This document shows positions 1 to 64,000 of a DNA stretch of 64,000 nt, one piece after another. The DNA is from Sutcliffiella horikoshii (lineage in GTDB: Bacteria > Bacillota > Bacilli > Bacillales > Bacillaceae_I): the NCBI RefSeq assembly GCF_002157855.1, contig NZ_CP020880.1, forward strand, positions 186,001 through 250,000, in the 5' to 3' direction. The notes under the pieces were generated by a model. That model was not told the DNA's origin. It worked only from the letters and a program-made list of their open reading frames with translations, and searched no databases. Numbering within the stretch: the stretch's first letter is position 1; each line of letters starts with the position of its first letter. The position numbers and the translations under genes were made by a program.

Positions 1-1270
<1,270 letters not shown>

Positions 1271-1314
1271 TTAAGGTGCCTTTTAGTTGGAATTTAATAC
1301 CTATTAATGAACAG

Positions 1315-1347
1315 AAAAAAGCCAATCGCTACCGTGATACGATTGGC
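1315..1347 (-). terminator. Terminator of the ferredoxin-NADP reductase gene
   Basis: A perfect 8-bp stem (GCCAATCG/CGATTGGC at 1321-1347) is followed by six T on the minus strand, 36 bp past the stop codon of the upstream reductase gene. Confidence 0.85.
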
Positions 1348-1382
1348 ATACATTTTATTTAGGTTGTTACTTGCTTTGTGCA

Positions 1383-2429
1383 TTACCGAATCATTTGCTT
1401 AATCAATTCTTTATTTCTAGCTTTAAATACTTCGTTGTGTGAGGAAACCATTGCTACTTTGCTTGCATGAGGTTGTATATATTGTTTTGCTTTGTTGACT
1501 GCATTTGCTGCATCCTGGAAAGCCCCAGCAATTAAATGCAATTTCCCATCATGATTTAAAATATCACCAGCAGCATAGAGTCCTGGTATGGAGGATTCAC
1601 TTTTTGAATTCCCCGCTATGTAATATGTGTCCACCATTTCAATTGGCAGTTCGCTGTTCTCGATTAATGTTCCGTCCCGTTCATATCCATGGCTGATAAT
1701 GACTTCATCAATAGAAAGGGTGGAGATATCCCCGGTTTCATGATTGGTAAGCTGAACTCGTTCGATTACTTCATGGTCAGCGCTCGCAATTAACTTCGTG
1801 ATGGAGGTGTGGAATAGACATTTTGCCGAGCTGTTCAGCAGTTGTGATACCTGTGCCTCGTGAGCGGATAGCGCATCTTTTCGATATGTAACATATACTT
1901 GTTTAGCTATCGGCTCCAGTTCATTTGCCCAGTCTATAGCTGAATTGCCTCCGCCGGATATGATAACAGTTTTGTCTTTAAAGCGTTGAAGTGACTTAAC
2001 GGTATAATTTAAATTTGTTACTTCAAATCTCTCTGCTCCTTCAATAGCCAGCTTTTGCGGATGAAGGATGCCTCCACCTACAGCAACAATGACCGTTTTG
2101 GATAAATGGCGTTCACCATTGGAATCCAAGAGCACAAAGAGGCCTTCATCATTTCGTGTAATAGATTCTACTTTTCTACTTAATACAACTTCAGGATTGA
2201 AGGTTAGGCCTTGCTCAACAAGCTGTTCAATCAGTTTTGCTCCGGGAAGAGGCGTCTGTCCCCCGACATCCCAAATCATTTTCTCAGGATACACATGAAT
2301 TTTTCCGCCTAATTGATGCTGATACTCAATCAGCTTTGTCTTCATTTCTCTAAGACCACTATAAAATGCAGAGTAAAGGCCTGCAGGACCGCCACCAATA
2401 ATCGTTACATCAAATAAATCCAGTTTCAC
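1383..2429 (-). CDS. ycgT: Ferredoxin/flavodoxin-NADP+ reductase, type 2 (YcgT/YumC family)
   Basis: FAD enzyme passing electrons between NADPH and ferredoxin or flavodoxin. The fold is thioredoxin-reductase-like but without a CxxC pair. The FAD-binding GGGPAGLY is at residues 12-19, a second nucleotide-binding motif (ISGGGNSAIDWA) is near 158-169, and the C-terminal FAD segment GLYAAGD is near 285. Length 348 agrees with the family (about 330-350). The start is GTG at 2429, with AGGGAG at good spacing. A Fur-like box lies 34-48 bp upstream, which matches YcgT (iron-regulated in B. subtilis) better than the housekeeping YumC; the paralogue choice is an inference. Confidence 0.85.
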   Translation of the reverse strand: MKLDLFDVTIIGGGPAGLYSAFYSGLREMKTKLIEYQHQLGGKIHVYPEKMIWDVGGQTPLPGAKLIEQLVEQGLTFNPEVVLSRKVESITRNDEGLFVLLDSNGERHLSKTVIVAVGGGILHPQKLAIEGAERFEVTNLNYTVKSLQRFKDKTVIISGGGNSAIDWANELEPIAKQVYVTYRKDALSAHEAQVSQLLNSSAKCLFHTSITKLIASADHEVIERVQLTNHETGDISTLSIDEVIISHGYERDGTLIENSELPIEMVDTYYIAGNSKSESSIPGLYAAGDILNHDGKLHLIAGAFQDAANAVNKAKQYIQPHASKVAMVSSHNEVFKARNKELIKQMIR

Positions 2430-2462
2430 CCTTATTCACTCCCTGTAGGAAATAGATAAAAT

Positions 2463-2477
2463 TGATTATCATTCTCA
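2463..2477. promoter_or_regulatory. Fur-like box upstream of the reductase gene
   Basis: TGATTATCATTCTCA (minus strand TGAGAATGATAATCA) matches the Fur 7-1-7 consensus TGATAATNATTATCA at 12 of 14 fixed positions. It lies 34-48 bp upstream of the GTG start, where a repressor would cover the promoter. Confidence 0.6.
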
Positions 2478-2546
2478 TTTAAGTATATAACTATTTTACT
2501 AGTTTATGCAATATGGAGGCGGGGGATTGGCTGATATTTTGTAAAT

Positions 2547-2651
2547 GTCACAATAACACGATGAAAAGTTATAATGACCATTATAAAAGTTTCAATCCAC
2601 GGCAAAAGAGTTACAATAACCCTTCGAAAAGGTACAATCCAGCAAAATATC
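2547..2651. repeat. Phased intergenic array, 21-bp period, core GTTACAAT (5 units)
   Basis: Cores begin at 2547, 2568, 2589, 2610 and 2631, exactly 21 bp apart: GTCACAAT, GTTATAAT, GTTTCAAT, GTTACAAT, GGTACAAT. Most units end in a GAAAA-like tail, and the rest of each unit varies. The array lies between two divergent genes and explains most of this gap of more than 300 bp. Function unknown. Confidence 0.8.
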
Positions 2652-2751
2652 GCGGTAATAAGCAGATAAACTAAGTTAGTATAGTTGAAAAAAAACCTTT
2701 TATAAGCTACCGTTCAATGTATAGAGAGTTTCCGAAATGGAGAGAGAGCAT

Positions 2752-2949
2752 ATGATGTTAGTTTTAGGCGTTTTAGGAGTGCTAGTTTTGGTTGGCGGGC
2801 TGTTTGCAACACTTCAGGTAGCGGGAAAGGGAGATCACGATTATCAGAAGAAATCAGAGGGGAATGTAAGGCGACTTACGTACATTTATATCGCGTTATT
2901 TGTTGTTATTATCGTTGGGTTTATTGTTTATTTGAGATGGTTTGTGTAG
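2752..2949 (+). CDS. Small two-helix membrane protein, function unknown
   Basis: Product of 65 residues with two predicted membrane helices: a Gly/Leu/Val-rich N-terminal segment and a C-terminal one (YIYIALFVVIIVGFIVYL), joined by a charged loop. I do not recognise a named family. An ATG at 2737 is also in frame but lies inside the purine-rich GGAGAGAG that serves as ribosome binding site for ATG 2752 or 2755, so the later start is preferred. A strong terminator follows. Confidence 0.6.
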   Translation: MMLVLGVLGVLVLVGGLFATLQVAGKGDHDYQKKSEGNVRRLTYIYIALFVVIIVGFIVYLRWFV

Positions 2950-2964
2950 GATATAATGTTAAAA

Positions 2965-3000
2965 GGCCCCCGGGAGTCTAACTTCGCGGGGGTCATTTGT
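2965..3000 (+). terminator. Terminator after the small membrane gene
   Basis: Stem GGCCCCCG (2965-2972) with CGGGGGTC (2987-2994), then a T-rich run. AAAA on the left side could let it also serve the converging minus-strand NERD gene. Confidence 0.75.
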
Positions 3001-3004
3001 ATTT

Positions 3005-3964
3005 TTATTCAATAAAATATATGCGGGCTTTTTTGTTGCCTTGGTGGGGGATATTTAATGATAGGAGCTCTCTGTAAGCAATGTGTGAGGAATGAAGACA
3101 TATGAACTCTCGGAACTCTCTGTTTGTTATCTTGTTCCCAAATCCAAGTAATGGATAGTCCTTAATTGTCTGTTGAAGAAGCTCTTTTTCTGAATGTCCA
3201 CATTTTAAGCACAACCACTTCTGATAAGATTTCTGCATAGGTGCATGGGAGCAAATAGGGCAAATCACTCCTCTAATAAACGAAGAAGAAGAAAGTCCAT
3301 AGTAATTCATCAAGTTAAAGTTCTCATCTTGGTGAATTTTTAATAGTGTTTTCACAAGCTTGTTGGCGTCCTTATTTGAAAAGTAAGTGTGGGTTTGGGT
3401 GTTATCAATTTCTTTTATTCTTGTTGGGAGATTCGTGTGGAAGACTACATTCTTTAAGATGATGGGAGATTTTTTTAATAAGGTAGCATTTTTATGTGTT
3501 ATGACGATTTGAGTATAGATAGGTAATCGGGGCAATTTAAGGTCCTTGATGATAGAGGAGAGTTGAATTTTGTGGCGCGCTAGCTGTGCAAACGGGTCTC
3601 CAAGTCTTTCTTGTCCTGCTTCATTGTGACGAATTAGACTACCGGTATCTTCATCAAACTCAATTTTTCCTGAAACATATTTGGAATCTAATATGAGGCA
3701 ATGAGTAGGGGAGATAAGGAGTGAGTCCATCTGGAAATGTCGTCCTTTTGTGTCTGGAATCCTTAGGCCATGCAACACTTTATAGTCTTCATGGGGCAGG
3801 AAGGATGAATAGTAGTCCATTGCTTGTTCGCCTTTGTATCCATAGTGTAAACGGTAGAATTCTTGTTCAAGTTGAGGGTGTTTTGGATGGGTTTTGGGGA
3901 CCCTTCGCATTGCGGCTTCATGCGCGAGCAACCTGAGTGGTTTTTCTCTGTCTTTTGTTATCAT
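3005..3964 (-). CDS. NERD-domain protein with C-terminal zinc ribbon
   Basis: Product of 319 residues. A nuclease-related (NERD) domain spans roughly residues 40-160; GEQAMDYY, the acidic residue in QMDSLLIS and DSKYVSGKI fit the restriction-endonuclease-like core (E, D, xSK). A CPIC...CLKC zinc ribbon is near residues 235-258, followed by a conserved-looking tail. NERD proteins are thought to be DNA-processing enzymes, but no reaction is established, so the cellular role is unknown. The ATG at 3964 follows AAGGAGG with ideal spacing. It stands alone between two oppositely organised gaps, each with a repeat array. Confidence 0.8.
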   Translation of the reverse strand: MITKDREKPLRLLAHEAAMRRVPKTHPKHPQLEQEFYRLHYGYKGEQAMDYYSSFLPHEDYKVLHGLRIPDTKGRHFQMDSLLISPTHCLILDSKYVSGKIEFDEDTGSLIRHNEAGQERLGDPFAQLARHKIQLSSIIKDLKLPRLPIYTQIVITHKNATLLKKSPIILKNVVFHTNLPTRIKEIDNTQTHTYFSNKDANKLVKTLLKIHQDENFNLMNYYGLSSSSFIRGVICPICSHAPMQKSYQKWLCLKCGHSEKELLQQTIKDYPLLGFGNKITNREFREFICLHSSHIAYRELLSLNIPHQGNKKARIYFIE

Positions 3965-4045
3965 GGTAGCCTCCTTTTCATAGATATTCCCTCTCTATTT
4001 CGCCTGTGGAGTCATGAATTCCTGCCTGAAGCATGAAAGAATACG

Positions 4046-4135
4046 TTTTATCCGTGGAGATTTGATTTTATCCGCGAACTTTTCGTTTTATCCACGGAGA
4101 TTGGATTATATCCGCGAACTTTTCGTTTTATCCAC
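4046..4135. repeat. Phased intergenic array, 20-bp period, core TTTTATCC (5 units)
   Basis: Units start at 4046, 4066, 4086, 4106 and 4126, exactly 20 bp apart. Each begins TTTTATCC (one TTATATCC) followed by GTGGAGATTTGA, GCGAACTTTTCG, ACGGAGATTGGA and GCGAACTTTTCG, so alternate units resemble each other. The array occupies the gap between the NERD gene and glnS. The same core occurs in reverse orientation in the array at 39011-39121. Confidence 0.85.
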
Positions 4136-4219
4136 TACTTTCACCCATATAACCGCCATTCGACAAACCTCAGCAAATTTTGCAACAATTGAGCCACGTG
4201 CCCGCCCCACCCAACCAAC

Positions 4220-4245
4220 AAAAAACCCCCGTTCACGAACAGGGG
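4220..4245 (-). terminator. Terminator of glnS
   Basis: Minus strand CCCCTGTTCGTGAACGGGG hairpin (4226-4245) followed by six T, 18 bp past the glnS stop. Confidence 0.85.
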
Positions 4246-4262
4246 CTATCAATCACTCAACT

Positions 4263-5975
4263 CTATAACTTAAACGAACTCTTCAACGACACAATCTCAT
4301 TAAACACAAGCTTGTCAGCTGTGGTATGTTTCGGATCCACATTAAAGTAGCCGTGGCGGAAGAATTGGAATTTCTCCTGTGGTGCCACATCCTTCATGTT
4401 TTCCTCCACAAATCCGTTCAACACTTTCATGGAATTCGGGTTTACTTGGTCCAGGAAGGATTTTTCGATAACTTCCATCGACTCTTCTTCCGTGCCAGCT
4501 ACATTTGCAACTTCAGCTTCCACTTCCGACTCAGGCTCCTCATCCAATAGCAACGGCTCGAACAAACGGAATTCAGCAGGGACCGCTTGGGAAGCTTCTA
4601 CCCAGTGTAATGTCCCTTTTACTTTACGGCCAGTGAACCCAGTGCCGCTCTTCGTTTCCGGATCGTACGTACAGTGGATCTCCACTACATTTCCGTCTTC
4701 GTCTTTTACAAAGTCCTCACACTTAATGAAGTAAGCATGCTTCAGGCGAACCTCATTGCCAGGGAAGAGGCGGAAGTATTTCTTCGGCGGATCTTCCATG
4801 AAATCCTCTTGCTCGATATAAATCTCGCGGGAGAATGGAATTTGTCTTGTTCCCATTTCGGGATTTTCCGGGTTATTTTCCGCATCCAGCATTTCCACTT
4901 GTCCTTCTGGGTAGTTGGTGATGACCACTTTCAAAGGACGTACAACACCCATGGTACGAGGGGACTTCAATTTCAAATCTTCACGTACAAAGTGATCAAG
5001 CATTTGCGAGTCAACAAAACCGGATCCTTTAGAAACACCTGTTTCACGAACGAATGCGCGGATTGCTTCAGGTGTGTAACCTTTACGGCGCAGTCCGGAA
5101 ATTGTCGGCATACGAGGGTCGTCCCATCCGTCCACAATTCCTTCTTCCACAAGCTTGCGCAGCTTACGCTTACTCATGACGGCATTGGTGATGTTCAAAC
5201 GGCCAAACTCGATTTGCTGTGGCGTTCCTGCCATTTCCGTTTCCGCTACGACCCAGTTGTACAGTGGACGTTGGTCTTCAAACTCCACGGTACAGATAGA
5301 ATGAGTCACATCTTCAATCGCATCCTCAATTGGGTGTGCGAAGGCATACATCGGGTAGATGCACCATTTGTCTCCTGTGTTATGGTGCGTTGCATGAGAG
5401 ATACGGTAGATGACCGGGTCGCGCAAGTTGATGTTCGGTGACTTCATGTCAATTTTTGCACGAAGTACTTTTTCTCCGCTGCCAAATTCGCCTTTACGCA
5501 TGCGCTCAAATAGATCAAGGTTTTCTTCCACAGAACGCTCGCGGTATGGGCTGTCTTTTCCTGGTTCTTTTAAAGTACCGCGGTAAGCACGGATCTCATC
5601 AGCAGACAGGTCGTCCACATACGCTTTGCCTTTTTTGATTAAAAGAACAGCGCGATTGTACATCTCTTCAAAGTAATCAGATGCAAAGAATAGTCCGTCC
5701 CAATCATAGCCAAGCCATTTTACGTCTTCTTTGATGGAGTTAACATACTCAACGTCTTCTTTTAAAGGGTTGGTGTCGTCAAAGCGCAGGTTCGTTTTTC
5801 CGTTGAACTCGTCAGCAAGGTCAAAGTTGATGACGATGGACTTTGCATGTCCGATATGTAGGTAACCGTTTGGCTCTGGAGGGAAGCGGGTGATGACATG
5901 GTTGCGCTTGCCAGATTCCAGGTCCTCTTTTATGATATTTCGAATAAAATTCGAGTTTGCTGGGTTATGTTCCAA
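4263..5975 (-). CDS. glnS: Glutaminyl-tRNA synthetase
   Basis: Class I synthetase that charges tRNA-Gln directly with glutamine. The HIGH motif is present ([10 protein letters not shown], about residue 40), as is the KMSKS equivalent (VMSKRKL, about 267), the usual GlnRS catalytic core, and two C-terminal anticodon-binding beta-barrels. At about 570 residues it is full length. Most Bacillus charge tRNA-Gln indirectly through GatCAB, so GlnRS here suggests horizontal acquisition. Two in-frame TTG codons compete as start. TTG 5984 abuts the AAGGAAGG ribosome site with no spacer, whereas TTG 5975 is nine bases away and gives a product beginning (M)EHNPANSNF, so I chose 5975. No T-box is visible upstream. 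Confidence 0.95.
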
Positions 5976-6129
5976 GTTTTTCAACCTTCCTTATATAAGA
6001 ATGCCGGGGGAGCGGGCTTTTTTAGCTATTTTCCCCACATTTATGATAGTCAATATTGTAACACAAGAAATGGCAAGCGCAAAAGCTTATAAGAAGGGGA
6101 AGGGGAAGATTAGGCAATGGTTTAACACC

Positions 6130-6316
6130 GCTGTTGATTTCCGCGCTAGGCTTCGCTTTCCGCGGGCGGTCCGGAAGCCTCCTCAGGCTTCGCCTTGCGG
6201 GGTCTTCCCTGTCCCTTCCTCCCGCAGGACAAGGAATGCTTCGACAGCGATACATCGCACGAAGAAAATGCGATAGCATTTTCGAGGAGTCTTCGCCTAT
6301 CGCTCCAATCAACAGC
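6130..6316. repeat. Dispersed Bacillus intergenic repeat, copy 1 (187 bp)
   Basis: The ends form an inverted repeat (GCTGTTGATT ... AATCAACAGC). Read on the minus strand it contains GATTGGAGC, GAAGACTCC, GACCCCGC, GAGGAGGCTT and CGCCCGCGGAAAGCGAAGCC, in the same order as the copy at 62778-62909. An internal hairpin (GAAAATGC...GCATTTTC) is extra in this copy. I know this kind of element from other Bacillus genomes as a non-coding, possibly MITE-like or REP-like repeat; that is recollection, not a search. Both copies lie between genes. The rest of the 430-bp gap holds the glnS 5' region and nothing else I can name. Confidence 0.75.
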
Positions 6317-6356
6317 TAGGTTATTTGATCACTCCAATTCCCCTTTTTCACAAAAT

Positions 6357-6387
6357 AAAAAAGCAGCGGGACCCCTTCCTCCCACTG
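6357..6387 (-). terminator. Terminator of the ba3 oxidase operon
   Basis: Minus strand GCAGTGGGA ... TCCCGCTGC stem (one G-T pair) followed by a run of six T, 17 bp past the subunit I stop codon. Confidence 0.8.
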
Positions 6388-6403
6388 CCCATATCACCTT
6401 CCA

Positions 6404-8062
6404 TCACCAAGGTCTGAACGGAGGTGATCCTGGTGGTGCATTTTGTATCATATCCATTAACGGAATGGTGTAAGCGAACAAGATTAATGCCACCGCAATT
6501 CCGATCCATAGCTTCCAGTTTTCAAGAATGCGTGGGGTTTCCCGTGCATCATCCGCCACTTCGCCGATTGGGAATTCCGTATGGGCTTTTGGTGCGAAGA
6601 AGGCAAGGTTGATGACGATGTAGATCATCAGCATGGATGCGACAAACAGGATGACCCCGCCGAGTGCCATCGTGACCTGGTTTGTGAAAACTCCATCAAA
6701 CCAAGCGGCAGCTGTCGCATGATCCTGATAAGTGGTATAGGCAGTACGACGAGGTGCCCCCAACAACCCAAGCAAGTGCATCGCACCAGACATAAAGAAC
6801 ATTCCGACCGTCCAAAGGATCGTCTGTGTCATTGCAAGTTTGTTCATGCGTGCGGTGAAGGCCCTGCCGCGCAGTACTGGAATCAGCCAGTAGGCAATTC
6901 CGAAGAATGTCAGGATAACGGTGGATCCAACCGTAATGTGGAAGTGTCCCACCACCCAAAGAGTGTTATGGACGACAGCATTCATTTGGTTACTGGCGTT
7001 GATAATTCCACCGGTTCCAGCGGGGATGAAAAACAGCATTCCCATAAATGGTGCGAAAAAGCGTGCGTCACCCCAAGGTAATTTTCGTACCCATCCAAAG
7101 GCACCTCTTGCTCCTTTAGCCCGACCTGCTAATTCAAACGTTGCGAAAATAGAGAAGGCGGTCAGCAGCGAAGGAACGATTACCGCAAAGGTCAAGACAA
7201 CCTGCAGGTATTTCCAAAACTCAGAGATCCCGGCTTCCATCAGTTGATGGTGGAAGCCAACTGGAATGGAGAACAGCAAGAACAACACAAAAGCCAAGCG
7301 AGCTAGTGAATCACTGAACAGCTTTCCGCCGATGATTTTAGGAATGCAGACATACCAAGCGATGTAAGCTGGCAGTAGCCAGAAGTACACCAACGGATGG
7401 CCAAAATACCAGAATAACGTGCGGCTTAATAAGATATTGATGTTATCAACAAGGCCTAGCGACCAAGGTAAGAATTGAAGCAGCACAGTTGCGGCAACCC
7501 CGATGGAAGCGACATACCATAATAGAATCGTTCCGACTGTCATAAAGCTGAACAGTGGTGTTATTTGCCCGCGGTTTCTCTTTTTCCAGCGGATATAATG
7601 TGCCAACAAACTTGCCCCGCCAATCCATGTTCCGACCACAAACAGAGTCAACCCTACATAATAGAGGGGAGAGGCTTGCAATGGCGCGTAAAAAGTATAT
7701 AAGACCGATGCGTCATTCGTTAAGATCATTGCAAAGCTTAATAGAGTGCCGATCGTGAGTACCCAAAAGCCGACCCAGCCTAATCTTCTTTCAAAAGGTG
7801 TCATCGTCCCCAATGTTCTGCTCATCCCGGCATGAAGGAAACCGTAGATGAAATAGGTCGTCAACACAAGTGCAAGCAACACACCATGAGCCGTCAACAG
7901 CTGGTAATAGCTGATGCTGTAAGGCAGTTCAATTAGTCCCCCGCGCACAAGCCCCTGGACCACACCTGCCATTGTTCCCAAGAATAGCGCAGCAAAAGCG
8001 ATATAAATATAGGCCATACTTAATTTTGAATCATGAATGTCTACTTCCGCTGCCTGTCTCAT
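6404..8062 (-). CDS. cbaA: ba3-type cytochrome c oxidase subunit I
   Basis: Catalytic subunit of a B-type haem-copper oxidase reducing oxygen to water in the cytoplasmic membrane. It has 552 residues and 12 or more membrane helices. Ligands visible: low-spin haem His in LTAHGVLLAL, the CuB His and cross-linked Tyr in FGHPLVYFWLLPAY, the CuB His pair in GFHHQL, and the haem His residues in VGHFHITVG. The A-type D-channel motif is absent, as expected for ba3. Its ATG overlaps the subunit II stop as ATGA, so translation is probably coupled. Last gene of a four-gene operon. Confidence 0.93.
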   Translation of the reverse strand: MRQAAEVDIHDSKLSMAYIYIAFAALFLGTMAGVVQGLVRGGLIELPYSISYYQLLTAHGVLLALVLTTYFIYGFLHAGMSRTLGTMTPFERRLGWVGFWVLTIGTLLSFAMILTNDASVLYTFYAPLQASPLYYVGLTLFVVGTWIGGASLLAHYIRWKKRNRGQITPLFSFMTVGTILLWYVASIGVAATVLLQFLPWSLGLVDNINILLSRTLFWYFGHPLVYFWLLPAYIAWYVCIPKIIGGKLFSDSLARLAFVLFLLFSIPVGFHHQLMEAGISEFWKYLQVVLTFAVIVPSLLTAFSIFATFELAGRAKGARGAFGWVRKLPWGDARFFAPFMGMLFFIPAGTGGIINASNQMNAVVHNTLWVVGHFHITVGSTVILTFFGIAYWLIPVLRGRAFTARMNKLAMTQTILWTVGMFFMSGAMHLLGLLGAPRRTAYTTYQDHATAAAWFDGVFTNQVTMALGGVILFVASMLMIYIVINLAFFAPKAHTEFPIGEVADDARETPRILENWKLWIGIAVALILFAYTIPLMDMIQNAPPGSPPFRPW

Positions 8063-8532
8063 TCATCTGTCACCTCAATTTCCATTTGCATATTCTGATG
8101 TCCAATGCCGCAATATTCATTGCAAAGGACAAGGTAAGAGCCAGCTTCTTTGAATGTATGTTCCGATTGGTTGATGTGTCCAGGTGTGATCATCATGTTG
8201 ACGTTTGTCTTCGGGATGGTGAAGCTGTGGACGACATCCTGGCTAGTCAGCTGGAACTTGACAGTAGAGCCTTTTGGGACGGTAATTTTATTAGGTTCAT
8301 AGCCAAATGTCATAGCAATGATGGTAGCTTCATAGGTGTTCTCGTCGATTTTCTTCAATCCGGGCTCATCAAATGGAGCGGATGCTCTCACATTCTCCGC
8401 ATCCACAGTGGCCATATGACTTGGTGGATGGTGCCCGTGAGCAAAGGCGGTAACCCCAATGACGGATAAAAAGACAACCAAGGTCCCAACGCCAAAAATT
8501 AACCAATATTTTTCATAACGGTGTAAATGCAT
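8059..8532 (-). CDS. cbaB: ba3-type cytochrome c oxidase subunit II (CuA subunit)
   Basis: Electron entry subunit carrying the binuclear CuA centre outside the membrane. It has 157 residues with one N-terminal anchor helix (about 10-31) and a cupredoxin domain. CuA ligands: His in DVVHSFTIP, then CNEYCGIGHQNM (Cys-x3-Cys-x3-His-x2-Met). The short length is typical of ba3 enzymes; caa3 subunits are longer and carry a cytochrome c domain. ATG 8532 has AAAGGGGG upstream. Confidence 0.93.
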   Translation of the reverse strand: MHLHRYEKYWLIFGVGTLVVFLSVIGVTAFAHGHHPPSHMATVDAENVRASAPFDEPGLKKIDENTYEATIIAMTFGYEPNKITVPKGSTVKFQLTSQDVVHSFTIPKTNVNMMITPGHINQSEHTFKEAGSYLVLCNEYCGIGHQNMQMEIEVTDE

Positions 8533-8559
8533 CTATTTGTACCCCCTTTTTCTGACCTG

Positions 8560-8727
8560 CTAATTTCGTGAAATAAATAAGCTGAACACGCTGACCCACG
8601 AAATGACGATAAACGCCCCTAACAAAAATACGGCAATCAATGTTCCTTTTAATGAAGCTTCCTCTTCTTTCAAAGGAAGCTTCTTGCCGGTAGTTTTCTC
8701 AGGACGTTCATATTGTACATTTGCCAT
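8560..8727 (-). CDS. Cytochrome c oxidase subunit IIa-like small membrane protein
   Basis: A 55-residue ORF between the CuA lipoprotein and subunit II genes. The first 25 residues are charged (EKTTGKKLPLKEEEASLKG) and the rest is one membrane helix (TLIAVFLLGAFIVISWVSVFSLFI). This is the size and layout of the CoxIIa single-helix subunit of ba3 oxidases, such as that of Thermus. ATG 8727 is preceded by AAAGGGGTG. Same strand as the oxidase genes and closely spaced with them, so it belongs to the operon. Confidence 0.85.
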   Translation of the reverse strand: MANVQYERPEKTTGKKLPLKEEEASLKGTLIAVFLLGAFIVISWVSVFSLFISRN

Positions 8728-8742
8728 CCCTGACACCCCTTT

Positions 8743-9102
8743 CTATTCCACAACCAGTTTGGAAACCATCTCTGTGTGCCCTGTTCCGCACATGATGTCA
8801 CAGATGATTTCGTATTCCCCAGGCTTAAGGTTCGCAACGACACTGCCATCCCCTTGAATCTTCACATCTGTTCCTTTAATGGTAATTCCGTGGTGACCTT
8901 CCACGTTTTCATGGTGGATAGCAACGGGTTTGCCGGCAGGAGCGGTATAAGTAGCTTTATCGAATTCCCAGTTCGAACTCTTAATCGTTACTTCTGCCTC
9001 CGCATCTTCCACCGAAACCTCATCAGAACCACAACCGGTCATAACCCCTAAAAGTAAGACAAGTGCAAAGCAGCACACCAAAAATTTTTTAAAAGAAAAC
9101 AT
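8743..9102 (-). CDS. CuA-type cupredoxin lipoprotein (first gene of ba3 oxidase operon)
   Basis: A 119-residue lipoprotein: signal peptide with lipobox GVMTGC, an acidic linker, then a cupredoxin domain. The C-terminal CDIMCGTGHTEM has the full Cys-x3-Cys-x3-His-x2-Met CuA spacing, and GHHGITI supplies the other His, so it looks like a second CuA domain separate from subunit II. It could donate electrons to the oxidase, take part in CuA assembly, or be a paralogue of subunit II; the sequence does not decide. The start is ATG 9102 after GGAAGTGA; the in-frame upstream start (9123) lacks a ribosome site and would bury the signal peptide. Confidence 0.85.
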   Translation of the reverse strand: MFSFKKFLVCCFALVLLLGVMTGCGSDEVSVEDAEAEVTIKSSNWEFDKATYTAPAGKPVAIHHENVEGHHGITIKGTDVKIQGDGSVVANLKPGEYEIICDIMCGTGHTEMVSKLVVE

Positions 9103-9177
9103 ACTCGTCACTTCCTTTTCCAATTTTTATCTAAATGATCTATGCACTTTCATTGTAAAAGGTGGAAAGAAATAAAA

Positions 9178-9195
9178 GTGTGATAAAAGTCACAC
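9178..9195. promoter_or_regulatory. Fnr/Crp-type palindrome upstream of ba3 oxidase operon
   Basis: GTGTGATAAAAGTCACAC is a perfect 6-6-6 inverted repeat and matches the Bacillus Fnr consensus TGTGA-N6-TCACA exactly. It lies 76-93 bp upstream of the first gene of the oxidase operon, between it and the divergent gene at 9321. Oxygen-responsive control of a high-affinity oxidase would make sense. Other Crp-family regulators use the same sequence. Confidence 0.65.
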
Positions 9196-9320
9196 ATCTG
9201 GAAGAAAAAGGTGAATATTTTGTTAACAAGTGAGCAAAGTGAAAAGCACGGTTTGATCATGCCTGATTTTGTTATAATAGTAGATAGAAATGTAAGGAAG
9301 CAGAGGGGGATGTAAGAGAG

Positions 9321-9995
9321 ATGAATGCTGAAAAAACGATTATCGATAAACTGAATCTGCAAAAATATGAGAACCGTTTATTTTTGCAGTTGCCTGAGAA
9401 TACTGGGGAGTTTGAAGGACTGGAATACGATACTTCTATTAAAAAGGACAAGTATGATTTGATTTTCTTATTCATGTTCTCCATGGAAGATTTCAACAGG
9501 TACGTTCCAATCATAAATGAGAAGCAGTTGCTTTCTGATAACGGCTATGTGTATGTCGCTTATCCGAAAAAGGGGAATTCGGTCTACCCGGAATACATTG
9601 AGCGGGACAGCTTTTATGCGGAGTTAAATCTGGATGAAGAAAAGTACCTGCCAAACAGCGCGCTTAAATTTTCAAGAATGGTCAGCCTGAATGAGGTTTT
9701 CACGGTAGTAGGGCTAAAATCCACGCCTAAGAAAGCGAAAAAGAAGACAAGTGCAAAGAGTCAATGTGTGGATGACTACATCGCTCACATTGATGACATT
9801 AAGAGCTTCTTGAAAAATAATGGGGCGGTATTGGCCAAATATAACGAACTGACATATGGCTACCAAAAGGATTGGGCGCGCTATGTCTATAGTGCTAAAA
9901 GGGCAGAAACGCAGGAAAAACGCCTGCAAGAGATGGTAGCAATCATTGACGAAGGTCATAAATCGATGGATCTTTATAGACGAAGCAAAAAATAA
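9321..9995 (+). CDS. YdeI/OmpD-associated (bacteriocin-protection type) family protein
   Basis: Soluble protein of 224 residues. The N-terminal 120 residues form an alpha/beta domain of unknown role; the C-terminal 65 (YNELTYGYQKDWARYVYSAKRAETQEKRL) match the helical YdeI/OmdA pattern, in which a Trp-containing helix is followed by an ETRxxR-like motif. A Lys-rich linker separates the two. No biochemical function is established. ATG 9321 has GAGGGGG upstream, and a TATAAT is at 9273-9278. A terminator follows directly, so it is a single-gene unit. Confidence 0.65.
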   Translation: MNAEKTIIDKLNLQKYENRLFLQLPENTGEFEGLEYDTSIKKDKYDLIFLFMFSMEDFNRYVPIINEKQLLSDNGYVYVAYPKKGNSVYPEYIERDSFYAELNLDEEKYLPNSALKFSRMVSLNEVFTVVGLKSTPKKAKKKTSAKSQCVDDYIAHIDDIKSFLKNNGAVLAKYNELTYGYQKDWARYVYSAKRAETQEKRLQEMVAIIDEGHKSMDLYRRSKK

Positions 9996-10004
9996 TAATA
10001 AGGT

Positions 10005-10041
10005 AAGGCGCAGCTTATTTTCGACTAGGCTGCGCTTTTCT
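10005..10041 (+). terminator. Terminator
   Basis: AAGGCGCAGC ... GCTGCGCTT stem-loop followed by TTTCTTT, 10 bp after the preceding stop codon. Confidence 0.8.
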
Positions 10042-10095
10042 TTATCATGAAAACCTCCCCTATCAAATAAGTTGTAGTAAGAGGAGGGGGACAGA

Positions 10096-10926
10096 ATGAG
10101 CTATGAACCGATTACCCCATGGGAAGAACATGAATTCTGGCTGGGCATATTAAAGGACCATGCCTATTTTATAAGAGATTATTTATCACCGGAAGAAAAG
10201 AAATGGGTCAAGCAGGCGGAGACGTTTATTGAGACTTTTGGAAAAGTGGAACAGGAGCTTAGAAAGGTTCCTAAAGATGCACCTGTTGATTCGGGACCGA
10301 TGATCAGGCTAGCGGAAATGGCGAATGAAGTGGCATACAAGTACTACTTGTTCGAAGGCAATCTGTTGAATCTGAGGCTTTTTAATAAGGTCAATTTGAA
10401 TTTGACACCGACTTATTTGAATGGGACGCTTTTGGAAAACAGGGAGTACTTGAGGATACTGGAAAGCTACGTCCAGGGAAAAGATTATCCTGCATTAACT
10501 CTCGTCGAATTGTTAAGCATGTGGCTGGATGATCAGTTGGGGCATGCCTCTTTATTATTGAGGATGTTGGATGGCGTGGAGTTTGCACTGGTGGAACGAG
10601 CCAATCATGTGAGAGGAAAGTTTTCGCAGTTTATTGTGAAAAATGACATGATGGAAGGCTATCTGCATTTTACAGAACCAGGCTTTCCTGCGCAGATGAG
10701 GTTCGCAAAGGAAGTGTCAGTCGAAGTGGTGAAGTTTAATAATCTGGTGGCCGAAGTACTGGAGCTTTACTTGGACGACGAACTCATTAATCAAAGTACA
10801 CTGCGATTTCTCGAACACCACTTTCCGGAATCCTGCTATTTTATGAGAAAGTTATCCTATTACGCGCCTTCTATTAGCTATCCGGCATGTAAGTTGACGA
10901 AGCCTACGTTAAGAAACTTAAATTAA
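10096..10926 (+). CDS. DUF2935 domain protein
   Basis: All-helical soluble protein of 276 residues with two tandem bundles. His/Glu-rich helices (TPWEEHEFWLGILKDHAYFI near the N-terminus; LGHASLLL and VERANHVRG in the middle; RFLEHHFPESCYFMRKL at the end) resemble the metal-binding helices of DUF2935, a family common in Bacillus and of unknown function. ATG 10096 follows GAGGAGGGGG. It is flanked by terminators on both sides, so it is transcribed alone. Confidence 0.8.
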   Translation: MSYEPITPWEEHEFWLGILKDHAYFIRDYLSPEEKKWVKQAETFIETFGKVEQELRKVPKDAPVDSGPMIRLAEMANEVAYKYYLFEGNLLNLRLFNKVNLNLTPTYLNGTLLENREYLRILESYVQGKDYPALTLVELLSMWLDDQLGHASLLLRMLDGVEFALVERANHVRGKFSQFIVKNDMMEGYLHFTEPGFPAQMRFAKEVSVEVVKFNNLVAEVLELYLDDELINQSTLRFLEHHFPESCYFMRKLSYYAPSISYPACKLTKPTLRNLN

Positions 10927-10938
10927 TGATATTAGATA

Positions 10939-10976
10939 AACACACTACCTCTATGTCAGGTTGGTGTGTTTTTTTA
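10939..10976 (+). terminator. Terminator of DUF2935 gene
   Basis: ACACACTACCT ... AGGTTGGTGTGT stem followed by seven T. Confidence 0.85.
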
Positions 10977-11042
10977 TAAGCATATTAAACAGTTTACTTT
11001 ATTCTTAAGAGGGAATTTTAAAAAGAGAATACCATAAAGGAA

Positions 11043-11723
11043 GTGTTAGAGTTGCCCCCTACTATTTCAACATTCGTATTTGATGTGTATGGAACCTTAT
11101 TTGATGTTCATTCTGTAAAAGAAAAAGCGGATGAATTATTTGACGGAAAAGGAACGGAAATCAGTGAAATATGGAGGAGAAAACAGTTGGAGTATTCGTT
11201 TCTTCGCCAACTGATGGGGAACTATGAAACATTTTTCGAGGTAACGAAAGATTCTTTGAAATATGCATTAAAGCAATTGGCCATTCCGTTTTCTAACAAA
11301 GAAGTGGAGTCTCTTATGGTGCAATATACTTCTTTGCGTGCCTATGATGAAGTACAGAATGTGCTAAGCACGCTTAAAGAGAATGGGAGGGTTCTTGCGG
11401 TCTTCTCAAACGGGTCGCGGAATATGTTAGAGCCTTTGGTCGAACAAGCAGGGATGAAAGAGTATTTCCATCACATCATAAGTGTAGATGACACGAAGCA
11501 GTATAAACCTACGCCTGCTTCCTATACGGGAGTGCTGAAAGTGATAGGTGTGAAAAGAGAAGAAGTTCTATTTATGTCTTCAAATGGATGGGATATCAGC
11601 GGCGCCAAAAACTTTGGTTTTCATACTGCTTGGATTAACAGAAATCATTTACCCCAAGAAGAATTGGGGCTAGCCCCAGATTACACATTTGATTCACTAG
11701 ATGGCATTTTGGATTTATTATAA
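11043..11723 (+). CDS. HAD-superfamily hydrolase, 2-haloacid dehalogenase-like
   Basis: Product of 226 residues. HAD motif I is DVYGTLFDV (residues 14-22, nucleophile Asp14), motif II VFSNGSRN, the Lys is in KQYKPTPASY, and motif IV is the FMSSNGWDISGAKNFG segment. The helical cap motif WRRKQLEYSFLRQLMG is the L-2-haloacid dehalogenase (type II) signature, so this subgroup is likely, though many such proteins act on other substrates. The start is GTG 11043, only one base after AAAGGA; TTG 11052 is nine codon-bases further on and better spaced, so the true N-terminus may be three residues shorter. Closely followed by a peroxiredoxin gene. Confidence 0.85.
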   Translation: MLELPPTISTFVFDVYGTLFDVHSVKEKADELFDGKGTEISEIWRRKQLEYSFLRQLMGNYETFFEVTKDSLKYALKQLAIPFSNKEVESLMVQYTSLRAYDEVQNVLSTLKENGRVLAVFSNGSRNMLEPLVEQAGMKEYFHHIISVDDTKQYKPTPASYTGVLKVIGVKREEVLFMSSNGWDISGAKNFGFHTAWINRNHLPQEELGLAPDYTFDSLDGILDLL

Positions 11724-11738
11724 AAGGAGGAAATGAAC

Positions 11739-12242
11739 ATGGGATATCTTAAATTAAAGGACAAAGCTCCTGAATTTAAACTTACTCAAACTACAGGGGA
11801 AACTTTCTCGTTTGACGCTCACCAAAAGGAGCATGAGGCATGGCATTTGATCGTCTTTTTCCGCGGTTCATGGTGCCCTGTCTGTCAAAATGAATTGAAG
11901 GAACTAGAGGAAAGCAAGGGGTACTTTGAGGATAAAAAGGTACATGTCTTGGCCATAGCCACAGAGGAAGTGGAAAAACTAAAGGAAATGGTATCGGAAT
12001 ATGATTTGACTATGCCTGTCCTTTCAGACTCGAAACTTGAAGCGTTAGAAGCATATGGTGTCTATTATCATGGAGAAGATGCTCCATATGAAGACCATGG
12101 AGTTCACGGGGAACCAGCCTATTTCCTTATTGATGAAAAAGGAAAACTACTCTATCAACAAAGGCAGACAAGTCCATTTGGTAGACCGTCTGTATCTGAA
12201 CTGCGAAAAATTGTGAAATACATTGGGAAGAATTTAAAGTAG
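11739..12242 (+). CDS. Peroxiredoxin-like (AhpC/TSA, redoxin) protein
   Basis: Thioredoxin-fold protein of 167 residues with the active site FRGSWCPVCQNE (CxxC near 47-50) in the position of the peroxidatic Cys, and a GEPAYFLIDEKGKLLY strand carrying the cis-Pro. It probably reduces peroxides or disulfides in the cytosol. ATG 11739 is eight bases from GGAGG; ATG 11733 is only two bases away, so the second Met is preferred. It starts 15 bp after the dehalogenase stop and is probably co-transcribed with it. Confidence 0.85.
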   Translation: MGYLKLKDKAPEFKLTQTTGETFSFDAHQKEHEAWHLIVFFRGSWCPVCQNELKELEESKGYFEDKKVHVLAIATEEVEKLKEMVSEYDLTMPVLSDSKLEALEAYGVYYHGEDAPYEDHGVHGEPAYFLIDEKGKLLYQQRQTSPFGRPSVSELRKIVKYIGKNLK

Positions 12243-12378
12243 CCTTGTAATCTAGACTTCACCAACCCGCTTCACCTACAATTCTTAAAACTTTCTAGTT
12301 AAGTTATTTAAGCCATTGTCTATGGAGATAAATTCCTATACTATTAAAAATAGACAATTGCTTGAAGTTATGAAGCAG

Positions 12379-12406
12379 TCCCCTCTCCTAGTGAGAGGGA
12401 TTTTTT
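12379..12406 (+). terminator. Terminator before hemAT
   Basis: CCCTCTC CTAGT GAGAGGG stem with six T, 137 bp after the peroxiredoxin stop and 22 bp before the hemAT ATG. It could terminate the upstream unit or act as a leader attenuator for hemAT. Confidence 0.75.
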
Positions 12407-12427
12407 GTATGAAAAAGGGGAGTCAGG

Positions 12428-13720
12428 ATGATATTCAAAAGGGAACGCCAACAAGGGAAAAGCTTCAGTTTTGAAGAGGGAAAAGGGAGTCTTGAGGTGA
12501 AAAGAGATAGTGAGATCCTCAAGCAAGTAAAAATGATAGACCTTCACAAAAGGGACTTGGAAATTATAAACGCCATTCAACCGTTTGTTACGGCACAAAT
12601 CGAGGATATTGTAGCGAGATTTTACAAGAATCTAGAGAATGAACCGGCGTTATTGACAATTATTAATGATAATAGCTCCATCGAAAGGCTTAAAAAGACG
12701 CTTAAACAACATATTACCGAAATGTTTGATGGGAAGATCGATGAGTCCTATTTTGCAAAAAGGATAAAGATAGCTCAAATACATGTAAAGATTGGATTGC
12801 AAACGAAATGGTATATGTGTGCATTCCAAGATTTGCTTTTATCGCTGATAAACATCATTGATAAGAATATTTCAGACAAAGAAGACTGCCTTCTTGCAAT
12901 CAGAGCCGTTTCAAAGCTGTTGAATTTGGAGCAGCAGTTAGTATTAGAGGCATATGATCAGGAAACAGAAAGATTAAAAGGAGCTGTGGAGGAACAGAAG
13001 CGACACGTTAGGGATAATGTAGCGAGCGCATCTGAAAATTTAGCTGCTATTTCAGAAGAGACGAACGCGGCGTTTCAACAATTGCTCTCACGTTCTAGTG
13101 AGATAGTGTCTCTTTCAAACAACGGAACAGAGCTTTCCATACTTGCACAGGAGCATGCGGAAAATGGAAAGGGCCAAATACATAAACAAACGTTGAATAT
13201 GACAAATATTCATGGTTCAGTCAATGATATTTCAAGGGATGTGGATGTATTATTAACCATATCAAAACAGATGGAAGAAATCGTAGAAATTGTGACAGGA
13301 ATAGCGGACCAGACCAACTTGTTGGCGCTTAATGCTGCCATTGAAGCGGCAAGGGCTGGAGAGTCAGGACGCGGCTTTGCTGTGGTAGCAGGTGAGGTTC
13401 GAAAACTTTCCGAACAGACAAAAAAATCAGTAACAAATGTTTCTTCTCTTATCCTGAATACGAATAAGCAAGCAGAGGAATTGATAAAGTCCTTAGAGAG
13501 AATAAGAGTCGAAGTCAAAAGTGGCGACGATAACATGAAGCAGACAGAAAAACACTTTGAAGAAATTTTAAATATGTTAGGGAAAACTTGTAATCAAAAT
13601 AACAAAATCAACGAAGAAGTATTGTCTTTTGTGGGAGTGGTAGATGATTTGGGAAAGGCATTTGAAGAGGTTGCTCATTCTGCAGATAGCTTGACTATGA
13701 TTACGCAAGAGATGAAATAA
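12428..13720 (+). CDS. hemAT: Haem-based aerotaxis transducer HemAT
   Basis: Soluble oxygen sensor signalling to CheA. The N-terminal globin-coupled sensor domain spans roughly residues 30-180, with the proximal haem His about residue 119 in [17 protein letters not shown]. The C-terminal methyl-accepting signalling domain (about 200-430) includes the invariant hairpin tip [22 protein letters not shown]. Length 430 matches B. subtilis HemAT (432). There are no membrane helices, as in HemAT. ATG 12428 follows AAGGGGAG. Single-gene unit with its own terminator. Confidence 0.95.
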
Positions 13721-13732
13721 TTTATAACAGAT

Positions 13733-13769
13733 GCTGGTGGGATTACATTCTCACCGGTTTTTTTTTGCT
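13733..13769 (+). terminator. Terminator of hemAT
   Basis: CTGGTGGGA ... TCTCACCGG stem-loop and nine T, just past the hemAT stop. Confidence 0.8.
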
Positions 13770-13888
13770 CCGTTCACTAATTCCCCCTGAATTGTGGATA
13801 GAAAAGAGTGAGAACTTGATTACAAGACAAGTTTTAGGGAAATTATGAAAGAAAGTTTATTTTCTAAGAATAGGAGTTGAACGGTGAA

Positions 13889-14359
13889 ATGGATATGGAT
13901 ACATCCAACTATAGCAGACGTAATTTGTGGTCGGGGATTCTCTTTGGATTAGGGATGGTTGCTTTTATAGATGAAACGATCTTTCACCAATTGCTTCACT
14001 GGCATCATTTTTATGATAAGTCCACAACAAGTGTGGGTTTAGTTTCCGACGGGTTATTTCATGCCTTCAGCTGGTTTGCGACGATTGGGGGCTTGTTTTT
14101 ATTTGCTGATTTAAGGAGAAGGAAGTCGCTTGTTTGGAAAAGGTGGATAGGCGGTATTTATTTGGGGGCAGGAGTTTTTCAATTATATGATGGGATCATT
14201 CAACACAAGATCATGCGGATTCATCAAATTCGGTATGTTGATAATGTAATAATTTATGACGTAATTTGGAATATGATCGCTGCGGGGATGATAGTGGTGG
14301 GTGTGATTTTAACGATTAAAACGAATAATAGGCAACGTTCCAAAGAGGTTGCTTCATGA
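13889..14359 (+). CDS. DUF2243 family membrane protein
   Basis: Product of 156 residues with four predicted membrane helices. DUF2243 features are seen: ETIFHQLLHWHHF near the start, SDGLFHAF, and a C-terminal YDVIWN segment. Several His residues lie at helix ends and could bind metal. A TTG at 13877 is in frame but directly abuts the GGAG ribosome site, so ATG 13889 is preferred. Its stop overlaps the CtaG-like ATG (ATGA), implying coupled translation and a joint role with that protein, perhaps in copper handling or oxidase assembly. Confidence 0.8.
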   Translation: MDMDTSNYSRRNLWSGILFGLGMVAFIDETIFHQLLHWHHFYDKSTTSVGLVSDGLFHAFSWFATIGGLFLFADLRRRKSLVWKRWIGGIYLGAGVFQLYDGIIQHKIMRIHQIRYVDNVIIYDVIWNMIAAGMIVVGVILTIKTNNRQRSKEVAS

Positions 14360-15159
14360 GCCTACTCACACACATCCATCATCAGGCAGAGATAGGTGGT
14401 TGGACCAGTCAGCTTCTGGTGGTTCCTTTTTTATTGGCATTACTTTTATATATAACAGGAGTGAAACTATCCAATGGAAAATATACAAAATGGCCGCTCA
14501 AGCGGACTTTGTTGTTTACTAGTGGAATTATCTTTGCTGTGATTGCTTTGGCAGGTCCCATTGCAGAAAGGGCACATGTGGATTTCTCCTACCATATGTA
14601 CGCACATCTATTATTAGGGATGTTGGCGCCACTATTACTCGCCTTATCGGCACCTATGACCCTTTTAATGAGGGCGCTTAGCGTTAATGCTTCCAGAAAG
14701 TTAACACGAATCCTAAAGAGTAAACCTATCTCGGTCGTTACAGATCCAGCTGTTGCTACTGTCTTAAATATCGGAGGATTGTGGGTTCTATATACAACCG
14801 CATTGTATGAAGCGATGCATCAGCATGTAGGGCTGTATCTTTTCGTACATTTCCATGTGTTCTTGGCAGGGTATTTGTTTACGATATCGATGATTTATGT
14901 TGACCCGACAGCGCATAGAAGAAGCTACCTCTACCGGACCATCGTCTTCATCCTTGCACTTGCCGGACATGGTATTCTATCGAAATTCATCTATTCTATG
15001 CCTCCAAAAGGTGTGCCTGTAGAACAAGCGGAAAGTGGAGCAATGGTTATGTACTATGGCGGCGATGTGATTGACGGTATCATCTTAGTTATCCTGTGCT
15101 ATCAATGGTATAAAACTACACGTCCTAGAGCACTTAGCGAGGTAGCGTTGAAAGGGTAA
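14356..15159 (+). CDS. ctaG: Cytochrome c oxidase assembly factor, CtaG (caa3) type
   Basis: Seven-helix membrane protein of 267 residues. It carries the conserved HMYAHLLLGMLAPLLLALSAP motif, the FVHFHVFLAGYLF helix with paired His, and the C-terminal MYYGGDVID motif typical of the Bacillus CtaG family, needed for caa3 oxidase formation in B. subtilis and probably a copper protein. No caa3 genes are nearby; the ba3 operon is 5 kb away. Here it forms a two-gene unit with a DUF2243 protein. Confidence 0.85.
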   Translation: MSLLTHIHHQAEIGGWTSQLLVVPFLLALLLYITGVKLSNGKYTKWPLKRTLLFTSGIIFAVIALAGPIAERAHVDFSYHMYAHLLLGMLAPLLLALSAPMTLLMRALSVNASRKLTRILKSKPISVVTDPAVATVLNIGGLWVLYTTALYEAMHQHVGLYLFVHFHVFLAGYLFTISMIYVDPTAHRRSYLYRTIVFILALAGHGILSKFIYSMPPKGVPVEQAESGAMVMYYGGDVIDGIILVILCYQWYKTTRPRALSEVALKG

Positions 15160-15175
15160 GGAGTAGTGATTGGAA

Positions 15176-15220
15176 AAAGAAGCCGTGGAGAACTTTCCCT
15201 CCTTGGCTTCTTTATTTTTT
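15176..15220. terminator. Bidirectional terminator between ctaG-like and cotF-like genes
   Basis: AAAGAAGCC GTGGAG ... CTCC TTGGCTTCTTT with A and T runs on both sides, between convergent genes. Confidence 0.8.
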
Positions 15221-15890
15221 AGTGAGTCATATTCCCCTGATTCGGTACAGTTGTATAACTTTGCAGCATAGCATTCATATCCTGCATAGCGAGCTGTGGT
15301 ACTTGATAGTAACCGTGTTTATTTTGATAAAGAAAAATCTCGTAACTCATTTCAATGAAGTTTGGCACACTGTCTGCAATGACGCGACGAAGGACCGGAT
15401 TGGTCATTTCGAGCGCAGTCATGGCAAGCAGCGTCGCAAGCCCCTTTGTTTGTCCAAGCATATAAGCGGAAAGCCCTTTGTCAGCAAGCTCATTGACGGA
15501 TTGGTTCGGCTTTTTTGGTTGTGAAGGTGTGATGCCGTATACTACGTCATGTGTTTGGGTCATTTTATACACTTGAGTAGAAACGGATGGCTTCTGACCA
15601 GTTCGGAAACTTTCCACGATGGTGTTGTACATCTGGGTTACAAAGGTTGTTTGGCGTTTCACGATATCTTTTAGCGCAGGATCCTGGATATGCTGTTCGT
15701 ACATTTGGTATTGGTCGAGCATGCTGATAATGCCGGCAATCACTTCATGTGCATCGAATAGCTCGTGCCCGCCGTGGTTCGTATTTGGGGTAGCTTGTGT
15801 CCCTTGTGTGTTCATGTTCATTGTTGGCGGCATCTGATTTTGATTCATATTTTGTCCTTGTGAGGTAGGTTGATTTTGCATGTTTTTCAT
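15219..15890 (-). CDS. Spore coat protein, CotF family
   Basis: Product of 223 residues. The N-terminal 40 are Gln/Asn/Met-rich and low complexity; then comes a ferritin-like helical CotF domain (HELFDAHEVIAGIISMLDQYQMYEQHI, about 42-200) ending with YYQVPQLA, the usual CotF tail. B. subtilis YhcQ has a similar plan. A mother-cell sporulation promoter would be expected but I could not place one. ATG 15890 directly follows TAAGGAGAG; ATG 15881 three codons on has better spacing. Confidence 0.85.
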   Translation of the reverse strand: MKNMQNQPTSQGQNMNQNQMPPTMNMNTQGTQATPNTNHGGHELFDAHEVIAGIISMLDQYQMYEQHIQDPALKDIVKRQTTFVTQMYNTIVESFRTGQKPSVSTQVYKMTQTHDVVYGITPSQPKKPNQSVNELADKGLSAYMLGQTKGLATLLAMTALEMTNPVLRRVIADSVPNFIEMSYEIFLYQNKHGYYQVPQLAMQDMNAMLQSYTTVPNQGNMTH

Positions 15891-16029
15891 CTCTCCTTAA
15901 AGTGGCATTCTATCTTATAATGAGCAAATTTGTCCCATTCATGTATGAAAAGTGAGGCGGGAAAATATAATGTCAATGGTACAAGGAGTTTCTTGTTGGG
16001 TGGGGAATAGTAGTGGTGGAGGGATGAGG

Positions 16030-16236
16030 ATGATCGAAACTCTAAAGAAGGTGCTGGTGCTTGTAGTAATCCTCGGGCAAGTGGTCGGTGTGGCCCTGCT
16101 TATAGTTAATATTTGGTTAGGAGTTATGTTTTACATATTTTATGTGCTTGCACTCCTAGCACTATTCATTGTGCTGATTGTAGAGCGTGCAAAAGAAAAA
16201 GAGGAGGATGACAAAAATGATTATAGTGACTACTGA
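16030..16236 (+). CDS. Small membrane protein upstream of ybjQ-like gene
   Basis: Product of 68 residues with two hydrophobic helices (VLVLVVILGQVVGVALLIV and IFYVLALLALFIVLIV) and a charged tail EKEEDDKNDYSDY. Unrecognised family. Several in-frame starts exist upstream; ATG 16030 is the one properly spaced from GGTGGAGGG. Its end overlaps the next gene by 20 bases, so the two are translated together, suggesting the YbjQ protein has a membrane partner. Confidence 0.6.
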   Translation: MIETLKKVLVLVVILGQVVGVALLIVNIWLGVMFYIFYVLALLALFIVLIVERAKEKEEDDKNDYSDY

Positions 16237-16531
16237 GTCGGTACCAGGGAAAAAGATTGTGGATCTGAAGGGATTTGTGAAAGGTAGTACGGTGCAATCA
16301 AAACATATTGGGAAGGATCTATTGGCAGGACTGAAAACGATTGTCGGGGGTGAAATCAAGGAATACTCGGAAATGATGCAGGAGGCTCGTCAAAAAGCAA
16401 TCGGCCGGATGGTGGAGGATGCAAAGAGCAAAGGGGCGAATGCTATTATTTGTGTACGTTTGGAAACCTCGAGCGTCATGACAAATGCATCCGAGATTAT
16501 TGCTTATGGGACGGCGGTAACGGTGGACTAA
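16217..16531 (+). CDS. YbjQ/UPF0145 family protein
   Basis: Product of 104 residues. The family pattern is clear: IIVTTESVPGKKI at the start, GFVKGSTVQSKHIGKDLLAGLKTIVGGE in the middle, AIGRMVEDAKSKGANAIICVRLETSSV and a final IIAYGTAVTV. The proteins form pentamers and are labelled putative heavy-metal-binding, but the role is not established. ATG 16217 is nine bases from GAGGAGG; the ATG at 16208 touches it. Confidence 0.9.
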   Translation: MIIVTTESVPGKKIVDLKGFVKGSTVQSKHIGKDLLAGLKTIVGGEIKEYSEMMQEARQKAIGRMVEDAKSKGANAIICVRLETSSVMTNASEIIAYGTAVTVD

Positions 16532-16541
16532 TAAGAAAAGA

Positions 16542-16583
16542 GAAAGCGCTTGGTTAGCAATGTAGCCCGCCAAGCGCTTTTTT
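16542..16583. terminator. Terminator between ybjQ-like and yngK-like genes
   Basis: AAAGCGCTTGG ... CCAAGCGCTTTTTT, a strong 11-bp stem between convergent genes; may serve both directions. Confidence 0.8.
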
Positions 16584-16594
16584 CAGAGGTGTCT

Positions 16595-18157
16595 TTATTT
16601 TACAACCTTCACAATCTTTGCATCCTTACTTTCTACTCCAGTATTGGAAACGGAGGTTACGCCATACGTATAGCGTTTGCCTTCCTCAATGGTGCTGTCA
16701 ATATAAGTGGTAACACCTTCTGTTGCATACACAACATCCACAATATTCGCAGGATTGTTATAATCTCCTTCTTTCATCCCATCGAAACGGTAGATAACAT
16801 ATTTCCTTGCGTCAGAATGCTTTTTATCATCGATTGTTAGGGTGATACTGCCTCCTGTTTTAACTGCTTTCACCGTGTTTGGCTTTTGTGGAAGCTTTTC
16901 GCCGTTCCACGGAGTTGCAGGAACGAGTGCAGGCTCTATATAGATTTCGTTTGTTAATATGTCTGCATAGCCAAGGTTATTTTTGATAATTTGTCTAAGG
17001 GAGAAATGCATCTGTCCTTGCGTATTCTCGTCTTTGCGGTTGTCTAGAATCTGTTCAGGAAGCTCGTATGGGTTATCCCAGTTCTGGTCAAAATTGTCTC
17101 CAACCTTGTAGTCCGCTGTTCCGATATACAGGTTCACCGGATGGTTATGGGCATATTCTTCGACTTCATTGCTCCACCAGTCAAGCAGGATGGAGTAATC
17201 GGCTGCTGCAAAACCGCGGGACCAGTAGATTTGCGGTGTGATGTAGTCGATACTGCCGTCTTTGATCCATTGTCTTGTATCCGCATATAGGTCATCATAG
17301 TTTGTTTGGCCGGCTTGTGTATTGCTTCCTGTCGGATCCATTGCGATATTTCTCCAAACACCAAATGGGGAGATTCCAAACTGTACCCAGCTCTTTGTTT
17401 CTTTGATCGTGTCATTGATGGCCGACACTAGGTTGTTTACGTTGTCGCGTCTCCAGTCTTCGATATTATCAAAACCGCGCGGATCTGCTTCAAATTGCGC
17501 TTGATCCGGGAATTCCTCTCCAGCCCTGCGATATGGATAGAAGTAATCATCCATATGAACCGCTTCAATGTCATAGTTCGTTACAAGCTCCTCGACAGTT
17601 GAAAGCAGGTAATCCTGCACTTCCTGAATACCAGGATTCAAGTAGTATTGAAAACCGTATCTAACCACCCATTCAGGATGTTCCTTTGCAACATTTTCCT
17701 CAGAAAGGCTTTCTAATGTTTCAAAAGGCATCGTCACACGATAAGGATTAACCCAAGCGTGCACTTCGATACCGCGCGCATGAGATTCATCAATCATAAT
17801 TTGGAGCGGGTCATAACCTGGGTCTGTTCCTTGTGCACCTCCAGTCACATATTTGGACCAAGGATCGATTTCAGATGGATAAAAAGCATCTGCTGTAGGT
17901 TTTACCTGATAAATGATCGTATTAAAGTTTTTACCTTTTAGAAAATCAAGCGTTTCTTCTACCCATGCTGTATAGTCTGCTTCGTTCAATCCTGCTTGCA
18001 TGTCAATGTTTTGAACCGTGGCAATCCAGGCTGCCCTCATCTCATGCTTTGGCTGCTGAGTCATTTCTGCACTCCCTTTCGTTGTAAAAAGAGGGAGAGT
18101 GAAGGAGAATAATAATGCGGTAATCATTATGTACTTACATGCTTGTCCAAATTTCAT
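16595..18157 (-). CDS. yngK: Secreted glycoside hydrolase-like protein, GHL10/DUF187 family (YngK-like)
   Basis: Product of 520 residues: signal peptide (TALLFSFTLPLFTTKGSA), a TIM-barrel of the GHL10/DUF187 type (about 40-390) with MRAAWIATVQNID at the start, GIEVHAWVNPYR, HMDDYFYPYR and YITPQIYW as barrel strand ends carrying acidic residues, then a fibronectin-III-like C-terminal domain (about 420-520). B. subtilis YngK is about the same length. It is probably exported and acts on a polysaccharide, substrate unknown. A cre-like site lies upstream, so carbon catabolite repression is plausible. Confidence 0.88.
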   Translation of the reverse strand: MKFGQACKYIMITALLFSFTLPLFTTKGSAEMTQQPKHEMRAAWIATVQNIDMQAGLNEADYTAWVEETLDFLKGKNFNTIIYQVKPTADAFYPSEIDPWSKYVTGGAQGTDPGYDPLQIMIDESHARGIEVHAWVNPYRVTMPFETLESLSEENVAKEHPEWVVRYGFQYYLNPGIQEVQDYLLSTVEELVTNYDIEAVHMDDYFYPYRRAGEEFPDQAQFEADPRGFDNIEDWRRDNVNNLVSAINDTIKETKSWVQFGISPFGVWRNIAMDPTGSNTQAGQTNYDDLYADTRQWIKDGSIDYITPQIYWSRGFAAADYSILLDWWSNEVEEYAHNHPVNLYIGTADYKVGDNFDQNWDNPYELPEQILDNRKDENTQGQMHFSLRQIIKNNLGYADILTNEIYIEPALVPATPWNGEKLPQKPNTVKAVKTGGSITLTIDDKKHSDARKYVIYRFDGMKEGDYNNPANIVDVVYATEGVTTYIDSTIEEGKRYTYGVTSVSNTGVESKDAKIVKVVK

Positions 18158-18187
18158 TTGTAGCCCCTCGCTTTCTTTTTGTTTAAT

Positions 18188-18202
18188 AGTAAACGCTTAC
18201 AA
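18188..18202. promoter_or_regulatory. Possible cre site (CcpA) upstream of yngK-like gene
   Basis: Minus strand TTGTAAGCGTTTACT agrees with the cre consensus (TGNAARCGNWWNCA-like palindrome TGTAAGC/GTTTACT), 31-45 bp upstream of the ATG. Confidence 0.5.
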
Positions 18203-18365
18203 AACACTGAAATAAAATTTCAATAAATTACAGAAAAATTGAAACATTACTTCTGTTTCCATTATAAAAGGAATGAAAGTGAGGGGATATAAGACGAAAG
18301 AATTAAAATGCAGAATATTCAAACTTAAACAGTAAACATATAGGCCTATTTTTCAAAAAAACCTA

Positions 18366-18396
18366 TTTACCTTTACGCAACGTCAAGGTGTACACT
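18366..18396 (+). promoter_or_regulatory. MerR-type promoter/operator of the mta-like gene
   Basis: TTTACC (-35, 18366-18371) and TACACT (-10, 18391-18396) are separated by 19 bp, the over-long spacer of MerR-activated promoters. The spacer region holds the dyad ACC-TTTACGCAACGTCAA-GGT (18369-18389). It is 25 bp upstream of the regulator's own start, so autoregulation is likely. Confidence 0.75.
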
Positions 18397-18420
18397 GAAT
18401 TTGTCAGGAGGTGATCAATC

Positions 18421-19188
18421 GTGGAATACACCGTACAGAAATTAGCAAAATTGGCTGGAGTGACAGGCAGGACGCTGCGTTATTATGATGAGATTGGGAT
18501 TCTCAAGCCGGCGAGAATAAGTGCATCGGGGTATCGCATCTACGGGCAGGCGGAAGTGGATATGCTGCAGCAAATCCTCTTTTACCGCGAGCTCGAACTG
18601 GATCTCGAAAGCATCCAAAAAATCATCAACGCTCCATCCTTTAATGAAGTGGAAGCACTTAAAGAACACCGTGACAAGCTTCTGACAAAGCAAAAGCGGC
18701 TTGAGGGCCTCATTGAAAGTGTAGACCGGACACTGGCTGCGAAAGAAGGGAGTATTACTATGAGTGATAAAGAGAAGTTTGAATCATTTAAGCAGAATAT
18801 GATAGATAAAAACGAAGAAAAATATGGCGAAGAAATCAGAGGAAAATACGGCAACGAGACGATCGATAAATCCAACGCTAAAGTAAAAGGCATGTCCAAG
18901 GGTCAATACGAACAAGGAGAAAAGCTTGGGGAAGAGGTGCTGAACGTCTTGAACGAAGCATTCAAAACTGGTGACCCTTCAGGAGAGCTTGCACAAAAAG
19001 CCGCTGACCTGCATCGCCAATGGTTAGGTTATTACTGGGACTCTTATTCCAAGGAAGCGCATGCCGGACTTGCTCAGATGTATGTGGATGACGAGCGATT
19101 TACAGCTTTTTATGATAAAAAACAAACTGGTACAGCAGAATTCCTGCGGGATGCCATCTATATCTACACAGGAATGCAAAAACAGTAA
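18421..19188 (+). CDS. mta: MerR-family activator with TipAS ligand domain (Mta-like)
   Basis: Product of 255 residues. The N-terminal winged helix-turn-helix of MerR type (YTVQKLAKLAGVTGRTLRYYDEIGI, residues 3-27) is followed by a coiled-coil dimer helix (about 75-105) and a TipAS domain (about 115-250) of the kind that binds thiopeptides and other hydrophobic drugs. Length and plan match B. subtilis Mta (257), which activates multidrug efflux genes. The start is GTG 18421 with AGGAGGTGATC. No efflux pump is adjacent here, so targets must be elsewhere, plus its own promoter. Confidence 0.88.
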   Translation: MEYTVQKLAKLAGVTGRTLRYYDEIGILKPARISASGYRIYGQAEVDMLQQILFYRELELDLESIQKIINAPSFNEVEALKEHRDKLLTKQKRLEGLIESVDRTLAAKEGSITMSDKEKFESFKQNMIDKNEEKYGEEIRGKYGNETIDKSNAKVKGMSKGQYEQGEKLGEEVLNVLNEAFKTGDPSGELAQKAADLHRQWLGYYWDSYSKEAHAGLAQMYVDDERFTAFYDKKQTGTAEFLRDAIYIYTGMQKQ

Positions 19189-19197
19189 CGTATACCA

Positions 19198-19234
19198 AGT
19201 CCCTACTCCTTTTAAAGGGAGTAGGGACTTTTCT
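19198..19234 (+). terminator. Terminator of mta-like gene
   Basis: AAGTCCCTACTCC TTTTAAA GGGAGTAGGGACTT followed by TTC, a near-perfect stem of about 12 bp. Confidence 0.85.
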
Positions 19235-19335
19235 ACTAATCTACAAATATTGACTTTACAACAAAACTATAATAGAATTTTTCTTGATAGTTTATGAGTT
19301 TAAACTATCGCTCTGATTTTTAGAGCTTATAATAC

Positions 19336-19446
19336 TCCAAAGGGGAGTAGCTGACAGTTATGTCGTCAATCCGTGACAACAATTAAAGTCACCGGCTTAA
19401 CTGGCAACATTAAACATGTTGTTTGCGAGACCTTTGCCACTTAGGT
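19336..19446 (+). promoter_or_regulatory. yybP-ykoY (manganese) riboswitch
   Basis: The aptamer hallmarks are present in order: AAAGGGGAGTAGCTGACAG (from 19339), TCGTCAATC, the CCGGCTTAACTGG arm, an ACATTAAACATGTTGT hairpin arm and the closing GAGACCTTTGCC. This is the RF00080 pattern, which senses Mn2+. A terminator hairpin follows at 19470-19502 and the CNNM gene begins at 19620. In this class Mn2+ binding generally permits expression of the downstream gene. An Infernal search would settle it. Confidence 0.85.
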
Positions 19447-19469
19447 ATAGGTTAAATAACTTTACAAAT

Positions 19470-19503
19470 AAAACCTCTACCAGTTTTTGGTGGAGGGTTT
19501 TTA
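19470..19503 (+). terminator. Expression-platform terminator of the Mn riboswitch
   Basis: AAACCTCTACC AGTTTTT GGTGGAGGGTTTTT between aptamer and coding region; the likely switching element. The remaining 115 bases up to the start codon hold the ribosome site and nothing else obvious. Confidence 0.75.
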
Positions 19504-19619
19504 ATATTCAGACTGGGGGAGAGTTCTAATCTAAAATTAGGTGGAATAGTTAAAGGTAAAGGTAGAAAAAATAAAAGTGGAAAATTTCGGAGGTGAATCC
19601 CTTTTTTTGAGGGAAACAA

Positions 19620-20954
19620 TTGGATATTGACAGTATATTAATTATGAACTTACTTTTAGTGGCTTTGTTAATAGGTTTAACAGCGTTCTTCGTTGGATCG
19701 GAGTTTGCAGTGGTAAAGGTGCGTATGTCCCGAGTGGATCAATTGATTGCAGAAGGAAACAAGACAGCGGTCGTGGCCAAAAAGCTTATTGCGGATCTGG
19801 ATTATTACTTATCCGCGTGTCAGCTTGGTATTACGGTAACAGCATTAGGTCTTGGTTGGTTAGGAAAACCGACTGTGGAAAGACTTCTGTATCCTTTATT
19901 TGAAAACTTTGGAGTACCTACGTCTGTTTCTACAGTTGTTTCGTTTGCGGTGGCATTCTCGCTAGTCACATTCTTACACGTAGTGGTAGGAGAGTTAGCA
20001 CCAAAGACGCTTGCGATTCAGTTTGCAGAAAAAATGACATTGCTTATTGCGAGACCGTTATATTGGTTCGGTAAACTGATGTACCCGTTAATCTGGACTT
20101 TGAACGGTTCAGCGCGTGTGTTGCTTCGCATGTTCGGTGTACAACCTGCAAGTCATGAGCAGGCCCATTCAGAAGAAGAGCTTAAAATCATTATGACGCA
20201 AAGTTTTGAAAGTGGAGAAATTAATCAAACAGAACTATCCTACATGGAAAATATATTCACTTTTGACGAAAGAGTCGCAAGGGACATCATGATCCCGCGT
20301 GTGCAAATCGTCACTTTATCTAATAGCATGTCTAAAGAAGAAATTATCAGCGTATTGGATGAACACCAATACACCCGTTACCCTGTTACAGAGGATGGGG
20401 ACAAAGATAATATTCTCGGATTTGTGAACGTAAAGGAAATGCTGACAAACTTCGCTGCTGGCAGAGCAGGGGAGATGAAAGACTTCCTACACGAGCTTCC
20501 ACTAATTCATGAGGTGACCTCCCTGCAAGACGCATTGTTAAAAATGCAGGAAGAACAAGTTCATATTGCATTAGTAATTGATGAATACGGTGGTACTGCA
20601 GGTATCATTACGATGGAAGATATCCTCGAAGAAATCGTGGGAGAAATCCGTGATGAATTTGATGCCGATGAAGTAGAGGATATTCAAGAAATTGAAACAG
20701 ATCTTTTTCATATAAATGGTCTTGTCTTGTTGACAGATATTGAACACCAATTCGGGATAATATTTGATGAAAAAGATGATATTGATACGATTGGTGGCTG
20801 GATGCAGGTAATGCTGCAGGACTTGGAAGACGATGAAGAGCAACATATTAAACATGGTGAGAACATTTGGACTGTACTTGAAATGGAAAATCACCAGGTA
20901 AAGCAAGTTGGCCTTCAGCTACATGCACTAACAAATCAGCATCAACAGTCATAA
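19620..20954 (+). CDS. CNNM/HlyC-CorC family membrane transporter, under Mn riboswitch
   Basis: Product of 444 residues. The N-terminal DUF21/CNNM domain has about four helices (residues 1-200; FFVGSEFAVVKVRMSRVDQL is the conserved motif), followed by a CBS pair (about 210-345, IMIPRVQI ... VIDEYGGTAGIITMEDILEEIVGEI) and a CorC_HlyC domain (about 355-435). The family includes Mg2+ exporters such as B. subtilis MpfA (YhdP). Position behind a Mn2+ riboswitch suggests that this member moves or protects against manganese. The start is TTG 19620 after GAGGGAAAC. A second family member faces it across a shared terminator. Confidence 0.9.
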   Translation: MDIDSILIMNLLLVALLIGLTAFFVGSEFAVVKVRMSRVDQLIAEGNKTAVVAKKLIADLDYYLSACQLGITVTALGLGWLGKPTVERLLYPLFENFGVPTSVSTVVSFAVAFSLVTFLHVVVGELAPKTLAIQFAEKMTLLIARPLYWFGKLMYPLIWTLNGSARVLLRMFGVQPASHEQAHSEEELKIIMTQSFESGEINQTELSYMENIFTFDERVARDIMIPRVQIVTLSNSMSKEEIISVLDEHQYTRYPVTEDGDKDNILGFVNVKEMLTNFAAGRAGEMKDFLHELPLIHEVTSLQDALLKMQEEQVHIALVIDEYGGTAGIITMEDILEEIVGEIRDEFDADEVEDIQEIETDLFHINGLVLLTDIEHQFGIIFDEKDDIDTIGGWMQVMLQDLEDDEEQHIKHGENIWTVLEMENHQVKQVGLQLHALTNQHQQS

Positions 20955-20957
20955 AAA

Positions 20958-21004
20958 ATAAGAGGGTGTCGCTCTTCCAAGAAGAAGAGCGATACCCTCT
21001 TTAC
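20958..21004. terminator. Bidirectional terminator between two CNNM genes
   Basis: AAAGAGGGTATCGCTCTTC/GAAGAGCGATACCCTCTTT-type stem of about 17 bp with A and T runs on both sides. Confidence 0.85.
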
Positions 21005-21006
21005 GT

Positions 21007-22236
21007 TTAATTGGCTTTTTTCTTCACTTTCACTTGCTTGATGACATTGTCCTCCATCTTCAATATGTCAAAGTGAAGGTGATGGTATTCAAGAGATTCG
21101 CCCTCAGTTGGAATATGTCCAAGCTCTTTGAAAAGAAACCCTGCAACCGTGTCCTCTTCTTCGGGGACCTTTGTTTTAAACACTTCATTAAAACGTCGGA
21201 TGGCAATTTTTCCATGACAGATAATTTGAGTGTCTGTCAATTCTTCAATAAGAATTTCCCCGGACTCATCCGTCTCATCCTCAATTTCCTGCCCAATCAT
21301 CGCTTCAATAATATCCTCATGGCTGATAAGCCCTGTCGTCCCACCGTACTCATCAATAACAATCGCCATATGTTTTTTCTCTTTGAGCATCATCTTAAAT
21401 ACTTTTTCGATGGAAGTGGATTCAGCTACAAACAGTGGACTTGTGTCCATAAAGTCCTTAATTTCTAATTCCGGTCTTAAAGACCAATTCAACAAAAATT
21501 TAGCATGAAACACACCGATGATGTTATCCATATTATCTTTATAGACAGGATAACGGGTATAACTGCTATCCATTACAAAGCTTCTCGCGTCTTCAAAAGT
21601 AATATCACAAGGCAACCCGTGAATCTCAATTCGCGGTGTCTTCAACGCATCACGGACATCCTTGGTATAAAAATCAATGGCACCGAGAATATGCTGCGAT
21701 TCTTCTTCGTAAAAGGTACCCTCCGTGCGGCCGATATCCACCATCGTTCTAAGCTCTTCCTTGGAAAGAGTCGCCTCTTGGACCATTCCTCTAGAAAGAA
21801 GGCGGATGATGAAATTAGTCAGGATAGAAAGCAAAAAGATCAGGGGCTTTAAGACAAAAAGTAGAATGGAAATGACAGGTGCAACAATGAAAGCCACTTT
21901 ATTAGCAAAAGTAGCGGCAATGGACTTAGGCACCACCTCTGCGCAAATGATAAGTACAACAGTTAATACAGCCGTAGCGACTCCTACACTCCAATCGTAA
22001 TCAATTGCGATAAGTGTCACAAGCGTTGGTAACATAATATTAGCGATGTTATTTCCAATAAGAATAGCTGTAATAAACTGATCAGGGCGTTCAATCAGTT
22101 TCATTAGTTTCTGGGCAGCAACATCCCCGTTTTCTGCTCTAATTTGGATTTTCATCCTGTTAACAGCTGTCAGGGCTGTTTCACTTCCAGATAAGAAAAA
22201 AGACATAAACAGGAAAAAAGCTAATGCAATAAACAA
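21007..22236 (-). CDS. CNNM/HlyC-CorC family membrane protein (second paralogue)
   Basis: Product of 409 residues with the same plan as its convergent neighbour: DUF21 domain (FFLSGSETALTAVNRMKIQ), CBS pair with MAIVIDEYGGTTGLISHEDIIEAMIG, and a C-terminal CorC domain. Sequence identity to the neighbour is visibly moderate, so this is an old duplication or an independent subfamily, not a recent tandem copy. The start is TTG 22236, ten bases from AGGAGG. There is no riboswitch in front of it, so only the other copy is under Mn2+ control. Confidence 0.88.
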   Translation of the reverse strand: MFIALAFFLFMSFFLSGSETALTAVNRMKIQIRAENGDVAAQKLMKLIERPDQFITAILIGNNIANIMLPTLVTLIAIDYDWSVGVATAVLTVVLIICAEVVPKSIAATFANKVAFIVAPVISILLFVLKPLIFLLSILTNFIIRLLSRGMVQEATLSKEELRTMVDIGRTEGTFYEEESQHILGAIDFYTKDVRDALKTPRIEIHGLPCDITFEDARSFVMDSSYTRYPVYKDNMDNIIGVFHAKFLLNWSLRPELEIKDFMDTSPLFVAESTSIEKVFKMMLKEKKHMAIVIDEYGGTTGLISHEDIIEAMIGQEIEDETDESGEILIEELTDTQIICHGKIAIRRFNEVFKTKVPEEEDTVAGFLFKELGHIPTEGESLEYHHLHFDILKMEDNVIKQVKVKKKAN

Positions 22237-22441
22237 AGTATGTAGTCCTCCTAAAATAAGTTAGTTCTAATTTCCCCTTTTTCCACCTTCACATGCATTA
22301 TCCATAATTTTATGGATTGACCTTTATGTTTTTCTCTAATATGCTTTATAGGTTATTCTATTATTAAACATATCATTAACTTAAATAATAATATAAACAA
22401 CCTTAAAAGAAAAAGTATAAGTAGAGATAGGAGAGAAAACA

Positions 22442-23608
22442 GTGGAAAAAGACTATAAACCTCAGTTGGATACCACACTGATTTTTCTTATGGGGATTAT
22501 GGTAGTTGCAAGCCTTTTTGCGTTAAAGAGTGTAGAACCTACCCTGCCGCCAGTATTGCAGAACATAAACTTTATGCAAAAACAGCTAATGTGGTTCGTT
22601 GTCGGAGCGATTGGTATCGGCATATCATTGCTGATACATTTTGACTACTTCCGAAACTTGGCTTGGATTACATACGGCATGGGAGTCGTTCTGTTACTCG
22701 GGCTGGAGTTTAACGTTCCATCTTCTCTTGTCAGCACGATAAAAGGGGCAACAAGTTGGTACACATTGCCTGGCCTTGGTAATATCCAACCTTCAGAATT
22801 AATGAAGATTTCCATCATATTAGTGTTAAGTAAAATTATTGCCGACCACCGCGCCCAATATGAAGTAGCGACATTGCGCGACAGTTATTTGCTTCTTGGA
22901 AAAATAATCGCCGCCTCCAGTATTCCATTATTTCTAGTAGCGAAACAGCCGGATATGGGGACAACCATGGTATACTGTGCGATTATCGCAGCCATGATCC
23001 TCGTTTCAGGTATCAAATGGAGCATTATCCTATCACTAGTCGGTGCAGCGTTAGGATTCATTGCATTGTTCTTATATATTTTCATTGCACACCCAACATT
23101 TTTCCATACGTATCTAATCCCGGAATATCAACTGGACCGTTTCTACGGCTGGTTGAATCCCTATGAATACCAGGATGTACAAGGCTTCCAACTGGTAAGA
23201 TCCTTGCTTGCCATCGGTTCTGGGGAATACACAGGTTCAGGCTACGGTGAGATGAATGTCTACCTGCCTGAAGCACACACAGACTTTATCTTTGCGGCCA
23301 TTGCCAGCCAGTTCGGTTTCATGGGGGCGACGGTTGTCATCTCGTTATTCTTTTTCTTAATCTATAAAATCACCTTCATCGCTATGGAATGCCATGATAC
23401 GTACGGTACTTACCTTTGCGCAGGAGTTATCGGCATGCTGACTTTCCAAGTGTTCCAAAATATTGGGATGACAATTGGACTGCTTCCTATTACAGGTATC
23501 CCGCTGCCGTTTTTCAGCTACGGAGGGAGTTCGCTTCTGACCTATATGATCGCAGTTGGGATTGTTTTGAACGTGCAGATGAGGACTAGGAAGTATTTTT
23601 TTGAATGA
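22442..23608 (+). CDS. rodA: SEDS-family peptidoglycan glycosyltransferase, RodA-like
   Basis: Product of 388 residues with about ten membrane helices. SEDS landmarks: KGATSWYTLPGLGNIQPSELMK, KQPDMGTT, the catalytic-loop Asp in PEAHTDFIFA, and the C-terminal GIPLPFFSYGGSSLL. It polymerises lipid II for cell-wall growth together with a class B PBP. NINFMQKQLMWFVVGAI at the N-terminus is nearer to RodA (YwcF) than to FtsW or SpoVE, but several RodA/FtsW paralogues exist in Bacillus. The start is GTG 22442 with AGGAGAG upstream. Confidence 0.88.
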   Translation: MEKDYKPQLDTTLIFLMGIMVVASLFALKSVEPTLPPVLQNINFMQKQLMWFVVGAIGIGISLLIHFDYFRNLAWITYGMGVVLLLGLEFNVPSSLVSTIKGATSWYTLPGLGNIQPSELMKISIILVLSKIIADHRAQYEVATLRDSYLLLGKIIAASSIPLFLVAKQPDMGTTMVYCAIIAAMILVSGIKWSIILSLVGAALGFIALFLYIFIAHPTFFHTYLIPEYQLDRFYGWLNPYEYQDVQGFQLVRSLLAIGSGEYTGSGYGEMNVYLPEAHTDFIFAAIASQFGFMGATVVISLFFFLIYKITFIAMECHDTYGTYLCAGVIGMLTFQVFQNIGMTIGLLPITGIPLPFFSYGGSSLLTYMIAVGIVLNVQMRTRKYFFE

Positions 23609-23618
23609 TAGGTTTTTG

Positions 23619-23653
23619 ATCCCTTACCGCTTGGAGTGGTAGGGGATTTTTGA
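23619..23653 (+). terminator. Terminator of rodA
   Basis: CCCTTACCGCTTGGAGTGGTAGGGG hairpin followed by ATTTTTG. Confidence 0.75.
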
Positions 23654-23730
23654 ACTCCTTGAAAAAGTATGAATGATATGGGTTGTCTGATATATAATGG
23701 GAAGTAGAGAATAGAAACGGGGGTTTAGAG

Positions 23731-24141
23731 ATGTATATCTTAGGTTTAATTTTATTTGCGATTAGCTTTGGTCTGATCGGATTCGGTGTGTTCACGACAC
23801 TTGTGAGATCGGAAAAGAAAAAAGGGCGCATTTCGCTTGTTGTTGGTACAATATTGCTCATTACGACGTTTGTGATGTATACGTATTTCCCCTCAGCATC
23901 CGGTGAGGATCAAATTACGGTGGAGAGTGTGGCCGTGACAGAAGCGGAGAACGGTGCTTATCGTTGTTCAGTTACCGAAACAGATTATAATGGGCTGACT
24001 TATCATTATGAAGCGGAGAACAAAGAGGATGCAGAAGCATTCTGTGGCCAGTTTGAGGTTGGAAAAGAGTATACGATTTCTTTTGAATATGATTTAGATA
24101 CTGAGGAGTATACCTTAGTCGAGTTGGTAGGCAAGGAATAA
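23731..24141 (+). CDS. Membrane-anchored hypothetical protein
   Basis: Product of 136 residues with two N-terminal helices (LGLILFAISFGLIGFGVF and SLVVGTILLITTFVMYTYF), then an acidic outside domain of about 85 residues with two Cys (YRCSVTE, EAFCGQF) that could form a disulfide. Glu/Thr/Tyr-rich beta strands suggest a small OB-like or beta-sandwich fold. I recognise no family. GGGGG upstream supports ATG 23731. Confidence 0.6.
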   Translation: MYILGLILFAISFGLIGFGVFTTLVRSEKKKGRISLVVGTILLITTFVMYTYFPSASGEDQITVESVAVTEAENGAYRCSVTETDYNGLTYHYEAENKEDAEAFCGQFEVGKEYTISFEYDLDTEEYTLVELVGKE

Positions 24142-24145
24142 TGAT

Positions 24146-24191
24146 GAACACCTAAGGAGGCGCTAGTTGCTGCACTTGGGTGTTTTTTTAA
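24146..24191 (+). terminator. Terminator of the preceding gene
   Basis: AACACCTAAG ... CTTGGGTGTT stem followed by TTTTTTT. Confidence 0.75.
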
Positions 24192-24244
24192 AAAGTGGGT
24201 TTAATTTTTATGGTTTTGGGGTCTGGGTTGGCGTAAGGATCAAA

Positions 24245-24453
24245 TGTCCGAAGATTTCCGGATTTTGACCGAAGATTTTCCAAAGTTGACCGAAGTTTTG
24301 GCGAAAGTGACCGAAGATTTCCCTTAGTTGTCCGAACGAAATTTTGAGGTGTCCAAAGGTAGCAAAAAGTTGTCCGAAGGGATACCCTCAATTGACCGAA
24401 CCCCTTACGAATAAGGGGGGAAAGTGTCCGAAACAACGAACAAAATGACCGAA
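24245..24453. repeat. Phased intergenic array, 21-bp period, core TGWCCGAA (10 units)
   Basis: Cores (TGTCCGAA or TGACCGAA; one TGTCCAAA) start at 24245, 24266, 24287, 24308, 24329, 24350, 24371, 24393, 24425 and 24446, giving distances 21 six times, then 22, 32, 21. The 12-13 bases between cores vary. The array fills the gap between a terminator and a MerR gene. The array at 52372-52580 has the same core and the same distance series. Heptad-periodic ORFs arise on both strands because 21 bp is seven codons; I regard them as non-coding. Confidence 0.88.
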
Positions 24454-24538
24454 CGCTTTTGGAACTGCATTAAAACGTATTACTTTGCCTGTTTTTAGCG
24501 CAAAACTATCTCAAAACACACAAATTTAAAATTCCCCA

Positions 24539-24570
24539 TTGACCATGTGGTGCACCACACAGTTTAAACT
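24539..24570 (+). promoter_or_regulatory. MerR-type promoter with perfect dyad
   Basis: TTGACC (24539-24544) and TAAACT (24565-24570) flank a spacer of about 20 bp that contains the perfect palindrome GTGGTGCACCAC (24547-24558). Twenty bp upstream of the MerR gene, so autoregulation is likely. Confidence 0.65.
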
Positions 24571-24589
24571 AAACAAAGGAGGGCAAGAA

Positions 24590-24931
24590 ATGTACAAAGT
24601 CAGTGAATTTTCCGAGATGACCGGGCTCAGCAAGGAGACTCTGCGCTATTATGCGGAAGTGAAGCTGATCGAGCCCGCTTATATCGATCCGAATAACAAC
24701 TACCGATATTATGATGATGGCAGTTATTTTCTGGCCATACTTTTAGTGAAACTGAGGAGCTTTGGGTTCACCATTCAGGAGATGATTTCGGTGATGGAAG
24801 ATGAATCGTTCGAACACCTTGAAGATTTACTCATTCAAAAGAAAGAAACGATCCGCCTCCAAATAGAAGAGTTGCAACAAAAAACAGAAGAAATAGATGC
24901 CTTCTTGGCGTCAGGGAAGGAGACAAAATAA
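24590..24931 (+). CDS. Short MerR-family transcriptional regulator
   Basis: Product of 113 residues: a MerR winged helix (YKVSEFSEMTGLSKETLRYYAEVKLI) and a dimerising coiled coil (about 75-110), with no ligand-binding domain or cysteines. ATG 24590 follows AAAGGAGGGC. The stop overlaps the next ATG (TAATG), so the SRPBCC protein is translated with it and may supply ligand binding in trans. Confidence 0.85.
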   Translation: MYKVSEFSEMTGLSKETLRYYAEVKLIEPAYIDPNNNYRYYDDGSYFLAILLVKLRSFGFTIQEMISVMEDESFEHLEDLLIQKKETIRLQIEELQQKTEEIDAFLASGKETK

Positions 24932-25380
24932 TGATTCAATGGCAAGAAGAACGTGTGATACCTGTTCCTATTGAAAAAGTGTGGGAACTCTTCCTCGACA
25001 AACATATCAAAAGAACCATGCCGAAAGTGGAAGAACATACCTTAATAGAAAAAACAGAAACAGAGGTAGGTGCAAAACACCAGCAAACATATCGAGAAGG
25101 CAAGCGGGTGGAAACGTATATCGTGGAGACGCTTGCTTATGAGGACAAGCCCGATAGGAAACATAAACAAATAGCTTTTGTACTCGGAAAGGCATTTGAA
25201 ATCAATTTGTCTTTTACGCTGGAAAAGGTGGATGAGACGCATACACGCTTCATTTATGCAGGCCATAACAAAGGTGTCAACTTTGTGGGGCGGGCGATGT
25301 TGAAGCTTGGCAGTGAGAAGAGCAATAATAAAGTTGTGCAGGAGTATATGGACCGTGTCGAAGCAGAATCGATGAAATAG
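24931..25380 (+). CDS. SRPBCC (START/polyketide-cyclase-like) domain protein
   Basis: Product of 149 residues with the helix-grip pattern: an N-terminal strand with PVPIEKVWELF, a run of antiparallel strands, and a long C-terminal helix (KSNNKVVQEYMDRVEAES). The cavity normally binds small hydrophobic molecules. Coupled with the MerR gene by a one-base overlap, it may sense or sequester the inducer. The ligand is unknown. Confidence 0.75.
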   Translation: MIQWQEERVIPVPIEKVWELFLDKHIKRTMPKVEEHTLIEKTETEVGAKHQQTYREGKRVETYIVETLAYEDKPDRKHKQIAFVLGKAFEINLSFTLEKVDETHTRFIYAGHNKGVNFVGRAMLKLGSEKSNNKVVQEYMDRVEAESMK

Positions 25381-25383
25381 AAT

Positions 25384-25425
25384 GGGAGCTGACGTGATAA
25401 AAAACGCGCAGCTCCCAGTTTTTAT
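25384..25425. terminator. Terminator between SRPBCC and HAAS genes
   Basis: GGGAGCTG ... CAGCTCCC stem with TTTTTATTTT on the plus side, between convergent genes. Confidence 0.75.
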
Positions 25426-26183
25426 TTTGCAGAGGTGGATGTCCTCTTAAGCTCGAATAATAAATAAGCCCCGATTAATGCATACATGATAAGACTGCTG
25501 CTCAATAACTGGTTTTCTGCCGATAGGTCGGTAAGGGCTACCAAGTATTCCGGTACAATGTAGAAGATAGGAAGCACAATGGAAACAATCGTCTTACTCC
25601 AAATTGAAATCCCAATTAAAAACGAGATGGCCATACTTGCGACAATCAGGTTGCCGTAATAACCGAGCATAATGATCGGTGACTCGATATAATTTGGAAG
25701 GAACATTAATCCAAGGAACATGGCCATCGATAGAAAGCTCACCAAACCAAAGAAAAAGAACTCCTTTGACTTGGAAAAAGTATGACTGGCGATATGCCTG
25801 AAGGTCCCCATGTAGGCAAGGATTAAGATGATACAAACTAGAGGGTAACCAATCAGCTCCACCAGCGAATATTGAAATCCGCCAAAGACGATGTCTTTCA
25901 GAACGATGCCTGAGAATGCCCCAAGTATAATGATGGGAACATATTTAGCCCAGCCGCGTACATCAAAAGACATTTCGCCGGAGATCTGCTCCATGTATTC
26001 TTTCGGGGAGCTTCCGATGATATGCTCGACACTCTTATTCTCTTTTTCCGCTTCGTATAAATGCACTTCTAGCTCATCCGTTATCTCATCAATTTCATTT
26101 GTCTTTTTGCCGCATGAAAATAGGTAGATTCGTAAATTTTCTATGAATGTTTGGCTCTTTTTAGATAAAGGTAATTGGTTCAT
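25422..26183 (-). CDS. HAAS-domain multi-pass membrane protein
   Basis: Product of 253 residues. The N-terminal cytosolic helical HAAS domain (about 10-70; IDEITDELEVHLYEAEKENKSVEHIIGSSPKEYMEQI) is the module usually encoded beside PadR regulators, followed by six hydrophobic helices (about 80-245). It lies in one transcription unit with a PadR gene and another HAAS protein. These units usually control membrane or envelope functions; the specific job is unknown. Confidence 0.75.
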   Translation of the reverse strand: MNQLPLSKKSQTFIENLRIYLFSCGKKTNEIDEITDELEVHLYEAEKENKSVEHIIGSSPKEYMEQISGEMSFDVRGWAKYVPIIILGAFSGIVLKDIVFGGFQYSLVELIGYPLVCIILILAYMGTFRHIASHTFSKSKEFFFFGLVSFLSMAMFLGLMFLPNYIESPIIMLGYYGNLIVASMAISFLIGISIWSKTIVSIVLPIFYIVPEYLVALTDLSAENQLLSSSLIMYALIGAYLLFELKRTSTSAK

Positions 26184-26201
26184 TTGGTTTGCTCCTTTCG
26201 G

Positions 26202-26882
26202 TTAATGGGTGTGGTATGCGCGCTGAATTAATTTCCCTGTGCCAAGAAGAATGAGCGCGATAATCAGGTAAATCCACCATTCTATCAAAATTCTTGGGCC
26301 GAAATCAGGAACAAGCCAGGAGAACAATAAAATCAGCGCGAAGGAACCTCCACCAAAAAGGCCAGCTTTTAGATAGGCGCGTTTAGCTGATTTCTTTTCA
26401 CTGAAAAGGCTCGAACGAACTAAGGTGAAGATTACTTTCACTCCTAGAGCGGACACACCTAGAACAGCCAAAGCTAATACTATTAAATTCCCTATAGGAG
26501 AAGGTGCTTTTATCTCAGTAAAAAAAGGCATGATCAAGTGAACAATGGAAAGCACGAGAGCGAACCAACCTAAAGAATTACTGACCTGGGTGCTTATGAA
26601 AGGAATCACATCCCGCTTTTTATCTTTAGGAAGCCCTTCAATCAGTTCATCTGCATATGCTTTGGGGTCTGACCCTAGCAGCTCTGTTCCTGATCGCCCT
26701 TCATGTTGTGCTTCTAACATATGGTCGAGGAGGTCCATCAGTAATTCCTCGCTTTCATGTTCCGCCACTCTTAAATCCGTACGGATATATAAGAGTAAAT
26801 CCTCATACAATTTCAAATTATCATCACTCAACAGCTTCCGTTTTTCATTGTTCTCTTCAATTAATTTCTTTGTGTCTCTCAT
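26202..26882 (-). CDS. HAAS/DUF1129-type membrane protein
   Basis: Product of 226 residues: a soluble N-terminal helical part (about 1-85, ESEELLMDLLDHMLEAQHEGRS ... GSDPKAYADELI) like the neighbouring HAAS protein, then four or five membrane helices. ATG 26882 follows GAGGGGAAA; the longer in-frame start lacks a ribosome site and would overlap padR deeply. It overlaps the PadR stop by four bases (ATGA), showing coupled translation. Confidence 0.78.
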   Translation of the reverse strand: MRDTKKLIEENNEKRKLLSDDNLKLYEDLLLYIRTDLRVAEHESEELLMDLLDHMLEAQHEGRSGTELLGSDPKAYADELIEGLPKDKKRDVIPFISTQVSNSLGWFALVLSIVHLIMPFFTEIKAPSPIGNLIVLALAVLGVSALGVKVIFTLVRSSLFSEKKSAKRAYLKAGLFGGGSFALILLFSWLVPDFGPRILIEWWIYLIIALILLGTGKLIQRAYHTH

Positions 26883-27211
26883 CCGTTTTCCCCTCTTTGC
26901 AATAATTGACTTACTGGACCAGCGATCAGCATCCATTCGCTTGAAATTCGTTCAAGTTCTTCTTTTCCGGCAACGGTTAGAAAATAGTATTTTCGGTTTG
27001 GCCCGGATGCGGAAGGTCGCATCTCCCCTATGATGAATCCGTTTTTTTGAAGTCGGAGCAGAACCGGATAGATGGTGCCTTCACTGATGTCCGGTAATCC
27101 GACTTTTTGCAGCTGTTGGGAAAGTTCGTACCCATAGACTGCTTTCTCCTCGACAATTGCCATCACGCAGGCATCGAGGATTCCTTTCAATAACTGGCTT
27201 CTTGCTGCCAT
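26879..27211 (-). CDS. PadR-family transcriptional regulator
   Basis: Product of 110 residues with the typical start QLLKGILDACVMAIVEEKAVYGYELSQQL, the SEGTIYPVLLRLQKNGFI recognition helix and wing, and a short C-terminal dimer helix. ATG 27211 follows GTAGGTGA; the longer ORF reads through operator sequence. It heads a padR-HAAS-HAAS operon and faces a divergent gene across three copies of a 19-bp palindrome that is almost surely its operator. Confidence 0.9.
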   Translation of the reverse strand: MAARSQLLKGILDACVMAIVEEKAVYGYELSQQLQKVGLPDISEGTIYPVLLRLQKNGFIIGEMRPSASGPNRKYYFLTVAGKEELERISSEWMLIAGPVSQLLQRGENG

Positions 27212-27256
27212 GTGTTCACCTACTTTGGTTGTGGTAAAAAGTATTTTCGGCTCCGG

Positions 27257-27352
27257 TATCTTGTATAACAAGTTACTTAGTCGAAGTGCTGCGGCTATCT
27301 TGTATTACATGATACTCTTATTATATGCACAGCTATCTTGTATTGCAAGGTA
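27257..27352. promoter_or_regulatory. Three copies of a 19-bp palindromic operator (PadR)
   Basis: TATCTTGTATAACAAGTTA (27257-27275), TATCTTGTATTACATGATA (27296-27314) and TATCTTGTATTGCAAGGTA (27334-27352), spaced 39 and 38 bp. All are near-palindromes around TTGTATNACAA, in the divergent promoter region of the PadR operon and the gene at 27423. PadR proteins bind such ATNNTGTA/TACANNAT-like dyads. Confidence 0.75.
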
Positions 27353-27422
27353 TAATTGGAAAAATTTTAAAGGACTCTCTGCGGTGGATGTAGAATTTCT
27401 AAAACATAAGGAGAGGATTACA

Positions 27423-28100
27423 ATGACTACACAAACTAGCACCATCCATACATATGAAGAGGCCGTTGCAGTGATTAAAGAAGTGGGCTTGCTTCCGCTT
27501 GCGCCGTTATTCGAGGATTACCCATCGCTTGGAGGCATGACGCCGAAAGAGGCATGGCATTCTGACACAGAGAAAGATCCGTGGATTTGGAGGACGCTTT
27601 TTGCTGCAGATGGAGTGGCGGTTTATGGAAAGTTCATTAAGAAAAAAGCGATGTTCATCTCAAAGGATTTACTTCCACTGATGCTTGTTGCACTTGCAAG
27701 TACAGAAACCGTGGAGAAGCGATACGAAAAAGGAGAAGTGTCCCGTGAAGCTTTGTCCCTTTTCAGCCTCATTTCGGAGAACCAAGGAATTGATACGAGA
27801 GTACTGCGAGCAAAAGCTGGAATGAAGGAAAAAGAAAAGAAGAAAGCCTTTGACCAGGCATTACTGGAGCTGCAAGGGAGTCTTGATATTGTGGTATCGG
27901 GGACAAAAGAAAAGCAGGACGAAAATGGCGAAAAGAATGGGTGGAGCAGTACGTCTTATGAAACGATGAAGCATTGGTGTGATAGAAATTATATAGAAGT
28001 GCCGGAATTGAAAAAGGAAGAGGCAACCGAAAAGCTGATGAATCATTTTGAAAGTTTTACATCAGAAGCGACGATGAAGAAGTTGAAGAGAGTTTTTTAG
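27423..28100 (+). CDS. Putative AlkZ-related protein
   Basis: Soluble protein of 225 residues. The segment PKEAWHSDTEKDPWIWRTLFAADGVAVYGKFIKKKAMFISK resembles short proteins annotated as AlkZ-related (winged-helix DNA glycosylase-like), but only part of that fold is covered and no catalytic residue can be assigned, so the DNA-repair link is tentative. ATG 27423 follows AAGGAGAGG. It is divergent from the PadR operon and shares its operators, so PadR may regulate it too. Confidence 0.5.
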   Translation: MTTQTSTIHTYEEAVAVIKEVGLLPLAPLFEDYPSLGGMTPKEAWHSDTEKDPWIWRTLFAADGVAVYGKFIKKKAMFISKDLLPLMLVALASTETVEKRYEKGEVSREALSLFSLISENQGIDTRVLRAKAGMKEKEKKKAFDQALLELQGSLDIVVSGTKEKQDENGEKNGWSSTSYETMKHWCDRNYIEVPELKKEEATEKLMNHFESFTSEATMKKLKRVF

Positions 28101-28116
28101 TCAAACGTTTGTTCAA
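28101..28116. repeat. Solitary copy of the array-G core (CAAACGTTTG)
   Basis: TCAAACGTTTGTTCAA directly abuts the preceding stop codon and is identical over 16 bases to the last unit of the array at 40448-40630. It lies 64 bp upstream of the histidine kinase start. Confidence 0.6.
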
Positions 28117-28179
28117 AATGAGAAAAGTGCAATTCATGGAACAACAAGAATTCACATAAAATAAAGGCGGGAATGATTT

Positions 28180-29313
28180 ATGGGTAGCAGGGTTAGTTCA
28201 CTTTGGATAAAACTTTGTTTTGTGTGCGCGATTCTTTTAATCATGCCAATCTATTATTCTCTGACAGGCACGCTGTTGGCTGCCTATCTTTTGGCGGCGG
28301 GAATGTATTTGGGGCTTTATTTTTCCATGCCGATTTGGAAAGAGAAGTGGATTGCGTATTTTTTGGCAACTGGGGCCGTAGTGTTGATGCAACACTTTAT
28401 TCTGACGCCGTTTGATGTGTTGCCTTGGCTGTTGGTCTATTTTTTATTGGTGGAAGGAATGCAATCTTCCGTTACCAAGCAGGCTGTCCTCACGACAGTG
28501 GCTGTTCTTTTGCCTGTTATGTTCACCCTTAGCGTTCTGGCAGTTTCTGATTTATTTTTCTATCATCTATTTCTTTTCATCATGTTGATCGGGGTGGGGG
28601 CGCTCATTCATCGATACTACCGTGATAATGAGAAGTTTGATAGAGAGTGGAAAAGTTTGTTGGTGGAGTATCGTGTGTTAAAAAGGCAGGTCCTTGAAAA
28701 TGAGGAGGTTGCCAGAGTCGAGGAGAGGAACCGGATTGCTAGGGATATTCATGATTCTGTGGGGCACCAGCTGACAGCACTCATGATGCAGTTGGCAGTG
28801 GCGGAACAGGCTGCCGGGGAAGAGAAGGTTGCTTTCATTGTGAAGCAGTCCAAACAGTTGGCCAGAGAAAGCCTGGATGGGATGCGAAAAGCAGTGAAGG
28901 CCTTGCAGGGGGAAGAGGAGCAGGGGATCTCTTCTGTGATTCATTTGATTAGAAAGCTGGAAGCGGAAAGTCAGATGAGGGTGCAGTTGACGACTAAAAC
29001 TGGCGTGCTATCGCAGCCACTTAGCAATGAGCAGAACATTGTTTTGTACCGATTTGTACAGGAAGGGCTGACCAATGCGATGAGGCATGGTAGCTCGAAG
29101 GAAATCTCCGTTACACTTGAAATTATCGGAGAACACAGTTTTCAGGTGAAAGTGGAAAATAAAGTGGAGGTTACAGGTCCTGTGGAAGAAGGATTTGGAC
29201 TGCAAAATATGCGAAAGCGAATGGAAGGCTTGAACGGACGGATGGAGCGGGAAGTCACCGAGGGATATTTTACAGTGAAGGGAATTTTCCCTTTGAAGGG
29301 AGTTACATATTAA
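28180..29313 (+). CDS. Sensor histidine kinase, NarL/LiaS type
   Basis: Product of 377 residues with five or six N-terminal membrane helices (about 10-145) and no large outside domain, so it probably senses within the membrane. A coiled linker is followed by a HisKA_3 dimer domain with phospho-acceptor His191 in RIARDIHDSVGHQLTAL, and an HATPase domain (EGLTNAMRHG N-box, GFGLQNMRKRMEGLNG G-box). The next gene is the cognate response regulator, and an ABC exporter follows, an arrangement like B. subtilis yvfRSTU. Confidence 0.9.
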   Translation: MGSRVSSLWIKLCFVCAILLIMPIYYSLTGTLLAAYLLAAGMYLGLYFSMPIWKEKWIAYFLATGAVVLMQHFILTPFDVLPWLLVYFLLVEGMQSSVTKQAVLTTVAVLLPVMFTLSVLAVSDLFFYHLFLFIMLIGVGALIHRYYRDNEKFDREWKSLLVEYRVLKRQVLENEEVARVEERNRIARDIHDSVGHQLTALMMQLAVAEQAAGEEKVAFIVKQSKQLARESLDGMRKAVKALQGEEEQGISSVIHLIRKLEAESQMRVQLTTKTGVLSQPLSNEQNIVLYRFVQEGLTNAMRHGSSKEISVTLEIIGEHSFQVKVENKVEVTGPVEEGFGLQNMRKRMEGLNGRMEREVTEGYFTVKGIFPLKGVTY

Positions 29314-29955
29314 GTGATTAATATATTGCTAGCAGAGGACCAGGCATTGGTTCGGCAAGGAATAAAAATGATGATTGAGCAGCATCCTTCGTTTCGGGTT
29401 GTGGCCGAGGTCGCAAACGGGAAGGAAGCAGTCGATGCTTATGAAAAGCACCTGGTGGACTTGGTGCTGATGGATGTACGGATGCCTGTCATGACGGGAA
29501 TTGAAGCGACGAAGGTCATCAGGCAGCGTGACCCGAAAGCGAAGGTGTTGATCTTGACGACTTTTGCAGATGATGAATATGCAATGGAGGCGTTGAGGCT
29601 TGGGGCATTAGGCTATCTATTGAAAGATGCGGATGCGGCGAACCTTTTGTCCTCGATCGAGAGTTGTTTGAATGGAGGGATTTCCATCGATGCCTCGGTA
29701 GCGGGAAAGGTGGTTCCGAGGTTGATTAATCGGCCGGGGCAAGCACCCTCTAGTATGGAGATGGTCGAGTTGACCAGCCGGGAGCGGACCATTTTACAGC
29801 TTGTGGGTGAGGGGAAAAATAATCAGGAGATTGCAGAAGCCTTGCATCTGTCTATTGGAACGGTGAAGAATCATGTGACGGTTATTTTACAAAAGCTTGG
29901 GTTGAGGGACCGGACACAGCTTGCGATTTTTGCGATTCGGAATGGGGTTGTGTAG
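29314..29955 (+). CDS. NarL-family response regulator
   Basis: Product of 213 residues: receiver domain (acidic pocket ED at 8-9, phospho-acceptor Asp54 in LVLMDVRMP, Lys near 104) and a LuxR-type helix-turn-helix (about 150-205, ELTSRERTILQLVGEGKNNQEIAEALHLSIGTVKNHV). The GTG start immediately follows the kinase stop, so the two are coupled. Likely target: the ABC exporter genes 700 bp downstream. Confidence 0.93.
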   Translation: MINILLAEDQALVRQGIKMMIEQHPSFRVVAEVANGKEAVDAYEKHLVDLVLMDVRMPVMTGIEATKVIRQRDPKAKVLILTTFADDEYAMEALRLGALGYLLKDADAANLLSSIESCLNGGISIDASVAGKVVPRLINRPGQAPSSMEMVELTSRERTILQLVGEGKNNQEIAEALHLSIGTVKNHVTVILQKLGLRDRTQLAIFAIRNGVV

Positions 29956-30025
29956 GCGGGTTTTATAGTTTAATTCCAATATTATCCACCTGAAGACTTG
30001 AAGCCCTTTAAAAATGGAGCGTTTA

Positions 30026-30441
30026 GTCAAATAGAGGGGCTCTATACGCTTGAAGCAGAAGTAAGACTGGGAGTTCGGTCAAATAGAAGGGTTCTATACG
30101 CCCGAAGCGGAAGTGAGACTGGGAGTTCGGTCAAATAGAGGGGCTCTATACGCCCGAAGCGGAAGTGAGACTGGGAGTTCGGTCAAATAGAAGGGCTCTA
30201 TACGCCCGAAGCGGAAGTAAAACAAGGTGTTCGGTCAAATAGAGGGGCTCTATACGCCTGAAGCAGATGTGAGACTGGGAGTTCGGTCAAATAGAAGGGT
30301 TCTATACGCCCGAAGCGGAAGTAAAACAAGGTGTTCGGTCAAATAGGCGGGGTCAATACGCCCGAAGCAGAAGTAACACTGCACGTTCCGTCTAATAGAG
30401 TGCTCGATGCAGCTCGAACAGAACAAAAAGCATCTAAAAGT
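30026..30441. repeat. Tandem array, 52-bp period (8 units)
   Basis: Units beginning GTCAAATAGA start at 30026, 30078, 30130, 30182, 30234, 30286, 30338 and (degenerate, GTCTAATAGA) 30390, exactly 52 bp apart. Each unit has a second conserved part, TATACGCCCGAAGCGGAAGT. Unlike the 20/21-bp arrays nearly the whole unit is conserved, with two sub-types of tail (GAGACTGGGAGTTCG and AAAACAAGGTGTTCG). It separates the two-component genes from the ABC exporter genes and makes up most of this 690-bp gap. Confidence 0.92.
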
Positions 30442-30497
30442 TGGTGAGATTGCCGCAGGGTATGAAGCAACAGGGGACTTTAATGAAGCATGCTTGA

Positions 30498-30525
30498 AGC
30501 TCGAGAAATCCATTCGGGCTTTTTT
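30498..30525 (+). terminator. Terminator downstream of the 52-bp array
   Basis: AGCTCGA GAAATCCAT TCGGGCT stem followed by six T, 125 bp before the ABC ATPase gene. Confidence 0.6.
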
Positions 30526-30649
30526 ACGTCCAAACTCTCCACCACAAAAGTGACTAAAGTCACCCCCACTCTCACAAACTAATGACCTTCTTCAGGTTAA
30601 CTTCCCTCGAGCCGATAGTATAGTAGAAGTAACAAAGGGGGCAACGAAC

Positions 30650-31582
30650 ATGCTAGAAGCCATTCAACTAACCAAAACGTTCAAAAATACGCAAGCCGTT
30701 AAAGGCGTCAACTTATACTTAGAAAAAGGGGAGACGGTGGGGCTGCTCGGGCCAAATGGAGCCGGCAAGTCCACCACGATCTCCATGCTTTCTTCCCTTG
30801 TCCGCCCGACAAGCGGGGATGTGCTCCTCAAAGGGGAAAGTGTTAAAGATCAGCCGCAGCACCTCAGAGAAATCTTGGGTGTCGTGCCGCAGGAGATCGC
30901 GGTATTCCCGGAACTGACTGCCTATGAAAATATGAGCTTTTTCGGGAAGATTTACAAACTGCCAAAAAGCGAATTAAAACAGAGAATCGAAGAAGTCCTG
31001 ACGTTGGTAGGCCTTGAGCAGCGTCAAAAAGAACCGGTCAAGCAATTTTCCGGAGGGATGAAGCGCCGACTCAATATCGCAGTGGCACTGCTACACAGGC
31101 CAGAAATCTTAATCATGGATGAACCGACTGTCGGAATCGACCCGCAATCTAGAAATTACATCTTAGAGACGGTGAAAAAGCTGAACGAAGAAAAAGGGAT
31201 TACGGTTCTTTACACAAGTCATTACATGGAGGAAGTGGAGTTTCTTTGTCAGCGCCTCTATATTATGGACCGCGGCGAAGTAATTGCCTCCGGGACAAAG
31301 GATGAAGTGAAAAATATTCTTTCCTCCGAGCATACTATCGAGGTCGAAGTGGAAAAGGTCAACCCGGCATTTATCGAAAAGCTGGAGGGCGTTCCAGCCA
31401 TTTCATCCGTAACCTCGCTTGATAAGAAAATTATCTTGCTTGCTCCAAAGAAAATTAACCTGCTAGAAGATGTCTTTGATGCGGCAAAGCAAACAGAAAG
31501 TCCGCTTAAAGGCATACAAATAAAAGCGCCGACACTTGAGGATGTCTTTTTGCATCTGACAGGTCGCAAGCTTCGGGATTAG
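30650..31582 (+). CDS. ABC-2 exporter ATP-binding protein (DrrA/YvfR type)
   Basis: Product of 310 residues. Walker A GPNGAGKST (about 35-43), Q-loop VVPQE, signature FSGGMKRRL, Walker B ILIMDEPTVGID, switch His in TSHYMEE, then a C-terminal accessory domain of about 80 residues typical of DrrA-like exporters. It powers the two permeases that follow. With the upstream two-component pair it forms a likely drug or lipid efflux unit. ATG 30650 follows AAAGGGGGC. Confidence 0.92.
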   Translation: MLEAIQLTKTFKNTQAVKGVNLYLEKGETVGLLGPNGAGKSTTISMLSSLVRPTSGDVLLKGESVKDQPQHLREILGVVPQEIAVFPELTAYENMSFFGKIYKLPKSELKQRIEEVLTLVGLEQRQKEPVKQFSGGMKRRLNIAVALLHRPEILIMDEPTVGIDPQSRNYILETVKKLNEEKGITVLYTSHYMEEVEFLCQRLYIMDRGEVIASGTKDEVKNILSSEHTIEVEVEKVNPAFIEKLEGVPAISSVTSLDKKIILLAPKKINLLEDVFDAAKQTESPLKGIQIKAPTLEDVFLHLTGRKLRD

Positions 31583-31594
31583 GGGGAATCTAAC

Positions 31595-32857
31595 GTGTTA
31601 CGTGCGTTTATCAAAAAAGACCTCCTTCACTTGCTGCGGGATAAAAAAGAAGTCCTGATCTTGCTTGCGATGCCGTTTGTTTTAATAACGATTCTTGGGT
31701 TTGCATTAGGGGGGAACTCTGGCGACGAAGTAACTCTGAACGCTCAGGTGGCGGTCCTTGACCAAGGAGATCTCCAAACAGAGTTAGAGCAATTCGACGA
31801 ATGGATGCAATCCGAAAATATTCCTGACCAAGGCAGAGCACCAATCCTTGAAGCGGCCGAACAGACCTCCTTGCCAGAGTTGCTCGTTGATACGGTAATG
31901 AAAGAGGAACTTCAAAATTTGCTGAATGTAAAAGAAGAAACAGATCTGGATGCGGCTCTTGCCAATGACGAATACGCTGGGGTTCTGCAATTTTCAGAGG
32001 GGCTTCGCTTGGAGACTTGGAAAGGGCAATTTTTCAACCAGGAAACGACAAAAGAATTGCAGCTCTACTTAAACGAAGATAAGGGGCTAGAAGCCAGTAT
32101 CATCTCAGATGTGGTAGAAGATTTTACCAATCAGATACGTTTGCAAACGGTGTTGACACAAGAGGCTCAACAAACGAATCAGGCGTTCCCTAGTTTCGAG
32201 AATGTAGCGGAGGTCACAGGGGAAACAGTAACGGTGGACGGAAAAGTGCCAGTGGATTCCTTTGGTTATTTTGCGGTGGGGATGAGTACGATGTTTGCTT
32301 TATATGTCGTATCCTTTGTAGCTGGCTATGCTTATTATGAAAAAGCCACATTTGTGTATGACCGAATACTTTTAACCAATACGAACCCTTGGATGTACGC
32401 GTCAAGTAAGTGGTTTTCAGCAGTCCTCATTTGCTTCCTTCAATTGTGTGCGTTATACGGTTTGGCCGCTCTGATTTATCAGGTGATATGGCCGGATCTA
32501 CTAGGATTCCTTGCCATCACGCTCTTCTTCAGTTTTGTGGTCGGTTCGATGGCAGTGCTAATTACCGCCTTGAATTACCGCTTTGAAACGCAACGGGTAT
32601 CCACGATGTTTTCCGGATTCCTTGTCAGTGTGTTTGCTTTCTTGGGCGGAAGCTTTGTCCCTTGGAATGAAGTTTCCGACACGATGTTTACAATCGCATC
32701 TTTCACGCCAAACGGTGCCGCCCTGCAAGGCTACCTGAAAATATTAAGTGGCGGAGAGCTTGCAACAGTTACTGGTAACCTTTTCCGCCTAGCAGTGGTG
32801 AGTATCGGCCTTCTCCTGATCGCCATCCCTATTTTTCCTAAAAGGAGGTTGATTTAA
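31595..32857 (+). CDS. ABC-2 type permease, subunit 1
   Basis: Product of 420 residues: one N-terminal helix (KEVLILLAMPFVLITILGFALG), a large outside domain of about 190 residues, then five helices with the ABC2_membrane pattern at the end (FLVSVFAFLGGSFVPWNEVSD). Start at GTG 31595. Its stop TAA (32855-32857) immediately precedes the proposed start of the second permease. Confidence 0.88.
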   Translation: MLRAFIKKDLLHLLRDKKEVLILLAMPFVLITILGFALGGNSGDEVTLNAQVAVLDQGDLQTELEQFDEWMQSENIPDQGRAPILEAAEQTSLPELLVDTVMKEELQNLLNVKEETDLDAALANDEYAGVLQFSEGLRLETWKGQFFNQETTKELQLYLNEDKGLEASIISDVVEDFTNQIRLQTVLTQEAQQTNQAFPSFENVAEVTGETVTVDGKVPVDSFGYFAVGMSTMFALYVVSFVAGYAYYEKATFVYDRILLTNTNPWMYASSKWFSAVLICFLQLCALYGLAALIYQVIWPDLLGFLAITLFFSFVVGSMAVLITALNYRFETQRVSTMFSGFLVSVFAFLGGSFVPWNEVSDTMFTIASFTPNGAALQGYLKILSGGELATVTGNLFRLAVVSIGLLLIAIPIFPKRRLI

Positions 32858-33961
32858 ATAAGGGCCATATTAATCAACCATTTACAGTATTTAAGAAGGC
32901 AGCCATTTGCGGTAATCGGTATGATCGTACTAACGTTTGTATTTGCCCTCGCACTCGGACAGGTAAATCAAGGGGAACCTGTAGAACTCCCTGTATTTTC
33001 AACCACCCTAACGGAGGCCGAACAAACAGAATTGATTCAAGCTCTAAATTCCAAAGCAGAGAATACCGTTTTTGTTTCGGAAAAAGAATCCTCGGTAAAA
33101 GAAAAACTCGAAAAAGGCACCATCGACATTGGGTTACAATTGGAGAGGGATAGCTACAAACTTTATCTTAGTGCCACCACTCCCAATATCACCCTGATAG
33201 AGTCGCATGTAGCGAACGTGGTGCAGTCAGAGGGCACGCTCACAGACGCAGCGGAAAGACTCAATGCTACACCAGACGATTTGAGAAAAAAGGTAGAAGA
33301 AAGCAGCGGATTGTTTGCTGTTTCGGAAAAATCTTTTAAAGAGAGTGAATTCGTCTATGATGCTTCTCTGCAGGCTTTGTTCGGATTCTCGCTTTTCTTT
33401 GTTATCTTTACGGTCACCTATACAGTCAGTACTATTTTGGAGCAAAAGAGAAATGGAATGTGGAACAGGATGATCTTGTCTCCGTTAACGAAAGTGCAGT
33501 TATATCTGGGGCATGTAAGCTTCAGCTTTTTACTTGGATACGCGCAACTGGCACTGGTTTTCTCCTTTTTCCACTTCATATTGGGAGTAGATTTAAAAGG
33601 TGGCTACCCAATGATTCTCCTTGTGATTATCCCATTTTTGTTTGCGATTGTGTCCCTTGGAATACTAATTAGCGCGATTGCCACCAACCCAAGGCAATTG
33701 GATGCAGTCATTCCGTTGATATCAGTGAGTATGGCCATGATCGGCGGCGCCTACTGGCCACTTGAAATCGTTCAGTCAGAGGCTTTGCTCACCTTGTCCA
33801 AACTGATCCCAATGACATATGGAATGGAAATGCTGAAGGGCGCAACGTTGTTGGATTGGTCCTTGTCGCAATTTTTGCTACCGGCTTCGGTACTATTTTG
33901 CATGGGTGTCCTCTTTATGGGAATTGGATTGAACCTGATGGAGCGGAAAGCAACAGTGTAA
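32858..33961 (+). CDS. ABC-2 type permease, subunit 2 (possible AUA start)
   Basis: The frame gives a 346-residue protein if started at ATG 32921, but that start has no ribosome site and cuts into the first membrane helix. The open frame extends back to ATA 32858, directly after the upstream stop and nine bases from a strong AAGGAGG inside the end of the previous gene. It adds (I/M)RAILINHLQYLRRQPFAVIG, the usual amphipathic N-terminus of this family. I therefore propose a rare AUA start, or an ATG-to-ATA mutation. The rest is an outside domain and five helices (GGAYWPLEIVQ motif near the end). Confidence 0.75.
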   Translation: MRAILINHLQYLRRQPFAVIGMIVLTFVFALALGQVNQGEPVELPVFSTTLTEAEQTELIQALNSKAENTVFVSEKESSVKEKLEKGTIDIGLQLERDSYKLYLSATTPNITLIESHVANVVQSEGTLTDAAERLNATPDDLRKKVEESSGLFAVSEKSFKESEFVYDASLQALFGFSLFFVIFTVTYTVSTILEQKRNGMWNRMILSPLTKVQLYLGHVSFSFLLGYAQLALVFSFFHFILGVDLKGGYPMILLVIIPFLFAIVSLGILISAIATNPRQLDAVIPLISVSMAMIGGAYWPLEIVQSEALLTLSKLIPMTYGMEMLKGATLLDWSLSQFLLPASVLFCMGVLFMGIGLNLMERKATV

Positions 33962-33980
33962 ATTTTTTCTGAGGAAGTGT

Positions 33981-34040
33981 GTAAAGGTATCTTTACATAT
34001 TTCCTTTTTTTGTTTATAGTGTATGTAAAGATATCTTTAC
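33981..34040. promoter_or_regulatory. Paired palindromic operators of the XRE regulator
   Basis: GTAAAGGTATCTTTAC (33981-33996) and the perfect palindrome GTAAAGATATCTTTAC (34025-34040), 44 bp apart, directly upstream of the XRE gene. Almost certainly autoregulatory operators. Confidence 0.75.
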
Positions 34041-34060
34041 CTTTTATGGAGGGGACGCCC

Positions 34061-34276
34061 GTGGCAGTAATCAATCACATTAAAGAAATTCGGCAAAAGC
34101 GTGGAATTACACAAATCAAGATGGCCGAAGATCTACAAATCACCAGGCAAACGGTTAATGCCATTGAGAAAAATAAACACAATCCAAGCTTAGAGTTGGC
34201 CCTCAAACTGATTGCCTACTTTGATGTGCCGATTGAGGAAATGTTTTATCTAGAAGAGACGAAAAAAGGGGAGTAG
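34061..34276 (+). CDS. Small XRE-family HTH regulator
   Basis: Product of 71 residues that is nearly all Cro/C1-type helix-turn-helix (IKEIRQKRGITQIKMAEDLQITRQTVNAIEKNKHNPSLELALKLIAYF), of the YvaO/Xre short type. The start is GTG 34061, seven bases past GGAGGGG. A membrane gene follows after three bases, a pairing seen widely in Firmicutes where the regulator controls its membrane partner. Confidence 0.9.
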   Translation: MAVINHIKEIRQKRGITQIKMAEDLQITRQTVNAIEKNKHNPSLELALKLIAYFDVPIEEMFYLEETKKGE

Positions 34277-34279
34277 AGG

Positions 34280-34693
34280 ATGAAAAATAATAAGAAGTGG
34301 TTCTGGTTGGCATTTGTAGTCATCTTAATTTGCATGCAGATTGGTGGAGCTTTGGGGATCTATATAATCGGCCGGGAAGAAGGGGTTTTTGATTATAGCC
34401 TTCTACTATCCATGTTTCAAGGTACATTGGGAGGGCTAATTTTGGTGCTCCTCATCATGTTCTTCCGCAAAAAAAGAAAGCCGAAATTACCCGAATTTGA
34501 TGAGCGCAGTATGCTATTGATGAAACGCTATTTCTTGGGAGCCCTGTATGTGGTGTTCATAGGCAGCGCAGCTATTGTCGTGACACTTGCCCTTCTTGGC
34601 GTGGAAACGGTAGAAGTAGGAATGCTTGCTGTGTATCTAAGCATTTTGTTTATCGCCGTTGGAATGGGAGCGCTTGTGACGGCGCGGCTTTAA
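34280..34693 (+). CDS. Four-helix membrane protein paired with XRE regulator
   Basis: Product of 137 residues with four membrane helices (about 8-28, 40-60, 82-104, 110-132). A cytosolic loop carries KKRKPKLPEFDERSMLLMKRY, a DERs-x-LL-like motif reminiscent of DUF2178-type proteins; I am not sure of the family. Three bases from the regulator stop, so co-transcribed and probably under its control. Confidence 0.65.
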   Translation: MKNNKKWFWLAFVVILICMQIGGALGIYIIGREEGVFDYSLLLSMFQGTLGGLILVLLIMFFRKKRKPKLPEFDERSMLLMKRYFLGALYVVFIGSAAIVVTLALLGVETVEVGMLAVYLSILFIAVGMGALVTARL

Positions 34694-34730
34694 TGGCATT
34701 TTTTGAAAATACTGACTTCTCCCTTGCTTC

Positions 34731-34757
34731 TTAACATTTAACATACTATGTCGATAA
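34731..34757 (+). promoter_or_regulatory. Sigma-D-like promoter of the chemoreceptor gene
   Basis: TTAA (34731-34734), 15 bp, then GTCGATAA (34750-34757), against the sigma-D consensus TAAA-N15-GCCGATAT. Correct spacing and 36 bp before the start codon; sigma-D drives most Bacillus chemoreceptor genes. Confidence 0.6.
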
Positions 34758-34792
34758 AATGTTTATCTGTTAAAAATAAAGGAGTCTTAAAT

Positions 34793-36781
34793 ATGTTTAC
34801 ATCATTACGAGGCAAACTGGTATTTTCGTTTTTGTTACTAATATTTTTGATCATTGCCAGTGTAGGCGCCGTTACATATAGCCAAGCCAAAAAGAAAATA
34901 GATCATGACGTCGTTGCAGATGCGGAAGCTGCGATGGTAGATCTTGAAGAAATGATTCATATTTACCTAGATAACTATTCTAAAATACTTAGCTCTTATG
35001 GGAGCACCTCATTAGTCGATGATTTTCTCGTAGATGGATCCGCAGCAAATGAGGAGACTATGTTGGAGGGATTCGACAAGGTATTAGGGAATTTCCCTGA
35101 CATGCAGGTCCTATACTTGGCAACCGCCGGAAAAGAGTTCTATTCTTCTCCTGCCATGGATCTCCCATCAGATTTCGATCCTACTACTCGAGCTTGGTAT
35201 GTGCAGGCTATGCAAAGCCCAGGTGAGGTCATTTATACAGATGTTTATGCAGATTCAAGTACCGGTGAACCGGTCATCACTTTAGCAAAAGCGGTAACAG
35301 GAGATGGAGTTGTACAGGGAGTGCTTGCAACAGATATTAATATTACCGCTTTGGAAGAGCTAGTTGCACAAAAAGAACTTGGATATGGTGGATATAGCAT
35401 TCTTTTGGACAATTACGGAGTTGCATTGGTGCATCCTACGTTGACTGGGGAAAACCTGTTAGATCAGGACCTACCGTTCATCGATAACATCTACAAGGAA
35501 GAAACGGAAGGTGTCCAAAGGTATACATTTGACGGAGAGAACAGGGTGCTGGCTTTTAACACTGTCAATGAAACTGGCTGGAAAATAGGCGGAGTGTTTT
35601 TGGAAAAAGATATGCTCCAATTGGCAAATGGCATCTTGAGAACAATTGTAATTGTAGGGTTAATCGCTATTGTGGTGGCAAGTATTTCTACCATTCTATT
35701 AGCACGTTATATTACTAGGCCGATATTGAGGTTGAATTCTGAGGTTACCAAAGTTGCCGATGGAGATTTAACCGGGGATATTGAGGTTGGTTCCAAAGAT
35801 GAAATTGGTGTGTTGGCAACGTCCTTTAAAACAATGCTAGTGAATATGCGCGAGATGATTGGAACGGTGGCCGATTCTTCTCAAAAAGTGAAGGCATCTG
35901 TGGAAGATATGAGTGCGGTCACAGAAGAGGTTTCCGCAACGAGCGAAGAGATGAACCGCGCTATCGAGGAACTGTCAAAAGGTGCGGTCCAACAGGCAAC
36001 CGATTTAGAAGGAACAAGCTCTCGTACCCAAAACCTAGCGGATAATATTGAGGATGTGTTATCCAAGCAAGACAATCTTCAGGCGCTCTCTGGACAGATT
36101 ATTTCTGCGAATGAAACCGGTCTGAAGAAGCTTGGGGTGCTGCAAGGCCACACAAATGAGTCAACAGAAATTGTAATGAGTCTTAATGCGTTAATGACCC
36201 AGTTTACGGACAAAATTAATAGTATAGAAGAAATTACGCATACCATTAACGAAATTTCCAATCAGACCAATCTGTTGGCATTGAATGCAAGCATTGAAGC
36301 AGCTCGTGCCGGCGAACATGGCCGTGGATTTGCGGTTGTGGCAACGGAAGTAAGAAAGCTTGCGGAACAAACAGCCGACTCGACCCAGCACATTAAAGAG
36401 ACCATCTCAAGTATTCAAGAAGAGTCCATTGTAATTTTGGCGGAGATGGAGAGAACGAATAAGATCTCAAGCGAGCAAAGCCTTGCTGTAACGGACACTG
36501 GAGAGTCATTCGGAGAAATCGCGACCAACATCCGCTCTATCATTGGATTCATCGAAGACATTATGGGCAACATGAATGCCATGAATGAGTCCAAGGAAGA
36601 AGTGCTTGCTTCTGTTCAAAGCATATCGGCCATCGCGGAGCAGTCTGCTGCAGGTACGGAAGAAATTGCAGCTTCAACAGACGAGCAAGTGAAGGCAATC
36701 AGCAGTATAGCATATTCAGCTGAAGAGTTGCTTGCAATGAGTGAGAACTTGAGTGAGTTGATTAAGAAGTTTAAGTTGTAA
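34793..36781 (+). CDS. Methyl-accepting chemotaxis protein with dCache sensor domain
   Basis: Product of 662 residues. Membrane helix 1 is at about 9-28, an outside dCache domain spans about 35-280, membrane helix 2 about 283-303, a HAMP domain follows ([22 protein letters not shown]), and then a signalling helix bundle with the tip [34 protein letters not shown] ... [13 protein letters not shown] has the Arg-Trp-Tyr ... Tyr-Asp pattern associated with amino-acid-binding dCache domains, so an amino-acid receptor like B. subtilis McpB/McpC is likely. ATG 34793 follows AAAGGAGTC. Confidence 0.92.
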
Positions 36782-36794
36782 GATTTTTTGTGGG

Positions 36795-36836
36795 AACCCC
36801 GGCCGGGTGAGAGAGTGGATGGCCGGGGTTTTTTGT
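36795..36836 (+). terminator. Terminator of the chemoreceptor gene
   Basis: AACCCCGGCC ... GGCCGGGGTT stem followed by TTTTTG. Confidence 0.9.
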
Positions 36837-36887
36837 ATAGATTTCTAGGGTGTTCGCGAGGACCTACTTGTGCGTTGAGGTCGCTAT

Positions 36888-37004
36888 TTCTTGATATATT
36901 GCTAGATTTCTTGATATATCTTGAATTTTCTTGATAAGTGGGTAGATTTTCTTGATATAATCCAATTTTTCTTGATATATCATCAAATTTCTTGATATCT
37001 ATTA
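36888..37004. repeat. Phased intergenic array, 20-bp period, core TTTCTTGATATAT (6 units)
   Basis: TTGATA occurs at 36891, 36911, 36931, 36952, 36972 and 36992, distances 20, 20, 21, 20, 20, each preceded by TTTC and mostly followed by TAT. The bases between vary. It lies between the chemoreceptor terminator and the ECF sigma promoter and accounts for most of this 380-bp gap. Confidence 0.85.
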
Positions 37005-37105
37005 GGTTATGAAGGTATTAGCAATTTTCTAGACGCTTTTCATGACACTTTGGTCCTTAAATACCCCATTATTCCCCAAACCCCATCAAAATTTTCTTGC
37101 ATTCT

Positions 37106-37135
37106 TGGAACGTTTCCCAAAAGTCGCTTGTCTAA
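37106..37135 (+). promoter_or_regulatory. ECF-type promoter of the sigma factor gene
   Basis: TGGAACGTT (37106-37114), with TGTCTAA (37129-37135) 17 bp after the TGGAAC hexamer, resembles the TGAAAC ... CGTC pattern of Bacillus ECF promoters. The sigma factor probably drives its own operon. Confidence 0.5.
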
Positions 37136-37159
37136 TAAGGGAAAGGAGGTCACAACATA

Positions 37160-37693
37160 GTGAAAATATTAAAATCGTGGTTCAAACCGTCCGCAAGTGG
37201 CCCGACATTCGAGTCCCTGATAAAAAACGAGCAGGAAAAGCTTTATAAAATAGCCTTTGCCTACGTGAAAAACGAACAGGATGCATTGGACGTGGTGCAA
37301 GAGGCCGTCATCAACGCATACAAGGCGTTCCCGAAACTGGAAAATCCACAATATTTTTCTACATGGATGACCAGAATCCTGATCAACACCGCTATCAATG
37401 AATTGAGAAGAAAGAAGAAAATTACCTTCCTTGATATAGAGAAACATCATGAACAGTCTGTCAAAGAAACCCACCTGTCCATACATAAATTAGACCTGGA
37501 AGAAGTGCTGGAAAGACTCAAACCTGAACAACGGAGCTTATTGATGATGAGATTTACTTACGGTTACTCAATCAAGGAGATGGCGCAAATCTTTGAAAAG
37601 CCGGAGGGGACGATTAAATCCCAGCTACACAGGACGTTGGCTCAGGTAAAAGCGGAACTCGAAGAAGGAGGAGAGAAGTATGGAGAGGCTTAG
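37160..37693 (+). CDS. ECF-family RNA polymerase sigma factor
   Basis: Product of 177 residues. Region 2 spans about 20-85 (YKIAFAYVKNEQDALDVVQEAVINAYKAF; STWMTRILINTAINELRR) and region 4 about 115-170 (LKPEQRSLLMMRFTYGYSIKEMAQIFEKPEGTIKSQLHRTL). The start is GTG 37160 after AAAGGAGG. It overlaps the anti-sigma gene by 14 bases, the standard sigma/anti-sigma arrangement. The signal it responds to is unknown; SigV/SigM-like envelope stress is a fair guess. Confidence 0.92.
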   Translation: MKILKSWFKPSASGPTFESLIKNEQEKLYKIAFAYVKNEQDALDVVQEAVINAYKAFPKLENPQYFSTWMTRILINTAINELRRKKKITFLDIEKHHEQSVKETHLSIHKLDLEEVLERLKPEQRSLLMMRFTYGYSIKEMAQIFEKPEGTIKSQLHRTLAQVKAELEEGGEKYGEA

Positions 37694-38972
37694 CCGAGAA
37701 ATTGGAGCTGAATTTGAGGATATATATGTACCGACAAAAGAGCTGGATGCTAGGGTGCAAAATGCGTTGGAGATCGGGCAGAAACGGGAACGGAAAAAAT
37801 CCAATAGGCTGCAATTGTTGAAGGTCAATTTTGCTGCGATATTAGTGGTCGGGATTATTGCCGTGCTTGCACAGTCATTTTGGAATGCAGACGAAAACCT
37901 TTCCGGATCAGTTGCAAAAGATAGCATTCTCTCCAACCACGGTGACCCTGGAATCAACCTCGTTGCCAAAGAGGGAAAAACGACCGCATTGAATTTGGAA
38001 GAAAAGTCGAATGGAATGACAATCAAGATAAAAGAGGTATATTTTGATGAAAGCCGTGTTGCTGTGGGGTATGAGGTGGAAGCGGAGGAAGCTAAGAAAG
38101 GGCAGGTATACTCTACTATGTCATTTAACGGTAAAGATCTTGGTGGAGGCACAGGAAACTGGGATATAGCCGCCGATCAAACACATAGAGGCATACTTGA
38201 TTTTGATGCAGAAGACCTTGCTGATGCTGGCACAATCGAATTGAATGTTGAATTTAGTGAATTCAATGAAAAACAAGCAGAATGGCACTTCCAAGTTAAA
38301 GTGGAAAAAGAACCAGGATTACTGGTAAGAGGTCTTGGACTTGAAAAGCAAGACGAAGGTAGCAGGTTCAGAGTTTCTCTCCTAGAAGAAACGGCCTCCA
38401 GGCTCGAACTGACTACAAGTTTTTATTTACCTGATGACATTAGAAAAACCATAACAGACGATATGTTGCTAGAAATGATTGTGGTGGGGGAACAACCTGA
38501 TGGATCCTTTATATCAAATAGCTATTACAGACAGAGCGGTAATTGGGGCTTTGCTGAACGGATGAAAGAAGGTAAGAGTTATACATCACACTCTGAGTTT
38601 GCGCCATTACGCAAAATGGATTCGTTTAAAGTTATACCGTATGTAATTGATTATAATAAGGCAATTACCGAGCCTTTGAAGCAAGGGGCAGTTTTATCTT
38701 CCCAAAATGGAACAATACAGCTGGTTAGTATGACGAATAAAGAAAATAGATTGTTAGTCAAATTGGATAAGGGGAGGGTCCCAACTGAGCTAATCGGTCA
38801 AAACGTCCAAATTGAAGATAAGAATTTTAACAGGTATAAGAATGTGTTCTATAGAGATAAAGGGAATTACGTTGAACTGTACTTTGAGATAAAAGGTAAG
38901 AAGGAAGACTTAAATATTGTCTATCAGCCAGTGGAATATTTCTTTGAAGATCTGGCCATCGAGATAGAATAG
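37680..38972 (+). CDS. Membrane anti-sigma factor, DUF4179 type
   Basis: Product of 430 residues: a short cytosolic N-terminus (about 1-45, sigma-binding), one helix (VNFAAILVVGIIAVLAQSFW, about 48-68), and a large extracellular DUF4179-like beta-rich domain followed by a DUF5643-like C-terminal domain. ATG 37680 lies within the end of the sigma gene after GAAGGAGGAGAG. It likely holds the sigma factor at the membrane until an outside signal releases it. Confidence 0.85.
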   Translation: MERLSREIGAEFEDIYVPTKELDARVQNALEIGQKRERKKSNRLQLLKVNFAAILVVGIIAVLAQSFWNADENLSGSVAKDSILSNHGDPGINLVAKEGKTTALNLEEKSNGMTIKIKEVYFDESRVAVGYEVEAEEAKKGQVYSTMSFNGKDLGGGTGNWDIAADQTHRGILDFDAEDLADAGTIELNVEFSEFNEKQAEWHFQVKVEKEPGLLVRGLGLEKQDEGSRFRVSLLEETASRLELTTSFYLPDDIRKTITDDMLLEMIVVGEQPDGSFISNSYYRQSGNWGFAERMKEGKSYTSHSEFAPLRKMDSFKVIPYVIDYNKAITEPLKQGAVLSSQNGTIQLVSMTNKENRLLVKLDKGRVPTELIGQNVQIEDKNFNRYKNVFYRDKGNYVELYFEIKGKKEDLNIVYQPVEYFFEDLAIEIE

Positions 38973-38978
38973 GAAGTA

Positions 38979-39007
38979 AAGCGGCTGCCGATCCAGCCGC
39001 TTTTTTG
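38979..39007 (+). terminator. Terminator of the sigma/anti-sigma operon
   Basis: AAGCGGCTG CCGATC CAGCCGCTT stem with six T. Confidence 0.9.
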
Positions 39008-39010
39008 CTT

Positions 39011-39121
39011 CAATGGATATATCCGTTTTACAATGGATAAAACGATTTTACAATGGATATATCGAATTTACGGTTGATATATTTATTTTACAATGGATAA
39101 ATGGTCCGTTTGAATGGATAT
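39011..39121. repeat. Phased intergenic array, 20-bp period, core CAATGGATAWA (6 units)
   Basis: Cores at 39011, 39031, 39051, 39071 (diverged CGGTTGATAT), 39091 and 39112: 20 bp apart with one 21. Read on the minus strand the unit is TTTTATCCATTGTAAAATCG, close to the TTTTATCC-N9-TCG unit of the array at 4046-4135, so the two are related and in opposite orientation. The following 220 bases up to the LysM gene show no other feature I can name. Confidence 0.85.
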
Positions 39122-39348
39122 CCCCGCAAATTCACCTTCATGACAAAATCCGCAATCAACAAACAATACAGACTACGTCCATTTGAGTAAATGTACTCAA
39201 TAAAAATCCACTAAAATACAATGGTTATTACTATTCTCCCTACTTTTTGCCCCACCCTAATAATTAGTGACTACTTTACGAAATATCTCTGTGATTTCGA
39301 CAAAATACTTCAAACGGAAGAATATATTGGTAGAAAACGAGGGGGATT

Positions 39349-40377
39349 ATGGTGGAAAGTCAGAATATTAGGTCTCGTAAAGAGAGAATTGAGACGCAAA
39401 AGAGAATCAACAAGGGGAAGAGAGATAGAAAAATTGTTAGTTATGTCCTAGCTGGAACTCTTGCGGTTAGTGCGTTTATCACAGTTAACGCCAGAGGTGA
39501 AGTGCTTGCGAATGAAGCAGTACACCAAGTAAAACCTGGAGATACGTTATTTTCACTAGCTCAAAAGTATGGGGTGTCCGTCAAGGAATTAAAAGAGTTG
39601 AATGGTCTAAAGTCTGACATCATAATAGTGGGTCAAATTTTGCAACTGAGTGAAACTGGTTCTAAAGAAGTGGAAGAAAACAAGAAATCAATCCATGAAG
39701 TGTCATCTGGAGATACATTATTTTCAATAGCTAAGAAATATGGTCTTTCTGTTCTGGAACTTAAACAAGTAAATAACCTTAAAACGGACCTAATCAAAGT
39801 TGGCCAGGTCCTGAAGGTTGGAGGTACAACCACTTTATATAAAGTAATTACTGGAGATACCCTCTTCTCTATTAGTGAAAAATTCAATGTAACGGTTGGT
39901 TCGATCCAAAAGGAGAATAACCTCACAACGGATACAATTCGCATAGGGCAGCAGTTAATCATTCCTACATCTAATCATCAGTCGGTGGAAAAGTCTCAGG
40001 AAAAAGTGACAAAGGCATTTTACACGGTAGCACCAGGGGAAACGCTGTGGGGTATCGCCAAAAAGTTCAATATGTCCGTACATAAAATTAAGAAAGATAA
40101 CCACATGTCCTCGGAATTTGTGCTGATAGGTCAGGAATTGAAAATCCAAACGGACGGCATGATAAAAGCCAATGCGGTCATAACTGGAGTAGTAGATCGC
40201 AATTCAGTGGAGTTTCTGATAGAAGGAGAGAAGGAGCCGGTTGTTCTGAGGGTTGCTTACGGGACGGCACCTAATTATGACATTATTTCAGGAGCGGAGC
40301 TGTCTATCATTTATAAAAAGGGGATCAGTCCTGTTTTAGTAGATCTTGTGTTTGCTAATGAGGAGTTTGGTTATTAG
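39349..40377 (+). CDS. Cell-wall protein with four LysM domains
   Basis: Product of 342 residues. A basic N-terminus and signal or anchor helix (SYVLAGTLAVSAFITVNARGEVLA, about 30-55) precede four LysM repeats that bind peptidoglycan (HQVKPGDTLFSLAQKYGVS; HEVSSGDTLFSIAKKYGLS; YKVITGDTLFSISEKFNVT; YTVAPGETLWGIAKKFNMS). A small beta-rich C-terminal domain of about 80 residues follows with no NlpC/P60, amidase or 3D signature. A binding or scaffold role is likelier than hydrolysis. ATG 39349 follows GAGGGGGAT. Confidence 0.9.
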   Translation: MVESQNIRSRKERIETQKRINKGKRDRKIVSYVLAGTLAVSAFITVNARGEVLANEAVHQVKPGDTLFSLAQKYGVSVKELKELNGLKSDIIIVGQILQLSETGSKEVEENKKSIHEVSSGDTLFSIAKKYGLSVLELKQVNNLKTDLIKVGQVLKVGGTTTLYKVITGDTLFSISEKFNVTVGSIQKENNLTTDTIRIGQQLIIPTSNHQSVEKSQEKVTKAFYTVAPGETLWGIAKKFNMSVHKIKKDNHMSSEFVLIGQELKIQTDGMIKANAVITGVVDRNSVEFLIEGEKEPVVLRVAYGTAPNYDIISGAELSIIYKKGISPVLVDLVFANEEFGY

Positions 40378-40390
40378 AATTTGTAGGGGG

Positions 40391-40420
40391 AGGATCACTT
40401 ATGGTGGTCCTTTTCTTTTG
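40391..40420 (+). terminator. Terminator of the LysM gene
   Basis: AGGATCAC TTATG GTGGTCCT followed by TTTCTTTT. Confidence 0.75.
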
Positions 40421-40447
40421 GCAAAGGAAAGAAACGAATTCTTTGGT

Positions 40448-40630
40448 CAAACGTTTGTTTAAAAAATAATTAACTGGCTACCAATAGAATTAAACCATCC
40501 ATCAAACGTTTGTTTAAAGTCCCCAATCCGTTGCCCTGCATGCTCCAACGGCTATTAATCGAACGTTTGTATAAACATAAAACTCTCGGCAATCCATCCC
40601 ACCACCGCAATTAATCAAACGTTTGTTCAA
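40448..40630. repeat. Array of CAAACGTTTG palindromes, about 56-bp period (4 units)
   Basis: CAAACGTTTG (one CGAACGTTTG) begins at 40448, 40503, 40560 and 40616, distances 55, 57, 56. The wider core is ATCAAACGTTTGTTTAAA; only the inner 10 bases are palindromic. It lies between convergent genes (LysM and metH), where promoters are not expected. An identical 16-base copy occurs alone at 28101-28116. Confidence 0.85.
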
Positions 40631-40631
40631 T

Positions 40632-40660
40632 AAAAAAACCCCACGCAACCACGCGGGGTT
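40632..40660 (-). terminator. Terminator of the methionine operon
   Basis: Minus strand AACCCCGCGTGGTTGCGTGGGGTT hairpin followed by seven T, just past the metH stop. Confidence 0.9.
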
Positions 40661-40668
40661 CCCATCTA

Positions 40669-43600
40669 CTACAACACATTAAAATACCTAGCCTCAGGAT
40701 GCGCAAACACAATTGCCGAGACCGATGCTTCCGGCTCCATCATGCAACCGTCCGTCAGTTCCACGCCAATATCCTCCGGCTGAATCAACTTAAACAACTT
40801 CTGCTGATCCTCCAAGTTCGGACATGCAGGATACCCAAAGGAGAAGCGCTGGCCTTGATACTTAGCCGAGAATCTTTCCTTCATCGTAAAGCTGACCGGA
40901 TCTGGGAAGCCCCAGCGGTCGCGCATTTGCTGGTGGACGAGTTCGGCAAGTCCTTCCGCGGTCTCAAGCGCTAAAGCTTGCAGGGCATGGCTTTCCAAGA
41001 AGCGGCCTTCCTTTTTATAAGCGGCACCCAGCTCGCGAATTCCTCGGCCGGCTGTTACAGCAAACAGTCCTACATAATCCATGACGCCACTGTCACGGGG
41101 CTTCACATAATCTGCCAAGCAAAGATGGGGTGCTTTTGCCTGTCTTGGAAAATCGAATTGCTCAATCACTTTAGAAGTGTCCTCCGGGTCATAGATAAAC
41201 AGGGTATCGCCTTCTGACTGAGCCGGGAAGTATTGGTACACGGCAGCGGGAGTGATGAGTTTATCCCGCTTAACTTCTGATAGTAGCTGATCCACCACAC
41301 CTTTCACTTGCAAGGTGCGCTCATCCCTCTCAGCAATCAACCTCTCAATTTTTCCTTTTACCCCAAGATGGTGGCCAATCAACATTTGCATATTGATGTA
41401 CGGTTCCACATGGGAAACGGAAATGTTCCGCAGCAGGTGACGCTTCGTATCGCTTGGCGTAAAAACACGGACATTCCGAGAGACATTGGAACGAACCTTA
41501 ACGGCCGTTGCCACAGCACTGCTATCCTCAACGGCTCCACCTAAGCTCTCTGCAGCAGCCGCTGCCTCACGCAATCTCTTCTGTTTTTCCGCCTGCTCAT
41601 TAACCAACACTTCCAACTCTTCAGGGGAACGCAGCTGGTTGGCAAGGGACAAACCGTTCATCGCATCTTTTGCGTACAGGACAAGCCCTTCGTATTCTTT
41701 GGAGATCTTGTTGTCTGTGAATTTTCGAGATAGCGCAGCTCCTCCTACTAAAATAGGAACGGAGATGTCGGATTGCTTCATATCCTGCGCCGTCAACACC
41801 ATTTGTTGTGCAGATTTTACGAGCAGTCCGGATAGGCCAACAATATCCGGCTTTTCTTTTTTAATAGCTTGAATCAAGTCGATGGAAGTCACTTTGATTC
41901 CGAGGTCGACCACATCATAACCATTGTTGCTCAAGATGATGTCGACCAGGTTTTTCCCAATGTCATGAACATCCCCTTTAACGGTTGCAAGCAAGATCTT
42001 CCCCTTAGAAGAAGAGGTATCGCTTGCTTCCATATGCGGCTCCAAAAATGCGACGGAGGCTTTCATAACCTCTGCGCTTTGTAGCACTTCCGCAACGATC
42101 AGCTGGTTATCATTGAACAAGCGGCCGACTTCTTTCATCCCGTTCATTAATGGACCATTGATGATTTCCAATGGTGTAGGGTAAGCTGCCAACGCAAGCT
42201 CAAGGTCAGGAAGGAGCCCTTCTTTTGTCCCTTCCACCACATAGTAGGCAAGTCGCTCATCTAGAGGTAAATCCGGAATATTGGACTTTGCTTCTTTCTT
42301 TTTGCCTCGGTAAAAGTCCGTAAACACAGCCAACGACTCATCGGTCGTTTCAAACAGCAATTTTTCCGCCATCTCGATCTCTTCGGCCGGGATGGAGGCG
42401 AAACGCTCCAGCTTTTCCGTGTTCACGATTGCATAGTCCAGGCCTGCCTGTGTGCAGTGGTAGAGGTAAACGGCATTGAGTACTTCACGTCCGACAGGTG
42501 GGAGGCCGAAAGAAACGTTGCTGACGCCAAGTATCGTCAGACAGGCAGGGAAGTGTTCTTTTATCAATCGTATTCCTTCCACCGTCGCATTCGCCGAACC
42601 GATATACTGCTCATCACCGGTACCGACAGGGAAAACAAGCGGGTCGAAGATGATGTCAGTAGGGGAGACCTTGTACTTGTTTACCAAAAGATCATAGGAC
42701 CTCTGTGCAATCTCAAGCTTTCGTTCAGCACTGACGCCCATACCTTCTTCGTCAATGGTGCCGACGACAAGCGCCGCCCCGTATTTATGAACCAACGGAA
42801 TGATCGCTTCAAAGCGTTCCTCGCCATCCTCAAGGTTGATGGAGTTGATGATTGCTTTTCCTTGCGAGTATTTCAACGCTGCTTCGATGACCTGTTCGTC
42901 GGTGGAGTCGATGACAAGCGGTACCTTCACTTTTTTCACGACCTCTTGCACGAATGCTATCATGTCCTCTAGCTCATCGCGGTCCGGGTCGGCAAGGCAG
43001 ATGTCGATGACGTGGGCGCCGCCTTTTACTTGGGCACGCGCCACTTCTGCCGCCTCTTCAAATTTTTTCTCCGCAATCAGCCTCTTAAACTTGCGGGAGC
43101 CAATGACATTGGTGCGCTCCCCGACCATGATTGGGCGAAGGGAAGGGTCGTCATAAATGAATGACTCAATCCCGGAAACGCTGTGGTGGTCGGAAACAGT
43201 TGCTGCTCGTGGCTTGTAATCTTTCATCACATCCGCAATAGCGCGAATATGATCTGGTGTCGTGCCACAACAGCCTCCGACGATGTTCAGCCAGCCTTGT
43301 TCCGCAAATCCGCCAAGTTTGGTAGCAAGGGACTGTGGTGTTTCATGGTAATGACCTTCTTCATCTGGCAAGCCGGCGTTCGGATAGCAGCTGACCGCAC
43401 TTTTGGACAAATTGGAAAGTGTCCGGATATGATCCTGCATGAATTCCGGTCCGGTCGCACAGTTCAACCCGACTGCAAGAGGTTTCATGTGCTCCACAGA
43501 TACGTAAAACGCATCGATTGCCTGACCGGCAAGGGTGGTTCCCATCGGTTCGATGGTTCCGGAGATGATGACAGGGACGGTGACACCAGTCTTTTCAAAA

Positions 43601-44145
43601 GCACGCTGGATTCCAAGAAACGCGCATTTCACGTTCAATAAGTCTTGGCTCGTTTCTACTAAAAGACAGTCAGAACCGCCGTCTAGTAATCCCCGTGCTT
43701 GCTCCTCATAGGAATCTGTCAGTGCATCAAAAGTGGTTCCACCCGTAACACTCAGTGTTTTTGTAGTCGGCCCGATGGAGCCAGCGACAAAGCGCGGCCA
43801 CTCCGGGGTGGAAACTTGAGCGGTCGCACGCTTGGCAATTTCCGCGCCAAGCTTATTAATCTCGTAAGCCTTAAAACCAAGCTCATACTCATCAAGAACA
43901 AGGTCTGTTCCGCCAAACGTATTCGTCTCCACGATATCAGCACCGGCGTTTAAATATTCTACATGAATCCGTTCAATGACGTCCGGTGCGGTGATATTCA
44001 GGTTTTCGTTACAGCCGTCATATTCTTCGCCGCCAAAGTCTTCTGGCGTAAGGTTTGCTTGCTGCAGCATCGTTCCCATTGCGCCGTCCATAATCAGTAT
44101 TTTCTTTTGCAGCTGTTGTTCTAGTAGTGTGATAGCTTTAGACAT
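40669..44145 (-). CDS. metH: Cobalamin-dependent methionine synthase
   Basis: Transfers a methyl group from methyltetrahydrofolate through cobalamin to homocysteine. Domains in order over 1158 residues: homocysteine-binding barrel (about 1-310, zinc site ending [11 protein letters not shown]), pterin-binding barrel (about 335-600, [12 protein letters not shown]), cobalamin cap and B12 domain (about 640-880, [14 protein letters not shown] with the cobalt-ligand His), and the AdoMet reactivation domain (about 890-1158, [12 protein letters not shown]). ATG 44145 follows AGGAGGG, overlapping the upstream gene by eight bases. Last gene of the S-box operon. Confidence 0.97.
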
Positions 44146-46000
44146 TTTGAACCCTCCTGGATGAATGGAACGGACCGTATTTTTTGGCATAGTTGGCAAG
44201 CTCGACTGTCAGTTCATAGCGCATGAACGGTGTGATCAAGTAGATGCCATTGAATAGTTCAAGTGCGGCATCAAGCAGCCCCTTCGCAATGTTCAACCCC
44301 TCAAGACTTGCCTGTTGTGGATCATCTTGATGGCGGTTCATCACCTCAAGCACCTGTGGAGTCAGCTTGATTCCCGGCACCTCATGGTGAAGGAAGTTGG
44401 CGTTACGGCTGCTTGTAAGCGGCATGATCCCAATATAAATTGGGGCTTCAATATGTTTCGTAGCCTGATAGACTTCCAGTAATTTTTCTTCTGAAAAGAC
44501 AGGCTGACTGATGAAATAATCCGCACCTGCGTCAATTTTTTTCTCGAGTCGTTCGACCGCCTTATCGATGATGCGAACATTCGGATTGAAGGCAGCTCCG
44601 ACAGAGAAACTGGTGCGCTCGCCAAGTTCTTTTCCGGAAAGGGAGACACCTTGGTTAAACTGTTTGATCATATTAATGAGACCAAACGACGTGACATCAT
44701 AGACAGAGGAGGCACCCGGAAAATCACCGACCTTTGTTGGGTCGCCGGTTACTGCCAATACGTCGTGAATGCCAAGTTGATGGAGTCCCATCAAGTGTGA
44801 TTGCAAGCCAATCAGATTGCGGTCCCGGCAGGTAATATGGATCAGCGGTCGCAAGCCAATATCTGATTTCACGATGGATCCAAGAGCAGTGTTGCACACT
44901 CTCGGTGAAGCAAGGGAATTGTCCGCTAACGTGAGCGCATCAATGCCTGCGTCCTTCAAGGCTTTTGCTCCAGCCATAAATTTATCTGTGTTCAATTTGC
45001 GTGGAGGATCGAGTTCCACGATGATGGATTGTTGTTTTTTTGCCTTTTCAAAGAGGGGTGTGGGAACGTCCTTCTTTTTGGAAGAAGGAAGGATAATCGT
45101 TCGTTCCTTTCGCTTCACCTGCTTTTCTTTTAGAGGAGCCACGCCTTCAAGCGCATCGGAAAAGGCCTTGATATGAGCCGGCGTGGTACCGCAACAGCCT
45201 CCTATTAATCTTACGCCTTGATCCCGAAACGCTAATGCCGTTTCTTTAAAATAATCCGCATCGCTGTCATACTCAAGCTTTCCATCTACATAAGAGGGAA
45301 GACTTGCGTTCGGATAAGCCGAAAGATAAGCAGTCTTTGGAATCGATACCTCTTCCAGGGTGGAAATCATATGATAGGGACCTAAACGGCAGTTGAGCCC
45401 CACAATATCAGCACCAAGAGATTCTAAGCGGTTTAAGGCGTCTGTGATGTGCACGCGGTTCTGCAAATAACCAACCTCTTGAAGTGACACTTGCGCAATG
45501 ATCGGCAAATCCGTTTCTTTTCTAGCAATCTGCAGGACTGTCTCTAATTCCTCCAGGTCATAAAACGTTTCTAGTAAAATACCGTCGACCCCTTCAAGCA
45601 GCAGACAGTAGAGCTGCTCGCGGAAGGTACGTTTGATTTCTTCAAGGGGGATGGCTTCTGGTTTGATGGCGCGAATCCCGCCGATTGTACCGACCACATG
45701 CGCATCAGGGTGATCCGCCACGGCCCTTTTCGCCAGCCTGACCGCCGCACTGTTTATTTCCTTCACTTGATCCTGCAATCCATAGCGCTCGAGCTTGTGG
45801 TAGTTGGCTGCATACGTGTTGGTCTGGATTAGATTGGCGCCGGCGTTCAGATAAGCCTTATGAATATTATAGATTTGGTTTGGTTGCGATAAATTTAATT
45901 CCTCAAAGCAGCAATCAGAACCGTAAGAATAGAGGAGGGTCCCCATTGCACCGTCTGCAATTAAAATTTTGTCTTGTTGTAAACTATCTAAGATTCCCAT
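44138..46000 (-). CDS. yitJ: Bifunctional homocysteine S-methyltransferase / methylenetetrahydrofolate reductase (YitJ)
   Basis: Product of 620 residues. The N-terminal half is a homocysteine S-methyltransferase barrel ([16 protein letters not shown] start; zinc site [13 protein letters not shown] near 290). The C-terminal half is an MTHFR barrel (about 330-610; [31 protein letters not shown]) that makes the methyl donor for MetH. B. subtilis YitJ has the same fusion. ATG 46000 follows GGAGGG and lies 17 bases inside the end of metC. Confidence 0.95.
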
Positions 46001-47186
46001 GATATACCCTCCGTTGTTCTTGGTTACCGCTTGCTGCTGTAATGGTATGTTGAAATGCCTGTTCAAAATCTTCTATTAGATCCTCCGCACTTTCAAGTCC
46101 TACCGACAGGCGGAGTAGGGAGTTTGTGATGCCACGTTTTAATCGTTCTGATTCCGGCATCGCTGCATGAGACATTTTCGCCGGGAAGGAAAGGATGGAT
46201 TCAACCGCCCCTAAACTCACAGCAAAAACCGGGATCTCGACCTTGCCGACAAACTTCCGGAGATCCTCTTCGCTGTGCAGTTCGAAAGAAAGAACAGCAC
46301 CAGGTCCCTGTGCCTGCCTGTGTTGAAGGGTGAAGCCAGGGTGTGTCGTCAATCCTGGAAAATAAACCTTTTTAACGGCAGGATGTTTTTCTAGGTAACT
46401 GGCAATTTTATAAGCGGACTTTTGGGACTGCTCCAGCCTTACATGTAACGTTTTGAGCCCTCTTAAGACGAGCCATGCATCTTGGACACCAAGCACCGCG
46501 CCGAAGGAATTTTGCAAAAAGGCTAAACGGTCGGCAAGCTCAGGATCCTTTGCCACCGCAAGCCCTGCCACGACATCACTGTGTCCCGACAGGAACTTCG
46601 TTGCGCTGTGCAGGACAAGGTCGGCACCAAGCTCCAGCGGCTTTTGCAAGGAGGGCGTCAAGAAGGTGTTGTCGACGAAAGTCCAAGCTCCGATTGTTTT
46701 GGCGAGAGTAGACACAGCCGTGATGTCCGTTACTTTTAACAATGGATTGGATGGTGTTTCTACGTAAAGCAGTTTGGTGTTGGCCTGGATGGCCGCCTTT
46801 ACTTTTCCCAAATCTGTCATATCCACAAACGTATGCGCCACGCCGTAACGGGTAAGAACTTCAGACACCATTCGGTAAGTTCCACCGTACACGTCTTCTG
46901 AAATCAATACGTGATCGCCTTGTGATAGAAGGAGGAAAGCAGTCGAGATCGCAGCCATACCAGATGAAAAAGCAAAGCCTCGCGTTCCTTCTTCTAAGTG
47001 GGCAATGGTTTCTTCGAGTGCTTCCCGGGTCGGATTGGCAGAGCGTCCATAGTCATATTTGCCAAAGGAATCGATATCAGGCTGATGAAAAGTGGAGGCA
47101 TGTTGGATGGGCACGCTCACCGCTCCATTACTTTTATCAAACTTATGGCGGTTGTGTAACAGCTTCGTTTGAAAAGAATGGCTCAT
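45984..47186 (-). CDS. metC: Cystathionine beta-lyase (MetC), PLP enzyme
   Basis: Splits cystathionine to homocysteine, ammonia and pyruvate. It has 400 residues of the Cys/Met-metabolism PLP family: [16 protein letters not shown] at the N-terminus, [14 protein letters not shown], and the PLP Lys in [20 protein letters not shown]. Second gene of the operon, overlapping metI by four bases. MetI and MetC are similar enzymes; the order metI-metC matches B. subtilis. Confidence 0.92.
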
Positions 47187-48301
47187 GATAGGACCTCCTT
47201 TTGGATGGAAGCAGCTTTCAGCGCCGCCTCTAAATCTTGTATCAAGTCTTCAGCGTCTTCAATGCCGACCGAAAAACGTAACAATCTGTTGCATACACCG
47301 GTCTCTATGCGAATTTTTTCCGGAATGTCCGCATGCGTTTGCGTGGCAGGGTATGTGATGAAGCTTTCCACGCCGCCAAGGCTTTCGGCAAAAGTAATCA
47401 GGTTCAAGTTTTGAAGCAGCGGATTGACCCATGCCTCGTCTTGAATGCGGAAGGAGAGCATGCCGCCTCTTCCAGGGTACAGGACGTCTGTGATGGAATC
47501 ATGTTGAGCTAAGTATGCAGCGATTCGCTTTGCATTATTTTCATGCCTTTCCATGCGAAGGGACAAGGTTTTCATACCGCGGATCAATAGCCAGGAATCG
47601 AATGGGCTGAGTACCGCACCTGCTGCATTATGGTGAAGCGATAGCGATTCACAAAGCTCCACGCCTTTTGCGACAATCAGCCCTGCCAGCACATCATTAT
47701 GCCCGCCAAGATACTTGGTCGCACTGTGAATGACGATGTCCGCACCTAATTTTATGGGATTTAATAGAACAGGAGTGTAAAACGTATTATCACAGATCAG
47801 TAGGAGTCCGTGCGCTTTCGCGAGCTCAGAGACTGCTTCTAAGTCTGTTTCTACCATCAGGGGATTGGTTGGAGTCTCTACAAAGATAGCTTGTGTTTGT
47901 GAAGTAATGGCTTTTTCGATTTCTGAAAGGTCGGTCGTGTCCACATAGCTACAACACAGTCCCCATTTTTTATAGCCTTCTTCAAAAAGGCGGTATGTGC
48001 CGCCATATAAATCCTTACACACGATAAGATGGTCACCGGACTTAAAAAGGGAAAGGATAGTTAGAATCGCCGCCATGCCGGAGCTGCAGGCAAACCCTTG
48101 GTCGCCGCTTTCAAGCTCCGCAATCGCCTTTTCCAACACATGTCGAGTGGGATTGCCGGTTCTTGTATAGTCATATCCTGTTGATTGCCCAATACCTTCG
48201 TGTCGATAGGCAGTGGAAAAATAAACAGGCGGATTGACAGTTCCAGTGGCAGTTTCTGAGCGATTTCCGATTTGTGCAAGCTTTGTTTCCGTTTTATACA
48301 T
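47183..48301 (-). CDS. metI: Cystathionine gamma-synthase / O-acyl-homoserine (thiol) lyase (MetI)
   Basis: First gene of the operon, joining an O-acyl-homoserine with cysteine (or sulfide). It has 372 residues and the same PLP fold as its neighbour: YDYTRTGNPTRHVLEKAIAELE, SSGMAAILTILSLF and the PLP Lys in DIVIHSATKYLGGHNDVLAG. ATG 48301 follows ATAGGAGGCC. Controlled by the SAM riboswitch just upstream. Confidence 0.92.
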   Translation of the reverse strand: MYKTETKLAQIGNRSETATGTVNPPVYFSTAYRHEGIGQSTGYDYTRTGNPTRHVLEKAIAELESGDQGFACSSGMAAILTILSLFKSGDHLIVCKDLYGGTYRLFEEGYKKWGLCCSYVDTTDLSEIEKAITSQTQAIFVETPTNPLMVETDLEAVSELAKAHGLLLICDNTFYTPVLLNPIKLGADIVIHSATKYLGGHNDVLAGLIVAKGVELCESLSLHHNAAGAVLSPFDSWLLIRGMKTLSLRMERHENNAKRIAAYLAQHDSITDVLYPGRGGMLSFRIQDEAWVNPLLQNLNLITFAESLGGVESFITYPATQTHADIPEKIRIETGVCNRLLRFSVGIEDAEDLIQDLEAALKAASIQKEVLS

Positions 48302-48369
48302 GAATGGGCCTCCTATATGGTAAGTGACAATCGTTTCTTCCAGAGGGCAGGGGCTTTAATGCTTTATCG

Positions 48370-48404
48370 GATAAAAAGAAAAAGCCTTCTATAAGAAGAA
48401 GACT
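48370..48404 (-). terminator. S-box terminator hairpin
   Basis: Minus strand AAAAGTCTTCTTCTTATAGAAGGCTTTTTCTTTTT: a stem with poly-T between the SAM aptamer and metI, the switching element of the riboswitch. Confidence 0.8.
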
Positions 48405-48417
48405 TTTATCGAAAAGT

Positions 48418-48546
48418 TCATTCTTCTCATCTCTGCAAGCATCACAGCTTGCTGGAATTAGCACCTTTTCAACGTCCGTTCTAACGGGCGCTGCTGGTTG
48501 CTGAGGTGTCTTCGGGCCATTCCCTCAACCTCTCTGGATAAGAAAG
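48418..48546 (-). promoter_or_regulatory. SAM-I riboswitch (S box) of the methionine operon
   Basis: On the minus strand the S-box elements occur in order: CTTATCCAGAGAGGTTGAGGGA, TGGCCCGAAGACACCTCAGCAACC, the P3 arm CGCCCGTTAGAACGG, AAGGTGCTAATTCCAGCAAG and the closing GAGATGAGAAG. SAM binding ends transcription early, so the operon is expressed when methionine is scarce. Aptamer confidence is very high. Confidence 0.96.
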
Positions 48547-48756
48547 TTCACTATTTAATTATCTGAACAATTTAATTATTTTACTAATTTACAACAGGTC
48601 AGAGTGAAATGCAATGTTTTTTTCTGGATGAATTAATTTTATGCGGTGAAGGAGTGGGGTAGAAGTGAAGTACCAGAAGAATTTTTTTGTCATAAAATGG
48701 TCAATCCCAAAAGAGGAAATTAAATGGAGCATGTTATATAATGTTAACTATAAAGT

Positions 48757-48774
48757 ATGTGAAACTTTTCACTA
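48757..48774. promoter_or_regulatory. Rex- or Fnr-type operator upstream of cydDC
   Basis: ATGTGAA-ACTT-TTCACTA matches the Rex consensus TTGTGAA-N4-TTCACAA with one mismatch per arm; as TGTGA-N6-TCACT it is also close to an Fnr site. It lies 52-69 bp upstream of cydD. In B. subtilis Rex represses the cyd operon when NADH is low. Confidence 0.65.
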
Positions 48775-48825
48775 ACTAAACTATACAATCCATTTTTCAT
48801 TAATAGAAAAGAGGGATTTAACATA

Positions 48826-50559
48826 ATGACTGATTTAAAAACGATCGCTAAATCGCATAGAGGCACAAGGGTGACGCTGATCTTGATTGCCATCCTGACA
48901 GGGGCAACGGTTATCGGGCAGGCGTATTTTTTCGTCACTATCGTAGATCGAGTCTTCCTAAGGGGCCACACTTTTCAAGAAATCCTGCCATTCCTGGGTG
49001 GCCTCCTGGTAGTATTGGCTGCACGAGCGGCCTTGACCTATTGGAGCGGCATTACTGGAGTGAAGCTTGCTGCCAAAGTAAAGCGAGATTTCCGGATTGC
49101 GTTGCTGCAGAAATTTTCCAACAGTCCGGTTCAAGCTTCCCTGAAAGGTCAATCCGGCCAAAAGGTGAGCGTGATGATGGATGCGGTGGATGAAATCGAT
49201 CCGTATTTCAGCAGGTATGTGCCACAAGTCATGCAATCGAGCATCATACCAATCATGATCTTGATTGCGGCATTCAGCCAGCATGTGAATACAGGTTTGA
49301 TAATACTAATCACAGCGCCGTTCATTCCCATTTTCATGATTGTGGTAGGCTTGAAAACTAAGAAAAAATCAGAAGAGCAGATGGATAAACTGAATGCTTT
49401 TTCCGGAACGTTTCTTGATACGTTGCAAGGGCTCACGACGTTAAAGCTTTTCGGTCGCTCAGCCAAGCAACAGAAGACGATTGAAAACAGCAGCTTAAGC
49501 TTCCGTGATGCAACAATGGAAGTGTTGAGAATTGCATTTCTGTCTTCGTTGATGCTGGAATTCATTTCGATGCTTGCCATTGGTTTGATCGCACTTGAAG
49601 TGGGCTTGCAACTTGTTGTTTTTGAAAATGTTACGTTCTTTACTGCTTTCTTCGTATTGGTATTGGCACCTGAGTTCTACCTGTATCTGAAGGAACTTGG
49701 AAGCGCCTTTCATACGGGACGCGGAAGCATGGGAGCAGCGAAAAAGGTAACAGATGAGCTGGCCGAGGAGGAAAATCCTATCGAATGGGGAGACGCTTCA
49801 TTTCAAAAGGTGCATGGTCCTCCTGCATTACAATTGAACAACCTTGGCTTTCGTTATGGAGATCAAGGGTTTACCATCGAAAATATATCAGTGGATATAC
49901 CGCCATATACGCAGCTTGCTTTAATTGGGCGTAGTGGAGCAGGAAAATCAACACTGCTCAATCTGATGGCAGGATTGATTCGTCCGTCAGAAGGGGAAGT
50001 GCTGGTGGACGGAAAGCCGTTATATGAATACGAAGAAAAAACGTGGTTTGACCAAGTCAGCTATATTTCGCAAAATCCGTATCTTTTTTCAGGAACAATT
50101 GCCGATAACATTGCGATTGGCGGGAAGGCGGAAGCTACCCAAGAAGAGATAAGGGATGCTGCGGAAAAAGCAGGTATCCTATCGTTAATTGAATCTTTAC
50201 CAGAAGGTTTTGAAACGAAGATCGGAGAAGGTGGGAGAGGTTTATCTGGCGGTGAGAAGCAGCGATTAGCGTTGGCGCGGGCCTTTTTGAAAAAGCCGTC
50301 GGTCATCCTGTTTGACGAGCCAACAACAGGTCTGGATCTGCAGACGGAGCGTATCTTGCAGGCTTCTATGAAGGAGCTGGCGAAAACGTCGACGGTTATT
50401 ACGGTTGCTCACAGATTGCATACGATTAAACAGGCAGATACCATTTTACTGCTGGATTCCGGGAGATTGGTCGCCCAAGGGAAGCATGACGAGTTGGTCG
50501 AAGCAGTACCGGCTTACCGTGAAATGGTGTCTGTCCAGCAAGGAGGGAGCGCAGGATGA
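48826..50559 (+). CDS. cydD: Thiol reductant ABC exporter subunit CydD
   Basis: Half-transporter of 577 residues: six-helix membrane domain (about 15-310) and an ATPase domain with Walker A GRSGAGKST, Q-loop YISQNPYLF, signature LSGGEKQRLALARAF, Walker B VILFDEPTTGLD. With CydC it exports glutathione or cysteine and is needed to assemble cytochrome bd. No cydA or cydB is adjacent, unlike B. subtilis cydABCD, so the oxidase genes must be elsewhere or lost. ATG 48826 follows GAGGGATTT. Confidence 0.92.
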   Translation: MTDLKTIAKSHRGTRVTLILIAILTGATVIGQAYFFVTIVDRVFLRGHTFQEILPFLGGLLVVLAARAALTYWSGITGVKLAAKVKRDFRIALLQKFSNSPVQASLKGQSGQKVSVMMDAVDEIDPYFSRYVPQVMQSSIIPIMILIAAFSQHVNTGLIILITAPFIPIFMIVVGLKTKKKSEEQMDKLNAFSGTFLDTLQGLTTLKLFGRSAKQQKTIENSSLSFRDATMEVLRIAFLSSLMLEFISMLAIGLIALEVGLQLVVFENVTFFTAFFVLVLAPEFYLYLKELGSAFHTGRGSMGAAKKVTDELAEEENPIEWGDASFQKVHGPPALQLNNLGFRYGDQGFTIENISVDIPPYTQLALIGRSGAGKSTLLNLMAGLIRPSEGEVLVDGKPLYEYEEKTWFDQVSYISQNPYLFSGTIADNIAIGGKAEATQEEIRDAAEKAGILSLIESLPEGFETKIGEGGRGLSGGEKQRLALARAFLKKPSVILFDEPTTGLDLQTERILQASMKELAKTSTVITVAHRLHTIKQADTILLLDSGRLVAQGKHDELVEAVPAYREMVSVQQGGSAG

Positions 50560-52277
50560 GAGAATTAGCACATGTTGTAAAGCTGGTCATGATGGAGAAG
50601 AAGGACATACTCCTCTCCATCTTGCTCGGGTTCTCAGCGGGGATTACGGCAGTGGGACTGTTTGCCTCTAGTGGATATCTCATTTCCAAAGCGGCACTGG
50701 CTCCGCCGATCTATACCTTGACCGTGATGATTGCGGTCCTGAAGCTCTTCGGTTTCGCGCGGGCATTTGTTCGTTACGGAGAACGACTATATTCGCACAG
50801 GGCAACTTTTACGATTTTAAGTAATCTACGTGTCGCTTTTTATAAAAAAATTGAGCCGCTTGCGCCGCAAATTTTCCAGAAATACAGAAGCGGTGATTTG
50901 CTTGCACGAATTGTGGGGGATGTAGAAAGCTTGCAAAACTTCTTTCTACGTGTGTTCTACCCGCCGGTTGTGCTGGTGCTCGTCTTTTTAAGTACGATAT
51001 TTTTCATTTCCTTTTTCTCTATTTATCTGGCATTGGTAATGTTCGTCGGATTAATTTTGACAGGGTTTGTGGTGCCAGCGTACTTTGCGCTCGGGCAACG
51101 CCGATTGCAAAGTCGTGTCAGAGAAGAGAGAGGGGCGCTATCGACAGAGGTGACGGAACTGTTTTATGGGTTCCGCGACTTGAAGATCTATCAGCAACTC
51201 GATGTAAAAGAGAAGTTGCTTGCCGATGCTGCCGGTTCTTATGTTGGGGAGCAGGAGCGAGAAGGAAAACAGGCGATGTTCAATCAATCGATGAACACGT
51301 TTATTACGTTGCTTGTGTCATGGGCCTTGCTTGCGCTGGGGGCATACCTAACTGTGGAGGGCCAGTTTGAAGGATTGTTCCTGGCAATGCTAGTGATGAT
51401 TTCCTTGACGGTGTTTGAAAATGCTGCGCCGATGGCTGTTTTTCCGAATCATTATGAGGAGAGCAGACGGGCTGCGGAAAGATTGGATGAAGTGGTCGAC
51501 GGGGAGCCGGTTGTAGGTGTGGCGTCTTCTGAAACAGTTGAATTACCTGTTGGAACGGCGTTTTCTTTCGAAATGAAGGATGTCCACTTCCGCTATCCTG
51601 GAGAATCCCGTTTGACGCTGGATGGGGTGAATATTAGTTTGCCTGCTGGATCGAAGACGGCGATTGTTGGGCCTAGTGGGTCTGGGAAATCGACGTTGTT
51701 GCAGTTGTTGTTAAAAATTTATGAAACTGAGGATGGGAATGTCTCGTTGGATGCATGGGATTATGCCTCTGTTGATCAGGAAGACTTGTGGGGCGTGGCA
51801 AACGTCGTCCTGCAGGAAAATCACTTTTTCTACGGCACGGTAAGGGAGAATCTCGCTCTTGCTAAAGATGGATTGAGCGATGAAGAAATGGTAGAGGCAT
51901 TGAGCGCGGTGAAGCTTGACGGGTTTTCCTTGGATGATGCGGTGCTCGAAAAAGGGGAGAACCTTTCCGGCGGGGAGAAGCAGCGCCTTGCTATCGCGCG
52001 TGCATTGTTGAGGTCAGAACGTTTGTGGCTCTTGGATGAACCGACTTCCTCCGTGGATGCTGTAACGGAAGCTGCAATTTTTGAAAAACTTTTTGAGGCG
52101 GCGGCAGAGGATACCTTGGTGCTGGTGAGTCACCGTTTGACGGGTCTCGAGAAGATGGATCAGATTGTTGTCATGGAGAATGGTCGTGTTGTGGAAGCAG
52201 GCACATTTGACGAGTTGATTAGGATGAAGGGGTACTTCTATGAGATGAAAGAGATAGAGAAGAGTGTGTTTATGTAG
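50556..52277 (+). CDS. cydC: Thiol reductant ABC exporter subunit CydC
   Basis: Partner half-transporter of 573 residues: membrane domain (about 1-320) and ATPase domain with GPSGSGKST, VVLQENHFF, LSGGEKQRLAIARALL and LWLLDEPTSSVD. Starts four bases before the end of cydD (ATGA overlap). The two form a heterodimer in the cytoplasmic membrane. Confidence 0.92.
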   Translation: MRELAHVVKLVMMEKKDILLSILLGFSAGITAVGLFASSGYLISKAALAPPIYTLTVMIAVLKLFGFARAFVRYGERLYSHRATFTILSNLRVAFYKKIEPLAPQIFQKYRSGDLLARIVGDVESLQNFFLRVFYPPVVLVLVFLSTIFFISFFSIYLALVMFVGLILTGFVVPAYFALGQRRLQSRVREERGALSTEVTELFYGFRDLKIYQQLDVKEKLLADAAGSYVGEQEREGKQAMFNQSMNTFITLLVSWALLALGAYLTVEGQFEGLFLAMLVMISLTVFENAAPMAVFPNHYEESRRAAERLDEVVDGEPVVGVASSETVELPVGTAFSFEMKDVHFRYPGESRLTLDGVNISLPAGSKTAIVGPSGSGKSTLLQLLLKIYETEDGNVSLDAWDYASVDQEDLWGVANVVLQENHFFYGTVRENLALAKDGLSDEEMVEALSAVKLDGFSLDDAVLEKGENLSGGEKQRLAIARALLRSERLWLLDEPTSSVDAVTEAAIFEKLFEAAAEDTLVLVSHRLTGLEKMDQIVVMENGRVVEAGTFDELIRMKGYFYEMKEIEKSVFM

Positions 52278-52301
52278 GTTAGGGGTTTTAGCTTTGGCTA
52301 G

Positions 52302-52346
52302 GCCGTCTGGGGGAGAGATAGTTGGTCCCTCTGGCGGCTTTTTTCT
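52302..52346 (+). terminator. Terminator of cydDC
   Basis: Imperfect stem GCCGTCTGGGGGAG ... GGTCCCTCTGGCGGC followed by six T. Confidence 0.65.
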
Positions 52347-52371
52347 TAGATGATAGGGGTGCTGGATCAAT

Positions 52372-52580
52372 TGTCCGAAGTTTTGGCGAAGTTGACCGAA
52401 GATTTCTCAGAGTTGACCAAAGAATTGAGAAAGTTGACCGAAGTTTTGAGTCAAATGACCGAACGCATTTTTCAAATGACCGAAGGCCCAAAATATTTGA
52501 CCGAACATCCGCCTGTAAATGTCCGAACCCCCACCAAAATAGGTAATGAAATGTCTGAACCAATGGGAAAGTTGTCCGAA
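52372..52580. repeat. Phased intergenic array, 21-bp period, core TGWCCGAA (10 units), sister of 24245-24453
   Basis: Cores start at 52372, 52393, 52414, 52435, 52456, 52477, 52498, 52520, 52552 and 52573; distances 21 six times, then 22, 32, 21, exactly the series of the array at 24245. Variants are TGACCAAA (third) and TGTCTGAA (ninth). Spacer sequence is mostly different from the sister array. It accounts for about 210 of the nearly 600 bases in this gap; 52600-52740 holds nothing I can name. Confidence 0.9.
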
Positions 52581-52798
52581 TGGGTTTTCACACCCCAAAA
52601 CTGGATCATTTTCCTCTCTTTTTCCTCCAAAATCAATAAAGCCCAAAGCCTAAATTTGCTAAAAACCTTTCCAAAAAACAAACTTCTTCGCCTTTGGAGT
52701 TGTTTCGTTCTTCACAATGAGTTCCCAAACTGAAAGTAGACTTTTAACATAAATTACATTGACGTTTAGGAGGAAAGGGTAGTATAGTAGAGTTTAAA

Positions 52799-52813
52799 TG
52801 ATAACGATTATCA
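52799..52813. promoter_or_regulatory. Fur box upstream of ABC exporter
   Basis: TGATAACGATTATCA matches the Fur 7-1-7 consensus TGATAATNATTATCA with a single difference. It lies 62-76 bp upstream of the ABC gene, just after a TATAGT-like -10 region. Confidence 0.75.
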
Positions 52814-52874
52814 TTAGGGTGTCGAAGTAAAAACGATTAATATACATAACTATTGTAAAAAGGGTGTGGAAGTA

Positions 52875-54584
52875 TTGGTACGACGGTTTTTCTCGTATTA
52901 TAAGCCATATAAGTGGCTGTTTATTTTGGATTTTTCCTGCGCCGTTTTGGTAGGGTTGCTGGAACTTGCGTTTCCGATTGCCGTTAACCAGGTAATTGAT
53001 AGACTGTTGCCGCAAGAAAATTGGACACTCATCGTCTGGGCGTGTATCGGACTACTTGCCATCTATGCGATCAATACCGGGCTTCATTATGTGGTTACCT
53101 ACTGGGGGCATATGCTTGGCATTAATATTGAAACAGACATGCGCAGAAAATTATTTCAGCACATGCAAAAACTTTCGTTTGGCTATTACGACAACAATAA
53201 AACAGGGCATTCCATTTCAAGGCTTACCAAAGATTTAGAAGAGATCGGAGAAGTTGCCCACCACGGACCTGAGGATGTCTTTGTGGCATTGATGACGCTT
53301 ATCGGGGCATTTTTCATTATGCTCTCCATCAATTGGAAGCTTGCTATACTATCATTCTTAGTCATTCCGCTATTAATGATCCTTGCCATCCATTTTAATA
53401 AAAAAATGACACGCACGTTCCGCAGAATGTTCAGTGACGTGGCTGAAATTAATGCAAGAGTGGAAGATAGCATCGGTGGAATCCGCGTGGTGCAGGCTTT
53501 TGCCAACGAAAAACATGAACAGAAGCAATTTGCCGTGAACAATGAAAGCTACCGTTCTACGAAACTAGCTTCTTATAAAATAATGGCCCAGAATGTCACT
53601 GCTAACTACATGCTCATGCGTCTTGTTACGTTATTTACCCTGCTGTTTGGTACCTTCTTCGTCATTCGCGGAGAGCTTAGTTACGGAGAGTTTGTCGCAT
53701 TCATCCTTCTGTCTAACATTTTATTAGGGCCGATTCAGAAAATAAATGCGGTAATCGAAAGCTATCCGAAAGGGATTGCCGGGTTCAAACGATACACAGA
53801 AATCATGGAAACAGAACCTGATATTGCAGATGCGCCGGATGCGGTCCATGCAGATTTAGAAGGGGAAATTCATTACCGAAATGTATCGTTCGGGTATGAA
53901 GGCAACGAACGAGTATTGAAAAATATCAACCTCACCGTCAGAGCGGGGGAAACAGTGGCGATTGTCGGTCCATCAGGTGCCGGAAAAACGACGCTATGCA
54001 GTCTTTTGCCAAGATTCTATGAGTTAGAGGAAGGCAGCATTCTTATTGACGGTTATGATACGCGCGAATTGACGCTAGAATCTTTGCGAAGCCAAATTGG
54101 AATCGTGCAGCAGGATGTATTTTTATTTTCTGGAACGATCAGAGAAAATATTGCATACGGAAAACTTGATGCCACAGACGAAGAAATCATGGAGGCGGCA
54201 AGACGTTCCCAACTGGATGAATTCATTTCCACGCAGCCACAGGGGCTTGATACCGTCATTGGGGAACGCGGGGTGAAACTGTCTGGCGGACAAAAACAAC
54301 GTCTTGCCATTTCACGGATTTTCCTGAAGAATCCACCGATCCTGATTTTAGATGAAGCGACGTCCGCACTTGATACCGAAACAGAACGCGCTATCCAAGA
54401 ATCGTTGACGGAGCTTTCCAAAGACCGGACAACGCTTGTCATCGCCCACCGCCTTGCCACCATCAAAAATGCAGACCGTATTATGGTTGTGACAAAGGAT
54501 GGCATTGCCGAACAAGGCCGACATGAGGAACTGATTGAGGCAGAAGGAATTTATAGCAGACTGCATCATGCGCAATTCGGATAA
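52875..54584 (+). CDS. ABC exporter, fused membrane and ATPase domains, Fur-boxed
   Basis: Product of 569 residues: six-helix exporter domain (about 1-310) and ATPase domain with GPSGAGKTT, IVQQDVFLF, LSGGQKQRLAISRIFL, ILILDEATSALD and switch His AHRLAT. It probably works as a homodimer. The substrate is not evident; the Fur box suggests an iron-related job such as export of a siderophore, haem or metal, but this is inference. TTG 52875 is well spaced from AAAGGGTG; GTG 52866 overlaps that site. Confidence 0.85.
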   Translation: MVRRFFSYYKPYKWLFILDFSCAVLVGLLELAFPIAVNQVIDRLLPQENWTLIVWACIGLLAIYAINTGLHYVVTYWGHMLGINIETDMRRKLFQHMQKLSFGYYDNNKTGHSISRLTKDLEEIGEVAHHGPEDVFVALMTLIGAFFIMLSINWKLAILSFLVIPLLMILAIHFNKKMTRTFRRMFSDVAEINARVEDSIGGIRVVQAFANEKHEQKQFAVNNESYRSTKLASYKIMAQNVTANYMLMRLVTLFTLLFGTFFVIRGELSYGEFVAFILLSNILLGPIQKINAVIESYPKGIAGFKRYTEIMETEPDIADAPDAVHADLEGEIHYRNVSFGYEGNERVLKNINLTVRAGETVAIVGPSGAGKTTLCSLLPRFYELEEGSILIDGYDTRELTLESLRSQIGIVQQDVFLFSGTIRENIAYGKLDATDEEIMEAARRSQLDEFISTQPQGLDTVIGERGVKLSGGQKQRLAISRIFLKNPPILILDEATSALDTETERAIQESLTELSKDRTTLVIAHRLATIKNADRIMVVTKDGIAEQGRHEELIEAEGIYSRLHHAQFG

Positions 54585-54609
54585 AGAGTGAGGAAATTTT
54601 TGTAAGGGT

Positions 54610-54634
54610 GTTTCAACTGTCTCCACGGGGGAAT
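54610..54634 (+). promoter_or_regulatory. Sigma-B-like promoter of yflT-like gene
   Basis: GTTTCA (54610-54615), 13 bp, GGGAAT (54629-54634), against the sigma-B consensus GTTTAA-N13-15-GGGTAT. The downstream gene belongs to the general-stress family, which supports it. Confidence 0.6.
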
Positions 54635-54677
54635 GTATAGAGAAAAGAGCTATCATTTTTCCTAGGAGGAAACGACA

Positions 54678-55076
54678 ATGAAAAAAACGATATTAGGTGT
54701 ATATGATACAGAGAAGAAAGCTAGAAATGTTGTGGAAGGATTGATTGTCCAGGGATACCGGGCGGAAGAGATCGTCGTGGTTGCACTTGGTGAAGAAATT
54801 GGATCCGACTACCCGACAGGAACAAGGGTCGAACATATCACATCAGAAGAAGACGATTCTGTGGTCGACAAACTCCTTTTGCCGGATGAAGCACAGGCAC
54901 CACAAGGTGTAGGCAACAAACTGCTTGAACTAGGCCTTTCAGACCGAGATGCACCAATGTATGCAACAGATGTGGAAAACGGCAGAATCTTGGTGCTGAC
55001 GAATGAAAAAGAGAGCCAGGAAGCACGCACGGTTGAGCCTTGTGTGGGAGATCGTGAACAGCAAGAGATGCACTAG
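54678..55076 (+). CDS. yflT: General stress protein 17M / YflT family
   Basis: Product of 132 residues with the family N-terminus (LGVYDTEKKARNVVEGLIVQGYRAEEIVVVA), a Gly/Asp loop and a C-terminal strand GRILVLTNE. Sigma-B regulated proteins of this type are common in Bacillus; the biochemical role is unknown. ATG 54678 follows CTAGGAGG; a sigma-B-like promoter is 44 bp upstream. Confidence 0.85.
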   Translation: MKKTILGVYDTEKKARNVVEGLIVQGYRAEEIVVVALGEEIGSDYPTGTRVEHITSEEDDSVVDKLLLPDEAQAPQGVGNKLLELGLSDRDAPMYATDVENGRILVLTNEKESQEARTVEPCVGDREQQEMH

Positions 55077-55098
55077 ACAGGTAGACTTATATAATTTG

Positions 55099-55136
55099 AG
55101 GAACGCTCCCTATAGTGGGGACGTTCCTCTTTTTGT
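55099..55136. terminator. Terminator after yflT-like gene
   Basis: GAGGAACG CTCCC TATAGTGGGGACGTTCCTC stem followed by TTTTTG; it lies between convergent genes and could act on both. Confidence 0.85.
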
Positions 55137-55156
55137 ATTCATATAGGAAAGAAGTG

Positions 55157-56698
55157 TTATGATTCCACCCTTTTTAATGGCTTCGTTGCAGGCCCTTCCA
55201 AAACGTCCCCCTTATAGGAGAACCTTGATGCATGACATGGGCAATCCCACGAACGTTCCGCATCATTCCACACCACGTCGCATCCCATATGGGTACAGAT
55301 AGGCTTTAAGAGGTGATATGTGCCTTCCTTGTCCTTGTATGCTCCAACTTTTTTGCCATCAAGTTGAATTATTCCTCCCTCATCATATTCCAGTTCTTCG
55401 ATGCTACGGGACTCTCTTTTTATTTTTCCCTTTATCAGTTCTTTTGCAACTGTTGCATTTTCCTTTACAAAATTTTTGGCGCTGCTGAAATCCATCTCGT
55501 TTCTGCTCGGATGGAAAAGGTCCGTGTAGGGATTTTCCTTGTTAAGGATATAATCTTTCAATATACAAGCAGCAATTGTACCGTTTGTCATCCCCCACTT
55601 CGCATATGCGGTAGCTATAAATACATTTTCAGAACCTTTCTTAACAGGGCCGATGTAAGGCAAGTTATCCAAGGAAAAAATATCCTGTGAGGACCAATGA
55701 AAAGGAATGGCTTCTATATCAAAGTACCTGGTACCAAATTGGACGAGCCTTTCATAGTGAGTAGAGGTGTCTCGATCATTTTGTCCGGTAGGATGCCCTT
55801 CCCCTCCAAATAGCAATAATTTCTTTCCATCAGGGCCGGGTGCAGATCGAATGGAGCGTGTCGGTTTTTCGGCATTCAAGTACATCCCATCTGGTATGTT
55901 TTTTTCATTTGTTTTCGCCGCCAGGGCGTAAGAGCGTTCCACATGTAATCTGGAAAAGAGAAGGCCGTTCCTATCATTGAATGGGTAATGGGTGCTAACG
56001 ATGACATGGTTACTTTTCACCTTAAATCCGTTTTCCGTTTCAACAACCGAAGAATCCGCCTGTATGTCTGTAGCTCTTGTATCCTCATACACTTTCCCGC
56101 CTAGTTTTGTAAAAGCCCGCAACAGTCCATTAAGGTATTTGATTGGATGAAACTGTGCCTGGTCCCGCATCATCACAGCATTGTTTATGGAAAAGGGCAG
56201 GGTAAGATCTCCCTTATGAGCAAAGCCCCCATTTATACCAAGCTTAAGATAGGCATTTGCCTCTTTCTCCACTTTTTGCTCCATTTCCTTGCTTGTCGAG
56301 TAAATAAATGAAGGGAGTGTCTGGAAATCGCAATCTATCTGCAGGGCGTTGATGCAGTCCTGAATGAAAGATAAGCCTTTCTGATTTGCCTCATAATAAA
56401 GCCGTGCTTTTTCTTGTCCGTGTTGATTAATCAAATCTTGATAAATCAACCCATGCTGAGAGGAAATCTTGGCAGTGGTAAACCCGGTGGTCCCGCCGAT
56501 GACCTTGCCACCTTCTAGGAGAGCGACTTTCAACCCTTCCTTTGCAAGAAGGTAAGCTACGGTGATTCCGGTAATTCCGGCACCGATGACAGTCACATCT
56601 GTTAAGACATCTTCAGTAAGCGGAGAAAAAGTATTGGGTGAATCTTGCTCTTTCCAGAGTGAAGCAGGGAAGGATGGTAGTTTTGTATTATTAGACAT
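55157..56698 (-). CDS. yhfW: FAD-dependent oxidoreductase with C-terminal Rieske domain (YhfW-like)
   Basis: Product of 513 residues. The DAO-type FAD domain starts with VTVIGAGITGITVAYLLAKEG (about 38-60), and a C-terminal Rieske [2Fe-2S] domain (about 420-510) has both ligand pairs, CTHMGC and CPCHASRF. B. subtilis YhfW has the same fusion; its substrate is unknown. ATG 56698 follows TTGGAGGTTTT. An in-frame extension of 82 codons upstream is not used: it runs through the repeat array at 56868-56958 and has no ribosome site. Confidence 0.9.
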   Translation of the reverse strand: MSNNTKLPSFPASLWKEQDSPNTFSPLTEDVLTDVTVIGAGITGITVAYLLAKEGLKVALLEGGKVIGGTTGFTTAKISSQHGLIYQDLINQHGQEKARLYYEANQKGLSFIQDCINALQIDCDFQTLPSFIYSTSKEMEQKVEKEANAYLKLGINGGFAHKGDLTLPFSINNAVMMRDQAQFHPIKYLNGLLRAFTKLGGKVYEDTRATDIQADSSVVETENGFKVKSNHVIVSTHYPFNDRNGLLFSRLHVERSYALAAKTNEKNIPDGMYLNAEKPTRSIRSAPGPDGKKLLLFGGEGHPTGQNDRDTSTHYERLVQFGTRYFDIEAIPFHWSSQDIFSLDNLPYIGPVKKGSENVFIATAYAKWGMTNGTIAACILKDYILNKENPYTDLFHPSRNEMDFSSAKNFVKENATVAKELIKGKIKRESRSIEELEYDEGGIIQLDGKKVGAYKDKEGTYHLLKPICTHMGCDVVWNDAERSWDCPCHASRFSYKGDVLEGPATKPLKRVES

Positions 56699-56862
56699 AT
56701 TAAAACCTCCAATAAATAGCGTTACTAATTCGTACCCTACCTGATGGGAAAATATCGTCATGCAGAGTATTGGGAGATTCATGGTAAAGTAACTTCGAAT
56801 ATCCCTATGCCAACTTCCATAAAGAAGAAGGTAGCCATTAATTTTCCTGGGTGTTTCGCTGC

Positions 56863-56963
56863 TTTGGCACGAACTCGGGGTGTTTTGGCACGAACTCGCC
56901 ACGTTTCCGCACGAACTCGGGCATTTTTGGCACGAACTTGCCACGTTTCGGAACGAACTCTGC
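56863..56963. repeat. Phased intergenic array, 21-bp period, core GGCACGAACTCG (5 units)
   Basis: CACGAAC (last copy AACGAAC) starts at 56868, 56889, 56910, 56931 and 56952, exactly 21 bp apart, each preceded by TTTSG and followed by TYG or TCT. It lies between the divergent yhfW and ppaC genes and explains the heptad-repeat ORFs seen on both strands. The remaining 150 bases before ppaC hold its 5' region. Confidence 0.85.
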
Positions 56964-57122
56964 CCAACATAGCCTCAGCTCGTCCTCAGAACGGTCCAAT
57001 CAACCCCCATTCAACAAATTTAATCGAATACGTTTTGAAACGAAAGAAATTTTAAGGTAATATACAAAGTGGAAGAGTTACTAGAATTAGCTCGATAAAA
57101 CATATAAGCAAGGAGAGTACTC

Positions 57123-58052
57123 ATGACAAAAGTTTTAGTACTAGGACATAAAAACCCAGATACAGATTCCATCTGCTCAGCCATCGCTTATGCAGAGTTG
57201 AAAAAACAACTAGGCATGGACGCAGAGCCGGTTCGTTTAGGTGAGTTAAACGGCGAAACAGAATATGCGCTAAAAGAATTCAACAGTGAAGTGCCGCGTC
57301 TTGTGGAAACTGTTGCAAACGAAGTAAAGGAAGTAATTTTGGTTGACCACAACGAGCGCCAACAAAGCGTAAGTGATATCGATCAAGTTCGCGTCCTTGA
57401 AGTAATCGATCACCACCGTATTGCAAACTTTGAAACGGCCGATCCTTTATACTACCGTGCAGAGCCAGTAGGTTGCACCGCGACAATTTTAAACAAGCTA
57501 TACAAGGAAAATGGAGTGGTAATCTCTAAGCCAGTTGCCGGATTAATGCTTTCTGCCATCATTTCTGATTCCCTATTGTTTAAATCCCCAACTTGCACAG
57601 AGCAAGATGTACAAGCTGCAAAAGAACTTGCGGAAATCGCGGGTGTAAATGCAGATGAGTATGGATTAGCGATGTTAAAAGCAGGAGCAGACATTAGTGA
57701 CAAAACAGTAGAACAGCTTATCTCCCTTGATGCAAAAGAATTCCAAATGGGCGACTACAAAGTAGAAATCGCACAAGTAAACACGGTTGATACAAACGAT
57801 GTTCTTACAAAACAAGCAGAGTTAGAAGCAGTAATCACTGCGAACGTTGCGGACAAGGACTTAGATTTGTTCTTACTTGTCGTAACGGATATCTTGGAGA
57901 ATGATTCTGTTGCACTTGCACTAGGATCCCAAGCTCCGGTTGTAGAGAAAGCATACAACGTGAAGCTTGAGAACAACACTGCTTTGTTGAAGGGTGTTGT
58001 GTCCCGTAAGAAACAGGTTGTACCTGTGTTGACGGATGCATTGACAAAATAA
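57123..58052 (+). CDS. ppaC: Manganese-dependent inorganic pyrophosphatase (family II)
   Basis: Hydrolyses pyrophosphate to drive biosynthesis. It has 309 residues of the DHH family: [10 protein letters not shown] (8-17), LVDHNE, the DHH motif in VIDHHRI (about 97), and the C-terminal substrate loop SRKKQVVP. Metal ligands are all present. Length matches B. subtilis PpaC (309). ATG 57123 follows AAGGAGAG. Confidence 0.97.
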
Positions 58053-58072
58053 TAGATGTCTTCGGATAGATG

Positions 58073-58117
58073 GCGCATGGATTGATTCTTTTGGTGAGTT
58101 GGTCCGTGCGTTTTTTT
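58073..58117 (+). terminator. Terminator of ppaC
   Basis: GCGCATGGA ... TCCGTGCG stem-loop followed by seven T. Confidence 0.7.
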
Positions 58118-58169
58118 AGGTTTTTTGATATCCCCATAAAAAAGTTACCCAAAAGTGATCCAAATCCTC

Positions 58170-58199
58170 AACCTAAAACGTTAGGTTCCTAAAGAACCT
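58170..58199. other. Overlapping alternative hairpins upstream of the ynj-like operon
   Basis: AACCTAA-AACG-TTAGGTT (58170-58187) and AGGTTC-CTAAA-GAACCT (58183-58199) share the AGGTT arm and cannot both form. They lie about 100 bp before the first gene of the operon and could be an operator or a leader switch; no family is recognised. Confidence 0.35.
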
Positions 58200-58295
58200 A
58201 GACCCACCCTAAAACATACCAACATTTTAAAGTATAAAAGGAAAGTGTTATATATATAGATAGAGAGATTTGACAAAGAGAGAAGAGGGACGCCC

Positions 58296-59546
58296 ATGAA
58301 GACAAGGTTACTGGCATTGTCATTAATAATTGTACTGCTAATAGCAGCTGGTTGCTCGAACACCAACTTAAACAACAGCGACAACGCCGGCGAAGAACTT
58401 AAAGAAAAAGATTGGAGCGACATCACCGAACTTGCCGAGGGCTCCAAGGTTCGCATTTTTATGTGGGGCGGAGATGAAGGAATTAACCGCTACATGGATG
58501 AGTGGGTCGCGCCTAATTTAAAAGAAGCGCATAACATCGAACTAGAACGAGTCCCAATGGATACAAATGAAATCCTTCAAAAACTATCCACGGAAAAGCG
58601 TGCAAACAAAGAAGAAGGTACCATCGACATCATCTGGATAAATGGGGAAAACTTCAAGAACGCCAAGGAGTTTGAACTACTTTACGGTCCATTCAGCGAA
58701 AAACTCCCAAACTACCAGAACTATGTCGACACGGAAAGTCTGGACGTCCAATATGATTTCGGTACGGAAGTGGAAGGACTGGAGGCGCCTTGGGGGAAAG
58801 TGCAGTTCGTCTTCCAATATGATGAAGAAAAAATCCCAACCCCTCCTGCCAACTTCGAAGAGTTAAAAGATTGGATAAAAGAAAACCCAGGAAAGTTTAC
58901 GTATCCTGATGCAAATGATTTTACAGGAAATGCGTTTCTTAGACATGTTCTGTACGATGCGGTGGGCGGACCGGAGAAATTATTAGAAAACGGCTACGAT
59001 GAAAAGGTTTTAGCGAATCATGCAGACGCCCTTTGGAGCTATCTCCGTGAAATCCAGCCGTCCCTTTGGAGAAACGGAGAGACCTACCCAGCAACTCTAA
59101 CCGACTTAGATCGTCTCTATAGCCAAGGGGAAGTGTGGATGACGATGGGGTATAACGAGGCGAGGGCGGAAAGTCTTATCAAGGACGGCATTTTTCCTGA
59201 AAGCACGAAATCCTTTGTGTTAGATTCAGGTTCTATCGGAAATACGCACTTCCTGGCCATCCCGTTTAACAGTCCAAATAAAGCAGGTGCGATGGTGGCG
59301 ATCGATTTCTTGATGTCCCCAGATGCACAACTTGCCAAATATGAGTCGACATATTGGGGAGAAAATATGGCGCTTGATCCGACAAAACTGCCAGAAGACG
59401 CACAGGAAAAGCTAGCCAATATGGATCGCGGAGCTTCTGTCCTGTCACCGGAAAAGTTGAGTGAAAGCCTGTTACCAGAAGTGGATGCAGAATATGTGAA
59501 TTGGTTGAAGGAGCATTGGGTCAATGAAGTGGTTCAAAAGCAATAA
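58296..59546 (+). CDS. ynjB: ABC transporter substrate-binding lipoprotein (YnjB-like)
   Basis: Product of 416 residues: lipoprotein signal LLIAAGC, then an extracellular binding protein (RIFMWGGDEGINRYMDEWVAP; DIIWINGENFKNAKE; APWGKVQFVFQYDEEKIP) of the COG4134/YnjB type. Ligand unknown. It heads a five-gene operon and overlaps the next gene by 23 bases. Confidence 0.85.
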   Translation: MKTRLLALSLIIVLLIAAGCSNTNLNNSDNAGEELKEKDWSDITELAEGSKVRIFMWGGDEGINRYMDEWVAPNLKEAHNIELERVPMDTNEILQKLSTEKRANKEEGTIDIIWINGENFKNAKEFELLYGPFSEKLPNYQNYVDTESLDVQYDFGTEVEGLEAPWGKVQFVFQYDEEKIPTPPANFEELKDWIKENPGKFTYPDANDFTGNAFLRHVLYDAVGGPEKLLENGYDEKVLANHADALWSYLREIQPSLWRNGETYPATLTDLDRLYSQGEVWMTMGYNEARAESLIKDGIFPESTKSFVLDSGSIGNTHFLAIPFNSPNKAGAMVAIDFLMSPDAQLAKYESTYWGENMALDPTKLPEDAQEKLANMDRGASVLSPEKLSESLLPEVDAEYVNWLKEHWVNEVVQKQ

Positions 59547-60390
59547 CTGGAGTCTTGCACTCCTACCAGCTTTTCTTTTTACATTCTGCCTTGTCGTCTA
59601 TGGGCTGTTTATGGCGGCACAGGAGAGTGTGACAACCTTAAACGGCTTTTCCTTGGATGCATATAAAAACATATTTGATAACGAGGCTTTCCTGGAGTCG
59701 TTAACATACAGTCTCAGGATTGCCTTCGTTTCAACGGTACTGTCTCTCGTATTGGGTCTTTTACTAACTAAATTTCTATTTGAAACTTTAAACAACCACT
59801 TGGCAAGGACAGTTGTTTGGTTGCCGATGCTATTTCCTCATTTTGTTTGGGGATATATGATGATTTTGCTTTTTTCGCAAACAGGTTGGTTCTCCACCAT
59901 GTTGCATGCCATGTCCATCATTGATAGTCCTGATCAATTTCCGGTACTGACGAATGACCGCTATGGAATTGGCATCATCCTTACATATACGTTAAAAGAA
60001 ATTCCCTTTGTCGTGCTAATGTTGTTGCCTGTATATGCACAGCTTAACCGGGATTTGCCGAATGTGGTGATGACTCTTGGCGGCAACAAGTGGCATGTTT
60101 TTAAAACAGTGGAGTGGCCGTGGCTGTTTCCGGTGCTGATGGAAGCGGGGCTGATTGTTTTTGCCTTTATTTTGGCGGCATTTGAAGTGCCGTACTTACT
60201 TGGGACGACCTATCCGAAAATGGTATCTGTCCTTGCGTATGAGTGGTTTTATCAAGGGGACTGGAGCAAAAGGCCGGAATCATTTGCTGTGATGATGACA
60301 GTGACCGCGATAATCTTTGGTCTGCTTATCATCCTATTAAGTTTGGTTTCAAGGTCACGGTATCGGATGATGAAAGGAAACGGGATGTAG
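59524..60390 (+). CDS. ABC transporter permease, first YnjC-like half
   Basis: Product of 288 residues with six membrane helices and the EAA-type loop in VVMTLGGNKWHVFKTVEWPWLFPV. In E. coli YnjC is a fused protein of about 510 residues; here the two halves are separate genes. ATG 59524 follows GAAGGAG within the end of the binding-protein gene. Confidence 0.88.
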   Translation: MKWFKSNNWSLALLPAFLFTFCLVVYGLFMAAQESVTTLNGFSLDAYKNIFDNEAFLESLTYSLRIAFVSTVLSLVLGLLLTKFLFETLNNHLARTVVWLPMLFPHFVWGYMMILLFSQTGWFSTMLHAMSIIDSPDQFPVLTNDRYGIGIILTYTLKEIPFVVLMLLPVYAQLNRDLPNVVMTLGGNKWHVFKTVEWPWLFPVLMEAGLIVFAFILAAFEVPYLLGTTYPKMVSVLAYEWFYQGDWSKRPESFAVMMTVTAIIFGLLIILLSLVSRSRYRMMKGNGM

Positions 60391-60391
60391 G

Positions 60392-61195
60392 ATGAGGAAA
60401 AATAGAAAATGGAACATATTGTATATATTTTTCGCGTTCGTTCTCTTTTTTCCTGTCCTGCTATTGTTGGTGAAAAGTGTATCGTACGGTTGGCGGTGGG
60501 GAGAAATTATTCCAACATCATTTTCCGCCAGAGGCTTTGACGTCCTACTGAATGATTCGCGTTTTTATTCGGCGATTGGAATGTCGTTTTTGATCGGGAA
60601 TATGGTCATTCTTCTAAATCTGTTGATCGCTGTACCGGCTGCAAGGGCACTGGCTTTTCACACTTTCAGAGGAAAATCGCTCGTTGAAGTGGTGCTTCTT
60701 CTCCCAATCCTTATCCCTAGCCTTGCGGTGGCGATGGGAATTCACATCACGATGATACGGTTGGGCTTGGCGGACCAGTGGCTTGGTGTTGTGTTGGTTC
60801 ACCTCATCCCGACGGTACCTTATTCTATAAAAATTTTACGATCAGGTTTTGAAAGACTAGGGCAGAAGTGGGAGGAACAAGCAAGCTCCCTTGGCGGCAC
60901 AAAAATGGCAATCCTCTACCGAATTTATTTACCGCAATTATTGCCGAGCTTTCGAAGCATGGTGTTTTTAATTTTTGTGATTTCCCTAAGTCAATACGCA
61001 CTAACATCCATCATTGGTGGTGGAAACGTATTGACGTTGGCAATGTTATATTTTCCGTTCTTGTCGTCAGTGGATGAAGCAGTCATTGCTAGTTTTTCAA
61101 TCGTGTTTGCACTGCTACCGATTTGTGTGATGATCGGGTTTGAGCTAGTGTTTAGACTGGTGATTCCTTATCAGAAAAGGGTGTTTTTAGATTGA
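60392..61195 (+). CDS. ABC transporter permease, second YnjC-like half
   Basis: Product of 267 residues with six membrane helices and the EAA loop ASSLGGTKMAILYRIYLPQLLPSF. One base separates it from the previous permease, and its end overlaps the ATPase gene, so they are expressed as one unit. Confidence 0.88.
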   Translation: MRKNRKWNILYIFFAFVLFFPVLLLLVKSVSYGWRWGEIIPTSFSARGFDVLLNDSRFYSAIGMSFLIGNMVILLNLLIAVPAARALAFHTFRGKSLVEVVLLLPILIPSLAVAMGIHITMIRLGLADQWLGVVLVHLIPTVPYSIKILRSGFERLGQKWEEQASSLGGTKMAILYRIYLPQLLPSFRSMVFLIFVISLSQYALTSIIGGGNVLTLAMLYFPFLSSVDEAVIASFSIVFALLPICVMIGFELVFRLVIPYQKRVFLD

Positions 61196-62169
61196 ATGAA
61201 AAAATAGTAATCGAAAAATTATCGAAAAGTTATGGTGAGAAATGCATCATTAGTAATATGAGTTTGACGATTGAGCAAGGAGAAATCATCAGTGTTGTCG
61301 GTCCTTCAGGAAGTGGCAAATCGACTTTGTTGAAGTGCCTTGCAGGACTTGAACCCGTTTCAGCAGGAAGCATCAAAGTAGGGGAAAAGGATATCACCTC
61401 CATGCAGGCCAATCAGCGTCCAATCGTAATGATGTTTCAGCAACCGCTTTTGTTTCCGCATATGACTGTCTTGGAAAATGTCATGATCGGTTTATCTTTT
61501 AAAAGAAAAGGGACAAAAGCCGAGCAAAAAGAGCAGGCTGCTAATTTTCTCATGAAAGTTGGACTTGAGGGCTACGGAAAAAATTATCCTTATGAACTTT
61601 CCGGCGGTCAGCAACAAAGGGTGGCACTTGCCCGCGCATTGATTACGAATCCGCAACTTATGTTGTTGGATGAGCCATTTAGCAGCATTGATAATGAAAA
61701 AAGGGATGAATTGCGCTTGTGGGTGAAAAATTTATTGAAAGAAGAAGGTATTGCCAGCCTTTTTATCACTCATGATATAGAAGAAGCGATGTTGATGGGG
61801 GATAGGGTCGTGATATTTGCTGAGCAAATAGTCCAGCAGGTTGGCAAGCCGCTGGACGTGTATGAAGAGCCGGCAACACCATTTGTGGCAAAATTTTATT
61901 CTGATGGTCTGTTAATTGGAACGGATTCCTTTGTTCATTCGAAAAAATTAACTGTAGTGATAGAACAGTCAGAGGAATGCTATCAATCCTACGCAGGTAA
62001 AGTCGTACAAAAAAAAGTAAAACACGGCAGCCTTTTTTATGATATTCAGATAGAAGCCCTTCATCAAAAGCTTACACTTCCTAGTGTGGAAAATTTAGAT
62101 CTATCCCAGCACGTTTGGGTAACGGTGAAAAAAGAACAGGATGTAGTGCATCTTAAAAATTCGGTATAA
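61192..62169 (+). CDS. ynjD: ABC transporter ATP-binding protein (YnjD-like)
   Basis: Product of 325 residues. Walker A GPSGSGKST, Q-loop MFQQPLLFPHM, signature LSGGQQQRVALARAL, Walker B LMLLDEPFSSID, switch His in ITHDIEEA; the C-terminal 100 residues look like a TOBE-type regulatory domain. The start is TTG 61192, overlapping the permease stop (TTGA). It energises import by the two preceding permeases. Confidence 0.9.
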   Translation: MNEKIVIEKLSKSYGEKCIISNMSLTIEQGEIISVVGPSGSGKSTLLKCLAGLEPVSAGSIKVGEKDITSMQANQRPIVMMFQQPLLFPHMTVLENVMIGLSFKRKGTKAEQKEQAANFLMKVGLEGYGKNYPYELSGGQQQRVALARALITNPQLMLLDEPFSSIDNEKRDELRLWVKNLLKEEGIASLFITHDIEEAMLMGDRVVIFAEQIVQQVGKPLDVYEEPATPFVAKFYSDGLLIGTDSFVHSKKLTVVIEQSEECYQSYAGKVVQKKVKHGSLFYDIQIEALHQKLTLPSVENLDLSQHVWVTVKKEQDVVHLKNSV

Positions 62170-62182
62170 AAGGAAGGTTCCT

Positions 62183-62764
62183 ATGCTTGATACGCATGCC
62201 CGAAAATATGTACAACCATTAATATCAAATACGGCGGAGCAATTGTTGAAGTTCGGATTCACACCGAACCAGGTTACTGTCATTTCTTTTTTCATTGGCG
62301 TGTCATCCGGCGTTTTTTTCTATTTTGGCCTGCCCATCATAGCAGTATTGGTGCTCTGGATTTCGGGCTTTCTTGATGCGGTCGATGGCACCATGGCCCG
62401 CAAAACGAAGTCCTCTCCGTGGGGAACGGTGATGGATGTCACGTTTGATCGACTGGTGGAGATCAGCGTCATCCTCGGCGTGGCATTTGTCTATCCTGAA
62501 ATACAGTGGGCATTGTTATTGTTGAGCGTTTCTATCATTTTTTCTATCACGGTCTTTTTGACTGTGGGGGCAGTTTCTGAAAAGCAGGGAATGAAGTCCT
62601 TTTACTATCAAGCCGGACTTGCAGAAAGAACAGAAGGCTTTATCTTACTCACTCTCATGATGCTCCTGCCTGCATTTGTCCTCTGGACCACCTTGATATT
62701 CCTCGCAGTCGAAGTAATAACAGGCCTCCAACGTTTCTTCGAAGCAAAAAGAATACTGCAGTAA
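62183..62764 (+). CDS. ynjF: CDP-alcohol phosphatidyltransferase family protein (YnjF-like)
   Basis: Integral membrane enzyme of 193 residues with about six helices and the full family motif DAVDGTMARKTKSSPWGTVMDVTFD, that is Asp-x2-Asp-Gly-x2-Ala-Arg-x7-Gly-x3-Asp-x3-Asp. It would join a CDP-activated lipid (or nucleotide-activated group) to an alcohol; substrates are unknown. It begins 13 bases after the ABC ATPase gene with AAAAGGAAGG, so it belongs to the operon. E. coli also keeps ynjF beside ynjBCD. Confidence 0.85.
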   Translation: MLDTHARKYVQPLISNTAEQLLKFGFTPNQVTVISFFIGVSSGVFFYFGLPIIAVLVLWISGFLDAVDGTMARKTKSSPWGTVMDVTFDRLVEISVILGVAFVYPEIQWALLLLSVSIIFSITVFLTVGAVSEKQGMKSFYYQAGLAERTEGFILLTLMMLLPAFVLWTTLIFLAVEVITGLQRFFEAKRILQ

Positions 62765-62777
62765 AAGAAATATCTTA

Positions 62778-62909
62778 GCTGGTGATTGGAGCAAAAAGGT
62801 GAAGACTCATGCGGGGGAGTAGCGACATTGTTGAGACCCCTGAAGCGTTGTAAGGAGGCTCAAGGTCGCCCCGCGGAAAGCGAAGCCTTTTGCAGAGATC
62901 AACAGTGGC
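62778..62909. repeat. Dispersed Bacillus intergenic repeat, copy 2 (132 bp)
   Basis: Plus-strand GCTGGTGATTGGAGC ... GAAGACTC ... GAGACCCC ... GGAGGCTC ... CGCCCCGCGGAAAGCGAAGCC ... GATCAACAGTGGC, the same order of blocks as the copy at 6130-6316 but in the other orientation, shorter and more degenerate. Confidence 0.7.
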
Positions 62910-62929
62910 TTTCATGCAATTTCCCCACA

Positions 62930-62978
62930 AAAAAAGCTGGAAAGTTTCAGTGACAACACTGATTCTTTCCAGCTTTTT
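62930..62978. terminator. Bidirectional terminator between ynjF-like and lmo0937-type genes
   Basis: AAAAAAGCTGGAAAG ... CTTTCCAGCTTTTTT with a long stem and A/T runs on both sides, between convergent genes. Confidence 0.85.
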
Positions 62979-62993
62979 TCTTTGTTTATATAC

Positions 62994-63140
62994 CTAAGGC
63001 CTTCTGCGGCCAGCAAATAAGTTAAAGACTAATGCGATTAGTGCTAATACAAGAATAATGTGAATTAGGTTCCCTGCGATATCAAAAGAGAATCCAAGTA
63101 ACCAAAGAATAAGTAATACTGCAAAGATTGTCCATAACAT
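62994..63140 (-). CDS. lmo0937-family small membrane protein, copy 1
   Basis: A 48-residue ORF: MLWTIFAVLLILWLLGFSF, then two hydrophobic stretches and a basic tail AGRRRP. This is the lmo0937/DUF5670 pattern of two short helices, frequent in stress regulons; function unknown. ATG 63140 is preceded by GGAGGCATATC. A close paralogue lies just upstream on the same strand. Confidence 0.85.
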   Translation of the reverse strand: MLWTIFAVLLILWLLGFSFDIAGNLIHIILVLALIALVFNLFAGRRRP

Positions 63141-63233
63141 AGTGATATGCCTCCTAAACATCTGACGTAGTAGCTGTAGTCTTGTTTTTCCCTTCAGCCA
63201 CTCCTATTACTCCTACTAATAATTGCCTGTTAA

Positions 63234-63383
63234 TTACCTGACGCCACGTCTTCTTCCAAATAGGTTAAATACGATAGCTAACACTGCAAGAACTAAAAGA
63301 ATGTGAATAAGTCCTCCGCCGATTTCCATTGCGAAACCAAGTAACCAAAGAACTAATAGTACTACAAAGATTGTCCATAACAT
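63234..63383 (-). CDS. lmo0937-family small membrane protein, copy 2
   Basis: A 49-residue ORF nearly collinear with its neighbour: MLWTIFVVLLVLWLLGFAM, GGGLIHILLVLAVLAIVFNLF, GRRRGVR. Preceded by GGAGGAAAATC. The two genes are separated by 93 bp and look like a tandem duplication. Confidence 0.85.
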   Translation of the reverse strand: MLWTIFVVLLVLWLLGFAMEIGGGLIHILLVLAVLAIVFNLFGRRRGVR

Positions 63384-63625
63384 GTGATTTTCCTCCTAAT
63401 ATAGTTTTGGTATTTTTTTTCAACGTCTACACAGAAGGTAATTCCCTAGCGTGTAAAATGTTAAACCAATATTTTTTTTAATTGTTTCAAGGGGAGTAGA
63501 TTAGGACAAAAGTTGGAAAAAGAGTTTGTCCCAATAATTAGGTTTTAAATTATGTAGAAAAGGAATGGAGTAACTAGTGACGAGCTATCAGAAGTCACAA
63601 ATTGAAGTGGGAGGTGAAGTTGATT

Positions 63626-63814
63626 ATGAATCAGACAACCATGAAAGGTAAGTGGAACCAGATGAAAGGTGACGCCAAGAAGAAATGGGGAAATCTCACG
63701 GATGATGATCTTCAACAAATTGAGGGAGATCGTGATAAGCTGGTAGGCAAAATTCAGGAACGCCACGGGAAGTCAAAAGAAGAGGCAGAACGTGAAGTAG
63801 ACGGTTGGATGTAG
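63626..63814 (+). CDS. csbD: CsbD-family stress protein
   Basis: Product of 62 residues with the typical MKGKWNQMKGDAKKKWGNLTDDDLQQIEGDRDKLVGKIQERHGKSKEEAEREV pattern, four small helices, very charged. Sigma-B controlled in B. subtilis, role unknown. ATG 63626 follows GGGAGGTGAAG. A weak sigma-B-like GTTTTA-N13-AGGAAT lies at 63542-63566. Confidence 0.9.
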   Translation: MNQTTMKGKWNQMKGDAKKKWGNLTDDDLQQIEGDRDKLVGKIQERHGKSKEEAEREVDGWM

Positions 63815-63864
63815 GTCAGTACTTAAGCTTCTTTTTAAAAATTACTTAAAGGAGAGGATTTAAG

Positions 63865-64000
63865 ATGGCTAGCAACAATAACAATATTAATAACAGCAAC
63901 AATAACAATAGTAATAACAACAACAATAACTCTAACAGCAACAATAACTCTAATAACTCTAACAACAGCAGCTCTAATAGCTCCACCATGACGTACGAGG
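63865..64000 (+). CDS. Asn/Ser-rich ORF, cut by the window end
   Basis: ATG 63865 with AAAGGAGAGG upstream opens a frame that stays open to the window end (45 codons). The first 37 or so residues are almost all Asn and Ser, followed by STMTYE. A low-complexity Asn-rich head followed by a MTYE- or MKYE-like start recalls alpha/beta small acid-soluble spore proteins, but too little is present to decide. Confidence 0.6.
   Translation, partial: MASNNNNINNSNNNNSNNNNNNSNSNNNSNNSNNSSSNSSTMTYE

Follow-up and report, generated by a model that had tools for sequence, protein, structure and literature searches.

The stretch of Sutcliffiella horikoshii DNA analysed here (the window, 64,000 nucleotides, positions 186,001 to 250,000 of contig NZ_CP020880.1) contains two distant arrays built on the word TGWCCGAA, which repeat the same irregular series of steps while the spacers between the cores mostly differ. 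The question is what keeps the cores and their spacing in place. An earlier note, made from the sequence alone, had explained the spacing by shared descent and its preservation by selection on the cores and their phase. The two arrays, referred to below as family A, and the genes beside them are as follows.

23731..24141, + strand: gene preceding array 1; 136-aa product without a Pfam match
24245..24453, + strand: family A array 1, 209 bp, ten TGWCCGAA-type cores
24590..24931, + strand: MerR-type regulator downstream of array 1
50556..52277, + strand: gene of an ABC transporter (573 aa), preceding array 2
52372..52580, + strand: family A array 2, 209 bp, ten cores at the same offsets as in array 1
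52866..54584, + strand: gene of an ABC transporter, following array 2

Rereading the sequence bore out the coordinates of both arrays. The cores lie at offsets 0, 21, 42, 63, 84, 105, 126, 148, 180 and 201, so the nine core-to-core distances reported as alike (21 bp six times, then 22, 32 and 21) match exactly, the odd 22 and 32 steps included. In array 1 the cores start at 24245, 24266, 24287, 24308, 24329, 24350, 24371, 24393, 24425 and 24446. The statement that each array has ten TGWCCGAA words holds for the number of cores and not for their exactness: nine are exact in array 1, where the sixth, TGTCCAAA, has one mismatch, and eight in array 2, where the third, TGACCAAA, and the ninth, TGTCTGAA, have one mismatch each. 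Counting both strands and all arrays, the window holds 25 exact cores, where 4.2 are expected and 100 shuffles gave at most 9. In five mononucleotide-shuffled windows, no more than two cores ever fell on the ten offsets.

Arrays 1 and 2 are identical at 72 of 80 core positions and at 66 of 129 spacer positions, which agrees with the description of the spacers as largely different. Shuffled spacers gave a mean identity of 33.8 and a maximum of 53 in 2000 shuffles; the real spacers, being above this range, have diverged yet are still related. On these comparisons the two arrays are of common descent, as had been supposed for the spacing, with cores and spacers drifting unequally.

The pair of cores spaced by 21 bp occurs 47 times in the genome to which the window belongs (G000), where the reversed control gives 0, and is present in 14 of the 18 family genomes. 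Eleven members of the genus Sutcliffiella have 9 to 138 such pairs, and G001, of the sister genus, has 69 with different spacers. G004 and G005 possess only one and two pairs; the lone pair of G004 falls in an apparent coding repeat. The near-absence in G005, where the array reads as decayed or truncated in two places, could reflect loss or a dialect. In an order-wide draw the core pair was present in 23 of 397 genomes; beyond the family nine genomes match it and seven match the reversed control, G160 (65 pairs) alone being conspicuous. In G000, 15 of 18 array loci fall within the first 2.14 Mb counted from the origin. G016 shows no such lopsidedness, so this skew is not used as evidence.

The architecture was compared in 57 arrays of four or more cores, 17 from G000 and 40 from relatives, the latter picked by a BLAST match to array 1 and therefore biased to full copies. 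The span is 206–212 bp in 47 of the 57 (9 of 17 in G000, 38 of 40 in relatives). With few exceptions, ten-core copies follow the series 21 bp six times, then 21 or 22, 31 or 32, and 21, so the further copies keep the steps and are not randomly spaced. Steps no more than 1.5 bp from a multiple of 10.5 make up 102 of 104 in G000 and 348 of 351 in the relatives, counts that are not independent because the copies share ancestry. The spacing mostly equals two helical turns, sometimes one, three or five, and some copies have an extra core one helical turn off (10–11 bp). The first core reads TGTCC in all 47 full copies, and the second, third and fourth read TGACC in 44, 38 and 37 of them. The whole-unit homogeneity and variable copy number of a minisatellite (VNTR) were not seen; the variable spacers and the span kept in most copies agree with the earlier rejection of simple slippage. 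The arrays of genus g2 (L061) look recently tandem-expanded.

Family A is accompanied in the window by other arrays with different cores:

4046..4133, + strand: family B array, core TTTTATCCRCG, step 20 bp
30026..30362, - strand: array with a 52-bp period, whose unit holds TTTGACCGAAC (the family A word); six exact cores, 30074-30341
36887..36998, + strand: family D array, core TTTCTTGATA, steps 20, 20, 21, 20 and 20 bp
39011..39120, + strand: family E array, core AATGGATA, step 20-21 bp
56866..56960, + strand: family C array, core GGCACGAACT, step about 21 bp

Several families with different cores, of which the earlier note had described one, have a common step of 20–21 bp. A repeat scan with no assumed core or period, run over the window, 80 named loci and a further five, gave 30 non-coding arrays, 22 of them with a period of 20, 21 or 22 bp and four with 51–52 bp. 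The 30 cases are not all independent, since they include family A arrays that occupy the same site in several species. Of 16 genus genomes, 13 have family C (GGCACGAAC, 21 bp), and its count of zero in G012 could be due to loss or dialect. Family D is present in 9 of 16, with listed spacings of 20 or 21 bp where 19–22 was allowed in the search; the window copy, at a mean of 20.2 bp per step, drifts against 10.5. Some gaps hold a different 20–21 bp array in other species (L076 and G013; G011 by eye). The core words of family E also adjoin the family D site in relatives.

The constraint acting on the arrays can be judged where the same array occupies the same place in several species. Site 1, the array 1 locus upstream of the MerR gene, was compared in six species, site 2, the array 2 locus, in five, and the family D site of the window in seven. 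Orthologs of array 1 are present in G006 (interrupted by an insertion sequence, IS), G007, G008, G010, G012, G014 and G015; those of array 2, fetched with the upstream 573-aa transporter gene, are at L068, L069, L070, L073 and L074 (also IS-interrupted). Pairwise differences at site 1 amount to 50/1160 (4.3%) in cores and 370/1870 (19.8%) in spacers, with 99/714 (13.9%) in the upstream flank, which thus differs less than the spacers, and 233/895 in the downstream flank. At site 2 the values are 52/800 (6.5%) for cores, 316/1286 (25%) for spacers, 128/476 upstream and 220/554 downstream, and at the family D site 50/1260 for cores, 204/1071 for spacers and 39–45% in the flanks. Placing the cores by the window sequence gives intact cores a slight advantage in this comparison. 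Random draws of array columns were never as conserved as the cores, either in 2000 draws each at sites 1 and 2 (third core base left out) or in 1000 at the family D site. Inside the 209-bp arrays there was a single indel event at each of the two family A sites, in one case a whole 21-bp unit and in the other one base, compared with 9 and 10 events in about 120 upstream columns and 6 in 330 and 10 in 130 downstream columns, respectively. The family D site has none in 111 array columns, 17 in 138 upstream columns and 2 in 122 downstream columns. Because the downstream flanks are poorer in indels, the contrast is mostly upstream-based at two of the three sites. Core and spacing look constrained, since cores differ less than spacers and the arrays have few indels, and the comparison shows this apparent constraint at all three orthologous sites. 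The proposal of selection on cores and spacing with drifting spacers is thereby supported, and spacers as conserved as cores were found neither between arrays 1 and 2 nor at the orthologous sites.

Individual arrays are missing in some species, so no single array is essential. G009 is without the array at site 1, and G005 and G006 at site 2 (loci L071 and L072). The third such site lies in the window itself:

58126..58133, no strand: site 3, without a family A array in the window; array in L069 and L073, remnant in L038

At this site, near 58130, the array is missing in G000 and G006 and a remnant is left in G005. From the alignments, the three presence/absence sites are read as deletions.

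The core words also differ between lineages. Pairs of TTTCTTGATA, the family D core, number 15 in G000, 0 in G010, 1 in G016 and 4 in G006, and pairs of TTTCATGATA number 12 in G010, 14 in G016 and 1 in G006, with none in the other 13 genus genomes, G000 included; both spellings are therefore present in G006. Loss of family D in G010 was rejected, as the re-spelled array is in place at the family D site with cores mostly reading TTTCATGATA. Nearly all family D cores have this spelling in G010 and G016, which are sister species in a one-gene tree (support 0.965; G016 represented by only 355 bases). In family A, the fraction of A at the third base is 0.56–0.65 in six species, 0.35 in G010, 0.17 in G006 (from five arrays) and 0.04 in G016 (from three). 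The spacers remain array-specific while the core spelling shifts.

The core is also a target of an IS3-family element carrying HTH_Tnp_1 and rve domains, of which 5 of the 16 genomes together have 17 copies. At 13 of 16 readable sites it was inserted two bases past a core or near-core, in one orientation throughout, following TGWCCGAA (nine), TGWCCAAA (three) or TATCCAAA (one). Two further copies adjoin a core in the opposite orientation, and the exception is a variant copy in G011. A 4-bp duplication, AANN, was found in four of five copies with both junctions. Gaps of about 1.5 kb in G006 and G008, considered as transposon ends flanking a transposase, proved to be insertions of this element in arrays. 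Recognition by the IS transposase alone is no proof of a host protein. Taken together, the near genome-wide one-base change of the core and the site-specific IS add support for a core read in trans.

The genes beside the arrays were also surveyed. The 20 neighbouring proteins scanned in G000 are mixed, with EF-Tu, ATP sulfurylase, Asp23 and SDR among them, and form no common regulon; MerR and PadR regulators adjoin two arrays. The twenty-one neighbours scanned, a subset of all, included no Rep/Par protein and no cas gene. By a crude ORF call, and with the 52-bp row left out, the 57 arrays lie in 30 tandem, 20 convergent, 4 divergent and 3 unresolved gaps. In a count within G000, gaps with arrays were tandem in 9 cases, convergent in 6 and divergent in 2, and array-free gaps in 38, 6 and 14, respectively. 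The orientation of the arrays relative to the genes is not fixed.

It seems probable that these are phased operator arrays with a structural role, cooperatively bound by a putative family-specific protein. As the spacers are array-specific, a trans-acting putative DNA-binding protein for each family appears to be the best explanation. An array would then consist of successive binding sites (ten in family A) recognised by a putative sequence-specific protein whose bound molecules would be aligned along one side of the helix and act cooperatively; each family may have its own dedicated trans-acting protein co-evolving with its core. Protein binding and the importance of helical phase itself are what we infer from the patterns described. 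The role would lie in local chromosome structure, as a boundary, a tether or a roadblock downstream of gene 3' ends, and probably not in control of a single regulon. Ordinary transcription factor sites regulating adjacent genes would equally have conserved operator-like words, and regulators of the MerR and PadR types do stand beside two arrays; the mixed neighbours, the 20 arrays in convergent gaps against four in divergent ones, and the free orientation make such local regulation quite unlikely. Slightly better placed, though still unlikely, is the view of the arrays as miniature mobile elements akin to MITEs or BOX repeats, which once dispersed and have kept their spacing only by descent. 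The common full architecture of dispersed copies with unit-specific spacers, the copy number varying among species and the landing of IS3-family elements in arrays fit this view. However, at fixed sites core differences are 4–5 times below spacer differences, and in array copies aligned and read by eye neither terminal inverted repeats, target-site duplications nor a clear new insertion were seen, empty sites being read as deletions. Mobility would leave the present constraint unexplained, although past dispersal by transposition may also be true. A phage or plasmid origin of array 1 was rejected, there being no blastn match in plasmid and phage collections at E 0.01. The three-core pattern in five viral contigs reads as short near-identical tandem repeats unlike the arrays; in the three contigs with ORFs listed, two of the repeats lie inside ORFs.

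Gene conversion between arrays could keep cores alike with no selection, and the lineage-wide single-base dialects do resemble homogenisation. Such concerted evolution is nevertheless very improbable: its tracts would bring the 10–13 bp spacers along, yet these stay array-specific, and constraint is visible at single orthologous sites. Homogenisation in short tracts is likewise a poor explanation of the dialects, given the array-specific spacers, and a change in the core reader a better one. It is hardly credible that the arrays owe their form to an intrinsic property, whether RNA structure, a heptad-repeat peptide or bent DNA. A step of 21 bp corresponds to seven codons, and translation in that frame resembles LTEDFEK heptads, but stop codons interrupt it in 40 of 47 arrays, and the frame is lost at steps of 20, 22 and 32. 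An RNA element or structured repeat was rejected for the window arrays, which fold no better than shuffles (z of -0.89 and -0.13 for the two strands of array 1, +1.28 for the + strand of array 2) and have no Rfam match, the only match in the window being a SAM riboswitch elsewhere. A 21-bp repeat could sum curvature; however, a wedge model gave the family A arrays less curvature than their shuffled versions (mean z -0.52, 0 of 47 above 2), and among five other window arrays family E alone reached z 2.29, the others ranging from -0.18 to 1.22.

The reading as phased operator arrays may tentatively be extended, and this wider form is possible rather than likely. Bacillaceae would possess a general class of such arrays in several coexisting families, each with its own fast-evolving putative protein, serving between transcription units as nodes for boundaries or tethering, and the genome-wide re-spelling of cores between sister lineages might be driven by parasites such as the core-targeting IS. 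If true, a layer of chromosome-bound arrays not described before would exist in a large bacterial group; its sequence specificity would shift between related species, an unusual property in a factor that has tens of sites. It would offer a ready comparative system in which to look for the protein and to study the genome-wide rewriting of one binding word, with the site-specific IS as a natural probe of the core. A non-exhaustive literature search found no description of these arrays.

The closest known designs are the iterons of plasmid replication origins and the direct-repeat centromeres parC and tubC, in which a conserved core recurs about every two turns, with a variable spacer, and is bound on one face. 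The arrays share the conserved core, the spacing of about two turns and the single orientation; iterons and plasmid centromeres are single plasmid loci beside their own rep or par gene, whereas the arrays occupy tens of intergenic sites over the chromosome. CRISPR loci differ in having long identical repeats and unique spacers of constant size, compared with an 8-bp core and a 13-bp spacer here. REP sequences, in the passages of PMC1525189 that treat them, receive IS elements, including those of the IS3 family, with ISPsy8 always at the same point. REPs and BIMEs resemble the arrays in being dispersed, intergenic and targets of IS, but according to the same passages REPs are palindromic, unlike these non-palindromic direct repeats with helical steps. 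The BOX, RUP and SPRITE repeats of Streptococcus pneumoniae, which the relevant part of PMC3049150 interprets as parasitic and describes as having extensive secondary structure, are likewise present as many dispersed copies in a Bacillota genome; the window arrays have no such structure, and constraint on the arrays is confined to the core. In Beggiatoaceae, the repeated heptamer TAACTGA, as the portion of PMC4679880 devoted to it describes, lies mostly just before putative start codons and was proposed as a post-transcriptional site. It is similarly an abundant intergenic direct repeat of a short word, with many sets and functionally unrelated adjoining genes, and it differs from the arrays, which have steps of 20–21 bp and variable spacers. 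The operator of KfrA of plasmid RA3, in the account of it in PMC7783346, comprises five 9-bp repeats at one promoter and is a direct-repeat array bound by one DNA-binding protein, as the arrays described here would be.

Among the readable insertion sites, 13 of 16 carry an IS3-family element two bases 3' of a TGWCCGAA core, the core of the family A arrays, or of a near-core. The features concerned here are as follows.

Loci L055-L058, L074 and L233-L249: IS3-family element, 1419 bp
Window 30026-30362: array of 52 bp period, its unit containing TTTGACCGAAC
Locus L017, 6458-6670: array of 52 bp period, its unit different from that of the TTTGACCGAAC-bearing array
Window 48424-48544, minus strand: SAM riboswitch, a match to Rfam RF00162

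A second IS3-family element, read by eye, is located between cores within an array (L059, 1990-3400). Reading by eye also revealed, in an array of the window's own genome (L021), a stretch resembling the right end of this second element, seemingly a remnant. At the place of family A array 1, upstream of a MerR-type gene, about 195 additional bases lie directly 3' of the array in three relatives, G014, G012 and G015 (L180, L182 and L183); the other species are without this stretch at the site.

The 52 bp period of the window and L017 arrays corresponds to five helical turns, and comparable arrays with a period of 51-52 bp were found at L108, L134 and L140. In the gap between convergent genes at window 40450-40626, AACGTTT occurs four times, 55-57 bp apart, a spacing that does not fit the helical pattern.

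Assuming a terminus opposite dnaA, every listed array of family C, which has a different core from family A, is oriented with replication in G000 (the window's genome), G009 and G016, and two of the four family C loci in G013 are not.

In G160, which belongs to another family, TGTCCGAA pairs were counted 65 times (L063 and L064), while its congeners in the order-wide sample of 397 genomes had none. In a sister genus, g2, TGACCGAA is repeated at 21 bp (L060 and L061); at L061 it forms a long tandem array of near-identical units with different spacers, which looks as if it had recently expanded.
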